Origin: an uncultured Bacteroidales bacterium
GTDB lineage: Bacteria > Bacteroidota > Bacteroidia > Bacteroidales > Bacteroidaceae
NCBI GenBank assembly: GCA_902779315.1
Contig: CACZBC010000011.1
Coordinates: 1 to 48,336, forward strand
DNA length: 48,336 nucleotides
Reading direction: 5' to 3'
The notes under the pieces are model-generated. The model searched no databases, was not told the DNA's origin, and saw nothing but the letters and a program-made list of their open reading frames with translations. The position numbers and the translations under genes are program-made. Shown here piece by piece: positions 1-48,336 of this stretch. The first letter of the stretch is position 1. The number at the start of each line of letters is the position of its first letter.

Positions 1-66
1 AGCCGCTTCAACCTGCCCATCCAGTTCCGGCTCAGCGCGCGTCAGGAAGGGAATAGCCCCCAATAA
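1..66 (+). CDS. 3' end of an unidentified gene (partial)
   Basis: An open frame runs in from the window edge and stops with TAA at 64-66. Only 21 residues are visible, ending RLSARQEGNSPQ, and they match nothing I recognise. The call rests on the open frame, the stop, and the strong terminator 45 bases further on, which fits the end of a transcription unit. It could be a chance frame. Confidence 0.45.
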   Translation, partial: SRFNLPIQFRLSARQEGNSPQ

Positions 67-110
67 CAATGCTTATAGTTTTTAGAAGTTAATAATTTGA
101 CGCCATACAG

Positions 111-140
111 CTCCTTCGTTGCGAAACGAAGGAGTTTTTT
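111..140 (+). terminator. Rho-independent terminator
   Basis: A perfect 10-bp stem (CTCCTTCGTT at 111-120 pairs with AACGAAGGAG at 125-134) with a GCGA tetraloop is followed by six T at 135-140. It ends the transcript of the partial upstream gene before the ftsY promoter. Confidence 0.93.
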
Positions 141-182
141 GTTGTTTCCTATTCCTTAATTAATACTAAAAATTCGGTATTA

Positions 183-216
183 TTTGCGATGGATTGGGCT
201 TTTTTTGCTATATTTG
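183..216 (+). promoter_or_regulatory. Bacteroidetes-type promoter for ftsY-rimO-HU
   Basis: A -7 box TATATTTG (TAnnTTTG) lies at 209-216. A TTTG at 183-186 is a possible -33 box, with a slightly long 22-bp spacer. The ftsY ATG follows 28 bases after the -7 box. The position just behind a terminator supports a promoter. Confidence 0.65.
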
Positions 217-244
217 CACGCGAAATAACTAAGCAAAGGAAGAT

Positions 245-1134
245 ATGGGATTCTTTAATTTCTTTACCAAAGAGAAGAAGGAAACGCTCGACCAGGGCCT
301 CGAGAAGACGAAGGAAAGTTTCTTCGGCAAACTGACGCGTGCCGTTGCAGGCAAGTCGAAGGTGGATGACGAGGTGCTCGACAACCTGGAGGAAGTCCTT
401 GTTACAAGCGACGTAGGCGTGGATACAACCCTCAACATCATCAAACGAATCGAGGCTCGAGTGGAGCGCGACAAGTACGTCACGACTGACGAACTCAACA
501 ACATTCTTCGCGATGAAATCGCACAATTGCTCACGGAAAACAACACAGACGACACTGAAGGCTTTCAAATCCCTGCCGACAAAAGGCCCTATGTTGTCCT
601 TGTCGTGGGTGTGAATGGTGTGGGCAAGACCACAACTATAGGCAAACTCGCCTATTGGAGCAGATAAGTATTTGGGGCGAAAGGATCGGCGTTCCAGTCA
701 TCAAGCAAAAGATGGGAAGCGACCCTGCCAGCGTGGCTTTCGATACGTTGAACAGCGCAATTGCAAACGGCGCAGATGTCGTCCTCATCGATACTGCAGG
801 CCGTCTTCACAACAAGAAAGGCTTGATGGACGAGCTTTCAAAGATAAAGCGTGTCATGCAGAAACTTATGCCTGATGCACCTCACGATGTGATGCTTGTG
901 CTTGATGGCAGTACCGGACAGAACGCTTTCGAGCAGGCCAAACAATTCACTTCCGCAACTGAAGTGACGAGCATGGCCATCACCAAGCTTGACGGAAGTG
1001 CCAAAGGTGGCGTAGTCATCGGCATTAGTGACCAGTTCAAGATACCTGTTCGCTACATCGGCTTAGGTGAACGGGCAGAAGACTTGCAACCATTCAATCG
1101 TAGAGAGTTTGTTGATTCACTCTTCAAGAAATGA
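245..1134 (+). pseudogene. ftsY: Signal recognition particle receptor FtsY, interrupted by internal deletion
   Basis: FtsY is the membrane-docking SRP GTPase for co-translational insertion of inner-membrane proteins. The first frame (245-667, 140 residues) holds the N-terminal helical region and the P-loop GVNGVGKTTT (about 122-131), then runs into WSR-stop. The second frame picks up in mid-domain at 658 (EQISIWGER) and runs to 1134 with DTAGRL, the TKLDGSAKGG motif and the GLGERAEDLQPF end. Against family knowledge, about 22 residues between GKLAY and VEQ are missing, including the DTFRAAA motif. The loss is not a multiple of three, so the frame breaks at about 654-658. The stop overlaps the rimO ATG by 4 bases. 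FtsY is normally essential, so an assembly or sequencing error is as likely as a real lesion. Confidence 0.9.
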
Positions 1135-2444
1135 AGTCTCGCACGATAGACATAATAACGCTTGGATGCAGCAAAAACCTTGTTGACAGCGAGAAGCTCA
1201 TCCGTCAGTTAGAACTGAACGGCTTCAATGTGACGCACGACGCGGATGAACCTAAGGGGGAGATTGCGATTGTAAATACCTGCGGTTTCATCGGCGATGC
1301 AAAGGAAGAAAGCATCAACATGATACTGGAACTTGCCAGGCGAAAAGAGCAGGGCAAGTTAAAGCAGCTAATCGTGATGGGATGCCTTTCTCAGCGCTAC
1401 TTCGAGGAACTCAAGCAGGAGTTGCCTGAAGTGGACCGCTTCTATGGGAAGTTCGATTGGGAACGAATCATCACAGACCTGAACGGAACCTATCACAAGG
1501 AAGCCTCCAACGAACGACGTCTCACGACACCTTCGCATTATGCCTATTTGAAGATAAGCGAAGGCTGTAATCGGCATTGTGCTTATTGTGCAATACCCAT
1601 CATCACAGGTAAGCAAAAGTCCCATTCCATCGAGGAAATCGTAGCTGAAGTGGATAGTTTGGTGGCGAAGGGCGTCAAGGAGTTTCAGGTGATTGCCCAA
1701 GAGTTGACAGGTTATGGAACTGACCTCTATGGCAAGCAAATGATAGCCCCGCTCATCGACCGCATAGCCGAGGTGCCTGGCGTGGAATGGATAAGGCTTC
1801 ATTACGGCTATCCTGCCCGTTTCCCTTGGGAACTCTTGGAGGTGATGAAGCGACACGATAACGTCTGCAAGTACCTCGATATTGCTCTCCAACACATTTC
1901 CGACAACCAACTTTCGGCTATGCGGAGGCACATCACAAAGCAAGAAACCTACGATTTCATCGAGAAAATCCGAAAGGAAGTGCCAGGCATTCATCTTCGT
2001 ACAACACTTATGGTAGGTTTCCCAGGCGAGACCGACGAGGACTTCCAAGAACTCATCGACTTCGTCAAGTGGGCCAAGTTCGAACGAATGGGTGCCTTCG
2101 CCTACAGTGAAGAGGAAGGAACCTATGCTGCAGAACATTACAAGGACGATGTTCCAGAAGAGGTAAAACAGGCGCGTCTCAGCAAGTTGATGCGTGTTCA
2201 ACAGCAGATAAGCGCCGATGTTCAGGAGAATAAGGTAGGACATACGCTGAAAGTCATCATTGACCGCGAGGAAGGTGATTACTTTATAGGTCGGACAGAG
2301 TTTGACTCGCCAGAGGTTGACCCGGAGGTTCTCATTAAGAGAAGCCCAACTTTCAATCTCCGTCCAGGCCAGTTCGTTAAGGTAAAGATGGAAAGTGCCG
2401 ATGAATTCGACCTTTTTGGACAAGTTATAGAATCATCAAATTAA
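1131..2444 (+). CDS. rimO: Ribosomal protein S12 methylthiotransferase RimO
   Basis: Radical-SAM methylthiotransferase that adds a methylthio group to the conserved aspartate of ribosomal protein S12. The 437 residues are full family length. The N-terminal domain has cysteines C13 (LGCSKN), C51 (NTCGF) and C85 (GCLSQR) for one Fe-S cluster. The radical-SAM motif SEGCNRHCAYC gives C146, C150 and C153. A TRAM-type domain closes the protein. TLGCSKN with NLVDSE favours RimO over MiaB. The ATG overlaps the ftsY stop (ATGA), so the two are translationally coupled; the HU gene starts 11 bases after its stop. Confidence 0.96.
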   Translation: MKSRTIDIITLGCSKNLVDSEKLIRQLELNGFNVTHDADEPKGEIAIVNTCGFIGDAKEESINMILELARRKEQGKLKQLIVMGCLSQRYFEELKQELPEVDRFYGKFDWERIITDLNGTYHKEASNERRLTTPSHYAYLKISEGCNRHCAYCAIPIITGKQKSHSIEEIVAEVDSLVAKGVKEFQVIAQELTGYGTDLYGKQMIAPLIDRIAEVPGVEWIRLHYGYPARFPWELLEVMKRHDNVCKYLDIALQHISDNQLSAMRRHITKQETYDFIEKIRKEVPGIHLRTTLMVGFPGETDEDFQELIDFVKWAKFERMGAFAYSEEEGTYAAEHYKDDVPEEVKQARLSKLMRVQQQISADVQENKVGHTLKVIIDREEGDYFIGRTEFDSPEVDPEVLIKRSPTFNLRPGQFVKVKMESADEFDLFGQVIESSN

Positions 2445-2455
2445 GACATTATACT

Positions 2456-2728
2456 ATGAACAACAAAGAATTTATTGCCGACTTGGCAAATCGCACCAAG
2501 TTGGGCAGCAGGGAGGTCGGTTCTCTTGTGAACGCTACCGTTTCTGCCATTATTGGTGAATTAGCGGAGGAGAACACAATTGCCATTCCGGGTTTCGGTT
2601 CCTTTGAGGTCAAGAAGAAGTTGGAACGCGTATTGGTTAATCCAACTACCAAGCAGCGTATGCTCATTCCACCGAAGATGACGGTGAACTTCAAACCCAA
2701 TACTTCGTTGAAATCAAAAGTGAAATAA
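2456..2728 (+). CDS. HU-family DNA-binding protein
   Basis: A 90-residue HU/IHF-type nucleoid protein that binds and bends DNA as a dimer. The helical N-terminus (NKEFIADLANRTKLG) is followed by the IPGFGSFEVKKK segment and the beta-arm (LVNPTTKQRMLIP) that embraces the minor groove. The length is standard. It starts 11 bases after rimO and is followed 4 bases later by a second, enlarged HU paralogue, so the pair is almost certainly co-transcribed. Which HU subtype it is cannot be told from sequence alone. Confidence 0.95.
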   Translation: MNNKEFIADLANRTKLGSREVGSLVNATVSAIIGELAEENTIAIPGFGSFEVKKKLERVLVNPTTKQRMLIPPKMTVNFKPNTSLKSKVK

Positions 2729-2732
2729 GACT

Positions 2733-3659
2733 ATGGCAGCTAAGATAAACCTCCAGCAACTTGCCAAGATATTGGCACAGAAGAAGGACATCCCTCAGCG
2801 GGATGCTGAAACGTTCCTCAAAGAGTTCTTCGACTCCATCATTCAGAATGTAACCACTGATAAACTTGTGAAGGTTAAAGGATTGGGAACATTCAAACTC
2901 ATCGAAGTTCTCGACCGCGAGAGCGTCAACATAAATACTGGCGAGCGCATTGTTATTCCTGGACATACAAAACTCTCATTTGCCCCCGAAAATGCTCTGA
3001 AGGACCTCATCAATAAGCCTTTTGCCGATTTTCAGGCAGTTGTCCTCAACGAGGGTACAAGCGTCGAAGAAATGGAGTGGACTCCCTCCGACTCCACCTC
3101 AAAAGAGGAGGATAATGAACCAGAACCTGTCCCCGAGCCAGTCCAAGCATTTACTCCAGTTCCAGAGCAGAAAGAAGAACCGAAGTCGGAATCCATGCCA
3201 ACACCAGAGCCAACGTCCATTCCTGTGTCTGAACCAAAGGCTGAGCCTAAGTCAACGGACGAATGCAAGGGTAAAAAGTTCAATTGGAAGAAGACAATGG
3301 CATGGATTTTAGGCCTTCTGCTTCTTTGCGTGATTGCTTATTTCATAGCTCGTTCCTTGACACAAAAGCCTGCAAACGCGGAGCCGGCAGTAGTGGAGCC
3401 GCAAGTGGAAGCTCCAGTTGAAGAAGCATCTGCTCCCGAGATTGAGTACGCTCAGGTTCCAGGTGGAGAGTATAAAATTGTCGGAACTCGCAAGACACAT
3501 GTCATGAAACCTGGTGACTATCTCGCCAAGATTGCGCGAGAGGAGTATGGCGACAAGGAGTATGCCAAGTATATCATCGTCCACAACGACTTCCCCGACC
3601 CTGACAACATTCCTGTCGATATGGAAATAAAACTCCCCGAACTTGAGAGGATAGAGTGA
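2733..3659 (+). CDS. HU domain fused to transmembrane helix and LysM domain
   Basis: A 308-residue fusion. Residues 1-91 are an HU/IHF-like domain with KVKGLGTFKL and an arm-like INTGERIVIPGHTKLSFAP. Residues about 115-180 are a Pro/Glu/Ser-rich linker (many EP and PEP steps). One hydrophobic helix spans about 188-208 (ILGLLLLCVIAYFIARSL) after a basic stretch, placing the N-terminus in the cytoplasm. Residues about 254-304 form a LysM-like domain (HVMKPGDYLAKIA, then YIIVHN and IPVDMEIKLPE). The visible topology suggests DNA binding inside and peptidoglycan binding in the periplasm; that role is inference. It lies 4 bases behind the HU gene. I recall similar proteins in Bacteroidales, but no defined function. 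Confidence 0.88.
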   Translation: MAAKINLQQLAKILAQKKDIPQRDAETFLKEFFDSIIQNVTTDKLVKVKGLGTFKLIEVLDRESVNINTGERIVIPGHTKLSFAPENALKDLINKPFADFQAVVLNEGTSVEEMEWTPSDSTSKEEDNEPEPVPEPVQAFTPVPEQKEEPKSESMPTPEPTSIPVSEPKAEPKSTDECKGKKFNWKKTMAWILGLLLLCVIAYFIARSLTQKPANAEPAVVEPQVEAPVEEASAPEIEYAQVPGGEYKIVGTRKTHVMKPGDYLAKIAREEYGDKEYAKYIIVHNDFPDPDNIPVDMEIKLPELERIE

Positions 3660-3726
3660 TAATCTTATAAACAAGGTAATTTTAACAGAATTAAACACAG
3701 CTATAACTTTATTTATCATTTCTCGC

Positions 3727-3757
3727 TTGGCAGATAAAAGAGTAAGCAGTAATTTTG
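3727..3757 (+). promoter_or_regulatory. Bacteroidetes-type promoter of the bat operon
   Basis: A -33 TTG at 3727-3729 and a -7 TAATTTTG at 3750-3757 are separated by 20 bp, an excellent match to the TTTG-N19-21-TAnnTTTG consensus. The moxR ATG lies 33 bases downstream. The rest of the 131-bp gap from 3660 is AT-rich with no clear terminator. Confidence 0.85.
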
Positions 3758-3790
3758 TGCCCGAAATAAAAATATACATTATTAATTATT

Positions 3791-4786
3791 ATGGCAGAAT
3801 CAATTGACATTCGCGAATTAAACGAACGAATAGAAAGACAAAGTGGCTTCGTCACGAATCTAGTGACGGGCATGAATCAAGTGATTGTTGGGCAGAAGCA
3901 TCTCATCGAATCGCTCCTCATCGGTCTTCTCAGTGACGGACATATCCTGTTGGAAGGTGTGCCTGGTCTGGCTAAGACAATGGCTATCAAGACGCTGGCC
4001 CAGTTGGTTGACTCCAAGTTCAGCCGCATCCAGTTTACGCCCGACTTGCTTCCCGCCGACGTTATCGGCACGATGATTTACAGTCAGAAGGACGAGAAGT
4101 TCCTCGTAGAGCAAGGCCCCGTCTTCGCCAACTTTGTGCTGGCCGACGAGATAAACCGTGCTCCGGCAAAGGTGCAGAGTGCTCTGCTCGAGGCTATGCA
4201 GGAGCGTCAGGTCACTATCGGCAAAAACACTTTCAAGTTGCCGAAACCTTTCCTTGTGCTCGCCACACAGAACCCCATCGAACAAGAAGGCACTTATCCT
4301 CTGCCCGAGGCTCAAGTCGATCGTTTCATGCTCAAGGTGGTCATTGACTATCCGAAACTCGAAGAGGAGAAACTCATCATCCGTCAGCAGATTAAGGGCG
4401 ACGCTCAGGAAGTGAAGCCCGTGATGGGAACTGACGAGATAATGAAGGCTCGTGAGATTGTCCGCGAAGTTTATCTCGACGAGAAGATTGAACAGTATAT
4501 CGCTGATATCGTGTTCTGCACGCGTTATCCCGAGAAGTATGGCCTGAAGGAAATCAAGGACTACATCGAGTTCGGCGGTTCACCTCGTGCCAGCATCAAC
4601 TTGGCTTTGGCAGCCCGTGCCTTTGCATTCATCAAGAGGCGAGGCTATGTCATTCCCGAGGACGTTCGCAGCGTGGCTCACGATGTGCTCCGTCACCGCA
4701 TTGGTCTCACTTATGAAGCTGAGGCGAACAACGTTGTCAGTGAGGAAATCATCAGCAAGATTGTCAATAAGGTTGAAGTGCCCTAA
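3791..4786 (+). CDS. MoxR-family AAA+ ATPase of the Bat operon
   Basis: A cytoplasmic AAA+ chaperone-like ATPase of 331 residues. The Walker A variant GVPGLAKT is at about 56-63, Walker B VLADE at 116-120, and the following INRAPAKVQSALLEAMQE segment and sensor ATQNPIEQEGTYPLPEAQ are typical of MoxR. MoxR proteins usually act with von Willebrand A-domain partners to mature or assemble complexes; here five such or related proteins follow on the same strand. It is the first gene after the operon promoter. The exact substrate in Bacteroidetes is not established. Confidence 0.95.
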   Translation: MAESIDIRELNERIERQSGFVTNLVTGMNQVIVGQKHLIESLLIGLLSDGHILLEGVPGLAKTMAIKTLAQLVDSKFSRIQFTPDLLPADVIGTMIYSQKDEKFLVEQGPVFANFVLADEINRAPAKVQSALLEAMQERQVTIGKNTFKLPKPFLVLATQNPIEQEGTYPLPEAQVDRFMLKVVIDYPKLEEEKLIIRQQIKGDAQEVKPVMGTDEIMKAREIVREVYLDEKIEQYIADIVFCTRYPEKYGLKEIKDYIEFGGSPRASINLALAARAFAFIKRRGYVIPEDVRSVAHDVLRHRIGLTYEAEANNVVSEEIISKIVNKVEVP

Positions 4787-4789
4787 AGC

Positions 4790-4820
4790 AATTCATAATT
4801 CTCAATTCATAATTCATAAT
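4790..4820 (+). repeat. Short AATTCATAAT direct repeats between moxR and DUF58
   Basis: The AT-rich spacer holds three copies of AATTCATAAT (from 4790, 4804 and 4811, the last two overlapping). It sits 12 bases before the proposed TTG start of the DUF58 gene. It may be a simple-sequence expansion or an unstructured leader; no function is evident. Confidence 0.7.
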
Positions 4821-4832
4821 CAAGAGCGAGAA

Positions 4833-5702
4833 TTGGAAACAAGTGAGATTCTAAAGAAGGTCAGGCAGATTGAGATTAAGACTCGAGGTCTGAGCAGCAA
4901 TATCTTTGCAGGCGAGTATCATTCTGCCTTCAAGGGGCGCGGCATGACTTTCTCCGAAGTGCGCGAGTACCAGTACGGTGACGACATTCGCGACATCGAG
5001 TGGAATGTGACGGCTCGTTTCGGAAAGCCGTACGTCAAAGTCTTCGAGGAGGAGCGTGAACTGACAGTTATGCTGCTGGTTGACGTCAGCGGAAGCCTCG
5101 ACTTCGGTTCCGTCAAGCAGTTTAAGCGTGATATGGTGACTGAGATTGCTGCCACGCTTGCTTTCTCTGCCATTCAGAACAACGACAAGATAGGCGTCAT
5201 CTTCTTCTCCGACAAGATAGAGAAGTTCATCCCACCCAAGAAAGGTCGCAAACATATCCTTTATATCATTCGCGAACTCCTTGACTACAAGCCCGAGAGT
5301 CAGCAGACGAACATCGCCTACGCCCTTGAATACATGACGAGAGCCATCAAGCGACGTTGCATTGCCTTCGTGTTGAGCGACTTCCTCGACCAGCATCCCT
5401 TCCTGCAGCCGCTGTCCATCGCTGCTCACAAACATGACGTTGTTGCCATTCAGGTTTATGATAAACGTGTTGCAGAGCTGCCGAACATTGGACTCTTGAA
5501 GGTGCATGATGCTGAGACGGGACAGGAGCAGGTGATTGACACAAGTAGTAGTGCTGTCAGGAATGCGCAGGCAAAGTGGTGGAAGGAACAGTCGATGCGA
5601 CTCAAGGACACCTTCAGTCGCAGTCAGGTCGATGCCGTCAGCGTGCGAACCGACCAAGATTATGTGAGTGTGTTAAGAGGTCTTTTTGCAAATCGTAAGT
5701 AG
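4833..5702 (+). CDS. DUF58 (VWA-like) protein of the Bat operon
   Basis: A 289-residue DUF58 protein, a usual partner of MoxR. Central motifs are KGRGMTFSEVREYQYGDDIRDIEWNVTARFGKPYVK, given here as the block at about residues 32-66 with key GDD-IRDIEWN, then a MIDAS-like DVSGS at about 84-88. I start it at TTG 4833 (LETSEILKKVRQIE), because the open frame further upstream is the shifted moxR sequence plus the AT-rich spacer, and AGAGCGAG just before could serve as a weak ribosome site. The next gene starts 2 bases after the stop. It is probably cytoplasmic or membrane-associated. Confidence 0.9.
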   Translation: METSEILKKVRQIEIKTRGLSSNIFAGEYHSAFKGRGMTFSEVREYQYGDDIRDIEWNVTARFGKPYVKVFEEERELTVMLLVDVSGSLDFGSVKQFKRDMVTEIAATLAFSAIQNNDKIGVIFFSDKIEKFIPPKKGRKHILYIIRELLDYKPESQQTNIAYALEYMTRAIKRRCIAFVLSDFLDQHPFLQPLSIAAHKHDVVAIQVYDKRVAELPNIGLLKVHDAETGQEQVIDTSSSAVRNAQAKWWKEQSMRLKDTFSRSQVDAVSVRTDQDYVSVLRGLFANRK

Positions 5703-5704
5703 TT

Positions 5705-6784
5705 ATGAGCGTGAAACGACAATTATTAATCATAGCATTTTGTGTATTATCTGCCAGCGTCAAGGCGCAGGTCCAGGTCGATGTGAAGATAGATTCCTTA
5801 GAACTCTACATCGGTCAACAGACAGGCCTCACGCTTTCTGTCACTCTCGATGCAAAGCAGAAGCTCCGGATGCCCGATATCAAGAAAGGACAGGAACTCA
5901 TTCCGGACGTTGAGGTCGTTGAGGTCGGAAAACTCGATACTGCTATCCTCAACGACGGCAAACGTATGACAATCAGCCAAGCCTACACCATAACGGCTTG
6001 GGATTCTGCGTTTTATTACCTTCCACCAATGGAGGTGATGGTTGATACCACACGATATGAATCGAAGAGCCTTGCGCTGAAAGTCTATACGGTCGACGTC
6101 GATACACTCCACCTCGACCAGTTCTTCCCGCCAAATGACATCATGGAGTTGCCCTTCCTGTGGGAAGAGTGGCGAATGGTAGCGCTTGGAAGCTTCTTGT
6201 TCCTGTTGATGCTGGCTTGCATTGCATACCTTTGGTATCACGTCAAGCACGGCAAACCCATCGTTCGCTTCATTCGTAGAAAGAAGAAACTGCCACCCCA
6301 TCAAGTCGCGATGACAGAGATAGAGCGCATCAAGAGCGAGCGGAAATGGGCAGAGGAGGACAGCAAGGAATACTACACCCTGTTGACCGATACCCTTCGC
6401 AACTACATTCGCGACCGCTACGGATTCAATGCGATGGAGATGACGTCGAACGAAATCATTGAACGACTTATTTCTGAGAACAACGAAGAGGCACTCGACG
6501 AGCTGCGCGAGATATTCCGCACAGCCGACCTCGTCAAGTTCGCGAAGTGGAGTACGCTCATCAACGAAAACGACGCAAACCTTGTCGCTGCAGTAGAATA
6601 CGTCAATCAGACAAAGATAGAAGTTGATCCGAATGCCAAGCCCGAACCTGAAATCATCAAGGAGACAGACCAAAAACGACTCACGCAAGTCAAGATGATG
6701 CGTGTTGCAATAGGTGTACTTGCTGTTCTCTCTGTTGCTTTGCTGGCTTGGATAATCTGGCGTTCGGCAGACCTTTTAATGTAA
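5705..6784 (+). CDS. BatD-like membrane protein of the Bat operon
   Basis: A 359-residue protein with an N-terminal signal peptide (LLIIAFCVLSASVKAQ), a periplasmic beta-rich region (about 20-150), a membrane helix at about 156-178 (GSFLFLLMLACIAYLWY), a cytoplasmic charged/helical region with NYIRDRYGFNAMEMTSNEIIERL, and a last helix near 333-353. The cytoplasmic part resembles the C-terminal domain of BatD, which has the same kind of helical module (compare residues after the helix in the later batD gene). It lies between DUF58 and batA, as in other Bacteroidetes bat operons. No catalytic motif is visible; a scaffold role within the Bat membrane complex is inference. Confidence 0.82.
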   Translation: MSVKRQLLIIAFCVLSASVKAQVQVDVKIDSLELYIGQQTGLTLSVTLDAKQKLRMPDIKKGQELIPDVEVVEVGKLDTAILNDGKRMTISQAYTITAWDSAFYYLPPMEVMVDTTRYESKSLALKVYTVDVDTLHLDQFFPPNDIMELPFLWEEWRMVALGSFLFLLMLACIAYLWYHVKHGKPIVRFIRRKKKLPPHQVAMTEIERIKSERKWAEEDSKEYYTLLTDTLRNYIRDRYGFNAMEMTSNEIIERLISENNEEALDELREIFRTADLVKFAKWSTLINENDANLVAAVEYVNQTKIEVDPNAKPEPEIIKETDQKRLTQVKMMRVAIGVLAVLSVALLAWIIWRSADLLM

Positions 6785-6819
6785 AGTCATTGAACATTGA
6801 ACATTGACCATTGAACATC
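6785..6819 (+). repeat. CATTGAACATTGA micro-repeats before batA
   Basis: The 35-base spacer consists of four near-identical steps of the 9-base unit CATTGAACA (one reads CATTGACC). The open frame could extend to TTG 6811 within the repeat, but the ATG at 6820 starts a natural BatA N-terminus. Confidence 0.7.
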
Positions 6820-7818
6820 ATGACATTTGAAAACCCGCTATATCTGCTTTTGTTGCTGCTGGCAATACCTTATATAATATGGTATTGGTTCAAGCATAAA
6901 GCTTCGACACCTTCCATCCGAGTCAGCAGCACAGAGGCTATGTTCAAAGCCCCCAAGAGTCTGAGGCAGAGATTGTTGCATTTGCCGCTCCTCTTAAGGC
7001 TTGCCTGCTACACGTTTGCCGTTATTGCTTTGGCAAGACCACAAACCTCGAATAGCTGGAGCAGCAAGCATACTGAAGGCATAGACATCATGCTTTGTAT
7101 GGACGTCAGCACCAGTATGCTCGCCGAAGACCTGAAGCCCAACCGCATCGAGGCAGCGAAGAATGTTGCCCTCGAGTTTATTAGTGGACGCCCAGACGAT
7201 AATATCGGCCTCACGCTCTTTGCCGGAGAGGCCTACACACAATGTCCCATGACCGTTGACCATGCGGTTCTGCTGAACTTGCTGAACGGCACAAAGGTCG
7301 ATATGGCACAGCGCGGTCTCATCGAAGACGGTACTGCGATAGGCATGGGCATGGCGAATGCTTTGTCGCGACTCAAGGACAGCAAGGCGAAGAGCAAGGT
7401 CATCATCCTGCTCACTGACGGCTCAAACAACTGCGGACAGATCAGTCCCAATACGGCAGCCGACATCGCAAAGAGCTTCGGCATACGCGTCTATACCATC
7501 GGCGTCGGCACAAACGGCACGGCCCCCTATCCTTGGCTCGTTGGCGGACGCATAGAATACCAAAATGTACCTGTGGAGATTGACACGAAGACGCTTGCCA
7601 CGATTGCCCGCAAGACTGATGGCGAGTTCTATCGCGCCACGAATAATCAGAAGTTGCACGAAGTCTATCAGGAAATCGACAAGTTGGAGAAGACCAAGAT
7701 GAATGTCCGGCAGTACTCCAAGCGCTACGAAGCCTATGGAATGTTCCTGCTCATCAGCGTCCTTTGTCTCTTGCTGGAAATCCTGTTGAGGAATACTGTA
7801 TTGAAGAGAATCCCGTAA
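6820..7818 (+). CDS. batA: Aerotolerance protein BatA (VWA domain)
   Basis: A 332-residue membrane protein with two N-terminal membrane helices (about 5-24 and 57-74), a VWA domain with the MIDAS motif DVSTS at 95-99, and a C-terminal helix (YGMFLLISVLCLLLEILL). The segments ALARPQ and AEDLKPNRIEAAKN are hallmarks of the BatA/BatB family. In Bacteroides the bat genes were linked to oxygen tolerance; the biochemical function is unknown. I choose ATG 6820 rather than the TTG at 6811. It is 32 bases upstream of the BatB-BatC gene. Confidence 0.93.
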   Translation: MTFENPLYLLLLLLAIPYIIWYWFKHKASTPSIRVSSTEAMFKAPKSLRQRLLHLPLLLRLACYTFAVIALARPQTSNSWSSKHTEGIDIMLCMDVSTSMLAEDLKPNRIEAAKNVALEFISGRPDDNIGLTLFAGEAYTQCPMTVDHAVLLNLLNGTKVDMAQRGLIEDGTAIGMGMANALSRLKDSKAKSKVIILLTDGSNNCGQISPNTAADIAKSFGIRVYTIGVGTNGTAPYPWLVGGRIEYQNVPVEIDTKTLATIARKTDGEFYRATNNQKLHEVYQEIDKLEKTKMNVRQYSKRYEAYGMFLLISVLCLLLEILLRNTVLKRIP

Positions 7819-7849
7819 ATAGTAAATCGTTAAATCGCAGATATACACG

Positions 7850-9553
7850 ATGTTTCGCTTTGCAAGTCCACAATACTTATATTTGTTGTTAGTGCTCGTA
7901 GCACTGGCAGCTATACATTATTATATTATATACAAGAAGAAAAGGCAGGTTAAACGCTTTGGCGACCCAGAGCTGACCAAGCAACTCTTCCTTGGTGTGT
8001 CGCGTTGGAGGCCTGAACTGAAGTTCTGGCTTGCAATGGCAGCTTTGGCATCTTTTATTGTTGCCTTGGCTCGTCCGCAGTTCGGCACTCGCCTCGATAC
8101 CCGCGAACGCGTTGGCATAGAGGCAATTATCGCGCTTGACGTCAGCAATTCGATGTTGGCTGAAGACGTGAAGCCCAATCGTTTGGAAAAGGCGAAGATG
8201 ATGGTGAGCAACATGGTGGACGGCATGAAGGACGATAAGATCGGCCTGATTGTCTTTGCTGGCCAGGCTTTCGTGCAATTGCCTATCACAAGCGACTACG
8301 TGAGTGCCAAGATGTTCCTCGAGACCATCTCGCCTTCGATGATGAGCGTTCAAGGCACGGATGTTGCAGAAGCTATCAACCTTTCGATGCGCAGCTTCAC
8401 TCAACAGGAAGATGTTTCCAGAGCCATCTTCGTGATAACGGATGGCGAGGACAACGAGGCTAGGGGTGTTGAGGCTGCGAAACAGGCCGCTTCGAAAGGT
8501 GTTCGCGTCTATGTTTTGGGTATCGGAAATCCTGGTGGAGCACCCATTCCCATTCCTGGAACAGGCCAGTATATCATTGATGATGAGGGCAATACGGTCA
8601 TTTCGAAGTTGAGCGAGGAGATGTGTCGCGAGATAGCTACGGCTGGAAACGGTTCCTACATTTACGTCGACAACAGCAGTTCGGCTCAGAAGAAGCTTTC
8701 GGAGCAGGTTGACAGACTGGCCAAAGCCAAGATGGAGAGCCAGATTTACAGCGAATATGACGAGCAGTTCCAGGGCTTCATCCTCATCGGACTGGTGCTT
8801 TTGCTCCTCGATGTCTTCCTGCTTGAAAGGGAGAGCAAATCGACCTGGCTCAGCAATCTTTTCCGTCGAGGACGTCCTGCAGCGATGCTTATCCTGTTGA
8901 TTTTCAGCCTGTCGGTAACGGCTCAAACGGATAGAGACTTCATTCGTCGCGGCAATCGCTTAATGCGAGACAGTGTTTACGATAAGGCTCAAGTTCAGTA
9001 TCAGAAGGCTATTGAGAAGGACAACACGAATCCCATCTCGCACTTCAACCTCGGAAATGCGCTTCTCTATCAGAACAAAGCCGAAGATGCCATGAAGGAG
9101 TACGAGACGGCGGCTCGATTGGAGAAGGACAAAGGTCGCCTCGCCCAGATTTATCACAATATGGGTGTGGTCTTGCAGGCTGCCAAGCAGTTCGACAAGG
9201 CAGTCGCCTGTTATCGGAATTCCCTGCGAAACGACCCCACGAACGATGAGACGCGATACAACTATGCCTTGAGTCTCTTCCAACTCAAGAAGAATCAGGG
9301 CGGTCAGGACAATCAGGATCAGCAGAAAGACGACAAGGGTCAGGACGAGAAACAGGAAAAGCAACAAGAACAACAAAAGCAACAAGATAAAAAAGACGAG
9401 CAGCAGCAACCGCAACCTCAGCAAGACCAGATGAGTCGCGAGAATGCCGAGCAGATGCTGAATGCAGCTATGCAAGACGAGAAAGCCACACAGGAAAAGA
9501 TTCAGCAGGCTCAGCAAAAACGCCAGCAAAAACAGCTGCAGAAACAATGGTAA
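7850..9553 (+). CDS. BatB-BatC fusion protein (VWA plus TPR)
   Basis: A 567-residue single frame that joins two proteins often encoded separately. Residues 1-330 are BatB: helices near 9-28 and 58-75, VWA domain with MIDAS DVSNS at 97-101, and helix 308-326. Residues 343-360 form a second hydrophobic segment ending SVTAQT, looking like the former BatC signal peptide. Residues about 364-480 are TPR repeats (SHFNLGNALLYQNKAEDAMKEY-type steps), facing the periplasm if the segment spans the membrane. Residues 485-567 are Gln/Lys/Asp-rich low complexity. No stop or internal ribosome site is obvious at the join. A 22-bp repeat array follows the stop. Confidence 0.93.
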   Translation: MFRFASPQYLYLLLVLVALAAIHYYIIYKKKRQVKRFGDPELTKQLFLGVSRWRPELKFWLAMAALASFIVALARPQFGTRLDTRERVGIEAIIALDVSNSMLAEDVKPNRLEKAKMMVSNMVDGMKDDKIGLIVFAGQAFVQLPITSDYVSAKMFLETISPSMMSVQGTDVAEAINLSMRSFTQQEDVSRAIFVITDGEDNEARGVEAAKQAASKGVRVYVLGIGNPGGAPIPIPGTGQYIIDDEGNTVISKLSEEMCREIATAGNGSYIYVDNSSSAQKKLSEQVDRLAKAKMESQIYSEYDEQFQGFILIGLVLLLLDVFLLERESKSTWLSNLFRRGRPAAMLILLIFSLSVTAQTDRDFIRRGNRLMRDSVYDKAQVQYQKAIEKDNTNPISHFNLGNALLYQNKAEDAMKEYETAARLEKDKGRLAQIYHNMGVVLQAAKQFDKAVACYRNSLRNDPTNDETRYNYALSLFQLKKNQGGQDNQDQQKDDKGQDEKQEKQQEQQKQQDKKDEQQQPQPQQDQMSRENAEQMLNAAMQDEKATQEKIQQAQQKRQQKQLQKQW

Positions 9554-9573
9554 AATAGGATGATCAAAAACAA

Positions 9574-9675
9574 CACTAGTGTCGTTGCCAAACATCAAAC
9601 GTGACGATTGCCATCGTCACACTAGTAAATTGCCATCGTCACACTATACGTTTGCCATCATAACACTATACGTTG
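9574..9675 (+). repeat. 22-bp repeat array 1 (ACTAGT type), five units
   Basis: Units of exactly 22 bp begin at 9574, 9596, 9618, 9640 and 9662 (last one incomplete). Cores read CACTAGTG, CAAACGTG, CACACTAGT and CACACTATACG; the second halves read TTGCCAAACAT or TTGCCATCGT. It fills the 138-bp gap inside the bat operon between the BatB-BatC gene and batD and ends 16 bases before the batD ATG, so it lies in the transcribed leader unless it hosts a promoter. Confidence 0.92.
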
Positions 9676-9691
9676 AAAGAGATACCACAAG

Positions 9692-11539
9692 ATGAAAAGA
9701 CTTTACACGATATTCACACTCTTGTTCCTTGCGTTAAGTCCTGTCTTTCCGCAAGTTACGCTCAAGGTTCAGGCGCCCAATCAAGCCGAAGTCGGGCAGA
9801 GAATCCGCATCAGTTATGTCGCCAACACGCAGGACATCGAAGACTTCCAGGTGGGGGACTTCGAGGGCTTCAACGTCCTTTATGGTCCTAGCACCAGTCG
9901 CTCGAGCAATTTCTCGATGGTGAACGGCCGCACAACTCAAAGCAGTTCTACAACCTTTACCTATACCGTCGTACCCACTTCCGAGGGAACAGTCAAGGTG
10001 CCTGCAGCAACAATCAAAGTTAACGGAAAAGCCATAAAGAGTGGAACCTCCAGCATCGAAGTGTTGCCTGCAAGTCAGCAACAGAGCCAACAACCTCAGA
10101 ATCAGCAACAAGGAAGCAATCCTCGCCAGCAACGTCAGCAGCAAAATGCTTCCAGCTCAGGTCAGATCAGCGGTAGCGACCTCTATATGACCGTTACTGC
10201 AAACCGAAAGAAAATCTACGAACAAGAAGCTGTGATGCTGACTTACAAGCTCTACACACTTGTGAATATCCAGCAAATCTCTGGCGAAATGCCCCAGATA
10301 GACGGTTGTCACGTCCAAGAACTTGACCGATCTGCACAAATGACGCTCAAGTACGAACGCGTTAACGGCAGGAACTACGGTACAGCCGTCTGGAAACAAT
10401 ATGTCGTCTTCCCTCAGAAAACGGGCAAGATAAAGATTCCCAGCATCACTTTCGACACGCAAGTCGAGGTGCAGAACCATTCGATGGATCCCTTCGACAT
10501 ATTCTTTGGCGGCGGAAGTCTCTCGCAAATGGTTCGTAAACAAATCGTTGCACCAGCCGTTGAGATTGACGTGATGCCCCTCCCAACGCCAAAGCCTGAA
10601 AACTTCTCAGGTGCTGTAGGAAAGTTCTCTGTGTCTGCCACTCTCACTCCAGACCAGGTGAATGCCAACGATGCCGCAACCCTTCGACTCGTCGTCTCAG
10701 GTCAGGGCAATATGAAACTCATGAAAGCTCCGACGGTTCGATTCCCTCAGGACTTCGAAGTCTATGATCCTAAGGAGAATAACAAGACGACAAATACGGC
10801 AACGGGGGCTAAGGGAAACATCATTTACGACTATGTTGTCGTTCCTCGTCACGGCGGAAAATTCTCGATTCCACCAGTGGAATTCTGTTATTTCGACCCT
10901 GAACAGGAGCGTTATAACACGGTTCGGACCGACTCCTTCCACCTCGCAGTTGCCAAAGCAAAAGGCCAACCAGTCGCTTACTCTCGCGAACAAGAGGATC
11001 TTAACGTGCTAAGTAACGACATTCGCTTCATCAAGTTGGGCGAGTACACTAGCGAAGACGAGGATGATTTCTTCGGAACTTCCTCATATTGGCTCACTTA
11101 TCTGTTGCTCTTCCTTGCCTTCGTCGCAGCTTTCCTATGGTTGAGACACCAACAGAAACTCAATCCGAATTCGTGGAGCGTGAAGGGTAAGAAGGCAGGC
11201 AAAGTGGCTTCTCGACGACTGAAAAAGGCTTCGAAACTCTTGCACACCAAGGACGATGCCGCTTTCTACGACGAAGTAATGCGCGCTTTGCTTGGTTATG
11301 CAGGCGACAAACTGTCCCTCCCGACTAACGAACTCAACAAGGAGAATGTCATATCTGGTCTTACATCGAGAGGTGTGGAACAGGAAGTTGTAGATTCCTT
11401 CATTGCAGTCCTGAGCGATTGTGAGTTCGCTCGATATGCTCCGACTGCCGATACGAACCTTGCAAAAGAGAAGATTTACCAGCAGGCATCAGATGTAATT
11501 ACGCGGATGAATGCCTCGCTCAAGTCACACAAAATATAA
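9692..11539 (+). CDS. batD: Aerotolerance protein BatD
   Basis: A 615-residue BatD (oxygen tolerance) protein. It has a signal peptide ([18 protein letters not shown]), several beta-sandwich periplasmic domains with the family pattern [19 protein letters not shown] and [19 protein letters not shown], a Gln/Ser-rich linker near 130-150, one membrane helix at about 464-484 ([19 protein letters not shown]), and a cytoplasmic helical domain ending in [23 protein letters not shown]. It has no visible enzyme motif. It overlaps nothing; batE starts 10 bases after the stop. The upstream gap carries repeat array 1, which may separate its expression from batA-BC. Confidence 0.93.
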
Positions 11540-11549
11540 GAAAATCACG

Positions 11550-12305
11550 ATGAAACCGTATATTTTTGCAATTTTCCTGGCGCTTTCCTCTCTCTCGATG
11601 TTTGCTGCCAGTCCTGCCGAAACGAAGACTTTGGCCGACACTGCTTATGTACAAGGTGATTACGAGAAGGCCGTCAAGCTTTATGGCAAATTGGCTGAGC
11701 AAAGTCCGAATGCTGAGGTCTTCTATAACCTTGGTTGTGCCTACTATCGTCTTGACGATATTGCGCATGGTGTCCTTTGGTTCGAACGTGCTTTGAAACT
11801 CGATCCGAGCAACAAGGACGTTCTCTTCAACCTCGAACTGGCTCGCACGAAGACCATCGACAAGATTATTCCGCAGCATGAATTCATTCTGTTCACCTAT
11901 TTTCGCAGCATGACGAACTGGTTCAGCCTTCGTACCTGGATCATTATCGGCTTGGTGTCCTTTGTCCTCATGCTCGTTACCTTGCTTCTTTTCTGGGCTT
12001 CCGACAGCATATTTGTGCGGAAACTTGCCTTTTCATCGGCAATTTTGCTTTTGCTCATCTCCATACTTGCCAACGTTTGTGCCCTGCAACAAAAGAACTT
12101 CAAGCAGGTTCATACTAGCGGAATCATCATTTCTCCAGCCGTTACAGTCAAGAGTACACCAGCCGACAACGGTAACGATCTCTTCGTTCTTCACGAGGGA
12201 AGTAAGGTCGAAATCCTCGATAGCAGCCTCAAGGAATGGTGCGAAGTGAGCATTGCTGACGGCAAACAAGGCTGGATTCCAAAGAAGTCATTCAGCCTCA
12301 TTTAA
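11550..12305 (+). CDS. batE: Aerotolerance protein BatE (TPR plus SH3-like)
   Basis: A 251-residue protein. The signal peptide ([16 protein letters not shown]) is followed by TPR repeats (about 30-95, with [16 protein letters not shown] and [21 protein letters not shown]), two membrane helices (about 130-150 and 160-182), and a C-terminal SH3-like domain ([13 protein letters not shown], then [11 protein letters not shown] and [11 protein letters not shown]). I start at ATG 11550; the upstream in-frame extension has no signal peptide at its start and overlaps batD. It is the last bat gene; the sensor kinase starts 33 bases later on the same strand. Confidence 0.92.
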
Positions 12306-12338
12306 GGTTAAAGCATCCATCCATTCAAGATAATTCAG

Positions 12339-15300
12339 ATGAAAGTCAAAGCCACCCTTCTCCTCACTATTGCCCTTTTCATCGCTTGTTCCACGGTCGA
12401 TGAAAGGAATGCAATGGTTGTATCGGAGAACAACGACTTGGCTTATCGTCTGCGCTATACAGACATTTCGGCATCCTTGCAGGCTGCGAAGAAAGCTTAC
12501 TCATGTTCTTCTGGAGATCCTGACGGCAAAGCAGAAGCCCTTAACAACATGGCGTACGTCTCTTATCAACAGATGCGCTACGACCAGACGCTTCATCTCT
12601 TGCAACATGTATATCGTTTCAGTCGAAACCAACTTGAGCTGCTTTGTGCTGATGTGCTGTCAATGAAGGTGATGCAACGTATCGGGCGAGGCAAGTCGTT
12701 CTTCGATGCTCGTCTTCGTGCCCAGAAACGTCTCAGCCGTATCCTCTCCGAAGAGAGCACCCTTACTGAGCGCCAGAAGCATCGTCTCCATTATGCTTTG
12801 ACTGAGCTCCACATCGTGGCTTCTACCTATTATTATTATCTCGGTCAGGACAGCGCAGCTCGAAGCGAGATTCAGGAAGCTGCTCAATACGTGAACCTTG
12901 AGACTGATACGACGCAATGGCTTTACTACCATTATATGATGGGTAGCGGTGGACTTATTGATGGCAATCCCGAGGAGGTGACTGTCACGGAGTTTAACCA
13001 TCTTTTCCGCGTCTATACACTTGCCAAAGCCAATCATTTCACCTATTTTGAGGCAAATGCTTTGCAATCGCTTTCGGCTATGGTCGCTGATTCAGTTCGC
13101 GCAAGTTGGGTTAAGCAACAACGTATTGACGCGTATAGTTACCTTTATGGAGAACATCTGCAGTGGCAAAAGGATAGTACACTTTCCCTTCGATACCAGT
13201 TTGCAGCTGCTTTGTCGCATCACTCCATTGCCCTGTTCCAGCAGTATCGCGACCTTTTCCAGACGGCTTGTGCAATGAGAACTTTAGGTGAGGTTTACTT
13301 CACAGCCGAACATTATGATGAGGCGCTCAAAAGTTTCCGTAAGGCTCTTCATCTTGCTTCTGACTACAGACGGTCGCCTTACCAGGTAACTCCTTGGTTG
13401 GCAGGCATTCACGAGAACCTCAGCCTTACTTATAGTGCCCTCGGTGATAAGTTGAGTGCGGACAATCATCGTAATATCTATCTTGACTTGCTTGATGAAT
13501 CTCGCCAGAACAAAGAGTTAGACAGCCGAAAAGCATTGCTGAAACAAGAAGCCAAGGGCGAACGAGTTCAGTTCTTCTTCTTGTTGTCGCTTGTAATATT
13601 AGTTGTTGTCCTTTCCATAATATATTATAGGCAGCTCAAACGACGCTCGCTTTCTTTCGAGAAGCAAGTTCGTGAGATTGGTTCCAGTGACGATTATAAG
13701 CAGGCAAAACACCAGCTTCAGAAACTTTTACAAGAGAGTGAGGAGCACTTAGAAGAGAGTAGGGAGGAATGCGAAGTCATGCGTCAACGCATCCTTAATG
13801 AACAGAAACGGCACATCCTTCAACGTACAAAGTTATCTGTAGTTTATGCCATTATTCCGTACTTGGACAGGGTTATTGCAGAAGTTAAAAAACTCGATGA
13901 AATGGGTGAAAATGTGCCAAAACATCTTTCTTATATCCAAGAATTGTGTTCTGGCATGATGACCATCAATGACCGACTGACTTCATGGATTCAGATGCAA
14001 CAGGGAAAACTCGGTCTTCAAGTGTCTCGCTTCCCACTCAACGAAGTCTTCAGTGTTATTTCCATGCAGCAGCATGCATTTGCTCAGCAACAACTCACGC
14101 TCGAAATCCCTGAGTCAGATATATGGGTAAAAGCAGACAAGGCTCTGACACTCTTCATGGTTAACACTCTTGTCGACAATGCCCGTAAGTTCACGCCTGC
14201 AGGTGGAAAGGTGACAATATTGGCCGATTCCATCGACGATTATGTTGAAATCAGTGTCTGTGACACAGGTATTGGCCTCCCTCAGGAAGATGTGCAAGTT
14301 CTTAACAGCAGCAAAGTTTATGATCCTAATCGCATTGGCACGAAGAATGCAAGCAAAGGTTTCGGTTTCGGTATCATGAATTGCAAAGGCATTATCAATA
14401 GTTATAAGAAGCTTTCATCGCTTTTCAATGTCTGCGACTTTGGTGTTGAGAGCCAAGAAGGGAAGGGAAGTCGTTTCTGGTTCCGTTTGCCCAAAGTGTT
14501 GTCTTTGCTCTTCTTTATATTTACTCTCTTTGCTCATGCAATGCCACAACGTTGCTACGAGTTTTTTGATTCCACCTATAACGCTAATCTTCTGGGAAGA
14601 TATGCTGATGCATGGCTTTATGCTGATAGTGCCATTAAACTAGTAGAAGCGCCGATTGACACATCATTGCTAGTATCACTTTATAATGAGCAGGCCATCG
14701 CGGCTCAGGCTCTTGGAGATTGGGATGCGTATAGACTGAGTAATGCGGAATGTGTTCGTTTGCATCGCCTTTTCAGTACCGACCGTTCGCTTGCTTCCGA
14801 TTGTCAGCGGCTTGAGAAGATGAATGAAGACTCTCACGTTCTTTATGTCTTGATTGTCTTGTTGCTCATCGCCTCCCTTGCTTTGTTCTATATGATTGTG
14901 CTGCGTCATCGTCTCCGTCACCGTGCTTCGCTCGACGACCTTTATCAGCGACTTTCCTCCGTTCTTCGTTCTTTCCCCAAGAATGCAGAAACCTTGGCAG
15001 ATGAGTTGCAGGATATTTCCCACAATCTCGACCAGCCGCAGCTTCGTCAGTCCGTCCATGAGTTACACCATAAGTTCTCCTCTGCTTTGGATAAGTTGCA
15101 CGGAAATAGTGGTTTTATCGAAGGATTTGAGGAAAAAGCACAGAAGCAACGCTTCGAACACGACCGTTTGTATGTGATGAATCAGATACTCGATAACTCG
15201 CTGAGCACCATCAAGCACGAGACGATGTATTTCCCCTCTCGCATTAAACAAATTGCTGATGATATGCAGCAGAATGGCATCGATCCAGATACACATCGCA

Positions 15301-15797
15301 CTCTTCTCGACCTCGTAACATATTATCGCAACATTTATATGTTGCTTTATGAACAGGCTCAGCGTCAGACCGACCAAAGTGTATTACGCTTGCAACCTGT
15401 TGCTGTGAGTGACCTTATTACGTACGCCTCTGAAGTTTGTAATGTTGAAACTCACTCAATGAAGGCTTATGTAAAGGGCGACGAAACACTTTTGCATCTG
15501 CTTTTTGACCAATTGTTCTCAGTAGTGCCAGAAGACAGTACAATTTCTGTTGAAGAGCGTGAAAACATGACCTATATAATATGTAATGTATTAGGTCAAT
15601 CACTTACGCCTGAACAACTCTCCGATCTCTTCTCTCCGCAGACAGAACGAATAGAGTATCTTGTTATACGTCAGATACTTCGTGAGCATGATGCTGCGTG
15701 TGGTCATCCAGGACTTCGACTTGTGGCAGAAAACACAAAGTCGGGTTACAAGATAAGTTTTTCCCTACTGACAACTCATAAACCTATGAACTCATAA
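12339..15797 (+). CDS. Two-module hybrid sensor histidine kinase (TPR sensors)
   Basis: A 1152-residue protein that reads as two sensor kinases in one frame. Module 1: lipoprotein-like signal (LLTIALFIAC, Cys at 17), TPR-rich periplasmic region to about 400, helix near 410-428, coiled coil, then an HATPase with N box NTLVDNARKFTP (about 607-618), G1 DTGIGL (about 640) and G2 GFGFGIMNCKG (about 673). Its dimerisation region shows no classic HE-RTPL motif. Module 2: hydrophobic segment near 720, short TPR region, helix near 833-855, coiled coil, then STIKHETMYFPSRI (His near 958), followed by a degenerate ATPase without N or G1 box. The response regulator begins 11 bases downstream. It may correspond to DUF5112/DUF5113 proteins, from memory. 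The ligand is unknown. Confidence 0.87.
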   Translation: MKVKATLLLTIALFIACSTVDERNAMVVSENNDLAYRLRYTDISASLQAAKKAYSCSSGDPDGKAEALNNMAYVSYQQMRYDQTLHLLQHVYRFSRNQLELLCADVLSMKVMQRIGRGKSFFDARLRAQKRLSRILSEESTLTERQKHRLHYALTELHIVASTYYYYLGQDSAARSEIQEAAQYVNLETDTTQWLYYHYMMGSGGLIDGNPEEVTVTEFNHLFRVYTLAKANHFTYFEANALQSLSAMVADSVRASWVKQQRIDAYSYLYGEHLQWQKDSTLSLRYQFAAALSHHSIALFQQYRDLFQTACAMRTLGEVYFTAEHYDEALKSFRKALHLASDYRRSPYQVTPWLAGIHENLSLTYSALGDKLSADNHRNIYLDLLDESRQNKELDSRKALLKQEAKGERVQFFFLLSLVILVVVLSIIYYRQLKRRSLSFEKQVREIGSSDDYKQAKHQLQKLLQESEEHLEESREECEVMRQRILNEQKRHILQRTKLSVVYAIIPYLDRVIAEVKKLDEMGENVPKHLSYIQELCSGMMTINDRLTSWIQMQQGKLGLQVSRFPLNEVFSVISMQQHAFAQQQLTLEIPESDIWVKADKALTLFMVNTLVDNARKFTPAGGKVTILADSIDDYVEISVCDTGIGLPQEDVQVLNSSKVYDPNRIGTKNASKGFGFGIMNCKGIINSYKKLSSLFNVCDFGVESQEGKGSRFWFRLPKVLSLLFFIFTLFAHAMPQRCYEFFDSTYNANLLGRYADAWLYADSAIKLVEAPIDTSLLVSLYNEQAIAAQALGDWDAYRLSNAECVRLHRLFSTDRSLASDCQRLEKMNEDSHVLYVLIVLLLIASLALFYMIVLRHRLRHRASLDDLYQRLSSVLRSFPKNAETLADELQDISHNLDQPQLRQSVHELHHKFSSALDKLHGNSGFIEGFEEKAQKQRFEHDRLYVMNQILDNSLSTIKHETMYFPSRIKQIADDMQQNGIDPDTHRTLLDLVTYYRNIYMLLYEQAQRQTDQSVLRLQPVAVSDLITYASEVCNVETHSMKAYVKGDETLLHLLFDQLFSVVPEDSTISVEERENMTYIICNVLGQSLTPEQLSDLFSPQTERIEYLVIRQILREHDAACGHPGLRLVAENTKSGYKISFSLLTTHKPMNS

Positions 15798-15808
15798 AAT
15801 TACACGAT

Positions 15809-16531
15809 ATGGATAAATTCAAAGTAATCATTGTCGAGGACGACAAACTGGAACTTAAGGGTACTCAGCAGATCTTGCAAACCGAAGTGCCTGAGGCAGA
15901 GATTATTGGCACAGCAACAGGCGAAGCCGATTTTTGGAAGCTGATGCGAGAAGGCCAGCCAGACCTCGTTCTGCTCGACCTTGGACTGGGTGGTAGCACA
16001 ACCGTTGGCGTAGATATCTGCCGACAGCTCAGGACACGCTATTCCGACATGAAAATCCTTATCTTTACTGGCGAAATTCTTAATGAACGCCTTTGGGTTG
16101 AGGTGCTTACAGCAGGAGCAGACGGCATTATCCTCAAGACGGGTAATCTTTTGCAGAGAGATGATATCGTACAAGTGATGCATGGCCGTCATCTTGTTTT
16201 CAACGAGCCTTTCCTCGAGAAAGTGATGGCGCGTTTCCGCAAGGTTGTTTGCAAGGAACAGGCTTCCGTCGATGCTTTCGTGGAGTACGAGATAGATGAG
16301 TATGACGAACGTTTCCTGCGCCATCTTGCACTTGGCTACACGAAAGACATGATAGCTGGTCTTCGACAGATGCCTTTCAGTACGAAGAGCCTTGAGAAGC
16401 GACAAGTTGACCTCACCAACCGACTCTTTCCTGAGCGTGAGAGAAGTGGTGTGAATGCCGTACGACTTGTGGTTAGAGCCATACAGTTACATATCATCGA
16501 CCCCGATAATTTAGTTGCTGATGAACAATAA
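15809..16531 (+). CDS. Response regulator, receiver plus LuxR-like HTH
   Basis: A 240-residue regulator. The receiver domain (1-125) has the acidic cluster E10-D11-D12, phospho-acceptor D57 in VLLDLGL, the T in IFTGE and the K in IILKTGN. The C-terminal part (about 160-230) has an HTH-like block (LALGYTKDMIAGLRQMPFSTKSLEKRQVDL), with the NarL/LuxR pattern only loosely kept. It is the obvious partner of the two-module kinase 11 bases upstream. Its targets are unknown; no repeat array lies immediately next to this gene. Its stop overlaps the start of the next gene. Confidence 0.92.
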   Translation: MDKFKVIIVEDDKLELKGTQQILQTEVPEAEIIGTATGEADFWKLMREGQPDLVLLDLGLGGSTTVGVDICRQLRTRYSDMKILIFTGEILNERLWVEVLTAGADGIILKTGNLLQRDDIVQVMHGRHLVFNEPFLEKVMARFRKVVCKEQASVDAFVEYEIDEYDERFLRHLALGYTKDMIAGLRQMPFSTKSLEKRQVDLTNRLFPERERSGVNAVRLVVRAIQLHIIDPDNLVADEQ

Positions 16532-17075
16532 CGAGCGCAACTTTACCATCCTATTGGCGTTGGCGGCGTCGCTGCCTTTCCTCTCGTGGGTGTTGTCTGC
16601 TTTGGGAGTGCCATGTAGAAGTATTCTCGATGACGACGGCCTTCGATGGCTTTTCCGGCATGTGAGCGACTGCCTTCACAGTCGATTGGTGATGTTCGCG
16701 CTTTGCTGTCTGATGATGCAAGGTGTGATAAAACAAAGTGGAATACTTCCACTAGGACGTGCTTTTCGCGATCCACGCTTTTTGCGTTACCTTGCCATCT
16801 ATTCTGTTGTTTTTCTTACCATTCTGTTTGCTGCTATTGCTCCCAGCAGTCCTTTGCTAAGTGTCACAGGTGGTCTTGCAGGCAGCCCTTTGCTTGATGG
16901 CTTGCTCTTTCTTGGTTGGTTCTCGTTTATCGTGTTTTGCCTTAGCTATGGGCACAACAAACGTGAGCCTTGGCCTCAGATGCTCACCCATGGTATCCGA
17001 AAGCATCCGCTTGCAATCCCCTTCGCCATCATTGTTTCATTTTGCTGGCAATGCATTCAATATATGATATCATGA
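16521..17075 (+). CDS. Small polytopic inner-membrane protein, unknown function
   Basis: A 184-residue protein with about four membrane helices (near 8-25, 53-68, 88-108 and 120-142, plus a hydrophobic end). I choose ATG 16521, which overlaps the response-regulator stop by 11 bases; TTG at 16515 is possible. The N-terminal block LPFLSWVLSALGVPCRSILDDDGLRWLF reminds me of a Bacteroidales family with distant similarity to the AbgT transporter start, but the protein is far too short for a complete transporter. Its stop overlaps the helicase start (ATGA). Function not assigned. Confidence 0.78.
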   Translation: MNNNERNFTILLALAASLPFLSWVLSALGVPCRSILDDDGLRWLFRHVSDCLHSRLVMFALCCLMMQGVIKQSGILPLGRAFRDPRFLRYLAIYSVVFLTILFAAIAPSSPLLSVTGGLAGSPLLDGLLFLGWFSFIVFCLSYGHNKREPWPQMLTHGIRKHPLAIPFAIIVSFCWQCIQYMIS

Positions 17076-19327
17076 ATCTCGACGACCTTAATCCTAGTCA
17101 GCGTGAAGCAGTGCTCTGCATCGATGCTCCATCTCTCGTCATAGCAGGAGCAGGAAGTGGCAAAACGCGTGTCCTTACCTACAAGATTGCATACCTTTTG
17201 GAGCAAGGGATGCAGCCGTGGAACATCCTTGCGTTGACCTTTACAAATAAGGCTGCTCGAGAGATGCGTGAGCGCATCGCCACCCTTGTTTCGCCAGAGA
17301 AAGCTACATCGCTCTGGATGGGAACTTTCCATAGTATATTTGCCAAGATACTTCGTGTAGAGGGGAATAGGTTGGGTTATGACCAGAACTACACCATCTA
17401 TGATACTACCGACAGCCAGAGTCTCATCAAACTCATCATCAAAGAGATGAACCTTGACGACAAGGTTTATAAACCTAATGCAGTCCAAAGCCGTATCTCT
17501 GCTGCTAAGAATCGACTAATCCTGCCTTCCGGCTATGCTTCTGTTCGTGAGTTTCGCGAGAGCGATGCCTATTTTCATCGCTCCATGATGCCAGAGGTCT
17601 ACAATCGCTATCAAGAGCGCTTGAAGCAGTCTGACGCTATGGATTTTGATGATTTGCTGCTCAACACCTGGCTTATCTTCAAGCATAATCCGGAGGTTGC
17701 GGCTCATTGGCAGGAGCGTTTCCATTTTGTTCTCGTCGATGAGTATCAAGACACCAATTTCGCTCAGCATCAGATAATTAAGCTCCTTACCGACCAAAGG
17801 CAACGCGTTTGTGTCGTCGGCGATGATGCCCAAAGCATTTACAGTTTCCGAGGAGCCGACATCGACAATATCCTGCACTTCCGCGAGGCTTATCCAGAGG
17901 CCCGCCTTTTTAAATTGGAGCGTAACTATCGTTCTACTCAGACCATTGTGAATGCAGCCGGAAGTTTGATTCGCAACAATCGGGAGCAAATCTCGAAGAG
18001 CGTCTTCAGCGAGAAGGAGGTAGGTAATCCTATTGCCCTCTTCCCTGCCTATAGCGACACTGATGAAGCCAACATTATTCTTCGAGAGGTTCTGAAAGCC
18101 CATCGTGCAGGCATCCCATACAAAGGCATCGCCGTGCTTTATCGAACCAATGCCCAGAGCCATAAGATAGAGGACAGTTTCCTTCAAGGTCGTGTCCCTT
18201 ATCATATTTATGCTGGCACTTCGTTCTATCAGCGCGAGGAAATCAAGGACATGCTTTGTTATCTTCGACTTTCTGTTAATCCTTATGATGAAGAGTCTTT
18301 GCGACGTATCATCAACAAGCCAGCCCGAGGCATTGGCAATACTACTGTCGGCAAACTTTTCTTGTCGGCAAGAGAAGCAGGGACGTCTGTATGGGAAATG
18401 CTCAAAGCAGGTGCTTGTCCTGGGTTGAATGCAGGAACCATCGCTCGTCTGAAAGCGTTCTCCGACATGATTGCATCCTTCCACGAGTGCTCCAAGACCG
18501 ATGATGCCCACACCTTAGCTTTACGTGTTGCCAAGGAGAGTGGATTGCAGGATTATGTATTCAGCGGACACGAACCTGATGATGTGTCAAAACAAGAGAA
18601 TATGCAGGAAATGATCGATGGAATCGCAGTTTTTGTGCAAGACAGCCAAGAGCAAGGGCTTGGGATTTCCATTAGCGATTACTTGCAAATGGCCAGTCTC
18701 GCCACCGATTTTGACCGCAATACTGCCGAGAAAGATGCCGATCAGGTGAATATGATGACCATTCATTCCGCCAAAGGTCTAGAGTTTCCTGTTGTCTTCA
18801 TCGCAGGATTGGAGGAAGGTTTGTTTCCTAGCGAAATGAGTGCCGAAGTGCCGCGTGAACTCGAGGAAGAGCGTCGCCTCTTTTATGTTGCCTTGACCAG
18901 AGCTGAGCGTCAAGTAGTCCTCACTTATGCAAAGTCGCGTTTCCGCAATGGTAGGATGGAGTTCTCGCGTCCGAGCAGGTTCATTCGTGAGATTCCGCAG
19001 GAGTTTTACAAAGCTTCTCAATCTGCTTCCGGTACCTCTCAGCCTCGCATAGAGCAGCGGATGAAACCTCTTCGCCCTCAGAATGTTGGAGGCGGTTTCG
19101 TTCCTCCAACCAGGCCTTTTTCACCGCCAAACAGACCGACGACGAGTGTTCAACCGTCTGTTTCCAGTGAATTGAAAGTGGGCTCTGCCGTCGTTCACGA
19201 GCGTTTCGGCAGAGGTGTGGTTCAGGCTCTCGAGGGTTCGGGCATTGATGCAAAAGCGACTGTATTGTTTGAGAATGCAGGCACAAAAGTCCTCATGCTG
19301 CGGTTTGCCAAGTTGACTTTACAATAA
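17072..19327 (+). CDS. UvrD/PcrA-type superfamily 1 DNA helicase
   Basis: A 751-residue 3'-5' helicase for DNA repair and replication-conflict resolution. Motifs: LNPSQREAV Q-motif, Walker A GAGSGKT (26-32), TFTNKAAREMRER, Walker B LVDEYQDTN, GDDAQSIYSFRGA, NYRS, the TIHSAKGLEFPVVFIAGLEEGLFP block and VALTRAERQVVLTYA. A Tudor-like C-terminus (SAVVHERFGRGVV) is typical of PcrA/UvrD. I start at ATG 17072, overlapping the previous stop (ATGA) and fitting the family N-terminus, and reject an upstream in-frame extension that overlaps the membrane-protein gene. No terminator is visible after it; repeat array 2 follows 23 bases later. Confidence 0.95.
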   Translation: MNLDDLNPSQREAVLCIDAPSLVIAGAGSGKTRVLTYKIAYLLEQGMQPWNILALTFTNKAAREMRERIATLVSPEKATSLWMGTFHSIFAKILRVEGNRLGYDQNYTIYDTTDSQSLIKLIIKEMNLDDKVYKPNAVQSRISAAKNRLILPSGYASVREFRESDAYFHRSMMPEVYNRYQERLKQSDAMDFDDLLLNTWLIFKHNPEVAAHWQERFHFVLVDEYQDTNFAQHQIIKLLTDQRQRVCVVGDDAQSIYSFRGADIDNILHFREAYPEARLFKLERNYRSTQTIVNAAGSLIRNNREQISKSVFSEKEVGNPIALFPAYSDTDEANIILREVLKAHRAGIPYKGIAVLYRTNAQSHKIEDSFLQGRVPYHIYAGTSFYQREEIKDMLCYLRLSVNPYDEESLRRIINKPARGIGNTTVGKLFLSAREAGTSVWEMLKAGACPGLNAGTIARLKAFSDMIASFHECSKTDDAHTLALRVAKESGLQDYVFSGHEPDDVSKQENMQEMIDGIAVFVQDSQEQGLGISISDYLQMASLATDFDRNTAEKDADQVNMMTIHSAKGLEFPVVFIAGLEEGLFPSEMSAEVPRELEEERRLFYVALTRAERQVVLTYAKSRFRNGRMEFSRPSRFIREIPQEFYKASQSASGTSQPRIEQRMKPLRPQNVGGGFVPPTRPFSPPNRPTTSVQPSVSSELKVGSAVVHERFGRGVVQALEGSGIDAKATVLFENAGTKVLMLRFAKLTLQ

Positions 19328-19350
19328 ATGAATGCTGCGTTGAAAAATTA

Positions 19351-19460
19351 GGCGTGCCTAAATCGCAAACGTCACGTGTGTCGTTGGCAAACATCACGTG
19401 TGTAATTTGCAATCGTCACGTGCCTCGTTGAGCATCATCACGTGCCACGTTTGCTTACCT
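19351..19460 (+). repeat. 22-bp repeat array 2 (CACGTG type), five units
   Basis: Units start at 19351, 19373, 19395, 19417 and 19439, each 22 bp. The first begins GGCGTGCC; the next four begin CACGTG. It occupies the 178-bp gap between the converging helicase gene and the minus-strand secreted-protein gene. Units 3-5 are almost identical, in order, to units 3-5 of array 3 (24901-24960). The rest of the gap (19461-19505) shows no hairpin terminator. Confidence 0.93.
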
Positions 19461-19505
19461 CGCTAAGTGTGTGCTTTACAACGGATTGGCGCGTGCTGTT
19501 TTTCC

Positions 19506-21464
19506 TTACTTCATTTGGACCTTCTTGCCGTCTCGGATGATAATGCGCGTACCATTTAGCATTCTGCCATTCAATGCTCTTCCGCTCAGGTCGAACCAGT
19601 TGCCGTCAATCCATTTGCCATTAAGCGAGCGGATGGAATTTGGCAGGTCTTCTGGTGTCGTGTTGGAAACTATGGTATGCGAAAGCAACGGATGCGGGTC
19701 AGTGCCTATCTCTTGGTGGAAAGCATCGGGCCATAATTTGTTCAGCAGCGTGCCGTCCCTCATCTCAGTCTGGGTGAAAGTGCTGAGGCCGGAACCTGTC
19801 TGTGCGGCTCCGCAAGCGAAACTGTTGGTGAAGTGGGGCGTGAAGCCTCGGCAGATGTCATGCCCACTTTCCCATCCTTTGCCTTTGACGAGGACGTAGC
19901 AGTTGCGGATGCGGGCTCCTGTGGACCAGCCTGAGAGGGCTCCATTGTCGCTGACGCCATTAATAGTGCCCACTGTATAGCAATTTGTGAAGTGCGCCGT
20001 GAAGTCGTTGTTGGGGATGCAACCGACGATGCCGCCGCCGTTGTCGTTGACATTGACTGTCCCTTCGAAGCCGAGATTGCTGAAATAGACGTGTCCTCCT
20101 TTCTCGCCCGACACCTTTCCGGCAAAGCCACCCACGTAGCGATAACCCGTAAAGGTGCATGATGCCGCAAGGGTGAGGTCGTGAATCTCCAGCCCGTCAG
20201 TCCCGACGTTCACTAGTCCGACGCCTGTTTCTCCCGTCCGTTTCATCGTGAGTCCCGAGATGATGTTCCTTCGGCCGTCAATCTCTCCGCAGAAAGGCGC
20301 ATCGTTCGTGCCAATGCCAGGGAAACTGTAGCCCGTCATGTCGATGTCCGCGGTGATGCGGCAGAAGTCTGTTGTATGACCAGGAATGGTGTTAACCATG
20401 TAGGCGAACCAGCGTAGCGCCTCTGGTGTTGCTATTTCGTAGTAGCCTTCGTAGTCGGTGTACATGTACTCCATATCGACCAACGAACAGACACTACACA
20501 GGCCGTGCGTGAAGTCGTGGGGCAGGTAGGTGGCATTGTCGGTGTTGGAATAGACGGGAGTTACTGAGGCAGGTGTGCCGTCGCATTTCAGTGTGCCAGA
20601 AGCATAAACGGTGCCGTGCTGGGGCGATAGGACAGGATGGTCGTCGGCGTCCTGCTCGTTGTCAAGGTTCTGACGGAAGGGACCGTCTGGCGAATTGCCG
20701 TTGAGCATCCAGGCGAGGGCTCCGTTCTTGCGTTGCGTGGCAGTGAATCGCGTCGTACTTTGCCTTCCTGAACTGTCATAGACGCTAGTGACAGTAGGCG
20801 ATGCACGGTACAGATAGTTGCTGCCCTCCACTCCAGCCGACAGAGTGCCGGAGTTGTAGCAATAGGAAATGGTTGAGTTGCTGCCGCTCATCCACCCGCA
20901 GAAGATGGCCGACTCGCGACCTCCTGTCACTCGTCCGCTGTTGTAACAATGGCTGAGAACAAGGTTGCCACTGTGAACGCAACCCACGAAGGCGGCTGCA
21001 TTCTGAGCGCTGCCCGTCACCTTACCCTCGTGTCCGCAACATTCTATACGAGCCGTTCCGCTGCCTATTTTGTCGCCCACGAAGCCTCCTACGAAGGCCT
21101 TTCCCTTGATGTTGTTAGCCGTGCCGGCAGTCAAGTTCAGGATGTGTGCCCTGTCTATGTAGCCGAAGATGCCGACGCCATCGTTCGAGGTGAGTGAGAT
21201 GGTGAGGCTATCAATGGTGAAACCCTGCCCGTCGAAGGTGCCGCAATAGCCCAACGAACTCGTCCCGATAGGTGTGAAGTCATGTCCCGCCATGCTGATG
21301 TCGTTCGTCAGCAAAGCGTTCAGGTCGCGTTTACCACCGTTCACGAGTGCAGAGAACTCGCATAAATCCTCTGCAGAAGATATGAGGTAAGTGCCCTCGA
21401 CGTTGGTTTCAATTGCACTTGCAGTGAATATGGTTAGAAAGGGAATGAGGAGGGTCTTCTTCAT
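19506..21464 (-). CDS. Secreted GLUG-like repeat protein with Por-type tail
   Basis: A 652-residue secreted protein. A signal peptide (LLIPFLTIFTASA) precedes two similar repeat regions, about 25-280 and 335-590. These contain steps such as GTFDGQGFTIDSLTIS, VGGFVGDKIG, FSNLGFEGTV and GGIVGCIPNN, typical of GLUG-type right-handed repeat modules in surface proteins. The end (WFDLSGRALNG, then GTRIIIRDGKKVQ) resembles type IX-secretion-like tails. I start at 21464, where ATG overlaps the stop of the GH3 gene by 4 bases; an upstream in-frame start at 21491 is inside that gene. Function unknown; adhesin or glycan-binding role is inference. Confidence 0.85.
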   Translation of the reverse strand: MKKTLLIPFLTIFTASAIETNVEGTYLISSAEDLCEFSALVNGGKRDLNALLTNDISMAGHDFTPIGTSSLGYCGTFDGQGFTIDSLTISLTSNDGVGIFGYIDRAHILNLTAGTANNIKGKAFVGGFVGDKIGSGTARIECCGHEGKVTGSAQNAAAFVGCVHSGNLVLSHCYNSGRVTGGRESAIFCGWMSGSNSTISYCYNSGTLSAGVEGSNYLYRASPTVTSVYDSSGRQSTTRFTATQRKNGALAWMLNGNSPDGPFRQNLDNEQDADDHPVLSPQHGTVYASGTLKCDGTPASVTPVYSNTDNATYLPHDFTHGLCSVCSLVDMEYMYTDYEGYYEIATPEALRWFAYMVNTIPGHTTDFCRITADIDMTGYSFPGIGTNDAPFCGEIDGRRNIISGLTMKRTGETGVGLVNVGTDGLEIHDLTLAASCTFTGYRYVGGFAGKVSGEKGGHVYFSNLGFEGTVNVNDNGGGIVGCIPNNDFTAHFTNCYTVGTINGVSDNGALSGWSTGARIRNCYVLVKGKGWESGHDICRGFTPHFTNSFACGAAQTGSGLSTFTQTEMRDGTLLNKLWPDAFHQEIGTDPHPLLSHTIVSNTTPEDLPNSIRSLNGKWIDGNWFDLSGRALNGRMLNGTRIIIRDGKKVQMK

Positions 21465-24361
21465 GGCAGTGGGTTTAAAGTGGTGGAACAAGCCTGTTGG
21501 ATGCCTCGCGACGAGAAGCCGAGCATGATGTTATACTGGCCTGCGTCATAGATAAAGTCGTGCTGATTGACATCGTAATAGGTAAAAGCATCAGGTTTCA
21601 AGTTGAACGTCACTTGTTGCGACTCGCCAGCACGAAGATAGACCTTGGCGAAGTCACGCAGTTCCTTCAGCGGACGTTCTACGGGGCACTCGCCTTCGCG
21701 TCCGACATAAAGTTGGACAACTTGTGCTCCATCGCGGTTGCCAGTATTGGTCAGCGTGCAGTTCACGTTGATGCTGCCGTCCTCTTGTTGCTCTCCAACG
21801 CTGAGATTGTCTATGCTGAACGTGGTGTACGACAATCCGTGACCGAAGGGATAGAGCACTTGTCGCCCTATTTTATCGTAGCCGCGATAGCCCATAAAGA
21901 TGCCCTCACTATATCTGACGTGCTTGTCTCCATCGGGATCATGATAGGAATTATAGGTCGGGTTCTCGCTCCAAGCACGTTCGATAGTGATGGGCAGATG
22001 CCCGCTCGGGTTGGTGCGACCAAAAAGAATGTCTGCAATGGCAGTGCCTCCTTGCTGTCCGCCATAGTAGGCCCATAGGATTGCATCAGCCTGCTGTTGC
22101 CATGATTGCATTTCGACAGCGCCTCCGCCATTGACGATGACAACCGTCGGACGTGCCGCCTTTGCTATGGAAGCCAGTACTTCTTTGTCTTCGTTCGGCA
22201 GGTCGAAGCTACGGTCATGCCCTTCGCCTTCAATGCTGGAGTTCATGCCGATGCATGCCACAACGAGGTCAGCATCCTTCAGGTACTCGGCTAAGTAGTC
22301 CTTGTTATCGCCTCGCTTTTGCCACATCAAATCCACCATCGCATCGCCTTCCAGCTGATAATACTCGAAGGTAATGGCGTAAACCTTTCCTTTGGAGAAG
22401 TATTTCGAGGCGGTTTTGCTGTGATAGGCCGATGCAGTCCAGTCGTCGAGCAACGAAGTGCCGTCGATGAGAAGGCGGAAACCGTCGTCGCCACCGGCCG
22501 TGAAGGTGTAGTAGGCAGAGGCAGGCACGCTGATGAAGCCACTCCAGCGCACGGAATAGTTCTTTTTGCCGATGCCTTCCACGTCTGGTCCGCCAGCGCT
22601 CCAGATGTGATTTATCTTGGTTTCTGTCCTTGTAAGGACTGGCGAACCGCTTAAGTCGCTTGTGGAAAAGTATTCGGTCTTAAGGCCTGGTAGAGTGAGT
22701 TCTTCGTCGGCGAAGATGATGGTGGGCAGCAGGTCGAGCTTGTCCTTGCATTCTACCTCTATTCCCAGACTGTCGCCAAGTGCTCGTGTGCCATCGAATG
22801 TGCTGACGTAGTGCCAGGGATTGACGTTGCCACTGCCACCTCCGCTCACATATCCTGTAGCGTTCTTGCCCGTTACGACAATGTGTTTCACGCTGGAGGT
22901 GTCAATGGGGAGCAGGTTGTTCTCGTTGCGCAGTAGTGTGACAGCCTCGCTGTAAGCGGCAAGGGCGGTGCTGTCGCTTTCCGGATCAAAGAGTGGTATG
23001 GTGCTGTCTCGCTGCCCTTCATCGTGGAAGCCCATGCTGATCATGGTGTGCAGGATGTGCCGAACCTTCGTTTCAATGTCGGTCATCGAGAGTCTGCCTT
23101 GAGCGATATACATGCGCAGGCTATCGGGCGTCATATGGTCTGCGCTGGCCATTTCGAGGTCGAGCCCGCCCCAAGCTGCTCCCAAGCAGTCGTGCGTGGA
23201 GCCCCAGTCGCTCATAACGATGCCTTTGTAACCCCATTTGTCGCGCAGTATGTCGGTGAGCAGTTCCCGACTATGCGTTGTGTATATACCGTTCACGAGG
23301 TTGTAGCTTGTCATCAAGCAACCCGTCTTGCCCTCTTGCACTGCGGCTTTGAAGGCGGGCAGGTATATCTCGTGGAGTGTCCTTTCATCCATGTCGTTGC
23401 TGATGCGGTTGCGGTCGTAGTCGGAATTGTTGCCGAGGAAGTGCTTGACGGTAGTAGAGATGCCTTCGCGTTGTGCTCCTATAATGTAGTTGGCGGCAGT
23501 CTGCCCAGCCAAGTAGGGGTCTTCGCCCATGTATTCGAAGTTGCGTCCGCAGAGGGGGGAGCGATAGATGTTGACTCCCGGACCGAGGATGATGTTGATG
23601 CCTCGCGCTTTGCAGTCGCGGGCGATGGAGCGTCCGTAGCGCTGCGCCATGTCGCGATTCCAAGTGGCAGCCAGAGCTTGGTTGGGCGGATAGGCTGTTG
23701 CGATGTTGTCCGAACCTACCCCTTGCGGGCCGTCACACATTTCCATTCCGGGGATGTCAAGTCGGTCGACGCTCTTTGTATGGTACCAGTTTGTGCCGCC
23801 CACCATGGAGAGTTTCTCGTCGTCGGTCATCAAGTTGAGCAGCGAATCGACCATTCGGTCAACATATGCTTCGTCGGACTTGACGAGAACGGATATGGTG
23901 CGCTGTCCTGCCTCATTGTGCGTGGCCGTGAGCGTGCAGTAGCCTGCTGAGACGGCGGTCACCTCGAATTGCGCTCCGCCAAGTCTGACAGCTTTGGCGA
24001 CGTTGCTGTTCGACGAGTAGATGAACTTGTCAACATAGCGTACTACGCTCTCTTCCGGTTGGAAATCGATGTCGACGACGGCTTTCTCGCCTGGTTTCAT
24101 CACGAGGTCGGGCAGAGAGAAGGTGAAGTCGCGGCAGGGGAAATAGCGACTGATGTACTGTATCTGCGAAAGGTCTTTGTTCGGATAGTAGATGTCTCCC
24201 GGGGCCCATTCATCGTTGTCGCCGTTCTGGGAGAAGCGTATTTCGTCGGTGCTCGTGCCCACCATCGTGTTGTAGTGCACGGCAAACGTCTTTTTCTGCG
24301 CCGATGCAAAGAGCACGGACAACAGACAACAGGCGGCGGACAAATAGATTTTTCTCTTCAT
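21461..24361 (-). CDS. GH3 beta-glucosidase family enzyme with PA14 insert
   Basis: A 966-residue secreted glycoside hydrolase. Signal peptide 1-21; an unassigned region (about 25-85) and an Ig-like domain (about 86-160) precede the catalytic part. GH3 motifs: MCDGPQGVG, the KHF loop near 306-308, and the nucleophile Asp near 385 in GIVMSDWGS. A PA14 domain (about 560-700, YYTFTAGGDDGFRLLIDG) is inserted into the second sheet domain, followed by EGEGHDR and a fibronectin-III-like end. PA14-bearing GH3 enzymes commonly cleave beta-glucosides or beta-xylosides of plant glycans; specificity cannot be read here. It lies 26 bases behind the small secreted protein gene and overlaps the GLUG gene. 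Confidence 0.94.
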   Translation of the reverse strand: MKRKIYLSAACCLLSVLFASAQKKTFAVHYNTMVGTSTDEIRFSQNGDNDEWAPGDIYYPNKDLSQIQYISRYFPCRDFTFSLPDLVMKPGEKAVVDIDFQPEESVVRYVDKFIYSSNSNVAKAVRLGGAQFEVTAVSAGYCTLTATHNEAGQRTISVLVKSDEAYVDRMVDSLLNLMTDDEKLSMVGGTNWYHTKSVDRLDIPGMEMCDGPQGVGSDNIATAYPPNQALAATWNRDMAQRYGRSIARDCKARGINIILGPGVNIYRSPLCGRNFEYMGEDPYLAGQTAANYIIGAQREGISTTVKHFLGNNSDYDRNRISNDMDERTLHEIYLPAFKAAVQEGKTGCLMTSYNLVNGIYTTHSRELLTDILRDKWGYKGIVMSDWGSTHDCLGAAWGGLDLEMASADHMTPDSLRMYIAQGRLSMTDIETKVRHILHTMISMGFHDEGQRDSTIPLFDPESDSTALAAYSEAVTLLRNENNLLPIDTSSVKHIVVTGKNATGYVSGGGSGNVNPWHYVSTFDGTRALGDSLGIEVECKDKLDLLPTIIFADEELTLPGLKTEYFSTSDLSGSPVLTRTETKINHIWSAGGPDVEGIGKKNYSVRWSGFISVPASAYYTFTAGGDDGFRLLIDGTSLLDDWTASAYHSKTASKYFSKGKVYAITFEYYQLEGDAMVDLMWQKRGDNKDYLAEYLKDADLVVACIGMNSSIEGEGHDRSFDLPNEDKEVLASIAKAARPTVVIVNGGGAVEMQSWQQQADAILWAYYGGQQGGTAIADILFGRTNPSGHLPITIERAWSENPTYNSYHDPDGDKHVRYSEGIFMGYRGYDKIGRQVLYPFGHGLSYTTFSIDNLSVGEQQEDGSINVNCTLTNTGNRDGAQVVQLYVGREGECPVERPLKELRDFAKVYLRAGESQQVTFNLKPDAFTYYDVNQHDFIYDAGQYNIMLGFSSRGIQQACSTTLNPLP

Positions 24362-24387
24362 ACCTTAAACTTTTTAACGCTAATTCC

Positions 24388-24822
24388 TCAAGGTTTGCGG
24401 AACTTGAAGGTGGTTTCTCCTAATTTAATAATATAATATGTATGGGCGGGAAGCGTGCTGACGTCAATCTCTTCGTCGGATTTTGCCTGCCGCATGAGTT
24501 TGCCGTCAATGCTGTAGATGCTGACATTGCTGCCTGCGGGAGCATTCGTCAAGTGCAGAATGTCCCTTGCAACCACGATGCCGGGCCTCGTTACGCCTGT
24601 CGGAATCTCTATGTCGAAGTGGGCACGACGCACGCCGCCTATTGTGACGCCATTTGTCAGTACTACGGCAAAAGTGGAGTCGTCGTCGGCTGCAGCCAGG
24701 CAAAGCACGTCGCTCATCGCCACACTCTCGCCGTTGTCGGTAATGAGACACCACACACGCTCTTCTCCCCACAGGGGAAGCAGCAGGGGCAAAGTCAGTA
24801 GGATTAGGATAACTTTCTTCAT
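24388..24822 (-). CDS. Small secreted protein with Por/type IX-like C-terminal domain
   Basis: A 144-residue protein with a signal peptide (VILILLTLPLLLPLWG) and then about 60 residues of beta-rich sequence. The end of the protein, SNVSIYSIDGKLM followed by VSTLPAHTYYIIKLGETTFKFRK, is a good match to the Por-type secretion tail pattern. I start at ATG 24822, which begins the signal peptide; the upstream in-frame ATG at 24852 adds a Lys/Asn-rich stretch that fits poorly. It precedes the GH3 gene by 26 bases, so the three genes 24822-19506 form a probable surface-glycan operon. No clear -7 box was found upstream; repeat array 3 begins 34 bases before the start. Confidence 0.75.
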   Translation of the reverse strand: MKKVILILLTLPLLLPLWGEERVWCLITDNGESVAMSDVLCLAAADDDSTFAVVLTNGVTIGGVRRAHFDIEIPTGVTRPGIVVARDILHLTNAPAGSNVSIYSIDGKLMRQAKSDEEIDVSTLPAHTYYIIKLGETTFKFRKP

Positions 24823-24856
24823 GTTTTGTTTCTTGTTATGGAGTCTTTTCAAACGT

Positions 24857-24966
24857 CACGTGTGTAATTGTGAAACGTCACGTGTGTAAATTGCAAACGT
24901 CACGTGTGTAAATTGCAATCGTCACGTGCCTCGTTGAGCATCATCACGTGCCACGTTTGCCAGTCA
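24857..24966 (+). repeat. 22-bp repeat array 3 (CACGTG type), five units
   Basis: Units start at 24857, 24879, 24901, 24923 and 24945; the preceding 12 bases look like the end of another unit. Units 2 and 3 are nearly perfect consensus (CACGTGTGT start, TTGCAAACGT or TTGCAATCGT end). Units 3-5 duplicate those of array 2 with one mismatch over 60 bp. It fills most of the 173-bp gap between the lipoprotein gene and the small secreted-protein gene, immediately upstream of the latter. Confidence 0.95.
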
Positions 24967-24995
24967 GGCTAACTGTTTGATATTATGCGGACTAG

Positions 24996-25550
24996 CTATC
25001 CGTTGTAAATGAGTAGTGTTTGCCCGAGGTAGCTGATGCGGTATCGATAGAGAGGTCGGCCTTGTGGACCGTCTGAAACGTTGCCGATGTCGTTCAGATT
25101 GTATGTTCGTCCGCAACTGTTGCACTTGGCGTAGCCGCCAGTCTTCAATACTAAAGGCTTTGTGATGTTGTAGTTCTGGTAGCAGTTGCTGCAGGCTCGG
25201 TCGTAGCAGACGACGCGAGTAACGTCCTCTCCTATTTCGGGAATGGTGAGACGACCTACAATGAAACCACTTAACCCGAGTGTATAACCACTATAACCAA
25301 TCAGCCCAACGATGTTGATGGCAGAGGTGTGGTTTGAGGCATCGGTAAAGAGGAAACGCTGTCCGTCGCTTGTTATGGAGCAGAACTCGCCCATGCTCTC
25401 ACAGCAAGTATAAAGTATGGGTGCTTGCAAGACGTTTTCGATGTTCAGTCTTGCAGGCAAGTTGCAGTACTTGTTGTTCACCTCGCCGTCTTTGCAAGCG
25501 GCAAGCAATAGACAACAGATAGTAAATAATATGAGGGTACGTATCTTCAT
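24996..25550 (-). CDS. Lipoprotein with Rieske-like, all-cysteine C-terminal domain
   Basis: A 184-residue lipoprotein: signal with lipobox LLLAAC (Cys 19). The C-terminal half has Cys clusters CYDRACSNC (about 116-124) and KCNSCGRTYNL (about 142-152), followed by DGPQGRPLYRYRI. That last part has the layout of Rieske iron-sulfur domains (second ligand pair, then a GPA..PL..Y strand), but the histidine ligands are replaced by cysteine. It could instead bind zinc or an all-Cys Fe site. It starts 3 bases after argH ends, as the last gene of the 30458-24996 unit. Function unknown; the periplasmic or outer-membrane anchor follows from the lipobox. Confidence 0.82.
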   Translation of the reverse strand: MKIRTLILFTICCLLLAACKDGEVNNKYCNLPARLNIENVLQAPILYTCCESMGEFCSITSDGQRFLFTDASNHTSAINIVGLIGYSGYTLGLSGFIVGRLTIPEIGEDVTRVVCYDRACSNCYQNYNITKPLVLKTGGYAKCNSCGRTYNLNDIGNVSDGPQGRPLYRYRISYLGQTLLIYNG

Positions 25551-25553
25551 TTC

Positions 25554-26888
25554 TTATTTTGCCAGTCTTTTTTCCGCTTCTTCTGCTTTTTCGAAGTGGA
25601 AGTTGTTCCATGTTTGCTTGAAGAGTGCGGCGATTTCCTTTGTGCAAAGATTGCCGATGCTGCCCTCGTGGGTGTGATGGACTTCTTTTTTCGGCACAAA
25701 CTTTCCGGCCTCGATGTCAAGCCCAACCTTCTTGTATGCGTCGCGGAAAGGCATTCCTTCTGCAGCCAAACGGTTCACTTCTTCGACGGAGAACATCAGG
25801 TCGTAGCGTGGGTCGTCGAGGATGTGTTCGTTTACTTCAAGTCTGGCTATGATGTAGGTGGCCATCTGCAAGCACTCTCTCAGCTCCTGGAAAGCAGGCA
25901 AGAAGACTTCCTTTATGATTTGCAGGTCGCGGAAATAGCCGCTCGGCAGGTTGTTCATGATGAGCGTAACCTGCTGAGGCAGAGCCTGAAGCTTGTTGCA
26001 TTTGGCGCGCGTCAGTTCGAAGACATCAGGGTTCTTCTTGTGCGGCATGATGCTGGAGCCAGTCGTGCACTCCTTCGGAAGCTTGATGAAACCGAAGTTC
26101 TGGCTGTTGAAGAGGCAGGCGTCGAAAGCAAGTTTGCTGACGGTTCCTGCTATTCCTGCCAAGGCGAAAGCCACGTTGCGCTCAGTCTTGCCGCGTCCCA
26201 TCTGAGCATAAACGACGTTATAATCAAGGGAATCGAAGCCCAGCAGCTCTGTTGTCATCGTTCTATTCAAAGGGAACGACGAGCCATAACCGGCGGCAGA
26301 ACCGAGAGGATTGCGGTTTGTGATGCGATATGCTGCTTGCAGGAAGACGAGGTCATCTGCTAGGCTCTCTGCATAGGCACCCAACCAAAGGCCGAAACTA
26401 CTGGGCATCGCTACTTGCAAATGCGTGTAGCCAGGCATTAAGACGTCTTTGTAACGCTCGCTTTGCTGCTGTAGTTCGCCAAAGAGACTCTTGACATCCT
26501 CTGCCACAAGGCGCAATTGCTTGCGGATGAAGAGCTTGAGGTCGACCAATACCTGGTCGTTGCGGCTGCGACCTGAATGTATCTTCTTACCGACATCACC
26601 CAATCGACGAGTGAGCATTAGCTCGACTTGCGAGTGAACGTCCTCTATGCCTTCCTCGATGACAAACTTACCAGCACGAATTTCGGCGAGAATGCTCCGA
26701 AGTTCTGCAAGCAATGCCTGCAGTTCGTCTTTCTCGAGAAGTCCTATGCTCTCAAGCATTGTGATGTGTGCCATCGAGCCAAGTACGTCGGCTTCAGCCA
26801 AATACATATCCATCTCGCGGTCGCGACCAACGGTGAAGCGCTCTATCTCCGCTGTCACCTCATATCCTTTGTCCCAAAGCTTTGCCAT
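25554..26888 (-). CDS. argH: Argininosuccinate lyase
   Basis: Cytosolic enzyme that splits argininosuccinate to arginine and fumarate, the last step of arginine synthesis. The 444 residues show HSGRSRNDQ (about 104-112), the general acid region YTHLQVA (His 156), and the signature GSSIMPHKKNP (278-287) with catalytic Ser and Lys. The length is slightly short of the usual 455-460, but the core is intact. It lies 10 bases after the SRPBCC gene and 3 bases before the lipoprotein gene. The rest of the arginine pathway is not in this window. Confidence 0.96.
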   Translation of the reverse strand: MAKLWDKGYEVTAEIERFTVGRDREMDMYLAEADVLGSMAHITMLESIGLLEKDELQALLAELRSILAEIRAGKFVIEEGIEDVHSQVELMLTRRLGDVGKKIHSGRSRNDQVLVDLKLFIRKQLRLVAEDVKSLFGELQQQSERYKDVLMPGYTHLQVAMPSSFGLWLGAYAESLADDLVFLQAAYRITNRNPLGSAAGYGSSFPLNRTMTTELLGFDSLDYNVVYAQMGRGKTERNVAFALAGIAGTVSKLAFDACLFNSQNFGFIKLPKECTTGSSIMPHKKNPDVFELTRAKCNKLQALPQQVTLIMNNLPSGYFRDLQIIKEVFLPAFQELRECLQMATYIIARLEVNEHILDDPRYDLMFSVEEVNRLAAEGMPFRDAYKKVGLDIEAGKFVPKKEVHHTHEGSIGNLCTKEIAALFKQTWNNFHFEKAEEAEKRLAK

Positions 26889-26898
26889 TGTGAGAGTA

Positions 26899-27378
26899 TT
26901 AATATGGTAAACTTGCTAACATTTGTGCGAGGCCATCAACGCCTTGCTCGAGTTTCTTGCCCACCATTTGGCGGATGAAGAAGTTCAAGTCGGCCTTGAC
27001 AGTTAGTCGCATGGCACACTCGTTCTCGCCTTGTGGAAGCAGTTGAATCCACATGTTTGCAGCAACAGGCATTCCTTCGGCAGCAAACTTGATGGTCTTG
27101 TCCGGCTCGCGTTCTATGATGCGCAGAGTGGCAGTTCCAATAGGGGTCTGACCCGAGACGGAGTCTGTGTCGAACTGCAACGAGCGCAGCTTCTCGACAA
27201 CTTGCTCCAATTGCTCAGGCGAAACCTTATCGCCTGCCTGCTGCTTGATGCGCTCCATTGCTTCAGGGTTGTCGAGTCCTTGCTGAATGACAGCCAAGTT
27301 GTTGAGGTCTGCCAATCGTTCATAGACGCGTCCAATAGGAGCGTATATCTTCTTAACTTCGCTTTTGTATTCAGTCAT
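26899..27378 (-). CDS. SRPBCC-fold (START-like) protein
   Basis: A 159-residue protein, TEYKSEVKKIYAPIGRVYERLADLNN at its start (block 2-27), with alternating strands later (GTATLRIIEREPDKTIKFAAEG, then MWIQLLPQGENECAMRLTVKADL) and a C-terminal helix. This is the polyketide-cyclase/START-like fold pattern; such proteins bind hydrophobic ligands or act as chaperones. I start at ATG 27378 and reject the longer frame to 27438, which runs into pyrE. Gaps of 10 bases on each side place it in one operon with pyrE and argH. The ligand is unknown. Confidence 0.85.
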   Translation of the reverse strand: MTEYKSEVKKIYAPIGRVYERLADLNNLAVIQQGLDNPEAMERIKQQAGDKVSPEQLEQVVEKLRSLQFDTDSVSGQTPIGTATLRIIEREPDKTIKFAAEGMPVAANMWIQLLPQGENECAMRLTVKADLNFFIRQMVGKKLEQGVDGLAQMLASLPY

Positions 27379-27388
27379 CTTGTATTTA

Positions 27389-28021
27389 CTATTTGTTCCA
27401 GTTTGCTGGGTCCTTGCGCCATTCGTGGAGAGTGGCAACGTCTTCCTCTTTGATGTAACCTGTCTTGAGGGCTTCTGCTACGACGGCTTCGTAGTTGGTG
27501 AGTGTGAGGAGTTTGACATTGGCTGCCTTGAAAGCTTCTTCTGCAACGGGGAAACCGTAAGTGTAAGATGCGACCATGCCCACCACTTCACAGCCTGCTT
27601 TCCTGAGCGCCTCGACAGCTTTGAGGCTGCTGCCGCCTGTGCTGATGAGGTCCTCGACCACCACGACCTTCATGCCCGGCTTGAGTTCGCCTTCGATGAG
27701 GTTCTCCATTCCGTGATCCTTTGGCTTGCTGCGGACATAAGCAAAGGGAAGAGAGAGCGCGTCAGCCACCAAAGCACCTTGCGCGATGGCTCCTGTGGCA
27801 ACGCCTGCCACACCTTCTGCCTCGGGGAACTGTTCCATAACGAGTCGCGTGAGCTCCACCTTGACGAAACTACGCAGGTCGGGGAAGGAGAGCGTCTTGC
27901 GGTTGTCGCAATAGAAGGGACTTTTCCAGCCGCTTGCCCATGTGAAAGGATTGCTTGGCTGTAACTTGATGGCTTTTACGCCCAGCAGCTTGGCTGCAAA
28001 GATTGATTCAACGTTGTTCAT
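27389..28021 (-). CDS. pyrE: Orotate phosphoribosyltransferase
   Basis: Converts orotate and PRPP to orotidine monophosphate in pyrimidine synthesis. It is 210 residues, with the PRPP-binding motif VVVVEDLISTGGSS (about 118-132) and an N-terminal substrate region (NPFTWASGWKSPFYCDNRK). The DLIST form of the loop is standard for PyrE. It starts 13 bases after the phosphoesterase stop and is followed by the SRPBCC gene, so transcription probably begins upstream of the phosphoesterase. Cytosolic. Confidence 0.96.
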   Translation of the reverse strand: MNNVESIFAAKLLGVKAIKLQPSNPFTWASGWKSPFYCDNRKTLSFPDLRSFVKVELTRLVMEQFPEAEGVAGVATGAIAQGALVADALSLPFAYVRSKPKDHGMENLIEGELKPGMKVVVVEDLISTGGSSLKAVEALRKAGCEVVGMVASYTYGFPVAEEAFKAANVKLLTLTNYEAVVAEALKTGYIKEEDVATLHEWRKDPANWNK

Positions 28022-28034
28022 GTCTTATCTTGTA

Positions 28035-30458
28035 TTATGTGTTAACTAGGATTTTCTTGCCGTCCTTTATGTAGAGTCCCGGCTCTTGCATACTTGCGGT
28101 GCGAGTGCCGTCGAGACGGTAGATGATGTGGCCCCTCTCTTGCTTTCCCAAAGGGGAGAACCCGGTTTCGTCGTCAATGATTGATAGGACGAGCGATTGC
28201 GAGATGGGTGTCCCTTCCACGCAAATAGCGTACTCATGCTGTCCGGCTGCAAGGCCTGTGAGTGTGATGTTTCCTTCTTCCGTATCGAGAGGCATTACAT
28301 CCTGCCAAACGCCATCTTGCTTGATGCAAAGTTTGGCTGCCAAAGCTGAATGGAGGTTGCTGAAGTGCATGACGATTTCGTCGCTTGTCTTATACTCCGA
28401 CTTGTCTGAGCGGAGTCGTGCTGGCTTTCCGATAGTGAAGAACTGGCGTTCGAAGGGCTCTGAGTAGTCGTCGGCCATGAAGTAACCCACGAAGTAGATG
28501 CCTTCTGGCAGGGGTGCAGTCCAGTTCTTTGTCCCACTAACATTGAGTGTGAGCGAACCGTTTACCTTCGTATTGTAAAGCCAAGTAGGGCACTTCACGT
28601 CCTTTGGCACGAGTCCGGCCTGATAGATGCCCACCCAGTCTTTGCTGATGTTGGGAGCGTTCGCAAACGTCACCACGACTGCATCTCCAACGTTATAGGC
28701 ACGTTTGTCGGGTTGCATGGAGAAGGTTGTGGGGTCGTAAGTTCGATTGGTTACAAAGAAAGGAATGCGAGGCGAGCACTCTGTGTAGCCTCCGTCTTGG
28801 AAGAGGACTGCAAAGTATTCCCCGACAGTCGAAACGCTGAGGCTTATTGTGCCTGCCGCAACCTCTGTATATTTATAGGCTGCTGATGTGTCGCTCGAGC
28901 CGGGTTTCTTGCCTTTGGCGTAGATGCCGAGCCAGGCTTCTGTGCCGACGGGAACACCGCTGAAGGTTGCCTGAATGCTTTCGTTCACCTTGTAGAACTG
29001 CTTGTCGAGCGAAAGAGTCGAGATGTAGGAGGCGATGGTACTGTCCACCCAGTCGGAATAGATGGGGTTGCCTTTTCCGCCAAAGCAGTTGCAGGGACGA
29101 ATGGCAAAGCGGTAGGCAAAATCTTTGGGCAGTTCGCTCTCGCCAAAGACGCAGACGACTTCGCCCTCTTCCTTGTTCTCGCCGAGGTAGCACTTAGGCG
29201 AGAAGACGCGCTTTGTGGCAGAAACGTGACGAACATCGAGCCAGTCGTATTCCACCTGAACCTCGTAATCGAAGGCACGAACACCAGCATTCTTCTTCAA
29301 GACAGTTGGGAAGTGAACCGTTACCTGCTTCTGCGAGGTGCCATAACGGTCTGAACCTGAGCCACCTGTGACGGTTACTTTTGTGCCTGCAGGGAATTGC
29401 GGAATGGGAGCCGACTTGACGCGATTCTCGAAGGAAAGCGGTTGGGTTGCAGAGATGGGCCAGGGAAGATACCAGGCCTCGCCGATAGGCTCGTCATAGA
29501 CAAACTCCCTCTTTTCGAACGTGATAGCCGAATCGTAGACGCGCATCACCATTCCCTGACGCCCATCAGATGGGTCCATCTTCTGCATCTGCGAAGGCGG
29601 TTTGGCCGACCAGTCGTCTTGATAGGTATTTTCGCGAGCCGGCATTGGGTAGAGATACTTGAGCGAGGAGGTTCCAATGCTAGTGAAACTGCCTTGCCAA
29701 AGGTCTCTGTCGTCGTCGAGAGGTGAGTGTGAGTGCCCGGAGAAAGCGACGGCATTGGGATAGTTGCTAAGCAACTTTGTGACCGTCCCGTCGTCTCTGC
29801 CCCAAGCCCAAGCGCAGTTGCAGGTGTCTTTGGGGTGTGGGTGCTGGATGTAGAAGAAGGGTTTCCCGTCGGCCGTCAGTTCGGAGTTGTGCTCTTCGAG
29901 GAAGTCGGCGAGTCCTGAGATGTGGTTCTGGTTCTCCCAATGCGCGCCAATGAAGTGGTAGCCCTTGATGGTCTTCATCCAGATGGGCTGGTAGTCTTCC
30001 TTGAAACATTGTTTCCAAGCAGCGGCAGCCTGTCTGCCGATACCTTGCGCTTGCGCCGTTTCTGCCCCGACACTACTGATGGTGCCGCCCCAGGTGTAGC
30101 CCTCCACATCGTGGTTGCCGTAGATGAAGAGTTGGGCCGTCTCTTTTCCGTCCAGACCTTTGTTGTTCGGAAAGACTTGGAACCAAGCGTCTGCCACGAC
30201 TTGTAGCTGGGGAAGAAGTCCTTGGTCGGCCATATCTCCGGCAATGATGACGCCGTCCACCTTCAGACTACGGAAGTATTCCAAGGTGTGGATGAACGTC
30301 CCAGCCGTATCTGCACCACGCAGATGGATGTCGCTCACAATGCCGATGACGAGATTGGGATTGCCCAAGGTCGCCAACGTCTCAGCAAGTGCAGGCGAAC
30401 CCAGATAGGCTGCTCCGGCAAGAACACCAGAGCGCTGAAGGAATTCTCTTCTGTTCAT
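28035..30458 (-). CDS. Exported calcineurin-like metallophosphoesterase with Ig-like repeats
   Basis: A 807-residue exported protein. The N-terminus NRREFLQRSGVLAGAAYLG is a twin-arginine-type signal. Phosphoesterase motifs: SDIHLRG (D43, H45), IIAGDMADQG (about 73-81), IYGNHDVEG, and FSGHSHSP. Three related beta-sandwich repeats follow, each starting with a LD/QPDK-x-Y-x-x-x-(E/D) strand (for example DKQFYKVNESIQATF, DKRAYNVGDAVVVTF, DKSEYKTSDEIVMHF). The end (RLDGTRTASMQEPGLYIKDGKKILV) resembles the Por-type tail. I start at ATG 30458, the start of the Tat-type signal; the frame is open to 30551 but crosses the promoter. Substrate unknown. It heads the operon with pyrE. Confidence 0.88.
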   Translation of the reverse strand: MNRREFLQRSGVLAGAAYLGSPALAETLATLGNPNLVIGIVSDIHLRGADTAGTFIHTLEYFRSLKVDGVIIAGDMADQGLLPQLQVVADAWFQVFPNNKGLDGKETAQLFIYGNHDVEGYTWGGTISSVGAETAQAQGIGRQAAAAWKQCFKEDYQPIWMKTIKGYHFIGAHWENQNHISGLADFLEEHNSELTADGKPFFYIQHPHPKDTCNCAWAWGRDDGTVTKLLSNYPNAVAFSGHSHSPLDDDRDLWQGSFTSIGTSSLKYLYPMPARENTYQDDWSAKPPSQMQKMDPSDGRQGMVMRVYDSAITFEKREFVYDEPIGEAWYLPWPISATQPLSFENRVKSAPIPQFPAGTKVTVTGGSGSDRYGTSQKQVTVHFPTVLKKNAGVRAFDYEVQVEYDWLDVRHVSATKRVFSPKCYLGENKEEGEVVCVFGESELPKDFAYRFAIRPCNCFGGKGNPIYSDWVDSTIASYISTLSLDKQFYKVNESIQATFSGVPVGTEAWLGIYAKGKKPGSSDTSAAYKYTEVAAGTISLSVSTVGEYFAVLFQDGGYTECSPRIPFFVTNRTYDPTTFSMQPDKRAYNVGDAVVVTFANAPNISKDWVGIYQAGLVPKDVKCPTWLYNTKVNGSLTLNVSGTKNWTAPLPEGIYFVGYFMADDYSEPFERQFFTIGKPARLRSDKSEYKTSDEIVMHFSNLHSALAAKLCIKQDGVWQDVMPLDTEEGNITLTGLAAGQHEYAICVEGTPISQSLVLSIIDDETGFSPLGKQERGHIIYRLDGTRTASMQEPGLYIKDGKKILVNT

Positions 30459-30479
30459 AAGCTTATTTATATGTGTGTG

Positions 30480-30487
30480 CAAAGGTA
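30480..30487 (-). promoter_or_regulatory. Candidate -7 box for the phosphoesterase-pyrE-argH operon
   Basis: On the minus strand, TACCTTTG (TAnnTTTG) lies 22 bases upstream of the ATG at 30458. The expected -33 region (a T- and C-rich run) has no TTTG. Repeat array 4 begins 47 bases further upstream. Confidence 0.6.
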
Positions 30488-30533
30488 CGAAAAAAAGGAG
30501 AATGAAGGAAGAAGAAAGAGGAAATATTTGGCT

Positions 30534-30643
30534 TAACGTGCCTAGTTGCAAAATAACTAGTGTGACGATTGCGATTTACTAGTGTGACGTTGGCGATTTA
30601 CTAGTGTGACGTTTGCGATTTACTAGTGTGACGTTTGGCAACT
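30534..30643 (-). repeat. 22-bp repeat array 4 (ACTAGT type), inverted, five units
   Basis: Units start at 30534, 30556, 30578, 30600 and 30622, each 22 bp. On the plus strand four begin ACTAGTGTGACG and end GCGATTT; read on the minus strand they match the family pattern (CACACTAGT start, TCGCAATCGT or CGCAAACGT end). The unit at 30534 is divergent (TAACGTGCC). The array lies between the ATP-grasp gene stop and the phosphoesterase promoter. It is the only one of the seven in this orientation. Confidence 0.93.
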
Positions 30644-30661
30644 TCACCAGCCATGTTTCCT

Positions 30662-31621
30662 CTAACCAAATGCTTCGACTTCTGCCGAGTAGTGTCCGTA
30701 GATGTATTCCACTACCATGCGGCCGTAGCGACCCTGTTCTGCAACGAGGCAGGAGACGAGTCCCATCGTCCAACGCCAATTGACCTCTATGCAGGGACAG
30801 ATGCCTTCCTGGGCCAACATCATGTCGATTCCGACTGGACCAGCGTAGTCGAAACGGCTCAGGCGCGCAGTCCACCAAGCCCGTATCTCTTGGAGATACT
30901 GCAAGGGAATATACTGAGCCAGCCAAGCGAGCTTCTGTTCTTCTGGAGCCACCCAATTCCCCAGGTACGCCCCTCGCTCGTTGGTGTAGAAGAGCGAAAG
31001 TCCTCTGTATTCAACTCCGCCCTTTCCATCGAGCCAGAACTCAAGGGCAAAGTCGGTCACTTTATGCAGGAACTGTTCCACAACAATACTTCCCTGAGCC
31101 TTCAGAATGCGCTTTGCCCAAGCCTTCCATTGTGGATTGTCTGTCTTCATCAAGCCCCTTCCACTACTACTCCAAGGTGATTTCAGCAAAGCCTCGCCAT
31201 ATTGGTTTACAGTTTCCTCTGCCTCCTCGATGCTCTGGCAAATGGCGGATTGGCCTGCAAGGTGTCCGTCGAGGGGCAATTCGTCTCGAAGTTCCTGCAA
31301 GAGGGAAACGGCAGTCTGTCTGTGGGAAAGTTGCCTGATTTGCTCAATCTTGTCTTGAGTGGGCAAAAGCGACGCCTGAACGCCTGCCAGCTCGAGTTGG
31401 TGACAAAGTGCAGGACTCCATCCCCAAGGCTCAATATGCGTGTCTGGAGGCAAAACCAGATGCTCTTCTCCATTCCAAACGATATCCTCCTCTTCAGCCC
31501 ACCACTGCGGAAGCCACCAAAGTTCACGCCGCATCTGCTGAATCTGAGCAGGAGCCGTATAGCCCGGATGCCCGTCAGCAAGGGCCATATCGTTCTCTGG
31601 GTTGAAGATGTAGAGCGTCAT
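30662..31621 (-). CDS. ATP-grasp-like protein
   Basis: A 319-residue cytosolic protein. LLKSPWSSSGRGL (about 144-156) looks like an ATP-grasp nucleotide loop, GSIVVEQFLHKVTDFALEFWLD like the second-subdomain strands, and GIDMMLAQEG with ICPCIEVNWRWTMG (about 270-293) like the Mg2+-binding end (Asp, Glu, Asn). Such enzymes ligate a carboxylate to an amine or a similar nucleophile through an acyl phosphate. It starts 3 bases after the GT/HIT/SpoIID gene stop, a tight pair that suggests joint function. The start NPENDMALADG is distinctive for this Bacteroidales family. Substrate unknown. Confidence 0.85.
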   Translation of the reverse strand: MTLYIFNPENDMALADGHPGYTAPAQIQQMRRELWWLPQWWAEEEDIVWNGEEHLVLPPDTHIEPWGWSPALCHQLELAGVQASLLPTQDKIEQIRQLSHRQTAVSLLQELRDELPLDGHLAGQSAICQSIEEAEETVNQYGEALLKSPWSSSGRGLMKTDNPQWKAWAKRILKAQGSIVVEQFLHKVTDFALEFWLDGKGGVEYRGLSLFYTNERGAYLGNWVAPEEQKLAWLAQYIPLQYLQEIRAWWTARLSRFDYAGPVGIDMMLAQEGICPCIEVNWRWTMGLVSCLVAEQGRYGRMVVEYIYGHYSAEVEAFG

Positions 31622-31624
31622 AGT

Positions 31625-34600
31625 TTAGGAGAGACACTTGATTTGTACGTTCGTATAGTAGTGTTTGAGGATTTGCTTGTAACTGTAACCCTGCTCTCCC
31701 ATCACGGCAGCACCTATCTGGCAAAGTCCTACACCGTGTCCCCAACCACGTCCGTGAAGGACAAATCGCTGTGGGACACCACTTCGGACATTCTTCGTCT
31801 CAACGGTAAAGGCGCTGCTCTTCAGGGTCGACGTGCTGAGCATTCGGCGAATCTCAAGTTCCTTGCCGACAACAAACTCCTTTTCCTTGCCCACAATACG
31901 CAGTTTGCTGATGTGTCCGCCAGGTCCTTTCTCCACGATTTCCATGTTGAGAATCGGTCCCAACTCCATCTTCAAATGCTTGCAAATGCGTTCGTGAATC
32001 TCTTCTTGCGAGAGCTCTTCCGTCCATTCATAGAAATCGTGCGTCTCGAGGTCATAGTCGTTGAGGACTTGTCTGAGTATCTTCTTGTCGTTCGTATTGC
32101 AGAAAGGATCCTTGACGGAACGCAGATAAGGAACCTCGATGTTTTCCCAACAATACTGATATTCGTTGGTCTGCCCGCCACAACACTTGCCGAAGCGAGT
32201 GTCGCAAATCTTTCCGTCGAACATCAAGACCTGCCCTCGAGTGGCATTCACGGCTTCTGCAACCTGCGGATTGCTTGCCCTCGTAATGCCTTGATAACGT
32301 TGGCAATGGTCGTCGGCACACACATCAAAGATGGTGTGGTCTTCCCTGTCGTACCAACGTATGCTTTCGCCCTCGCCCTTGACAAAGGAGAAGAACGGAG
32401 CCGGTCCGTCTGCCCTTTCCTGACGACGTTGCATCTGAGCATAAAGCCAACTGCGTGAAATGACTGCCGCAGCCTTCAAAAACTCGAGCGAACAACTGCT
32501 CTTCATCTCGCTACTAATCACGCTTGTCAAGTAGTCCTCTACGGGCAAGATGTTGATTGCCACAATCTTGTCCTCGTCAACTACAAGTTTGAGGATGCCG
32601 CTGAAGGTCTGCGATTCCTGCCGTTCCCAGTGAAAACTCTGACCGATAGTGACGCCATGAAGGGTGAACGAACCCTCGCCTCTGAAGGTCAGTTCCTGAT
32701 AAACATTGTCGCGCCATCGAATGCCACCTTCTGTATATTCTGCCGTTTGCTCTCCCACCACCTCATTTCCTTTTGCATGATAAGGTGTGTTCATGCAGAA
32801 ACGGATGGTTGTGTCCTTCATTATGCCGACAGAAACTTCCTGATTGATGGCTGGCATATCGTCCTTCTTGTCTTCTTCCGTAACGGATTCCTCTGGTTTG
32901 TCAGTCAGTTGTGCTATGATGGGTTTCAGAGCTTCTTGGCTGAGTGTCACTTCTTGCAGGATGGAAACGGCTTTTTCTGCTGTCAAAGCCTTGAAATCTT
33001 GCTCTCTTGGCGTGATGAAGAGGCCGCACATATCGAGTGCTCCAGGGCTTATCAGGAGCTGTTCCTCTGCTTCGGCATAGTAACAATCAGGGCGATGTTT
33101 GCTGCGAGGGAAGATGAGGGTGACGATTTCATCAGGTCGACTTGCAGTCCCCTCTTGTCGCCAACAAACGATATTCAAGCGAGGCTCAGACTCGTCTCCC
33201 TCGACAGGAAGAGCCTTATAAACGCGTTGGCAGAGGAGGCTGTCGCTTTCGGTTGGCAAACTGCGAATGACGAAAACAGGACAAGCATAACCTTCCAAGA
33301 GATATAGACCAGGTCTGCTACCCACATTGCCTGCTTCCTCCATCGAAGCCATCTGCTCGCCCGTCAGAGGATAGAGTTTGCGAAGGCCTTTCTCGTACAT
33401 CGTCCAATCGCGTTCGAGAGGCACAACGCCACGACTTCCTGCTTGCAGATGCATATGGTCAGGACATGATGCGCCACAAAGAGGGCCGTTGTAGAAGACA
33501 ATATGTTTGGGCATATCCCAAGCCATCCGACGAAGCGTGCCGAACGAGCTGTAGATGCTTTGTGGCGTATGACGTCGCATGGGAATGGTGAAGTGCTGAG
33601 GCAGGATGGGATATGGATTGACGAGTATCTGGTAGTGCTTCTCCGTCATCAGTTTGTGCTGCTCTTTCGGACGGTTATTGTCGCAAAGGAAGCACGGACG
33701 TTCGCTGATGGTTTTCTTGTCGACAGAAGCGCCTGTAGAAACGATTCGGGCAGGATTCCATTGTGCCGCAAGCGTCATTTCGCCAAAGGCAAGCTCTTTC
33801 GTCTTCACCCCTTCGTTTAGTGCCTTATATCTTTCGGCTGCTTCGTGCCATTCCTGCAGCTCCTTTTGGAAGAACTCCTCTATCTCTTCGGCTGTCACTT
33901 TATGCTGCCAAAGCAGGTTGAGTTGTTGCCGAGCCTTGATTTCGAGGGAGCGAAGGTGGTCCTTGTAGGTATTGTTCTTGTTGATTTTGTCTTGGCTGAG
34001 GGCAGCATCACTATTGCCTTCCCAACGACGGCAGAGATATACCTCGTCATAGATACGACCGATGCGATACCTGCGGCTTATCATGAGGCCAAGTGCATAA
34101 TCTTCTCCATAGCTGGTGTTTGGTATCTGAAGCTCACGAAGGACAGGCGTGAAGAAGGCACGAGGCGCGCCCAGACCGTTGATGCGCAGGGCATTGTTGC
34201 GGCCATTCTGGAGAGTCCATTCACGATGGTCGATGAGGCCTGGGGGAAGTGTGTTCAGTTGGAAGTCGCACATGCGATAGGAACCAATCACCATTGCAGC
34301 TCCCTCAGCATAGAAAGCATCCACCATCCGTTGCAAAGTCTGGGGTGAAGAGTAGAGGTCGTCGCTGTCGAGCTGTACCACGAACCGCCCTACTAAAGGA
34401 TGATGCACGGCTGTGTTCCAACAACCGCCGATGCCCAAGTCCGTGCGTTCCGGGATGATGTGGATGACGCGTTCGTCACTCGTGAACTCATCTATGGCTT
34501 CCGTTGTGCCGTCAGTAGAGCCGTTGTCTACCACGATGAGATTGAAGGGGAACGTAGTTTCCTGCTCCAGCACAGAGCGAATGGCATCGCGAATGGTGCG

Positions 34601-35332
34601 CTCACGATTGCGGACAGGAATGACGACAGAAGCCTCCACAGCAAACTCGCCCTCGCTGAAGTTCACCTCGTCATACTCGTCGCCATGCAGATAAGCGTTC
34701 AGGGCCCTCAGATGACGCGTGCAAGCCCGTTCCATCTCTACTTGACGACTGCGATTGCGAGGGTCGACATAATCGAACTGCTTCTGTCCGCTCAGTCTCG
34801 TATCGTGCTCCACCTCGGTATAGAGGAACTCATCCACATGCAGGGGCAACTGCTTACGGCTGATGAAAAGTCTGAGGTCGTAGAGAGCCGCAAACTGATA
34901 ATTGTGCAAGTTTTCCTGAGCGACATATTCCTTCAGCACTTCAGTACGGAAGAGCAGCACAGAGCCGAGTTGGAAATCATCGCGAACAGAACCGAGTTGG
35001 TAGTCAATAAGGGGCATCGCTTGCCGCTCTCCATTTGGTGTAAGCGTGTAGTGGTCTGCATAGAGCATCAAGGCTTGACTGTCCTCAGCGATAGTGAGGA
35101 ATCGGGTGAGGGCGTGATAGCCGAGTTGCAAGGTGTCGTACTTACAATATAATAATGTGTAAGGTGCCGTTGCCGTTTCTGCAATAAAACGTATGGTCTT
35201 GGTGTTGCCAGGACCCTCTTCCCGCAGGAAGTTCACGCTCTGCACATTCTCGTCAGCCTTCAGGCTCTCCAGCGTTTCCCTGACCTGTTCGTCGCTCTGC
35301 CAAGGGATGAAGCAATCGATACAATTTACCAT
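31625..35332 (-). CDS. Glycosyltransferase 2 / HIT-like / SpoIID fusion protein
   Basis: A 1235-residue fusion. Residues 1-220 resemble a second, degenerate GT2-like fold ([10 protein letters not shown] at the start). Residues about 233-470 are a family-2 glycosyltransferase ([27 protein letters not shown] near 322-325). Residues about 540-800 carry CFLCDNNRP (about 548) and [10 protein letters not shown] (about 625), the HxHxQ signature of the GalT/Ap4A-phosphorylase branch of HIT-like proteins; I think this is DUF4922. Residues about 838-1235 are a SpoIID/LytB domain ([30 protein letters not shown]). SpoIID of spore formers is a peptidoglycan lytic enzyme. No signal peptide is visible at the N-terminus. 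Paired with the ATP-grasp gene. Function unknown. Confidence 0.9.
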
Positions 35333-35363
35333 TTTGTTCTTTTACGATTTACAATTTGCTTTG

Positions 35364-35394
35364 CAAATTTACAAAAAAAAGGTAAAGAAACAAA
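35364..35394 (-). promoter_or_regulatory. Bacteroidetes-type promoter of the GT/HIT/SpoIID operon
   Basis: On the minus strand a -33 TTTG (35394-35391) is followed after 19 bp by TAAATTTG (35371-35364), a near-perfect consensus. The ATG lies 32 bases downstream. Repeat array 5 starts 49 bases upstream of the -33 box. Confidence 0.87.
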
Positions 35395-35442
35395 ATAACT
35401 TAATCGAAATAACGAATCTTGATACATTTTGCCCTAAAACGT

Positions 35443-35530
35443 AACGTGGTTAAATTGCAAACGTAACGTGTTATGTTGGCCATTTTAACGTGTTATGATT
35501 GCAAACATCACGTGTTACGCCAACCATTTT
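35443..35530 (+). repeat. 22-bp repeat array 5 (AACGTG type), four units
   Basis: Units start at 35443, 35465, 35487 and 35509. The first three begin AACGTG and the fourth CACGTG; second halves alternate TTGCAAACGT/TTGCAAACAT with a variant ending CCATTTT. It lies just upstream of the GT/HIT/SpoIID promoter, at one end of the 613-bp gene-free stretch. Confidence 0.92.
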
Positions 35531-35945
35531 GCTTCAAATCCCTTTAAAATGTGGGCTGTGTACTGATTTTTTGAACCACTAAAAGGCGCGTAAAGAACGG
35601 GGGAAAGTATCAAAACGAGAGTTTTTTGAATGGTTTATGAGGCATTTTCAGCAGGATTTTGATACATTTTGCCCCCTTATCTGTGGTTCTGCATCTTTGG
35701 AGCAGGAGCCTTACTGGTATCGTATCTTATTGTATTTCTGCCTATTAGATGAATATTGACCTGACTGAGTATTTCAATTTCAGTTATTTCAGTTGAAATT
35801 TCGGATACCCACTTTCTCTTAATATACTATATAACTATATATATATTAATTAGTTAAGTAGTCTTTAGAAAGGGGTAGTGTTCCTTGTTTTTCTAACTGA
35901 AATTGAAATAACTGAAATGCCCAGCTTTGATGACTCGTTTTTCTT
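35531..35945. other. Gene-free AT-rich stretch with palindromic and inverted repeats
   Basis: No convincing gene is seen here. It holds a GTATCAAAA (35607-35615) facing TTTTGATAC (35657-35665); TTGATACATTTTGCCC at 35659-35674, which is a direct repeat of 35419-35434; and a 17-bp perfect inverted repeat, TATTTCAATTTCAGTTA at 35770-35786 against its complement at 35894-35910, enclosing a 107-bp core that includes a TATA-rich run (35820-35860). The last pair may act as a loose terminator for the symporter gene ending at 35946, or be a relic of a mobile element. No transposase or tRNA is next to it. Confidence 0.7.
35770..35910. repeat. 17-bp inverted repeat around AT-rich core
   Basis: The two arms match perfectly over 17 bp, and further partial AACTGAAAT units extend beyond both arms (for example TTTCAGTTGAAA at 35788-35799). 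The core is strongly AT-rich. The arrangement is unlike a normal short-loop terminator because the loop exceeds 100 bases. Confidence 0.8.
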
Positions 35946-37394
35946 CTAAGAGGCTTGGTCTTTAACATTACCCTCTTGTCTCCAGCCCTCGAGGTCAGCT
36001 TCAGGGAAGAGGTCAGGATTGAAAACGGGTTCCTTTCCCTTCTTCTTTTGCTCGCGGAAGTCCTTCAAAAGACGGAAGGCATAACGGCTCAACAATAGGA
36101 CTGCAATGAGGTTTGTGATGGTCATCAAAGCCATTGCCAGGTCCACGATGCACCATGCTTGCTGAAGCGTCATGAAGCCACCCATCAGCACCACAACGCC
36201 ACTCAATAATCGAAACAGCGTAATGGCCCATGTTTTTTCTGTAATGTAGCGGACATTCGTCTCTCCGTAGAAATAGTTGGCAATGATGGTACTGTAGGCA
36301 AACAGGAAGATAGCCGCCATCAGAAACCATCCGCCGAAGTGTCCCAAATGGTGCTCCATCGCATGACCAGTCAGGATGATGCCGTCGCTGCCGTCTGTAT
36401 AAAGTCCGCTCAGCAGAATGATGAAGGCGGTACAAGTGCAAATGACGAGGGTATCGGTGAAGACTCCCAAACTCTGCAGCAGGCCTTGATAGACGGGATG
36501 CGATATGGTGGCTGTGGCAGCGGCATTGGGGGCGCTACCTTCACCTGCTTCGTTAGAGAAGAGTCCGCGCTTCACACCTTGCATCACGGCTATTCCTACG
36601 GCTCCTCCTGCAGCCTGTTCCCATCCGAAAGCACTACGGACGATGAGGCTCAGCATAGCAGGAATCTGCGTGAAATTGACGATAAGAACGTAGAGCGCCA
36701 ACAGAATGTAACCTATTGCCATAAAGGGAACAATCATTGCACAGAAGCGAGCAATACGCTGAATGCCGCCGAAGATGATGGCGAGGGTCAGCAAAGTCAG
36801 TCCGCCAGCCACATATTTCATAGGAATCTGGAATGTGTCAGAAATGGCGTCACAAAGTGTGTTGCTCTGCACAATCTGGTTCGAAAGTCCGAAGCCATAG
36901 ATGATGAGCAGTGCAAAGAGAACGCCCATCCAAGGCTGCTTCAGGCCGTACTTCATGTAAAATGCAGGTCCGCCGTAGAAACACTCCTTTCCCTTTCGCT
37001 TGAAGAGCTGGGCAAGTGTGGCTTCCATAAAGGCTGTGGAGGCTCCCAACAAAGCCATCACCCACATCCAGAATACGGCTCCAGGTCCTCCCACAAAGAT
37101 GGCGCTCGCCACACCAGCCAAGTTGCCTGTTCCCACTCTCGATGAAAGACTGATGGCAAAGGCTTGGAAGGAGGAAATCTTGCGCTTGCCAATGCTTTCG
37201 AGGGGCTGGTCGCTAGGTCTGAACAGATTCCTCAACATCGTGGGCAACATAGTGAACTGAACTGCACGCAGGTTCCATGTGAAATAGAGTGCACAGCCCA
37301 CCAGCATTGTGATGACGATGTAGGTCCAAAGCCAATCGCTTATTGAGGTGATTAGATCAAACCTTATAAATTCAAGATTCAAAATGCTATTCAT
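35946..37394 (-). CDS. Sodium:alanine/glycine symporter (AGCS family)
   Basis: A 482-residue inner-membrane transporter with about 11 hydrophobic helices. AGCS signatures are SSRVGTGNLAGVASAI (about 86-101), GGPGAVFWMWVMALLGASTAFMEA (block 104-127), FYGGPAFYMKYGL, and RGLFSNEAGEGSAPNAAATA. Members import alanine, glycine or related amino acids with Na+; the exact substrate is not readable. The charged tail (about 445-482) is cytoplasmic. It starts 19 bases after the PPDK-type gene ends, so it is probably co-transcribed from the promoter at 40382-40413. Confidence 0.95.
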   Translation of the reverse strand: MNSILNLEFIRFDLITSISDWLWTYIVITMLVGCALYFTWNLRAVQFTMLPTMLRNLFRPSDQPLESIGKRKISSFQAFAISLSSRVGTGNLAGVASAIFVGGPGAVFWMWVMALLGASTAFMEATLAQLFKRKGKECFYGGPAFYMKYGLKQPWMGVLFALLIIYGFGLSNQIVQSNTLCDAISDTFQIPMKYVAGGLTLLTLAIIFGGIQRIARFCAMIVPFMAIGYILLALYVLIVNFTQIPAMLSLIVRSAFGWEQAAGGAVGIAVMQGVKRGLFSNEAGEGSAPNAAATATISHPVYQGLLQSLGVFTDTLVICTCTAFIILLSGLYTDGSDGIILTGHAMEHHLGHFGGWFLMAAIFLFAYSTIIANYFYGETNVRYITEKTWAITLFRLLSGVVVLMGGFMTLQQAWCIVDLAMALMTITNLIAVLLLSRYAFRLLKDFREQKKKGKEPVFNPDLFPEADLEGWRQEGNVKDQAS

Positions 37395-37413
37395 GTCAAA
37401 TCATTTCTGTGAA

Positions 37414-40356
37414 TTATGAACTCATCACCACTGCTTCCTTCTTGCAGCCATCCACTTTGATGGTCAAGGGGTTTTCCAGGTGAATATGTCGAACGTGTTT
37501 TGTCTCTTGTACGGCAGGCAACTTGTCGAGTTCTTCCTGCCGATAGATGCCATCACCTCGGAAGGCATTGATAGTCAGGTAGCATACGCCAAGCGAGGTG
37601 AGGTTCTGGAAGAAGTGCGTACCTTGGCTTGGGTCAACTTGGAAGCTGTCAAGACCTGCCTCCACAATAACCTGAGCGGCACTGATATGACTCCATTTCA
37701 CGGGAATTCCCAGCCAAGGGTCGCTGCTTCCCCATCTGCCAGGACCGATGAGGAGATAGGAAGAGTTGGGATTCTCCAAGAACTTCCTGTTAATTTTCTC
37801 AATCTCTTCGGCAATCGCAGGATTGTTAGATGGTGTGTACCCCTCAGTTTTGACGTATACGATGTCCTGTATGTCGCTGTAGATGCCGTGTCCTATTGCC
37901 GAATGAGAGCGCAAGAGACAGTCCTCGTCGGCAATTGCGGTGAGGTCTTCGTCAAGTTCCATTCGGTTGTCCACCATAGGTCTGATTTGCAAGAGGCAGA
38001 ACTCGCCTGTTCGGTCGGCATGGAGATTGACGGCAAACTCTATCTCGACGGGGCGTTTCATCTCGTCCTGACCGTACTTCAGCACTTTGCTCATCAGTTC
38101 GGGCAAAGGAAAGACATCACTTTGCAAGACACCGGCAAAAGAGATGATCTTGCGGTTGCGACCCTCGTAGAAACCATCATAGATGCATTGGTCGACAGGG
38201 TCGTAGGTGGAACAAATCCATTGAAGTGTGCCGTCGCCTTCAGCCTCTCGCACAGGTACCTTGATGAGATTGAAGCCATCATTCACGCTTATTTCACCAG
38301 CTTCCTTAGAACTTTGTGCTCTCAAAGCGAGGAAATAGGTTTGGGTGTCGCGCAGAGCAATCTCCATTTCGCTCATCTGCAAGACCTGATGCGGGTGGGC
38401 AGGACAGACGCGAAGGCTTGTTCCGCCATCCACAATGTACTTGCCAAGGCCCATTGCAAGCGAGACGGTCCCCTCTTCGGCCTTCTCGTCGCCGATTGGA
38501 TAATAGTTGATACTTCGCGCCACACCACTAATGACTGGGTAGAAGCGACCGTTATGTTCCTCTCCCACAACCTCTTGCATGATAACGGCCATCTTTTCTT
38601 GGTCGATGACATTGCTCGTAGCAGTCATATAGTCTTTGCTGCTACGATAGAAGACGCTGGCATATACGGCTTTAATCGATTCTGAGAGCATAGACAAACG
38701 CTCGTAGCGATCGTGAGCTGCAGGAACCATGTAAGTGCTGTAAACGCCTGCAAAAGGTTGGTAATGAGAGTCTTCGAGGAGACTTGAAGAACGTATAGCG
38801 ATAGGTCCGGCCACAACGTCGAGGAAGGCTTCCATATCGCCAACAAGCCTCATTGGAAGTCTTGCACGAAGGAAGTGTTGCAGGATTTCCTCATCGGGTA
38901 TGTCGCTGAGTGCCAACTGATAAAGGTCGTTGGTGTCCATAAACTCGTCGAAGATGTCCGTACAAAGCACGACAGTTTTGGGAATGCAGACAGTCACGCC
39001 TTCCTTTTCGTTAAGGTCTGTATGGCGACCAAGCAAGTGGTCTATGAAAGCGAGGCCGCGTCCTTTGCCTCCCAAACTGCCTTCTCCGATACGGGCAAAA
39101 TTGCTGTACTGGTCGAAACGTTCACGTTGGAAGACTGCCACAACACCCTGATTCTTCATCCTTCGATAGGCAACAATGGCATCTAGTATGATTGCACGAT
39201 GTGCATCGACGTCCTGCAGACTTTCCCACGTAATGCCTTTCAGGAATTCAGAAATGGGGAAGAGTGCTCGAGAGGCAAGCCAACGACTCACGTTATTGTG
39301 GGAAATATGGTAGAGGAGACTTCGTGTGGGAAGTGTCATGATGTTGTTCTGCAGGTCCTTCAGGTTGTGCAATCGCGCCACTTCCTCCATCGTATCTGGG
39401 TCTCTGAAGATGAAATCGCCGAACCCGAAGTAGTCGCGAAGGTGGTCGCGAAGGTCCACATCAATCTTTTTCGAGTTCTTGTCGATGAAACTTGCATGAC
39501 ATTCCTTGGCGAGTTTTGCATTTTCAGTTTCGCTCGAATCGAGGATGAGGGGCACATATGGATCGCGAGCACGAATGGCACTAAGCAGTTTGAAACCAGC
39601 TTTTTCGTCCTTCTTCCCTCCAGGCGTAAGGGGGAAACGGCAATCGCTGATGACGCCAAGCGTATTGTCAGCAAAACGATTGTACAAGAGCCATGCTTCT
39701 TCGTAGTTACGAGCCAACACAATCTTTGGCCGGCCACGCATTCGCAACATTTCGAGGCTCGTGTTCAGGGCTTCCGTAGCGAACTCGAGGCTTTGCTGAA
39801 GGACGAACTTATAAAGCGTGGGCAGAATGCTTGAATAGAAACGGATACTGTCCTCGACGACAAGAAGCATCTGCACTCCTGCCGAACGGATGTCGTGTTC
39901 GAGGTTCATGCGGTCTTCCATCAGTTTGATGATGGAGAGCAGCAATTCCGTATTTCCCAGCCAACAGAAGACATACTCGAAGACGCTCAAGTCCTCGTTT
40001 TGCATGCGTTTCGTGATGCCGTGACTGAAGGGAGTCAGCACGACAATGGGGGTTGTGGGGTAGTGCTGCTTGATGTCTCGTGCAATATCGAACACTGAGT
40101 TGTCTTCCGCAGCAGGCATGACAATGACGAGGTTAATTTGTCCCCCGGCCATTTGCTCTTTTGCTTCGTCGCCGTTATGAACTTGAATGAAGCGAGGTGG
40201 GAAGCGAAGTCCCAGTTTTGCGTATTCCGAGAAAATCTTCTCATCCACTCGACCGTCGTCCTCAAGCATGAAGGCATCGTATGGATTGGCGATGAGAAGC
40301 ACGTTGTAAACGCGGTTGAGCATCAAGTCAACAAAGGAGGTATCTTTCAGCGTCAT
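37414..40356 (-). CDS. Receiver-like domains fused to PPDK-type ATP-grasp domain
   Basis: A 980-residue cytosolic protein. Residues about 17-150 and 160-300 resemble two receiver folds; the second has VVEDSIRFY and ISDCRFPL where acidic pocket and phospho-acceptor Asp would be. Residues about 420-800 are the ATP-binding domain of pyruvate phosphate dikinase/PEP synthase: GSLGGKGRGLAF (about 427-438), AIRSSSLLEDSHYQPFAG (about 519-536), and FCLLQIRPM (about 787-795). The phosphohistidine swivel and the PEP-binding barrel are absent. Instead the C-terminus carries GPGRWGSSDPWLGIPV (about 870-885) and DPSQGTHFFQNLTS. Likely an ATP-dependent phosphotransferase of unknown target; often annotated as PEP synthase, which the missing domains contradict. 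Confidence 0.88.
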   Translation of the reverse strand: MTLKDTSFVDLMLNRVYNVLLIANPYDAFMLEDDGRVDEKIFSEYAKLGLRFPPRFIQVHNGDEAKEQMAGGQINLVIVMPAAEDNSVFDIARDIKQHYPTTPIVVLTPFSHGITKRMQNEDLSVFEYVFCWLGNTELLLSIIKLMEDRMNLEHDIRSAGVQMLLVVEDSIRFYSSILPTLYKFVLQQSLEFATEALNTSLEMLRMRGRPKIVLARNYEEAWLLYNRFADNTLGVISDCRFPLTPGGKKDEKAGFKLLSAIRARDPYVPLILDSSETENAKLAKECHASFIDKNSKKIDVDLRDHLRDYFGFGDFIFRDPDTMEEVARLHNLKDLQNNIMTLPTRSLLYHISHNNVSRWLASRALFPISEFLKGITWESLQDVDAHRAIILDAIVAYRRMKNQGVVAVFQRERFDQYSNFARIGEGSLGGKGRGLAFIDHLLGRHTDLNEKEGVTVCIPKTVVLCTDIFDEFMDTNDLYQLALSDIPDEEILQHFLRARLPMRLVGDMEAFLDVVAGPIAIRSSSLLEDSHYQPFAGVYSTYMVPAAHDRYERLSMLSESIKAVYASVFYRSSKDYMTATSNVIDQEKMAVIMQEVVGEEHNGRFYPVISGVARSINYYPIGDEKAEEGTVSLAMGLGKYIVDGGTSLRVCPAHPHQVLQMSEMEIALRDTQTYFLALRAQSSKEAGEISVNDGFNLIKVPVREAEGDGTLQWICSTYDPVDQCIYDGFYEGRNRKIISFAGVLQSDVFPLPELMSKVLKYGQDEMKRPVEIEFAVNLHADRTGEFCLLQIRPMVDNRMELDEDLTAIADEDCLLRSHSAIGHGIYSDIQDIVYVKTEGYTPSNNPAIAEEIEKINRKFLENPNSSYLLIGPGRWGSSDPWLGIPVKWSHISAAQVIVEAGLDSFQVDPSQGTHFFQNLTSLGVCYLTINAFRGDGIYRQEELDKLPAVQETKHVRHIHLENPLTIKVDGCKKEAVVMSS

Positions 40357-40381
40357 AGTCGTTCAGGCCGTTTTATCGCGC

Positions 40382-40413
40382 CAAAGTTACGAATAATTTC
40401 TGATACTGCCAAA
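40382..40413 (-). promoter_or_regulatory. Bacteroidetes-type promoter of the PPDK-like/AGCS operon
   Basis: On the minus strand a -33 TTTG (40413-40410) precedes TAACTTTG (40389-40382) by 20 bp. The ATG at 40356 lies 25 bases downstream. Repeat array 6 begins 27 bases upstream of the -33 box. Confidence 0.87.
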
Positions 40414-40440
40414 CATTTGGCTTGGAGAATGTTCAAACAT

Positions 40441-40550
40441 GGCGTTGTTAAATCGCAAACTTAACGTTGTTAAATCGCAAACGTATAGTGTTATGATTGC
40501 AATCGTAACGTGCCACGATTACAAACCTAACGTGCCGCAAGTCGACGAGT
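40441..40550 (+). repeat. 22-bp repeat array 6 (AACGTT/AACGTG type), five units
   Basis: Units start at 40441, 40463, 40485, 40507 and 40529. The first begins GGCGTTGTT and ends CGCAAACTT; the others begin AACGTT, ATAGTG, AACGTG and AACGTG, and the last decays. It lies in the divergent region between the PPDK-like promoter and the GH98 promoter, 65 bases before the latter. Confidence 0.93.
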
Positions 40551-40615
40551 TGTGCCTTTGCCTTGCATTTACATCAAGTTGAAACTGACAAATAAGCAAT
40601 TTTTCCCTCAAATCA

Positions 40616-40646
40616 TTTGAGAAAATGGCAAATAATACTACCTTTG
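40616..40646 (+). promoter_or_regulatory. Bacteroidetes-type promoter of the GH98 gene
   Basis: TTTG at 40616-40619, a 19-bp spacer, and TACCTTTG at 40639-40646 match the consensus exactly. The -7 box ends 18 bases before ATG 40665 and 42 before ATG 40689, so the second start leaves a more usual leader. Confidence 0.9.
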
Positions 40647-40688
40647 TGGGACATAAATTAAATAATGTACGCTTTTAAGTTTTGCGTT

Positions 40689-43600
40689 ATGAAACGACAG
40701 TTCCTTTGTTTGCTAATTGCCATTTGCTCTTTCTCCTTTGCATGGGGACAGCAGCGACGACCCATCGATAACGAGCATCCTATGTGGATGATTCACATTG
40801 ATGTATGGAACTCGGCTGATCCGCAGAAAATCATTGACTTGATTCCAGAGGACATACGCCCGTTTGTATGCATGAATCTTTCGCTTTCGTGTCAGTTCGA
40901 TACGAACACGAGCATGTATCGAATGCCACGTAATGCCGTACGCACTTACAAGTCGTGGGCTTCAGTTTGTCAGCAGAATGGCATGTGGTTCTCGTGTCAG
41001 CCGGCATCTGGAGGCCATACCCATATTCAGGACAACGACCTCGAGACCTTTGAATACTTCTTCAAGACCTATCCCAACTTCTTGGGTTGGAACTATGCTG
41101 AGCAGTTCTGGGCTTTTGGTGATGCTGGAGACAAGAGTTCGATGACGGCAGCCAGTCGTTGGGCACTCTTTGCCAATCTGGTCGAGATGTCCCACAAGTA
41201 TGGTGGTTTCTTGACTGTCAGCTGGTGTGGTGGCGTTTATCATATGAACACGAACCCCATTGCGGAGCTGAAACTCGACCCCAATTTCCTTACGGCTTGC
41301 AGAAAATACCCAGAAGCGATACTCTTCCTATATAAATACACACATTGCAGTAGCTTCTACAACAACGAGAGTGTTTGTTGGGGACCGTTTGTATCGGGCT
41401 TGACCAAGAACTATGGGGTGCGTTACGACAATTGCGGATGGAACGATATGACCTCGAAACTTGTGGGTGAAAGCAAATGCTCTTATCCAGGTAGTGCCGG
41501 CATCGGAACGGTGATGGAGCAATGTTGCGTGAATGGAGGAGCCGTCTGGGATGGTCCTGAACTGATCTGGAGCGGAGAGTGCTTCCAGAACCAAAGCGAC
41601 ACTCAAGTAGATGGCTATACCCGTCGCAACTGGGGCACTTTCCCCAACTTCAAAGGCATTTGGCTGGACATGTGGCGCAGGATTATCGATGGCACCATGT
41701 ATATCCCATCGCGCGAGGAGGTGGTGGCTAAGACCAAGATTGTCGTCGTCAATGACAAGACGGATGATTATACTTCGTGGGACGACCTCTATAATGGCCT
41801 TTATCTGCAAACCGATCCTGGCAACCAGAGAAAGGAGAGCGCGTGGAACTACGGGCAATGGCAAAACAATCTGTGTTACTTCAAGTCGACAGGCCGGTAT
41901 GGTGCGATTCCTATCGTGACAGGACTTTATGACAATGCCGCCAAAGCCATTCCCCTGCAAGTGAAAAAGTCGAACTATACAACCCGATGGTCAACACAAA
42001 CGAGGAAACAAACCGACTTCAACAGGCAATATCCAGAAGTGTCGAAGGGCGACCTTTACGTGAACCGCTATCGCAATCAATTAGTGACCTATACACCTTA
42101 CACTTATTTGAATGGGAAGCAAACGGCCTCAGCCAGTATTCCCTTGATGTATAACACCTGTGACACGCTGAAGCTCCATTATGGTAAACTTTCTGGTGGC
42201 GCCATTCGAGAATATGCCGACCATATTGACTTCTATCTCAACAATTACCGCAACGATACCACCACCTTGCAGACAGACGAGATTATCATTACTGGTGTTA
42301 CTGCCGAACCGACAGCCACACTTCAGACTCCATCTACAGGAGCGCCCAGCCATAGTGCGAGCCTTTCGTCTAAATTATATAATGTGGAAGATCAGACCTT
42401 TGCCCTTAGTGTCAAGCACTTGGGGCCTGCAATTCTGCGTATTGATTGCTCAGGTTCAGGAACAGAACGACAGACCGACTTCCTGCCTGACAGGACATTG
42501 GAGCAACCTCTTCAGCCCCAACCCTATCAAGGCCCCATTATCATCGAGGCCGAGAATATGGATTTGAAGTCGGCAGACCGCAGGTTGACACATTCAGGCT
42601 GGTGGGCACAGGATTATAATGATTTCGCAGGTATGGGATTTGTAGAGACACAAGGCAGTACAACGTGTGCTTTGCGCCATCAGTTGCAACTCTCCGAGGG
42701 TGGAAACTATCGAATACTCGTACGTTACTGCAATAGTAACAAGATTGGAAAGATGAGGGCAACCATTAACGGCAGGACGCAGAACGTATCGTTCGAGAAG
42801 GTTGGCAAGAACGATTGGCGTGAGGTTGCCATCGATGTCACGTTGAAGGCAGGGAAAAACGATTTCGTGCTTCAGAATATGGGTGCCATCAAGATGACAA
42901 TCGACCAGATTACATATGAACCAGAAGGCTATCAGAAAGAGAAGTTCAAGGTGACCATGCGAAATGCTGACTTTGGTCAGGTTGTGGCAGATGCCGATTC
43001 AGTCGCGGCTGGCGACACGGTCCAGTTGACTGTCCTGCCTGAAGACGGTTATGCCTTGAAGGTTTTGCGTGTGGTCAACTCAGTGTTCTTCACACAAGAC
43101 AAGACCATACCTTTTGATGAAAACGCCAGCAAAGTTTCGTTTGTTATGCCAGATGAGAATGTAACCATCCAGCCGGTATTCTACGACTTGGCAGCCTCTT
43201 ATGAGCTCGACTTCACAAATGTGGCAAATGGTGCGCTGCCTGAAGGGTGGCGTACGACTGACGGAACAGATGTCCGCAACTATCCTTCCCAGAATGGTAG
43301 CGGGCCTCGCACCTTTGTCGGCCTGACTGGTTATCAGGGCAAAGCGCTTTATTGGCGCAATACCAGCGCTGAATATGGGCGTTTGTCGGACTATCCGCTC
43401 ACATTGGAACCTGGCGAGTATTCGCTCATCTTCGCTATGGCTGCATGGAAGGGAACACCTGTCTATCAGGCTAAGATTATCAAAGCTAATGGTTCTGCCA
43501 TAAAAACTTCAACACAATTGACAGCCAAACCCAATATCAACGGCAATAGTGCTGGCGACATCTCGACTGCAGTCCGTTACACTTTGAATTTTGAGGTGGA

Positions 43601-43847
43601 GGATGCAGGCAATTATGTCATCCAATTCCTCGACAAAACTTCATCGGGAGGCATGCACGAGTTCCTTTTGGCAGAGTGTCGTCTGCGCAATCTTTCTGTT
43701 GTGACGGAGATAGGGATGCCTAAAGGAATCAGACGCCAACCCAAGGGAATTTACAGCCCAACAGGTATGCGCCTTCAGGCTTTACAGCGTGGCTTGAACA
43801 TTATTGTGGACGAAGACGGAAACACAAAGAAGTTGATTGTCCGCTAA
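40689..43847 (+). CDS. GH98-like secreted endo-glycosidase, multidomain
   Basis: A 1052-residue secreted enzyme. Signal peptide FLCLLIAICSFSFAWGQ. The catalytic part (about 25-560) looks like GH98: NFLGWNYAEQFWAFG (Glu 138), YGVRYDNCGWND (Asp 247 or 252) and GPELIWSGECF (Glu 291 or 297) fit the family's acidic residues. A CBM6/35-like module follows (about 625-755, IIIEAENMDL, then RILVRYCNS), then an InlB-B-like repeat, a jelly-roll region and a Por-like tail ending GLNIIVDEDGNTKKLIV. Known GH98 enzymes cut blood-group A/B glycans or xylan. I prefer ATG 40689, directly before the signal peptide; 40665 is possible. It stands alone behind its own promoter. Confidence 0.85.
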   Translation: MKRQFLCLLIAICSFSFAWGQQRRPIDNEHPMWMIHIDVWNSADPQKIIDLIPEDIRPFVCMNLSLSCQFDTNTSMYRMPRNAVRTYKSWASVCQQNGMWFSCQPASGGHTHIQDNDLETFEYFFKTYPNFLGWNYAEQFWAFGDAGDKSSMTAASRWALFANLVEMSHKYGGFLTVSWCGGVYHMNTNPIAELKLDPNFLTACRKYPEAILFLYKYTHCSSFYNNESVCWGPFVSGLTKNYGVRYDNCGWNDMTSKLVGESKCSYPGSAGIGTVMEQCCVNGGAVWDGPELIWSGECFQNQSDTQVDGYTRRNWGTFPNFKGIWLDMWRRIIDGTMYIPSREEVVAKTKIVVVNDKTDDYTSWDDLYNGLYLQTDPGNQRKESAWNYGQWQNNLCYFKSTGRYGAIPIVTGLYDNAAKAIPLQVKKSNYTTRWSTQTRKQTDFNRQYPEVSKGDLYVNRYRNQLVTYTPYTYLNGKQTASASIPLMYNTCDTLKLHYGKLSGGAIREYADHIDFYLNNYRNDTTTLQTDEIIITGVTAEPTATLQTPSTGAPSHSASLSSKLYNVEDQTFALSVKHLGPAILRIDCSGSGTERQTDFLPDRTLEQPLQPQPYQGPIIIEAENMDLKSADRRLTHSGWWAQDYNDFAGMGFVETQGSTTCALRHQLQLSEGGNYRILVRYCNSNKIGKMRATINGRTQNVSFEKVGKNDWREVAIDVTLKAGKNDFVLQNMGAIKMTIDQITYEPEGYQKEKFKVTMRNADFGQVVADADSVAAGDTVQLTVLPEDGYALKVLRVVNSVFFTQDKTIPFDENASKVSFVMPDENVTIQPVFYDLAASYELDFTNVANGALPEGWRTTDGTDVRNYPSQNGSGPRTFVGLTGYQGKALYWRNTSAEYGRLSDYPLTLEPGEYSLIFAMAAWKGTPVYQAKIIKANGSAIKTSTQLTAKPNINGNSAGDISTAVRYTLNFEVEDAGNYVIQFLDKTSSGGMHEFLLAECRLRNLSVVTEIGMPKGIRRQPKGIYSPTGMRLQALQRGLNIIVDEDGNTKKLIVR

Positions 43848-43892
43848 CGAAATCCTGCGATTGGGAAGGCCTGCAAGGTAGTTGGTAAACGA

Positions 43893-43945
43893 GGCGTTGT
43901 TAAATTGCAAACATCACGTGTGTCGTTGGCAAACATCACGTGTGA
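43893..43945 (+). repeat. 22-bp repeat array 7 (CACGTG type), two to three units
   Basis: Units start at 43893 (GGCGTTGTT start), 43915 (CACGTGTGT start) and 43937, where the third is cut off at the stop codon of the GH36 gene (43946). Unit 2 is identical to unit 2 of array 2. It lies between converging genes. No hairpin terminator is visible between 43848 and 43892. Confidence 0.9.
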
Positions 43946-45976
43946 TCATTTCACCCTCTCCATTTTAAGCAAAAGACTGGAGCGGGGTTGGGGGAGAGTC
44001 AACTTCAATCCATCCATCAGTTGACGGCCAGAATACTCCTCCGTTTCGCCGTTGTCCTTATTGAAGATGCGATAGGTGGTGGAGGGGTTGAGGCCGGAAA
44101 GACGGACTTCGTAGGTGGGCGTTTCGCATAGAGCACGACGGAAAGCCACAATATAACCCGTCTCGTCCGAGGGTCGATAGAGTTGATACGCCAGCCAAAT
44201 ATCGTCGCCAGTCAGGTCTCCAATGCCAGAAAGGGGATAGAAATCTTCGTAGAAATAAGGTCGCACCTCCTCGAACTCTTGCATGGTTCGCGCCATATCT
44301 GTGAACGACTCGCCTTGCTGGGTGAGTTTCCAATTGAAGACAACTGCACTTCCCAGCGAGGAACGTGAATCGAAGGAATCAACATGATAACTGCCTGTCG
44401 CATGTTGAGGCAGATAGAACTCCAAGCCATATGTATGGCATTGATAGCCAACGGGTTCGCCATAACTGTAATCCGTTCGCCACATAGGAGCGCTTCGAAG
44501 CATGGTTTCGTAGTCGATGCGACGCCCTCCACTTGCGCAATTGTCGATGAGGAGGCGAGGGAAACGGGTGAGCAGATAGTCCCAGAAGTCGTAAAGCCCC
44601 ATGATGTACTTCACCTCAGTCATTCCTTTACGCCCTTCTGTATCGTTGTTTAGCCAAATACTTTCCGGGGCTATGTTGAAGTCCTGCCTGTAGTGGTCGA
44701 TTCCGTTCTCTTCGAGGAGGTCGCCTATTGTCTTGCTTAACCATTTGCAGGCTTCAGGTGTGCCGAGGTTAAAGAGGCGGTTGTCCCCACCTGCAGCCAG
44801 CATCCATTCAGGGTGTTGGCGTTCCCAAAGACTTCCTTTATAGACGCGTTCAGGCTCGAACCAAACCATGAATTTGGCATCGGCTTGCTTGTGGATATAG
44901 TCGGAGATCGGCTTAAATCCGCCTGGAAACCTTTCTTGGTCAGGCTTCCAATTGCCTACGGTATTGTACCAATTCTTGCCTAAAGCGTGATCGGCTGCTT
45001 CTTCGTACCAACCTGCATCGAGCCAAAAAGCCTCGGGTTTCAAGCCGAACATCTTTGTGCGTTGTACGAGGGCGATGGCGTATTCTGTAGTCATGCAGGT
45101 ATATTCGTTGCAAGGAGCAGGGTCGCCCCAGTTGAAACCTCCAAACATGGGGTACCAGACGGGCAGACCCTCGATTTTCCGAGAGTGATGTGCCAGCAGG
45201 AAACGACGGAATCGGTTGTGCCCGACCATACGATCACCTTTCCAAAAGAGCAGACAGACACTTGCAGTTCGAATGCGTTCACCAGGCAAAAGACCTGCGT
45301 TGAGGTGCTTCAAGCCTGCTTTCAGCAGGAGTCGTTGGTTATCGAGGGAGGTTAGCATGCTTTCCCAAGTGCCCGTCCAACCGATAGCAACCATAACTCC
45401 TTCGTCTTTAGATGTTTGCAGATTGAAGAAGGGAAAGGCGCCGTCGGAAGAGCGTCCACCTCGAGGTTCCATTTTCAGCGTGTCGCCAGCCTGAAGAGAG
45501 CGTTCGTGTGGGGCGAAGTCAGCTCGACTGGCGTTACTGCCCTCAGCATAATAAAGATTGGGGACAAAGGCAGGGTGACGGAATATGATGTCGGCCGTCT
45601 GAACATGACTGATGGGAGGCGTAATGCCGGAACCTGTGTTCTCGAAGCGCAACACCCATTCAATCGTGCCGAAGTCCGTCCAGCCCGTCACCTCGCATTC
45701 CACCTTCAAACCTTTTTTGTCGGTATAGGTGGCAAGGTATCGCACTTGGTTGTCCTCAGTATCGGGAAGTCGAGTCAGGGAATGTCGGCATTTGCTTAGG
45801 ATTTTTGATGAAGGTTGCCCATCATATTCGAACGAGAAGGGCGGCGTTTTCCCCTTGCCGAATTGTGATGTTATCCATCTTTCCACCTGCAAGGACTTGC
45901 CGTTTTGTACGCTGCTCTGTGCCTTTGTGCTTAAGGTAAAAGCGCAGAGGAATAGGACGAAGGCGAAGAATCTCAT
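43946..45976 (-). CDS. GH36 alpha-galactosidase family enzyme
   Basis: A 676-residue exported enzyme; signal peptide FFAFVLFLCAFTLSTKAQ. An N-terminal beta-sandwich (to about 260) precedes the barrel: WLDAGWYEEA (about 318-327), WFEPERV, the nucleophile Asp 432 in YRQDFN, NCASGGRR (479-486), and the acid/base Asp 502 in MWRTDYS. GH36 members remove alpha-galactose or alpha-N-acetylgalactosamine; which one is not readable. The start overlaps the PlsC gene stop (ATGA). It converges with the GH98 gene; together they could trim blood-group-type glycans, which is inference. Confidence 0.94.
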   Translation of the reverse strand: MRFFAFVLFLCAFTLSTKAQSSVQNGKSLQVERWITSQFGKGKTPPFSFEYDGQPSSKILSKCRHSLTRLPDTEDNQVRYLATYTDKKGLKVECEVTGWTDFGTIEWVLRFENTGSGITPPISHVQTADIIFRHPAFVPNLYYAEGSNASRADFAPHERSLQAGDTLKMEPRGGRSSDGAFPFFNLQTSKDEGVMVAIGWTGTWESMLTSLDNQRLLLKAGLKHLNAGLLPGERIRTASVCLLFWKGDRMVGHNRFRRFLLAHHSRKIEGLPVWYPMFGGFNWGDPAPCNEYTCMTTEYAIALVQRTKMFGLKPEAFWLDAGWYEEAADHALGKNWYNTVGNWKPDQERFPGGFKPISDYIHKQADAKFMVWFEPERVYKGSLWERQHPEWMLAAGGDNRLFNLGTPEACKWLSKTIGDLLEENGIDHYRQDFNIAPESIWLNNDTEGRKGMTEVKYIMGLYDFWDYLLTRFPRLLIDNCASGGRRIDYETMLRSAPMWRTDYSYGEPVGYQCHTYGLEFYLPQHATGSYHVDSFDSRSSLGSAVVFNWKLTQQGESFTDMARTMQEFEEVRPYFYEDFYPLSGIGDLTGDDIWLAYQLYRPSDETGYIVAFRRALCETPTYEVRLSGLNPSTTYRIFNKDNGETEEYSGRQLMDGLKLTLPQPRSSLLLKMERVK

Positions 45977-46731
45977 TGGTCTGGGTTTTCAACAAAGCCT
46001 TGATACTTTGCAGGAAGGTCGCGCATAATGGTTTCGTAGCTCTGCTCAAGGATGCGCTGAATATCTTCCGGACCTTGACTGGAAGGTTCGATAGGAGCAT
46101 GAATGACGAGACGAAGCCTGTGCCAAGTGACGAAGTTGATGCCTTTTTGACGGGGTAGGACGTCGAAACTGCCGTCAATCGTTATGGGAACGACGGGCAA
46201 TTGCAGTTCATCAGCCAGCCCGAAAGCACCTCTGCGGAACTTCCCCATATGCCCTGTAAAGGTTCGTGCTCCCTCGGGGAAGACCACTAGCGAAACGCCG
46301 TTCTGCAGGACTTTACGCCCTTGCTCGTACGTTTTGTGAATGGCTTTCGGCCCACTCTTGTCGACAAAGATATGGCCGGCACTCTCGCAAGCCTTTCCCA
46401 CGAGCGGCATATTGCGAAGAGATTTCTTCATCATCCAGCGGAAACTGCGTCCCAGGAAGCCATAAATGAGGAAGATGTCGTAGGGGCCTTGGTGGTTAGC
46501 GACAAAGACATAGGACTGCTTCTTGTCCAGCAACTCACGCCCTTCCACTTTGACAGGCAAGAGCATCACCCAACACATCAACCTGCTCCAAACCATAGCA
46601 GGATAGTACCCCCAGGTTCTCGCCTTGCAGAAAGTGCATCCGAGAATCGTGACAATAGCCGTCAAAGCAGTCGTCAGGATGATGATTGGCAGGGCAATAA
46701 GGAGTTGATAAAGTCTGTAAAGAATCTTCAT
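45973..46731 (-). CDS. plsC: 1-acyl-sn-glycerol-3-phosphate acyltransferase
   Basis: A 252-residue inner-membrane acyltransferase that makes phosphatidic acid from lysophosphatidate. One or two N-terminal helices (about 8-36) precede the motifs ANHQGPYD (H80 and D85, the HxxxxD site) and VVFPEGART (149-157). Both are intact. It starts 4 bases after the DUF4369 gene stop and overlaps the GH36 start, so phospholipid synthesis and a secreted glycosidase share a transcript, an odd pairing. Confidence 0.94.
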   Translation of the reverse strand: MKILYRLYQLLIALPIIILTTALTAIVTILGCTFCKARTWGYYPAMVWSRLMCWVMLLPVKVEGRELLDKKQSYVFVANHQGPYDIFLIYGFLGRSFRWMMKKSLRNMPLVGKACESAGHIFVDKSGPKAIHKTYEQGRKVLQNGVSLVVFPEGARTFTGHMGKFRRGAFGLADELQLPVVPITIDGSFDVLPRQKGINFVTWHRLRLVIHAPIEPSSQGPEDIQRILEQSYETIMRDLPAKYQGFVENPDQ

Positions 46732-46735
46732 GGTA

Positions 46736-47434
46736 TCAGTACCCCTTTGTTTTCTCTTGGTATTCTTTCGCTTTCTTGATGTACTCCTTTACATAAGGGT
46801 GTCCCAAGAAATATGGTGGGGCGTTCGTAATGATTTCCTCCAGTTGTGGTGTGAGGACGGGGTAGGGCAGACTGCTGGTCAGAATCATGAAAATGCCTGG
46901 CCCCAGTACATTATTATAATTCGCGCGTATGAAGCGGGTAATGAGCTGGTCGTTCTCATCGGCCAATTCCTTCGACTGCTTGCCAAGCTCGTACATGACT
47001 TCGTCATAGTCCGTTCCGTCCATAATCATCTGTGATTGCAAGTGCGGCAGTTCGGCCATGCGAGCGTCAAGTTGGGTCTTCCTTTGAATGAAGCCCGACA
47101 GCGTATCGTTGAGGGGAGTGCCTGTAGCCGTTTGCTGGGATTCGCCGATACTGAGCCTTACCTCGCCTTCTTCGAGCACGATAGGCATTACGCTCAAGTC
47201 GCCAAGGAAGACGTTTGCCAGCATTGTGGAATCCATGCTGCCGCCAAAATCGAAGCGACCATGCACGACTCTTGTCGAGTCTATGCTTTTCATCTCGCCA
47301 TCCACATAGACCTTGAGCGTCAGCACTTGCCCTTCGAGGTCGTCCACATTCGAGGACCCCCTTACCATGTATTGGCTTTTGCAGGATACTAACGCCAGCA
47401 AAGTCGACAAAAGCAGACAGTAGAGCTTGTTCAT
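46736..47434 (-). CDS. DUF4369-type lipoprotein
   Basis: A 232-residue lipoprotein: lipobox-like LLALVSC (Cys 19). The body starts with a beta-rich domain (SNVDDLEGQVLTLKVYVDGEMKSIDSTRV; VHGRFDFGG; PIVLEEGEVRLSIG, each strand pair about 25-110), the DUF4369 pattern seen at the N-terminus of Bacteroidetes thioredoxin-like proteins, and continues as a helical region (about 120-232). No CxxC is present, so it lacks the redox part. It heads the transcript with plsC and the GH36 gene. Function unknown. Confidence 0.82.
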   Translation of the reverse strand: MNKLYCLLLSTLLALVSCKSQYMVRGSSNVDDLEGQVLTLKVYVDGEMKSIDSTRVVHGRFDFGGSMDSTMLANVFLGDLSVMPIVLEEGEVRLSIGESQQTATGTPLNDTLSGFIQRKTQLDARMAELPHLQSQMIMDGTDYDEVMYELGKQSKELADENDQLITRFIRANYNNVLGPGIFMILTSSLPYPVLTPQLEEIITNAPPYFLGHPYVKEYIKKAKEYQEKTKGY

Positions 47435-47459
47435 TACCTATTTTGCTCGTTTGGTTTGA

Positions 47460-47489
47460 CAAAGATATACAATCTTCTGCAAATGGCAA
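47460..47489 (-). promoter_or_regulatory. Bacteroidetes-type promoter of the DUF4369-plsC-GH36 operon
   Basis: On the minus strand TTG (47489-47487) is followed after 19 bp by TATCTTTG (47467-47460). The ATG lies 25 bases downstream. The upstream gap from 47490 is only AT-rich sequence and the terminator of the next gene. Confidence 0.85.
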
Positions 47490-47517
47490 TAACAATTAAG
47501 ACTAATTAACTTAATAT

Positions 47518-47545
47518 AAAAAAGCCTCCCCGTTTTGGGGAGGGC
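47518..47545 (-). terminator. Rho-independent terminator of the sulfhydrylase gene
   Basis: On the minus strand GCCCTCCCC and GGGGAGGC form a strong stem around a short A/C loop (47545-47524), followed by six T (47523-47518). The upstream gene's stop at 47559 is 13 bases away, as expected. Confidence 0.95.
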
Positions 47546-47558
47546 TTTATGGTGTTAT

Positions 47559-48336
47559 TTACATCTTCGACATAGCTTGCTCCAAGTCGGCAATGATGTC
47601 TTCGACATTTTCGATGCCAACGCTCAGTCGAACCAAGTCGGGAGCAATGCCGGCTTCCCTGAGTTGTTCGTCGCTGAGTTGTCTGTGAGTATGGCTTGCA
47701 GGATGCAGAACGCAGGTACGGGCATCGGCCACATGCGTCACGATGCTGATGAAATCGAGGTTGTCCATGAAGCGGATGGCCTCTTCCTTCGTGCCTTTCA
47801 GTCCGAAAGCAATCACGCCGCAAGTTCCCTTCGGCATGTATTTCTGTGCCAAAGCATAGTACTTGTTCGAGGGCAGACCTGCATAGTTCACCCATCCCAC
47901 CTTGGGATTCTTCTCGAGCCACTCGGCCACTTTCTGCGCATTCTCGCAATGGCGGGGCATGCGGAGGTGGAGCGTTTCGAGTCCGAGGTTGAGAAGGAAG
48001 GAGTTCTGCGGAGCGGGAATGCTACCCAGGTCGCGCATCAGTTGGGCGACGAGTTTGGTGGTGTAAGCCATCTTGCCGAAAGCCTTCGTATAGGTCAATC
48101 CGTGATAGGACTCGTCGGGTGTGCAAAGGCCTGGGAACTTCTCAGCGTACTTGTCCCAATCGAAGTTGCCGCTATCGACCACTACGCCACCAACTTGAGT
48201 TGCGTGACCGTCCATATACTTTGTGGTGGAGTGCGTGACGATGTCGCAACCCCATTCGAAAGGACGGCAATTGATGGGTGTGGCGAAGGTGTTGTCCACG
48301 ATGAGGGGCACACCATGCTTGTGAGCCATCTTGGCA
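47559..48336 (-). CDS. O-acetylhomoserine sulfhydrylase-type PLP enzyme (partial)
   Basis: The C-terminal 258 residues of a Cys/Met-metabolism PLP-dependent enzyme; the frame continues past the window edge, so the internal Met near 48329 is not the start. Motifs: [30 protein letters not shown] (Lys that binds PLP), [21 protein letters not shown]-type block ([13 protein letters not shown]), and [19 protein letters not shown]. This fits O-acetylhomoserine aminocarboxypropyltransferase (MetY), making homocysteine from O-acetylhomoserine and sulfide; cystathionine gamma-synthase is a close relative and cannot be fully excluded. It ends in its own terminator. Confidence 0.9.

Follow-up and report, generated by a model that had tools for sequence, protein, structure and literature searches.

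Intergenic arrays on a 22-bp lattice in a Bacteroidaceae genome suggest an undescribed kind of gene-end element

Bidirectional intrinsic terminators lie at gene ends and in convergent gaps, and plasmid iterons are direct repeats of 17-22 bp. The nearest described element to the arrays reported here is, judging from the available part of its description, the BrickBuilt minisatellite/MITE of Porphyromonas gingivalis, which is made of a tandem 23-nt unit present in 1 to 22.8 units, bears IS5-like inverted repeats in its leader and tail segments, and is limited to P. gingivalis and P. gulae (PMC4596501). The same part of that source mentions that P. gingivalis W83 has tandem 22-nt direct repeats. 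In addition, the available part of a further report records CGTC-tagged repeats in Bacteroidetes among other phyla (PMC3733652).

We analysed arrays found in a stretch of 48,336 nucleotides, hereafter the window, from an uncultured Bacteroidales bacterium of the family Bacteroidaceae (contig CACZBC010000011.1), together with other parts of its genome and with relatives. Compared with BrickBuilt, as far as the available part of PMC4596501 describes it, the arrays likewise consist of a short tandem unit without spacers, are intergenic, occur in many copies per genome and differ in length by whole units (among strains there, among relatives here), and the long stem-loops predicted for BrickBuilt are counted as a further shared feature. 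Unlike BrickBuilt, the unit is of 22 bp instead of 23 nt, only unit-sized end caps are present in place of the leader and tail, and the BrickBuilt terminal repeat, as given in that part of the source, has 8 matches in the window at up to 2 mismatches against 5.6 expected, none of them bracketing an array. The W83 repeats are also tandem and of 22 nt, a likeness drawn from that mention alone and not from sequence.

The arrays resemble REP/BIME elements, as these are presented in the available part of PMC3733652, in being extragenic and clustered. Mobilisation of palindromes by a REP-associated (RAYT/Y1) transposase would give intergenic repeats close to gene ends, as seen here; however, unlike REP/BIME elements with a RAYT, no Y1 transposase match (PF01797) was obtained in the window's genome, which is 84% complete, nor in 13 of the 18 other genus members searched, and we rejected this explanation as highly improbable. 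With bidirectional terminators the arrays share the gene-end place, the convergent gaps and, in two arrays of the genome G047, flanking A- and T-runs, but they differ in the lack of a long T-tract in the window's genome, in their repeated 22-bp units and in the intra-operon position of one array. They are like plasmid iterons in being direct repeats of about two helical turns, but are placed at many chromosomal gene ends. They differ from CRISPR, as the initial annotation had argued, since the units abut without constant-length unique spacers: 212 of 226 anchor spacings in 64 candidate arrays are exactly 22. No description of such a 22-bp element was found in the literature searched, restricted to open full texts, and within the searches made no named repeat family matched, in agreement with the annotation, to which no such element described in Bacteroidales was known. 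Rfam gave no match above gathering score in the window, and a 20-mer of the commonest unit was present in no viral contig.

Table 1. Coordinates and gene context of the seven arrays of the window.
Array	Position	Strand	Context
1	9564..9676	.	BatB-BatD gap of the bat operon; internal and end units
2	19341..19472	.	between convergent genes, 3' of a UvrD-like helicase
3	24847..24978	.	same-strand genes on both sides
4	30525..30656	.	same-strand genes on both sides
5	35433..35532	.	613-bp gap, same-strand genes
6	40431..40540	.	divergent genes; 1 of 4 such among 47 classified arrays
7	43883..43949	.	convergent genes; two full units and one degenerate

All seven arrays with a 22-bp step that had been reported in the window were found at their places (Table 1), array 7, which is absent from the Tandem Repeats Finder list, being read directly from the sequence. 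The initial annotation had described an exact 22-bp tandem repeat; the step is indeed exact, but the units differ among themselves. Its count of two to five units applies to internal units only, because the arrays also carry degenerate end units, and its statement that no array lies inside genes holds in the window except for the last 2-3 bases of array 7, which overlap the end of the next ORF. The proposed anatomy of the unit, with a conserved second half and one core, had to be corrected. The unit can be taken to consist of 11-bp half-units in alternating forward and reversed orientation, with two centres that alternate every 11 bp, and its weight matrix matches it on both strands. The A centre is TTGCAA, divided between TTG and CAA, while 193 of the 205 units carry AC or GT at the B centre; the commonest half-units terminate in TTTA-CTA-G and ACGT-CAC-A. 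Units at either end of an array are degenerate, frequently with cores of their own, such as CTGCAG or CCTTAG.

The dyad symmetry is weak in the window's genome. At p<0.05, a palindromic consensus unit was obtained for 5 of the 46 own arrays, compared with 17 of 48 in other members of the genus and 1 of 28 in other Bacteroidales. Within an array the units mostly share one orientation (165 of 182 units, against a shuffled mean of 129), and both orientations are present in 14 of 49 arrays. An orientation code relative to the genes was rejected (14 vs 13); an alternative count gave AC 16 and GT 11 for own tandem arrays, and 14 and 4 for the tandem arrays of the genus, of which 8 and 1 come from a single bat gap. 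A hand count of 22/36 included the window's own bat array and becomes 21/35 without it. In the own genome, dyad pairing is clearly above the column expectation at one column pair only (0.71 vs 0.54) and equal to or below it at most others, and G.T and A.C mismatches in own tandem arrays number 61 vs 67 and 61 vs 64; in the bat-gap alignment of nine species, G.T is slightly above A.C (22 vs 13 and 22 vs 19). Own pairing is mostly at column expectation and the two mismatches are about equal in tandem arrays; they suggest a symmetry that belongs to the DNA, or to both of its strands, rather than to a single transcript.

These features bear on the cooperative protein binding suggested in the initial annotation. 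The arrays might be DNA lattices that a dimeric protein binds cooperatively, with one half-site per 11 bp in alternating orientation; a filament of the protein would lie along one face of supercoiled DNA and insulate or compact gene ends, and its specificity would drift by lineage. The exact 22-bp step with its 11-bp centre spacing, the nearly constant AC or GT at the B centre, the random orientation relative to genes and the equal mismatches all fit a DNA-bound dimer. No candidate protein came up, without a systematic search, and, as set out below, differing 22-bp units in one genome and the folding of arrays in other genera fit a sequence-indifferent hairpin instead. We consider the protein lattice rather unlikely.

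For the genome-wide set, 434 kb of the window's genome were examined, i.e. the window and 20 stretches of contigs C1-C5. A weight matrix from four window-like seed units yielded the 64 candidate arrays, and the statistics were made on the 52 strong ones, with at least 3 anchors and a best unit of at least 18 bits; of the 12 candidates below this cut-off, some (L009:7388, L014:13351) resemble genuine short arrays and others chance matches. At the same density throughout, the genome would contain ~340 arrays. The number of internal units per array ranged from 2 to 8 in this sample. Forty-seven of the 52 strong arrays are intergenic, 2 are at stretch edges and 3 overlap ORFs as called by a simple in-house gene caller, so the genome scan bore out the intergenic placement first noticed in the window, and 22-bp arrays were also found in related genomes. 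Self-matching of the 434 kb at periods 15-30 gave 46 clusters at 22, 26 at 15 and fewer than ten at each remaining period, namely 0-9 at those of 17-30, the largest at 18 and 21; when only intergenic clusters were counted, there were 42 at 22, 7 at 21 and 0-2 at every other period of 17-40. A separate, dispersed repeat of ~160 bp adjoins two arrays (L019:19084-19245 and L020 near 6330, on own contig C3); it occurs at 14 places in the sister genomes G041 and G043 among the matches listed, and Rfam matches nearby are only below gathering score.

The frequency of arrays differs with the arrangement of the neighbouring genes. Among gaps of at least 100 bp, those between convergent genes contain an array in 13 of 20 cases, tandem gaps in 28 of 76 and divergent gaps in 4 of 29 (Fisher p = 0.0005 for convergent vs divergent and 0.03 for tandem vs divergent); for gaps of 50-99 bp the corresponding counts are 2 of 7, 0 of 32 and 0 of 4. 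In tandem gaps, the median distance from the upstream stop to the first internal unit is 34.5 bp. On the basis of this bias between gap classes and of the short distance after the upstream stop, the arrays are mainly gene-end elements. Their place is terminator-like, 3' of stop codons and between convergent genes, with 4 of the 47 classified arrays divergent. Two arrays of the window are exceptions, one in a divergent gap and the other, array 1, inside the bat operon; the latter ends ~20 bp before BatD and therefore cannot be a full terminator.

The best reading of the arrays, which we put forward tentatively, is that they are sequence-indifferent hairpin elements at gene ends. Partly palindromic tandem units on a fixed 22-bp lattice would fold as RNA or single-stranded DNA, with stems made by neighbouring units and the short core between them as the loop. 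The arrays being roughly mirror-symmetric, the effect on transcription or RNA that we infer would be exerted on transcripts from either side. They may be weak bidirectional terminators, or barriers that fix mRNA 3' ends and would shield the upstream message, also within an operon. Their sequence could drift, and units could be gained or lost, provided that the lattice persists.

The hairpin reading rests mainly on other genera, with little RNA support from the own genome. It is also favoured by the place of the arrays after genes, by the phase kept in the BatB-BatD gap, by length changes of whole units and by the dyad covariation in that gap. Arrays of the genus fold with a mean z of -3.0 vs -2.0 for other 3' regions, and own arrays with z of -2.1/-1.95 vs -1.44 for the control, whereas the arrays of other Bacteroidales have no advantage over other 3' regions (-2.47 vs -2.54). 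Runs of at least 4 on the right side of own arrays are of T in 21 of 52 vs of A in 9, and on the left side of A in 25 of 52 vs of T in 17; no longer T-tract is in excess on the right, where runs of at least 5 are of T in 4 of 52 and of A in 5. Swaps of unit order and of end units had no effect on the folding of 43 own arrays (mean z -0.27 and 0.07; -0.10 and 0.05), and random units folded better than the real own arrays (+0.61, +0.77) in a test that is biased because it mixes orientations. The core is conserved in the own genome, although it would be a loop under the hairpin model. Selection for an RNA hairpin in the own genome is therefore unsupported: shuffles, dyad pairing, palindromicity, mismatches and T-tracts are mostly against it, while the z values relative to the control and the T/A runs of 4 are weakly for it. 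A scan for canonical terminators, positive in 19 of 54 array regions and in 7 of 62 others, was left unused, because matches can fall inside the arrays.

Outside the genus, a five-base lattice pattern has matches in 29 of 121 genomes of the family and in 11 of 30 genera, that of the window included. Twenty pattern-matched places were fetched and 15 of them folded, namely all 8 fetched arrays of G153, 3 of the 6 fetched loci of G047, all 3 arrays of G155 and one array of G087. For all 14 folded arrays of G153, G047 and G155, which like the rest had been chosen for matching a repeat pattern, z is below -2 whichever strand is folded (-2.4 to -13.5); the G087 array gave -1.6/+0.5. In the printed folds of L183, L185, L195 and L197, neighbouring palindromes pair and the core forms the loop. 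The G153 unit is a 14-bp palindrome near AACGAACGTTCGTT with a variable core of ~8 bp, and certain G047 arrays can be read as a single long hairpin. In G047, L190 and L194 have an A-run on the left and a T-run on the right, and the L191 array is without the T-run. We infer that the arrays of these genera are the same kind of thing as those of the window.

Random stretches contained 1 period-22 cluster in 160 kb of G153, none in 80 kb of G155, 2 in 60 kb of G104 and 3 in 40 kb of G087; given so few clusters, the arrays of G153 and G155 are either sparse or missed by self-matching. When one stretch from each of 20 genera was taken (353 kb), 22 was the commonest intergenic period of 16-34, with 8 clusters against 0-3 at other periods; three of these stretches (G047, G059, G067) are from contigs with known matches elsewhere, and G067 supplies 2 of the 8 clusters, at least those two looking like 11-bp repeats. 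In G067 and G093 (genus g39) there are 11-bp tandem arrays, AACGTCGTAGG and AACGTACCTTG, i.e. of half the lattice period.

Closer to the window, the best matches of UvrD are metagenome genomes of gut, mostly ruminant, Bacteroidaceae. Intergenic clusters of period 22 numbered 34 in 26 UvrD loci of the clade (next above period 16: 6 at 21), 10 on contig C1 of 20 genus members (6 at 21) and 23 in 54 UvrD loci of other Bacteroidales (8 at 21, 7 at 18), and a sample from other families of the order gave 1. Among the 27 regions 3' of UvrD, period 22 scores best in 14 and another period in 3; in the remaining 10, two of which are outgroup, no period reached the threshold. A TTGC lattice has 26-144 forward-strand matches in G005, G008, G013, G018 and G020, and few or none in other genomes of the genus; many of the matches listed have differing unit sequences. 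Differing 22-bp units also share one genome, as in four arrays within 20 kb of G012 (L152), an arrangement that counts against a lattice read by one protein. A second 22-bp family, centred on GCAATTGC and perfectly palindromic in places, was observed in G003, G016, G018, L043, L051, L055, L057 and L160.

The sister genomes were compared through 24 distinct flank-anchored pairs. Relative to G041 and G043, the length difference is 0 or a multiple of 22 in 14 of 19 comparisons, one difference of -198 being the loss of an array, and the remaining differences are 51, -165, -1 and twice 1300; relative to the more distant G042 and G044, none of 5 is a multiple of 22 (-1, 9, 21, 398, 398). Array 5 has an equal-length ortholog in G041. 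Array columns are 83.2% identical to G041, compared with 92.2% for other intergenic DNA and 93.3% for genes; for G043 the values are 85.6%, 89.3% and 86.4%. Over 11 comparisons, substitutions cluster in the arrays, with 76 adjacent pairs against an expectation of 41, but clustering is about equal in other intergenic DNA (101 vs 58), and conversion tracts are unsupported. Two places differ in other ways. The flanks of array 4 (window 30517-30674) are 158 bp apart here vs 556 or 1458 bp in four sister genomes, and in the two that were read, G041 and G042, the place holds sequence that by eye is unrelated, with a lattice array of its own. At L021:3571-3708, whose flanks are conserved in L133 and L137, the array is in the opposite orientation to those of the sisters and lacks their end caps.

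The lower conservation of the arrays than of other intergenic DNA, the changes of copy number by whole units and the occurrence of array loss would be expected of a neutral or selfish minisatellite, expanding and contracting by slippage or unequal exchange, tolerated 3' of genes, purged from promoters and without function; the bias in place could then reflect promoter avoidance. Indels are rare throughout intergenic DNA in the sister comparisons (0.02-0.03 per substitution), so that phase keeping alone is weak proof of selection and weak evidence against a minisatellite. Nevertheless, such a minisatellite leaves unexplained both the preferred period of 22 with unrelated units and the lattice kept in one small operon gap of 13 genomes, and we regard it as unlikely.

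This operon gap separates BatB from BatD, which were both seen in 12 of 26 fetched clade loci and, with the window, in 13 genomes. The gap is of 138 bp in eight genomes and of 94, 137, 159, 160 and 182 bp in the others; modulo 22 it is 6 in eleven genomes and 5 in two, i.e. one of these two values in 13 of 13. Despite this shared remainder, the unit sequences differ widely. Self-match at period 22 is at least 0.77 in 11 of the 12 fetched loci, the exception being L061, whose gap is two units shorter; in L048, period 16 outscores 22. When the bat gaps of nine species were aligned, pairing at the A and B centres involved 74.7% and 71.7% of cells, respectively, compared with 22-42% in slid versions. 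The covariation at these dyads was equalled in 0 and 1 of 500 shuffles, a control that takes no account of relatedness. In the nine species AC is invariant at 3 of 5 B centres while the arms vary, a further point, together with the covariation, in favour of the protein lattice. On the other side, the own Bat array has a likeness of 0.70 to the other own arrays (43 arrays) vs 0.67 to its orthologs, and in L044, L045 and L048 the Bat array is less like own arrays than like orthologs; these values therefore give no support for co-adaptation to one protein. Genome-wide concerted evolution, which had been suspected, is likewise unsupported by this likeness.

Alongside the hairpin reading, a broader formulation is possible, if somewhat more doubtful: that the arrays belong to a Bacteroidaceae-wide class of gene-end DNA elements set by geometry, namely an 11/22-bp lattice of alternating dyads with end caps, in which place and register are kept, letters are rewritten and selection sees structure. 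Phased dyads or nested hairpins would be the structural property under selection, and place and register would be kept over genus-level divergence.

These observations, in particular the place and the 22-bp step that relatives often retain under changing letters, suggest that the arrays are gene-end elements of a kind not yet described, with a putative function. A period and a place that outlast the sequence are unusual for a repeat, and searches for repeats by sequence only would miss such a class. The notion that geometry is conserved and letters are not becomes testable at many sites of one genome. To our knowledge, transcript ends in Bacteroidaceae are poorly mapped, and the arrays are natural places to look for them.
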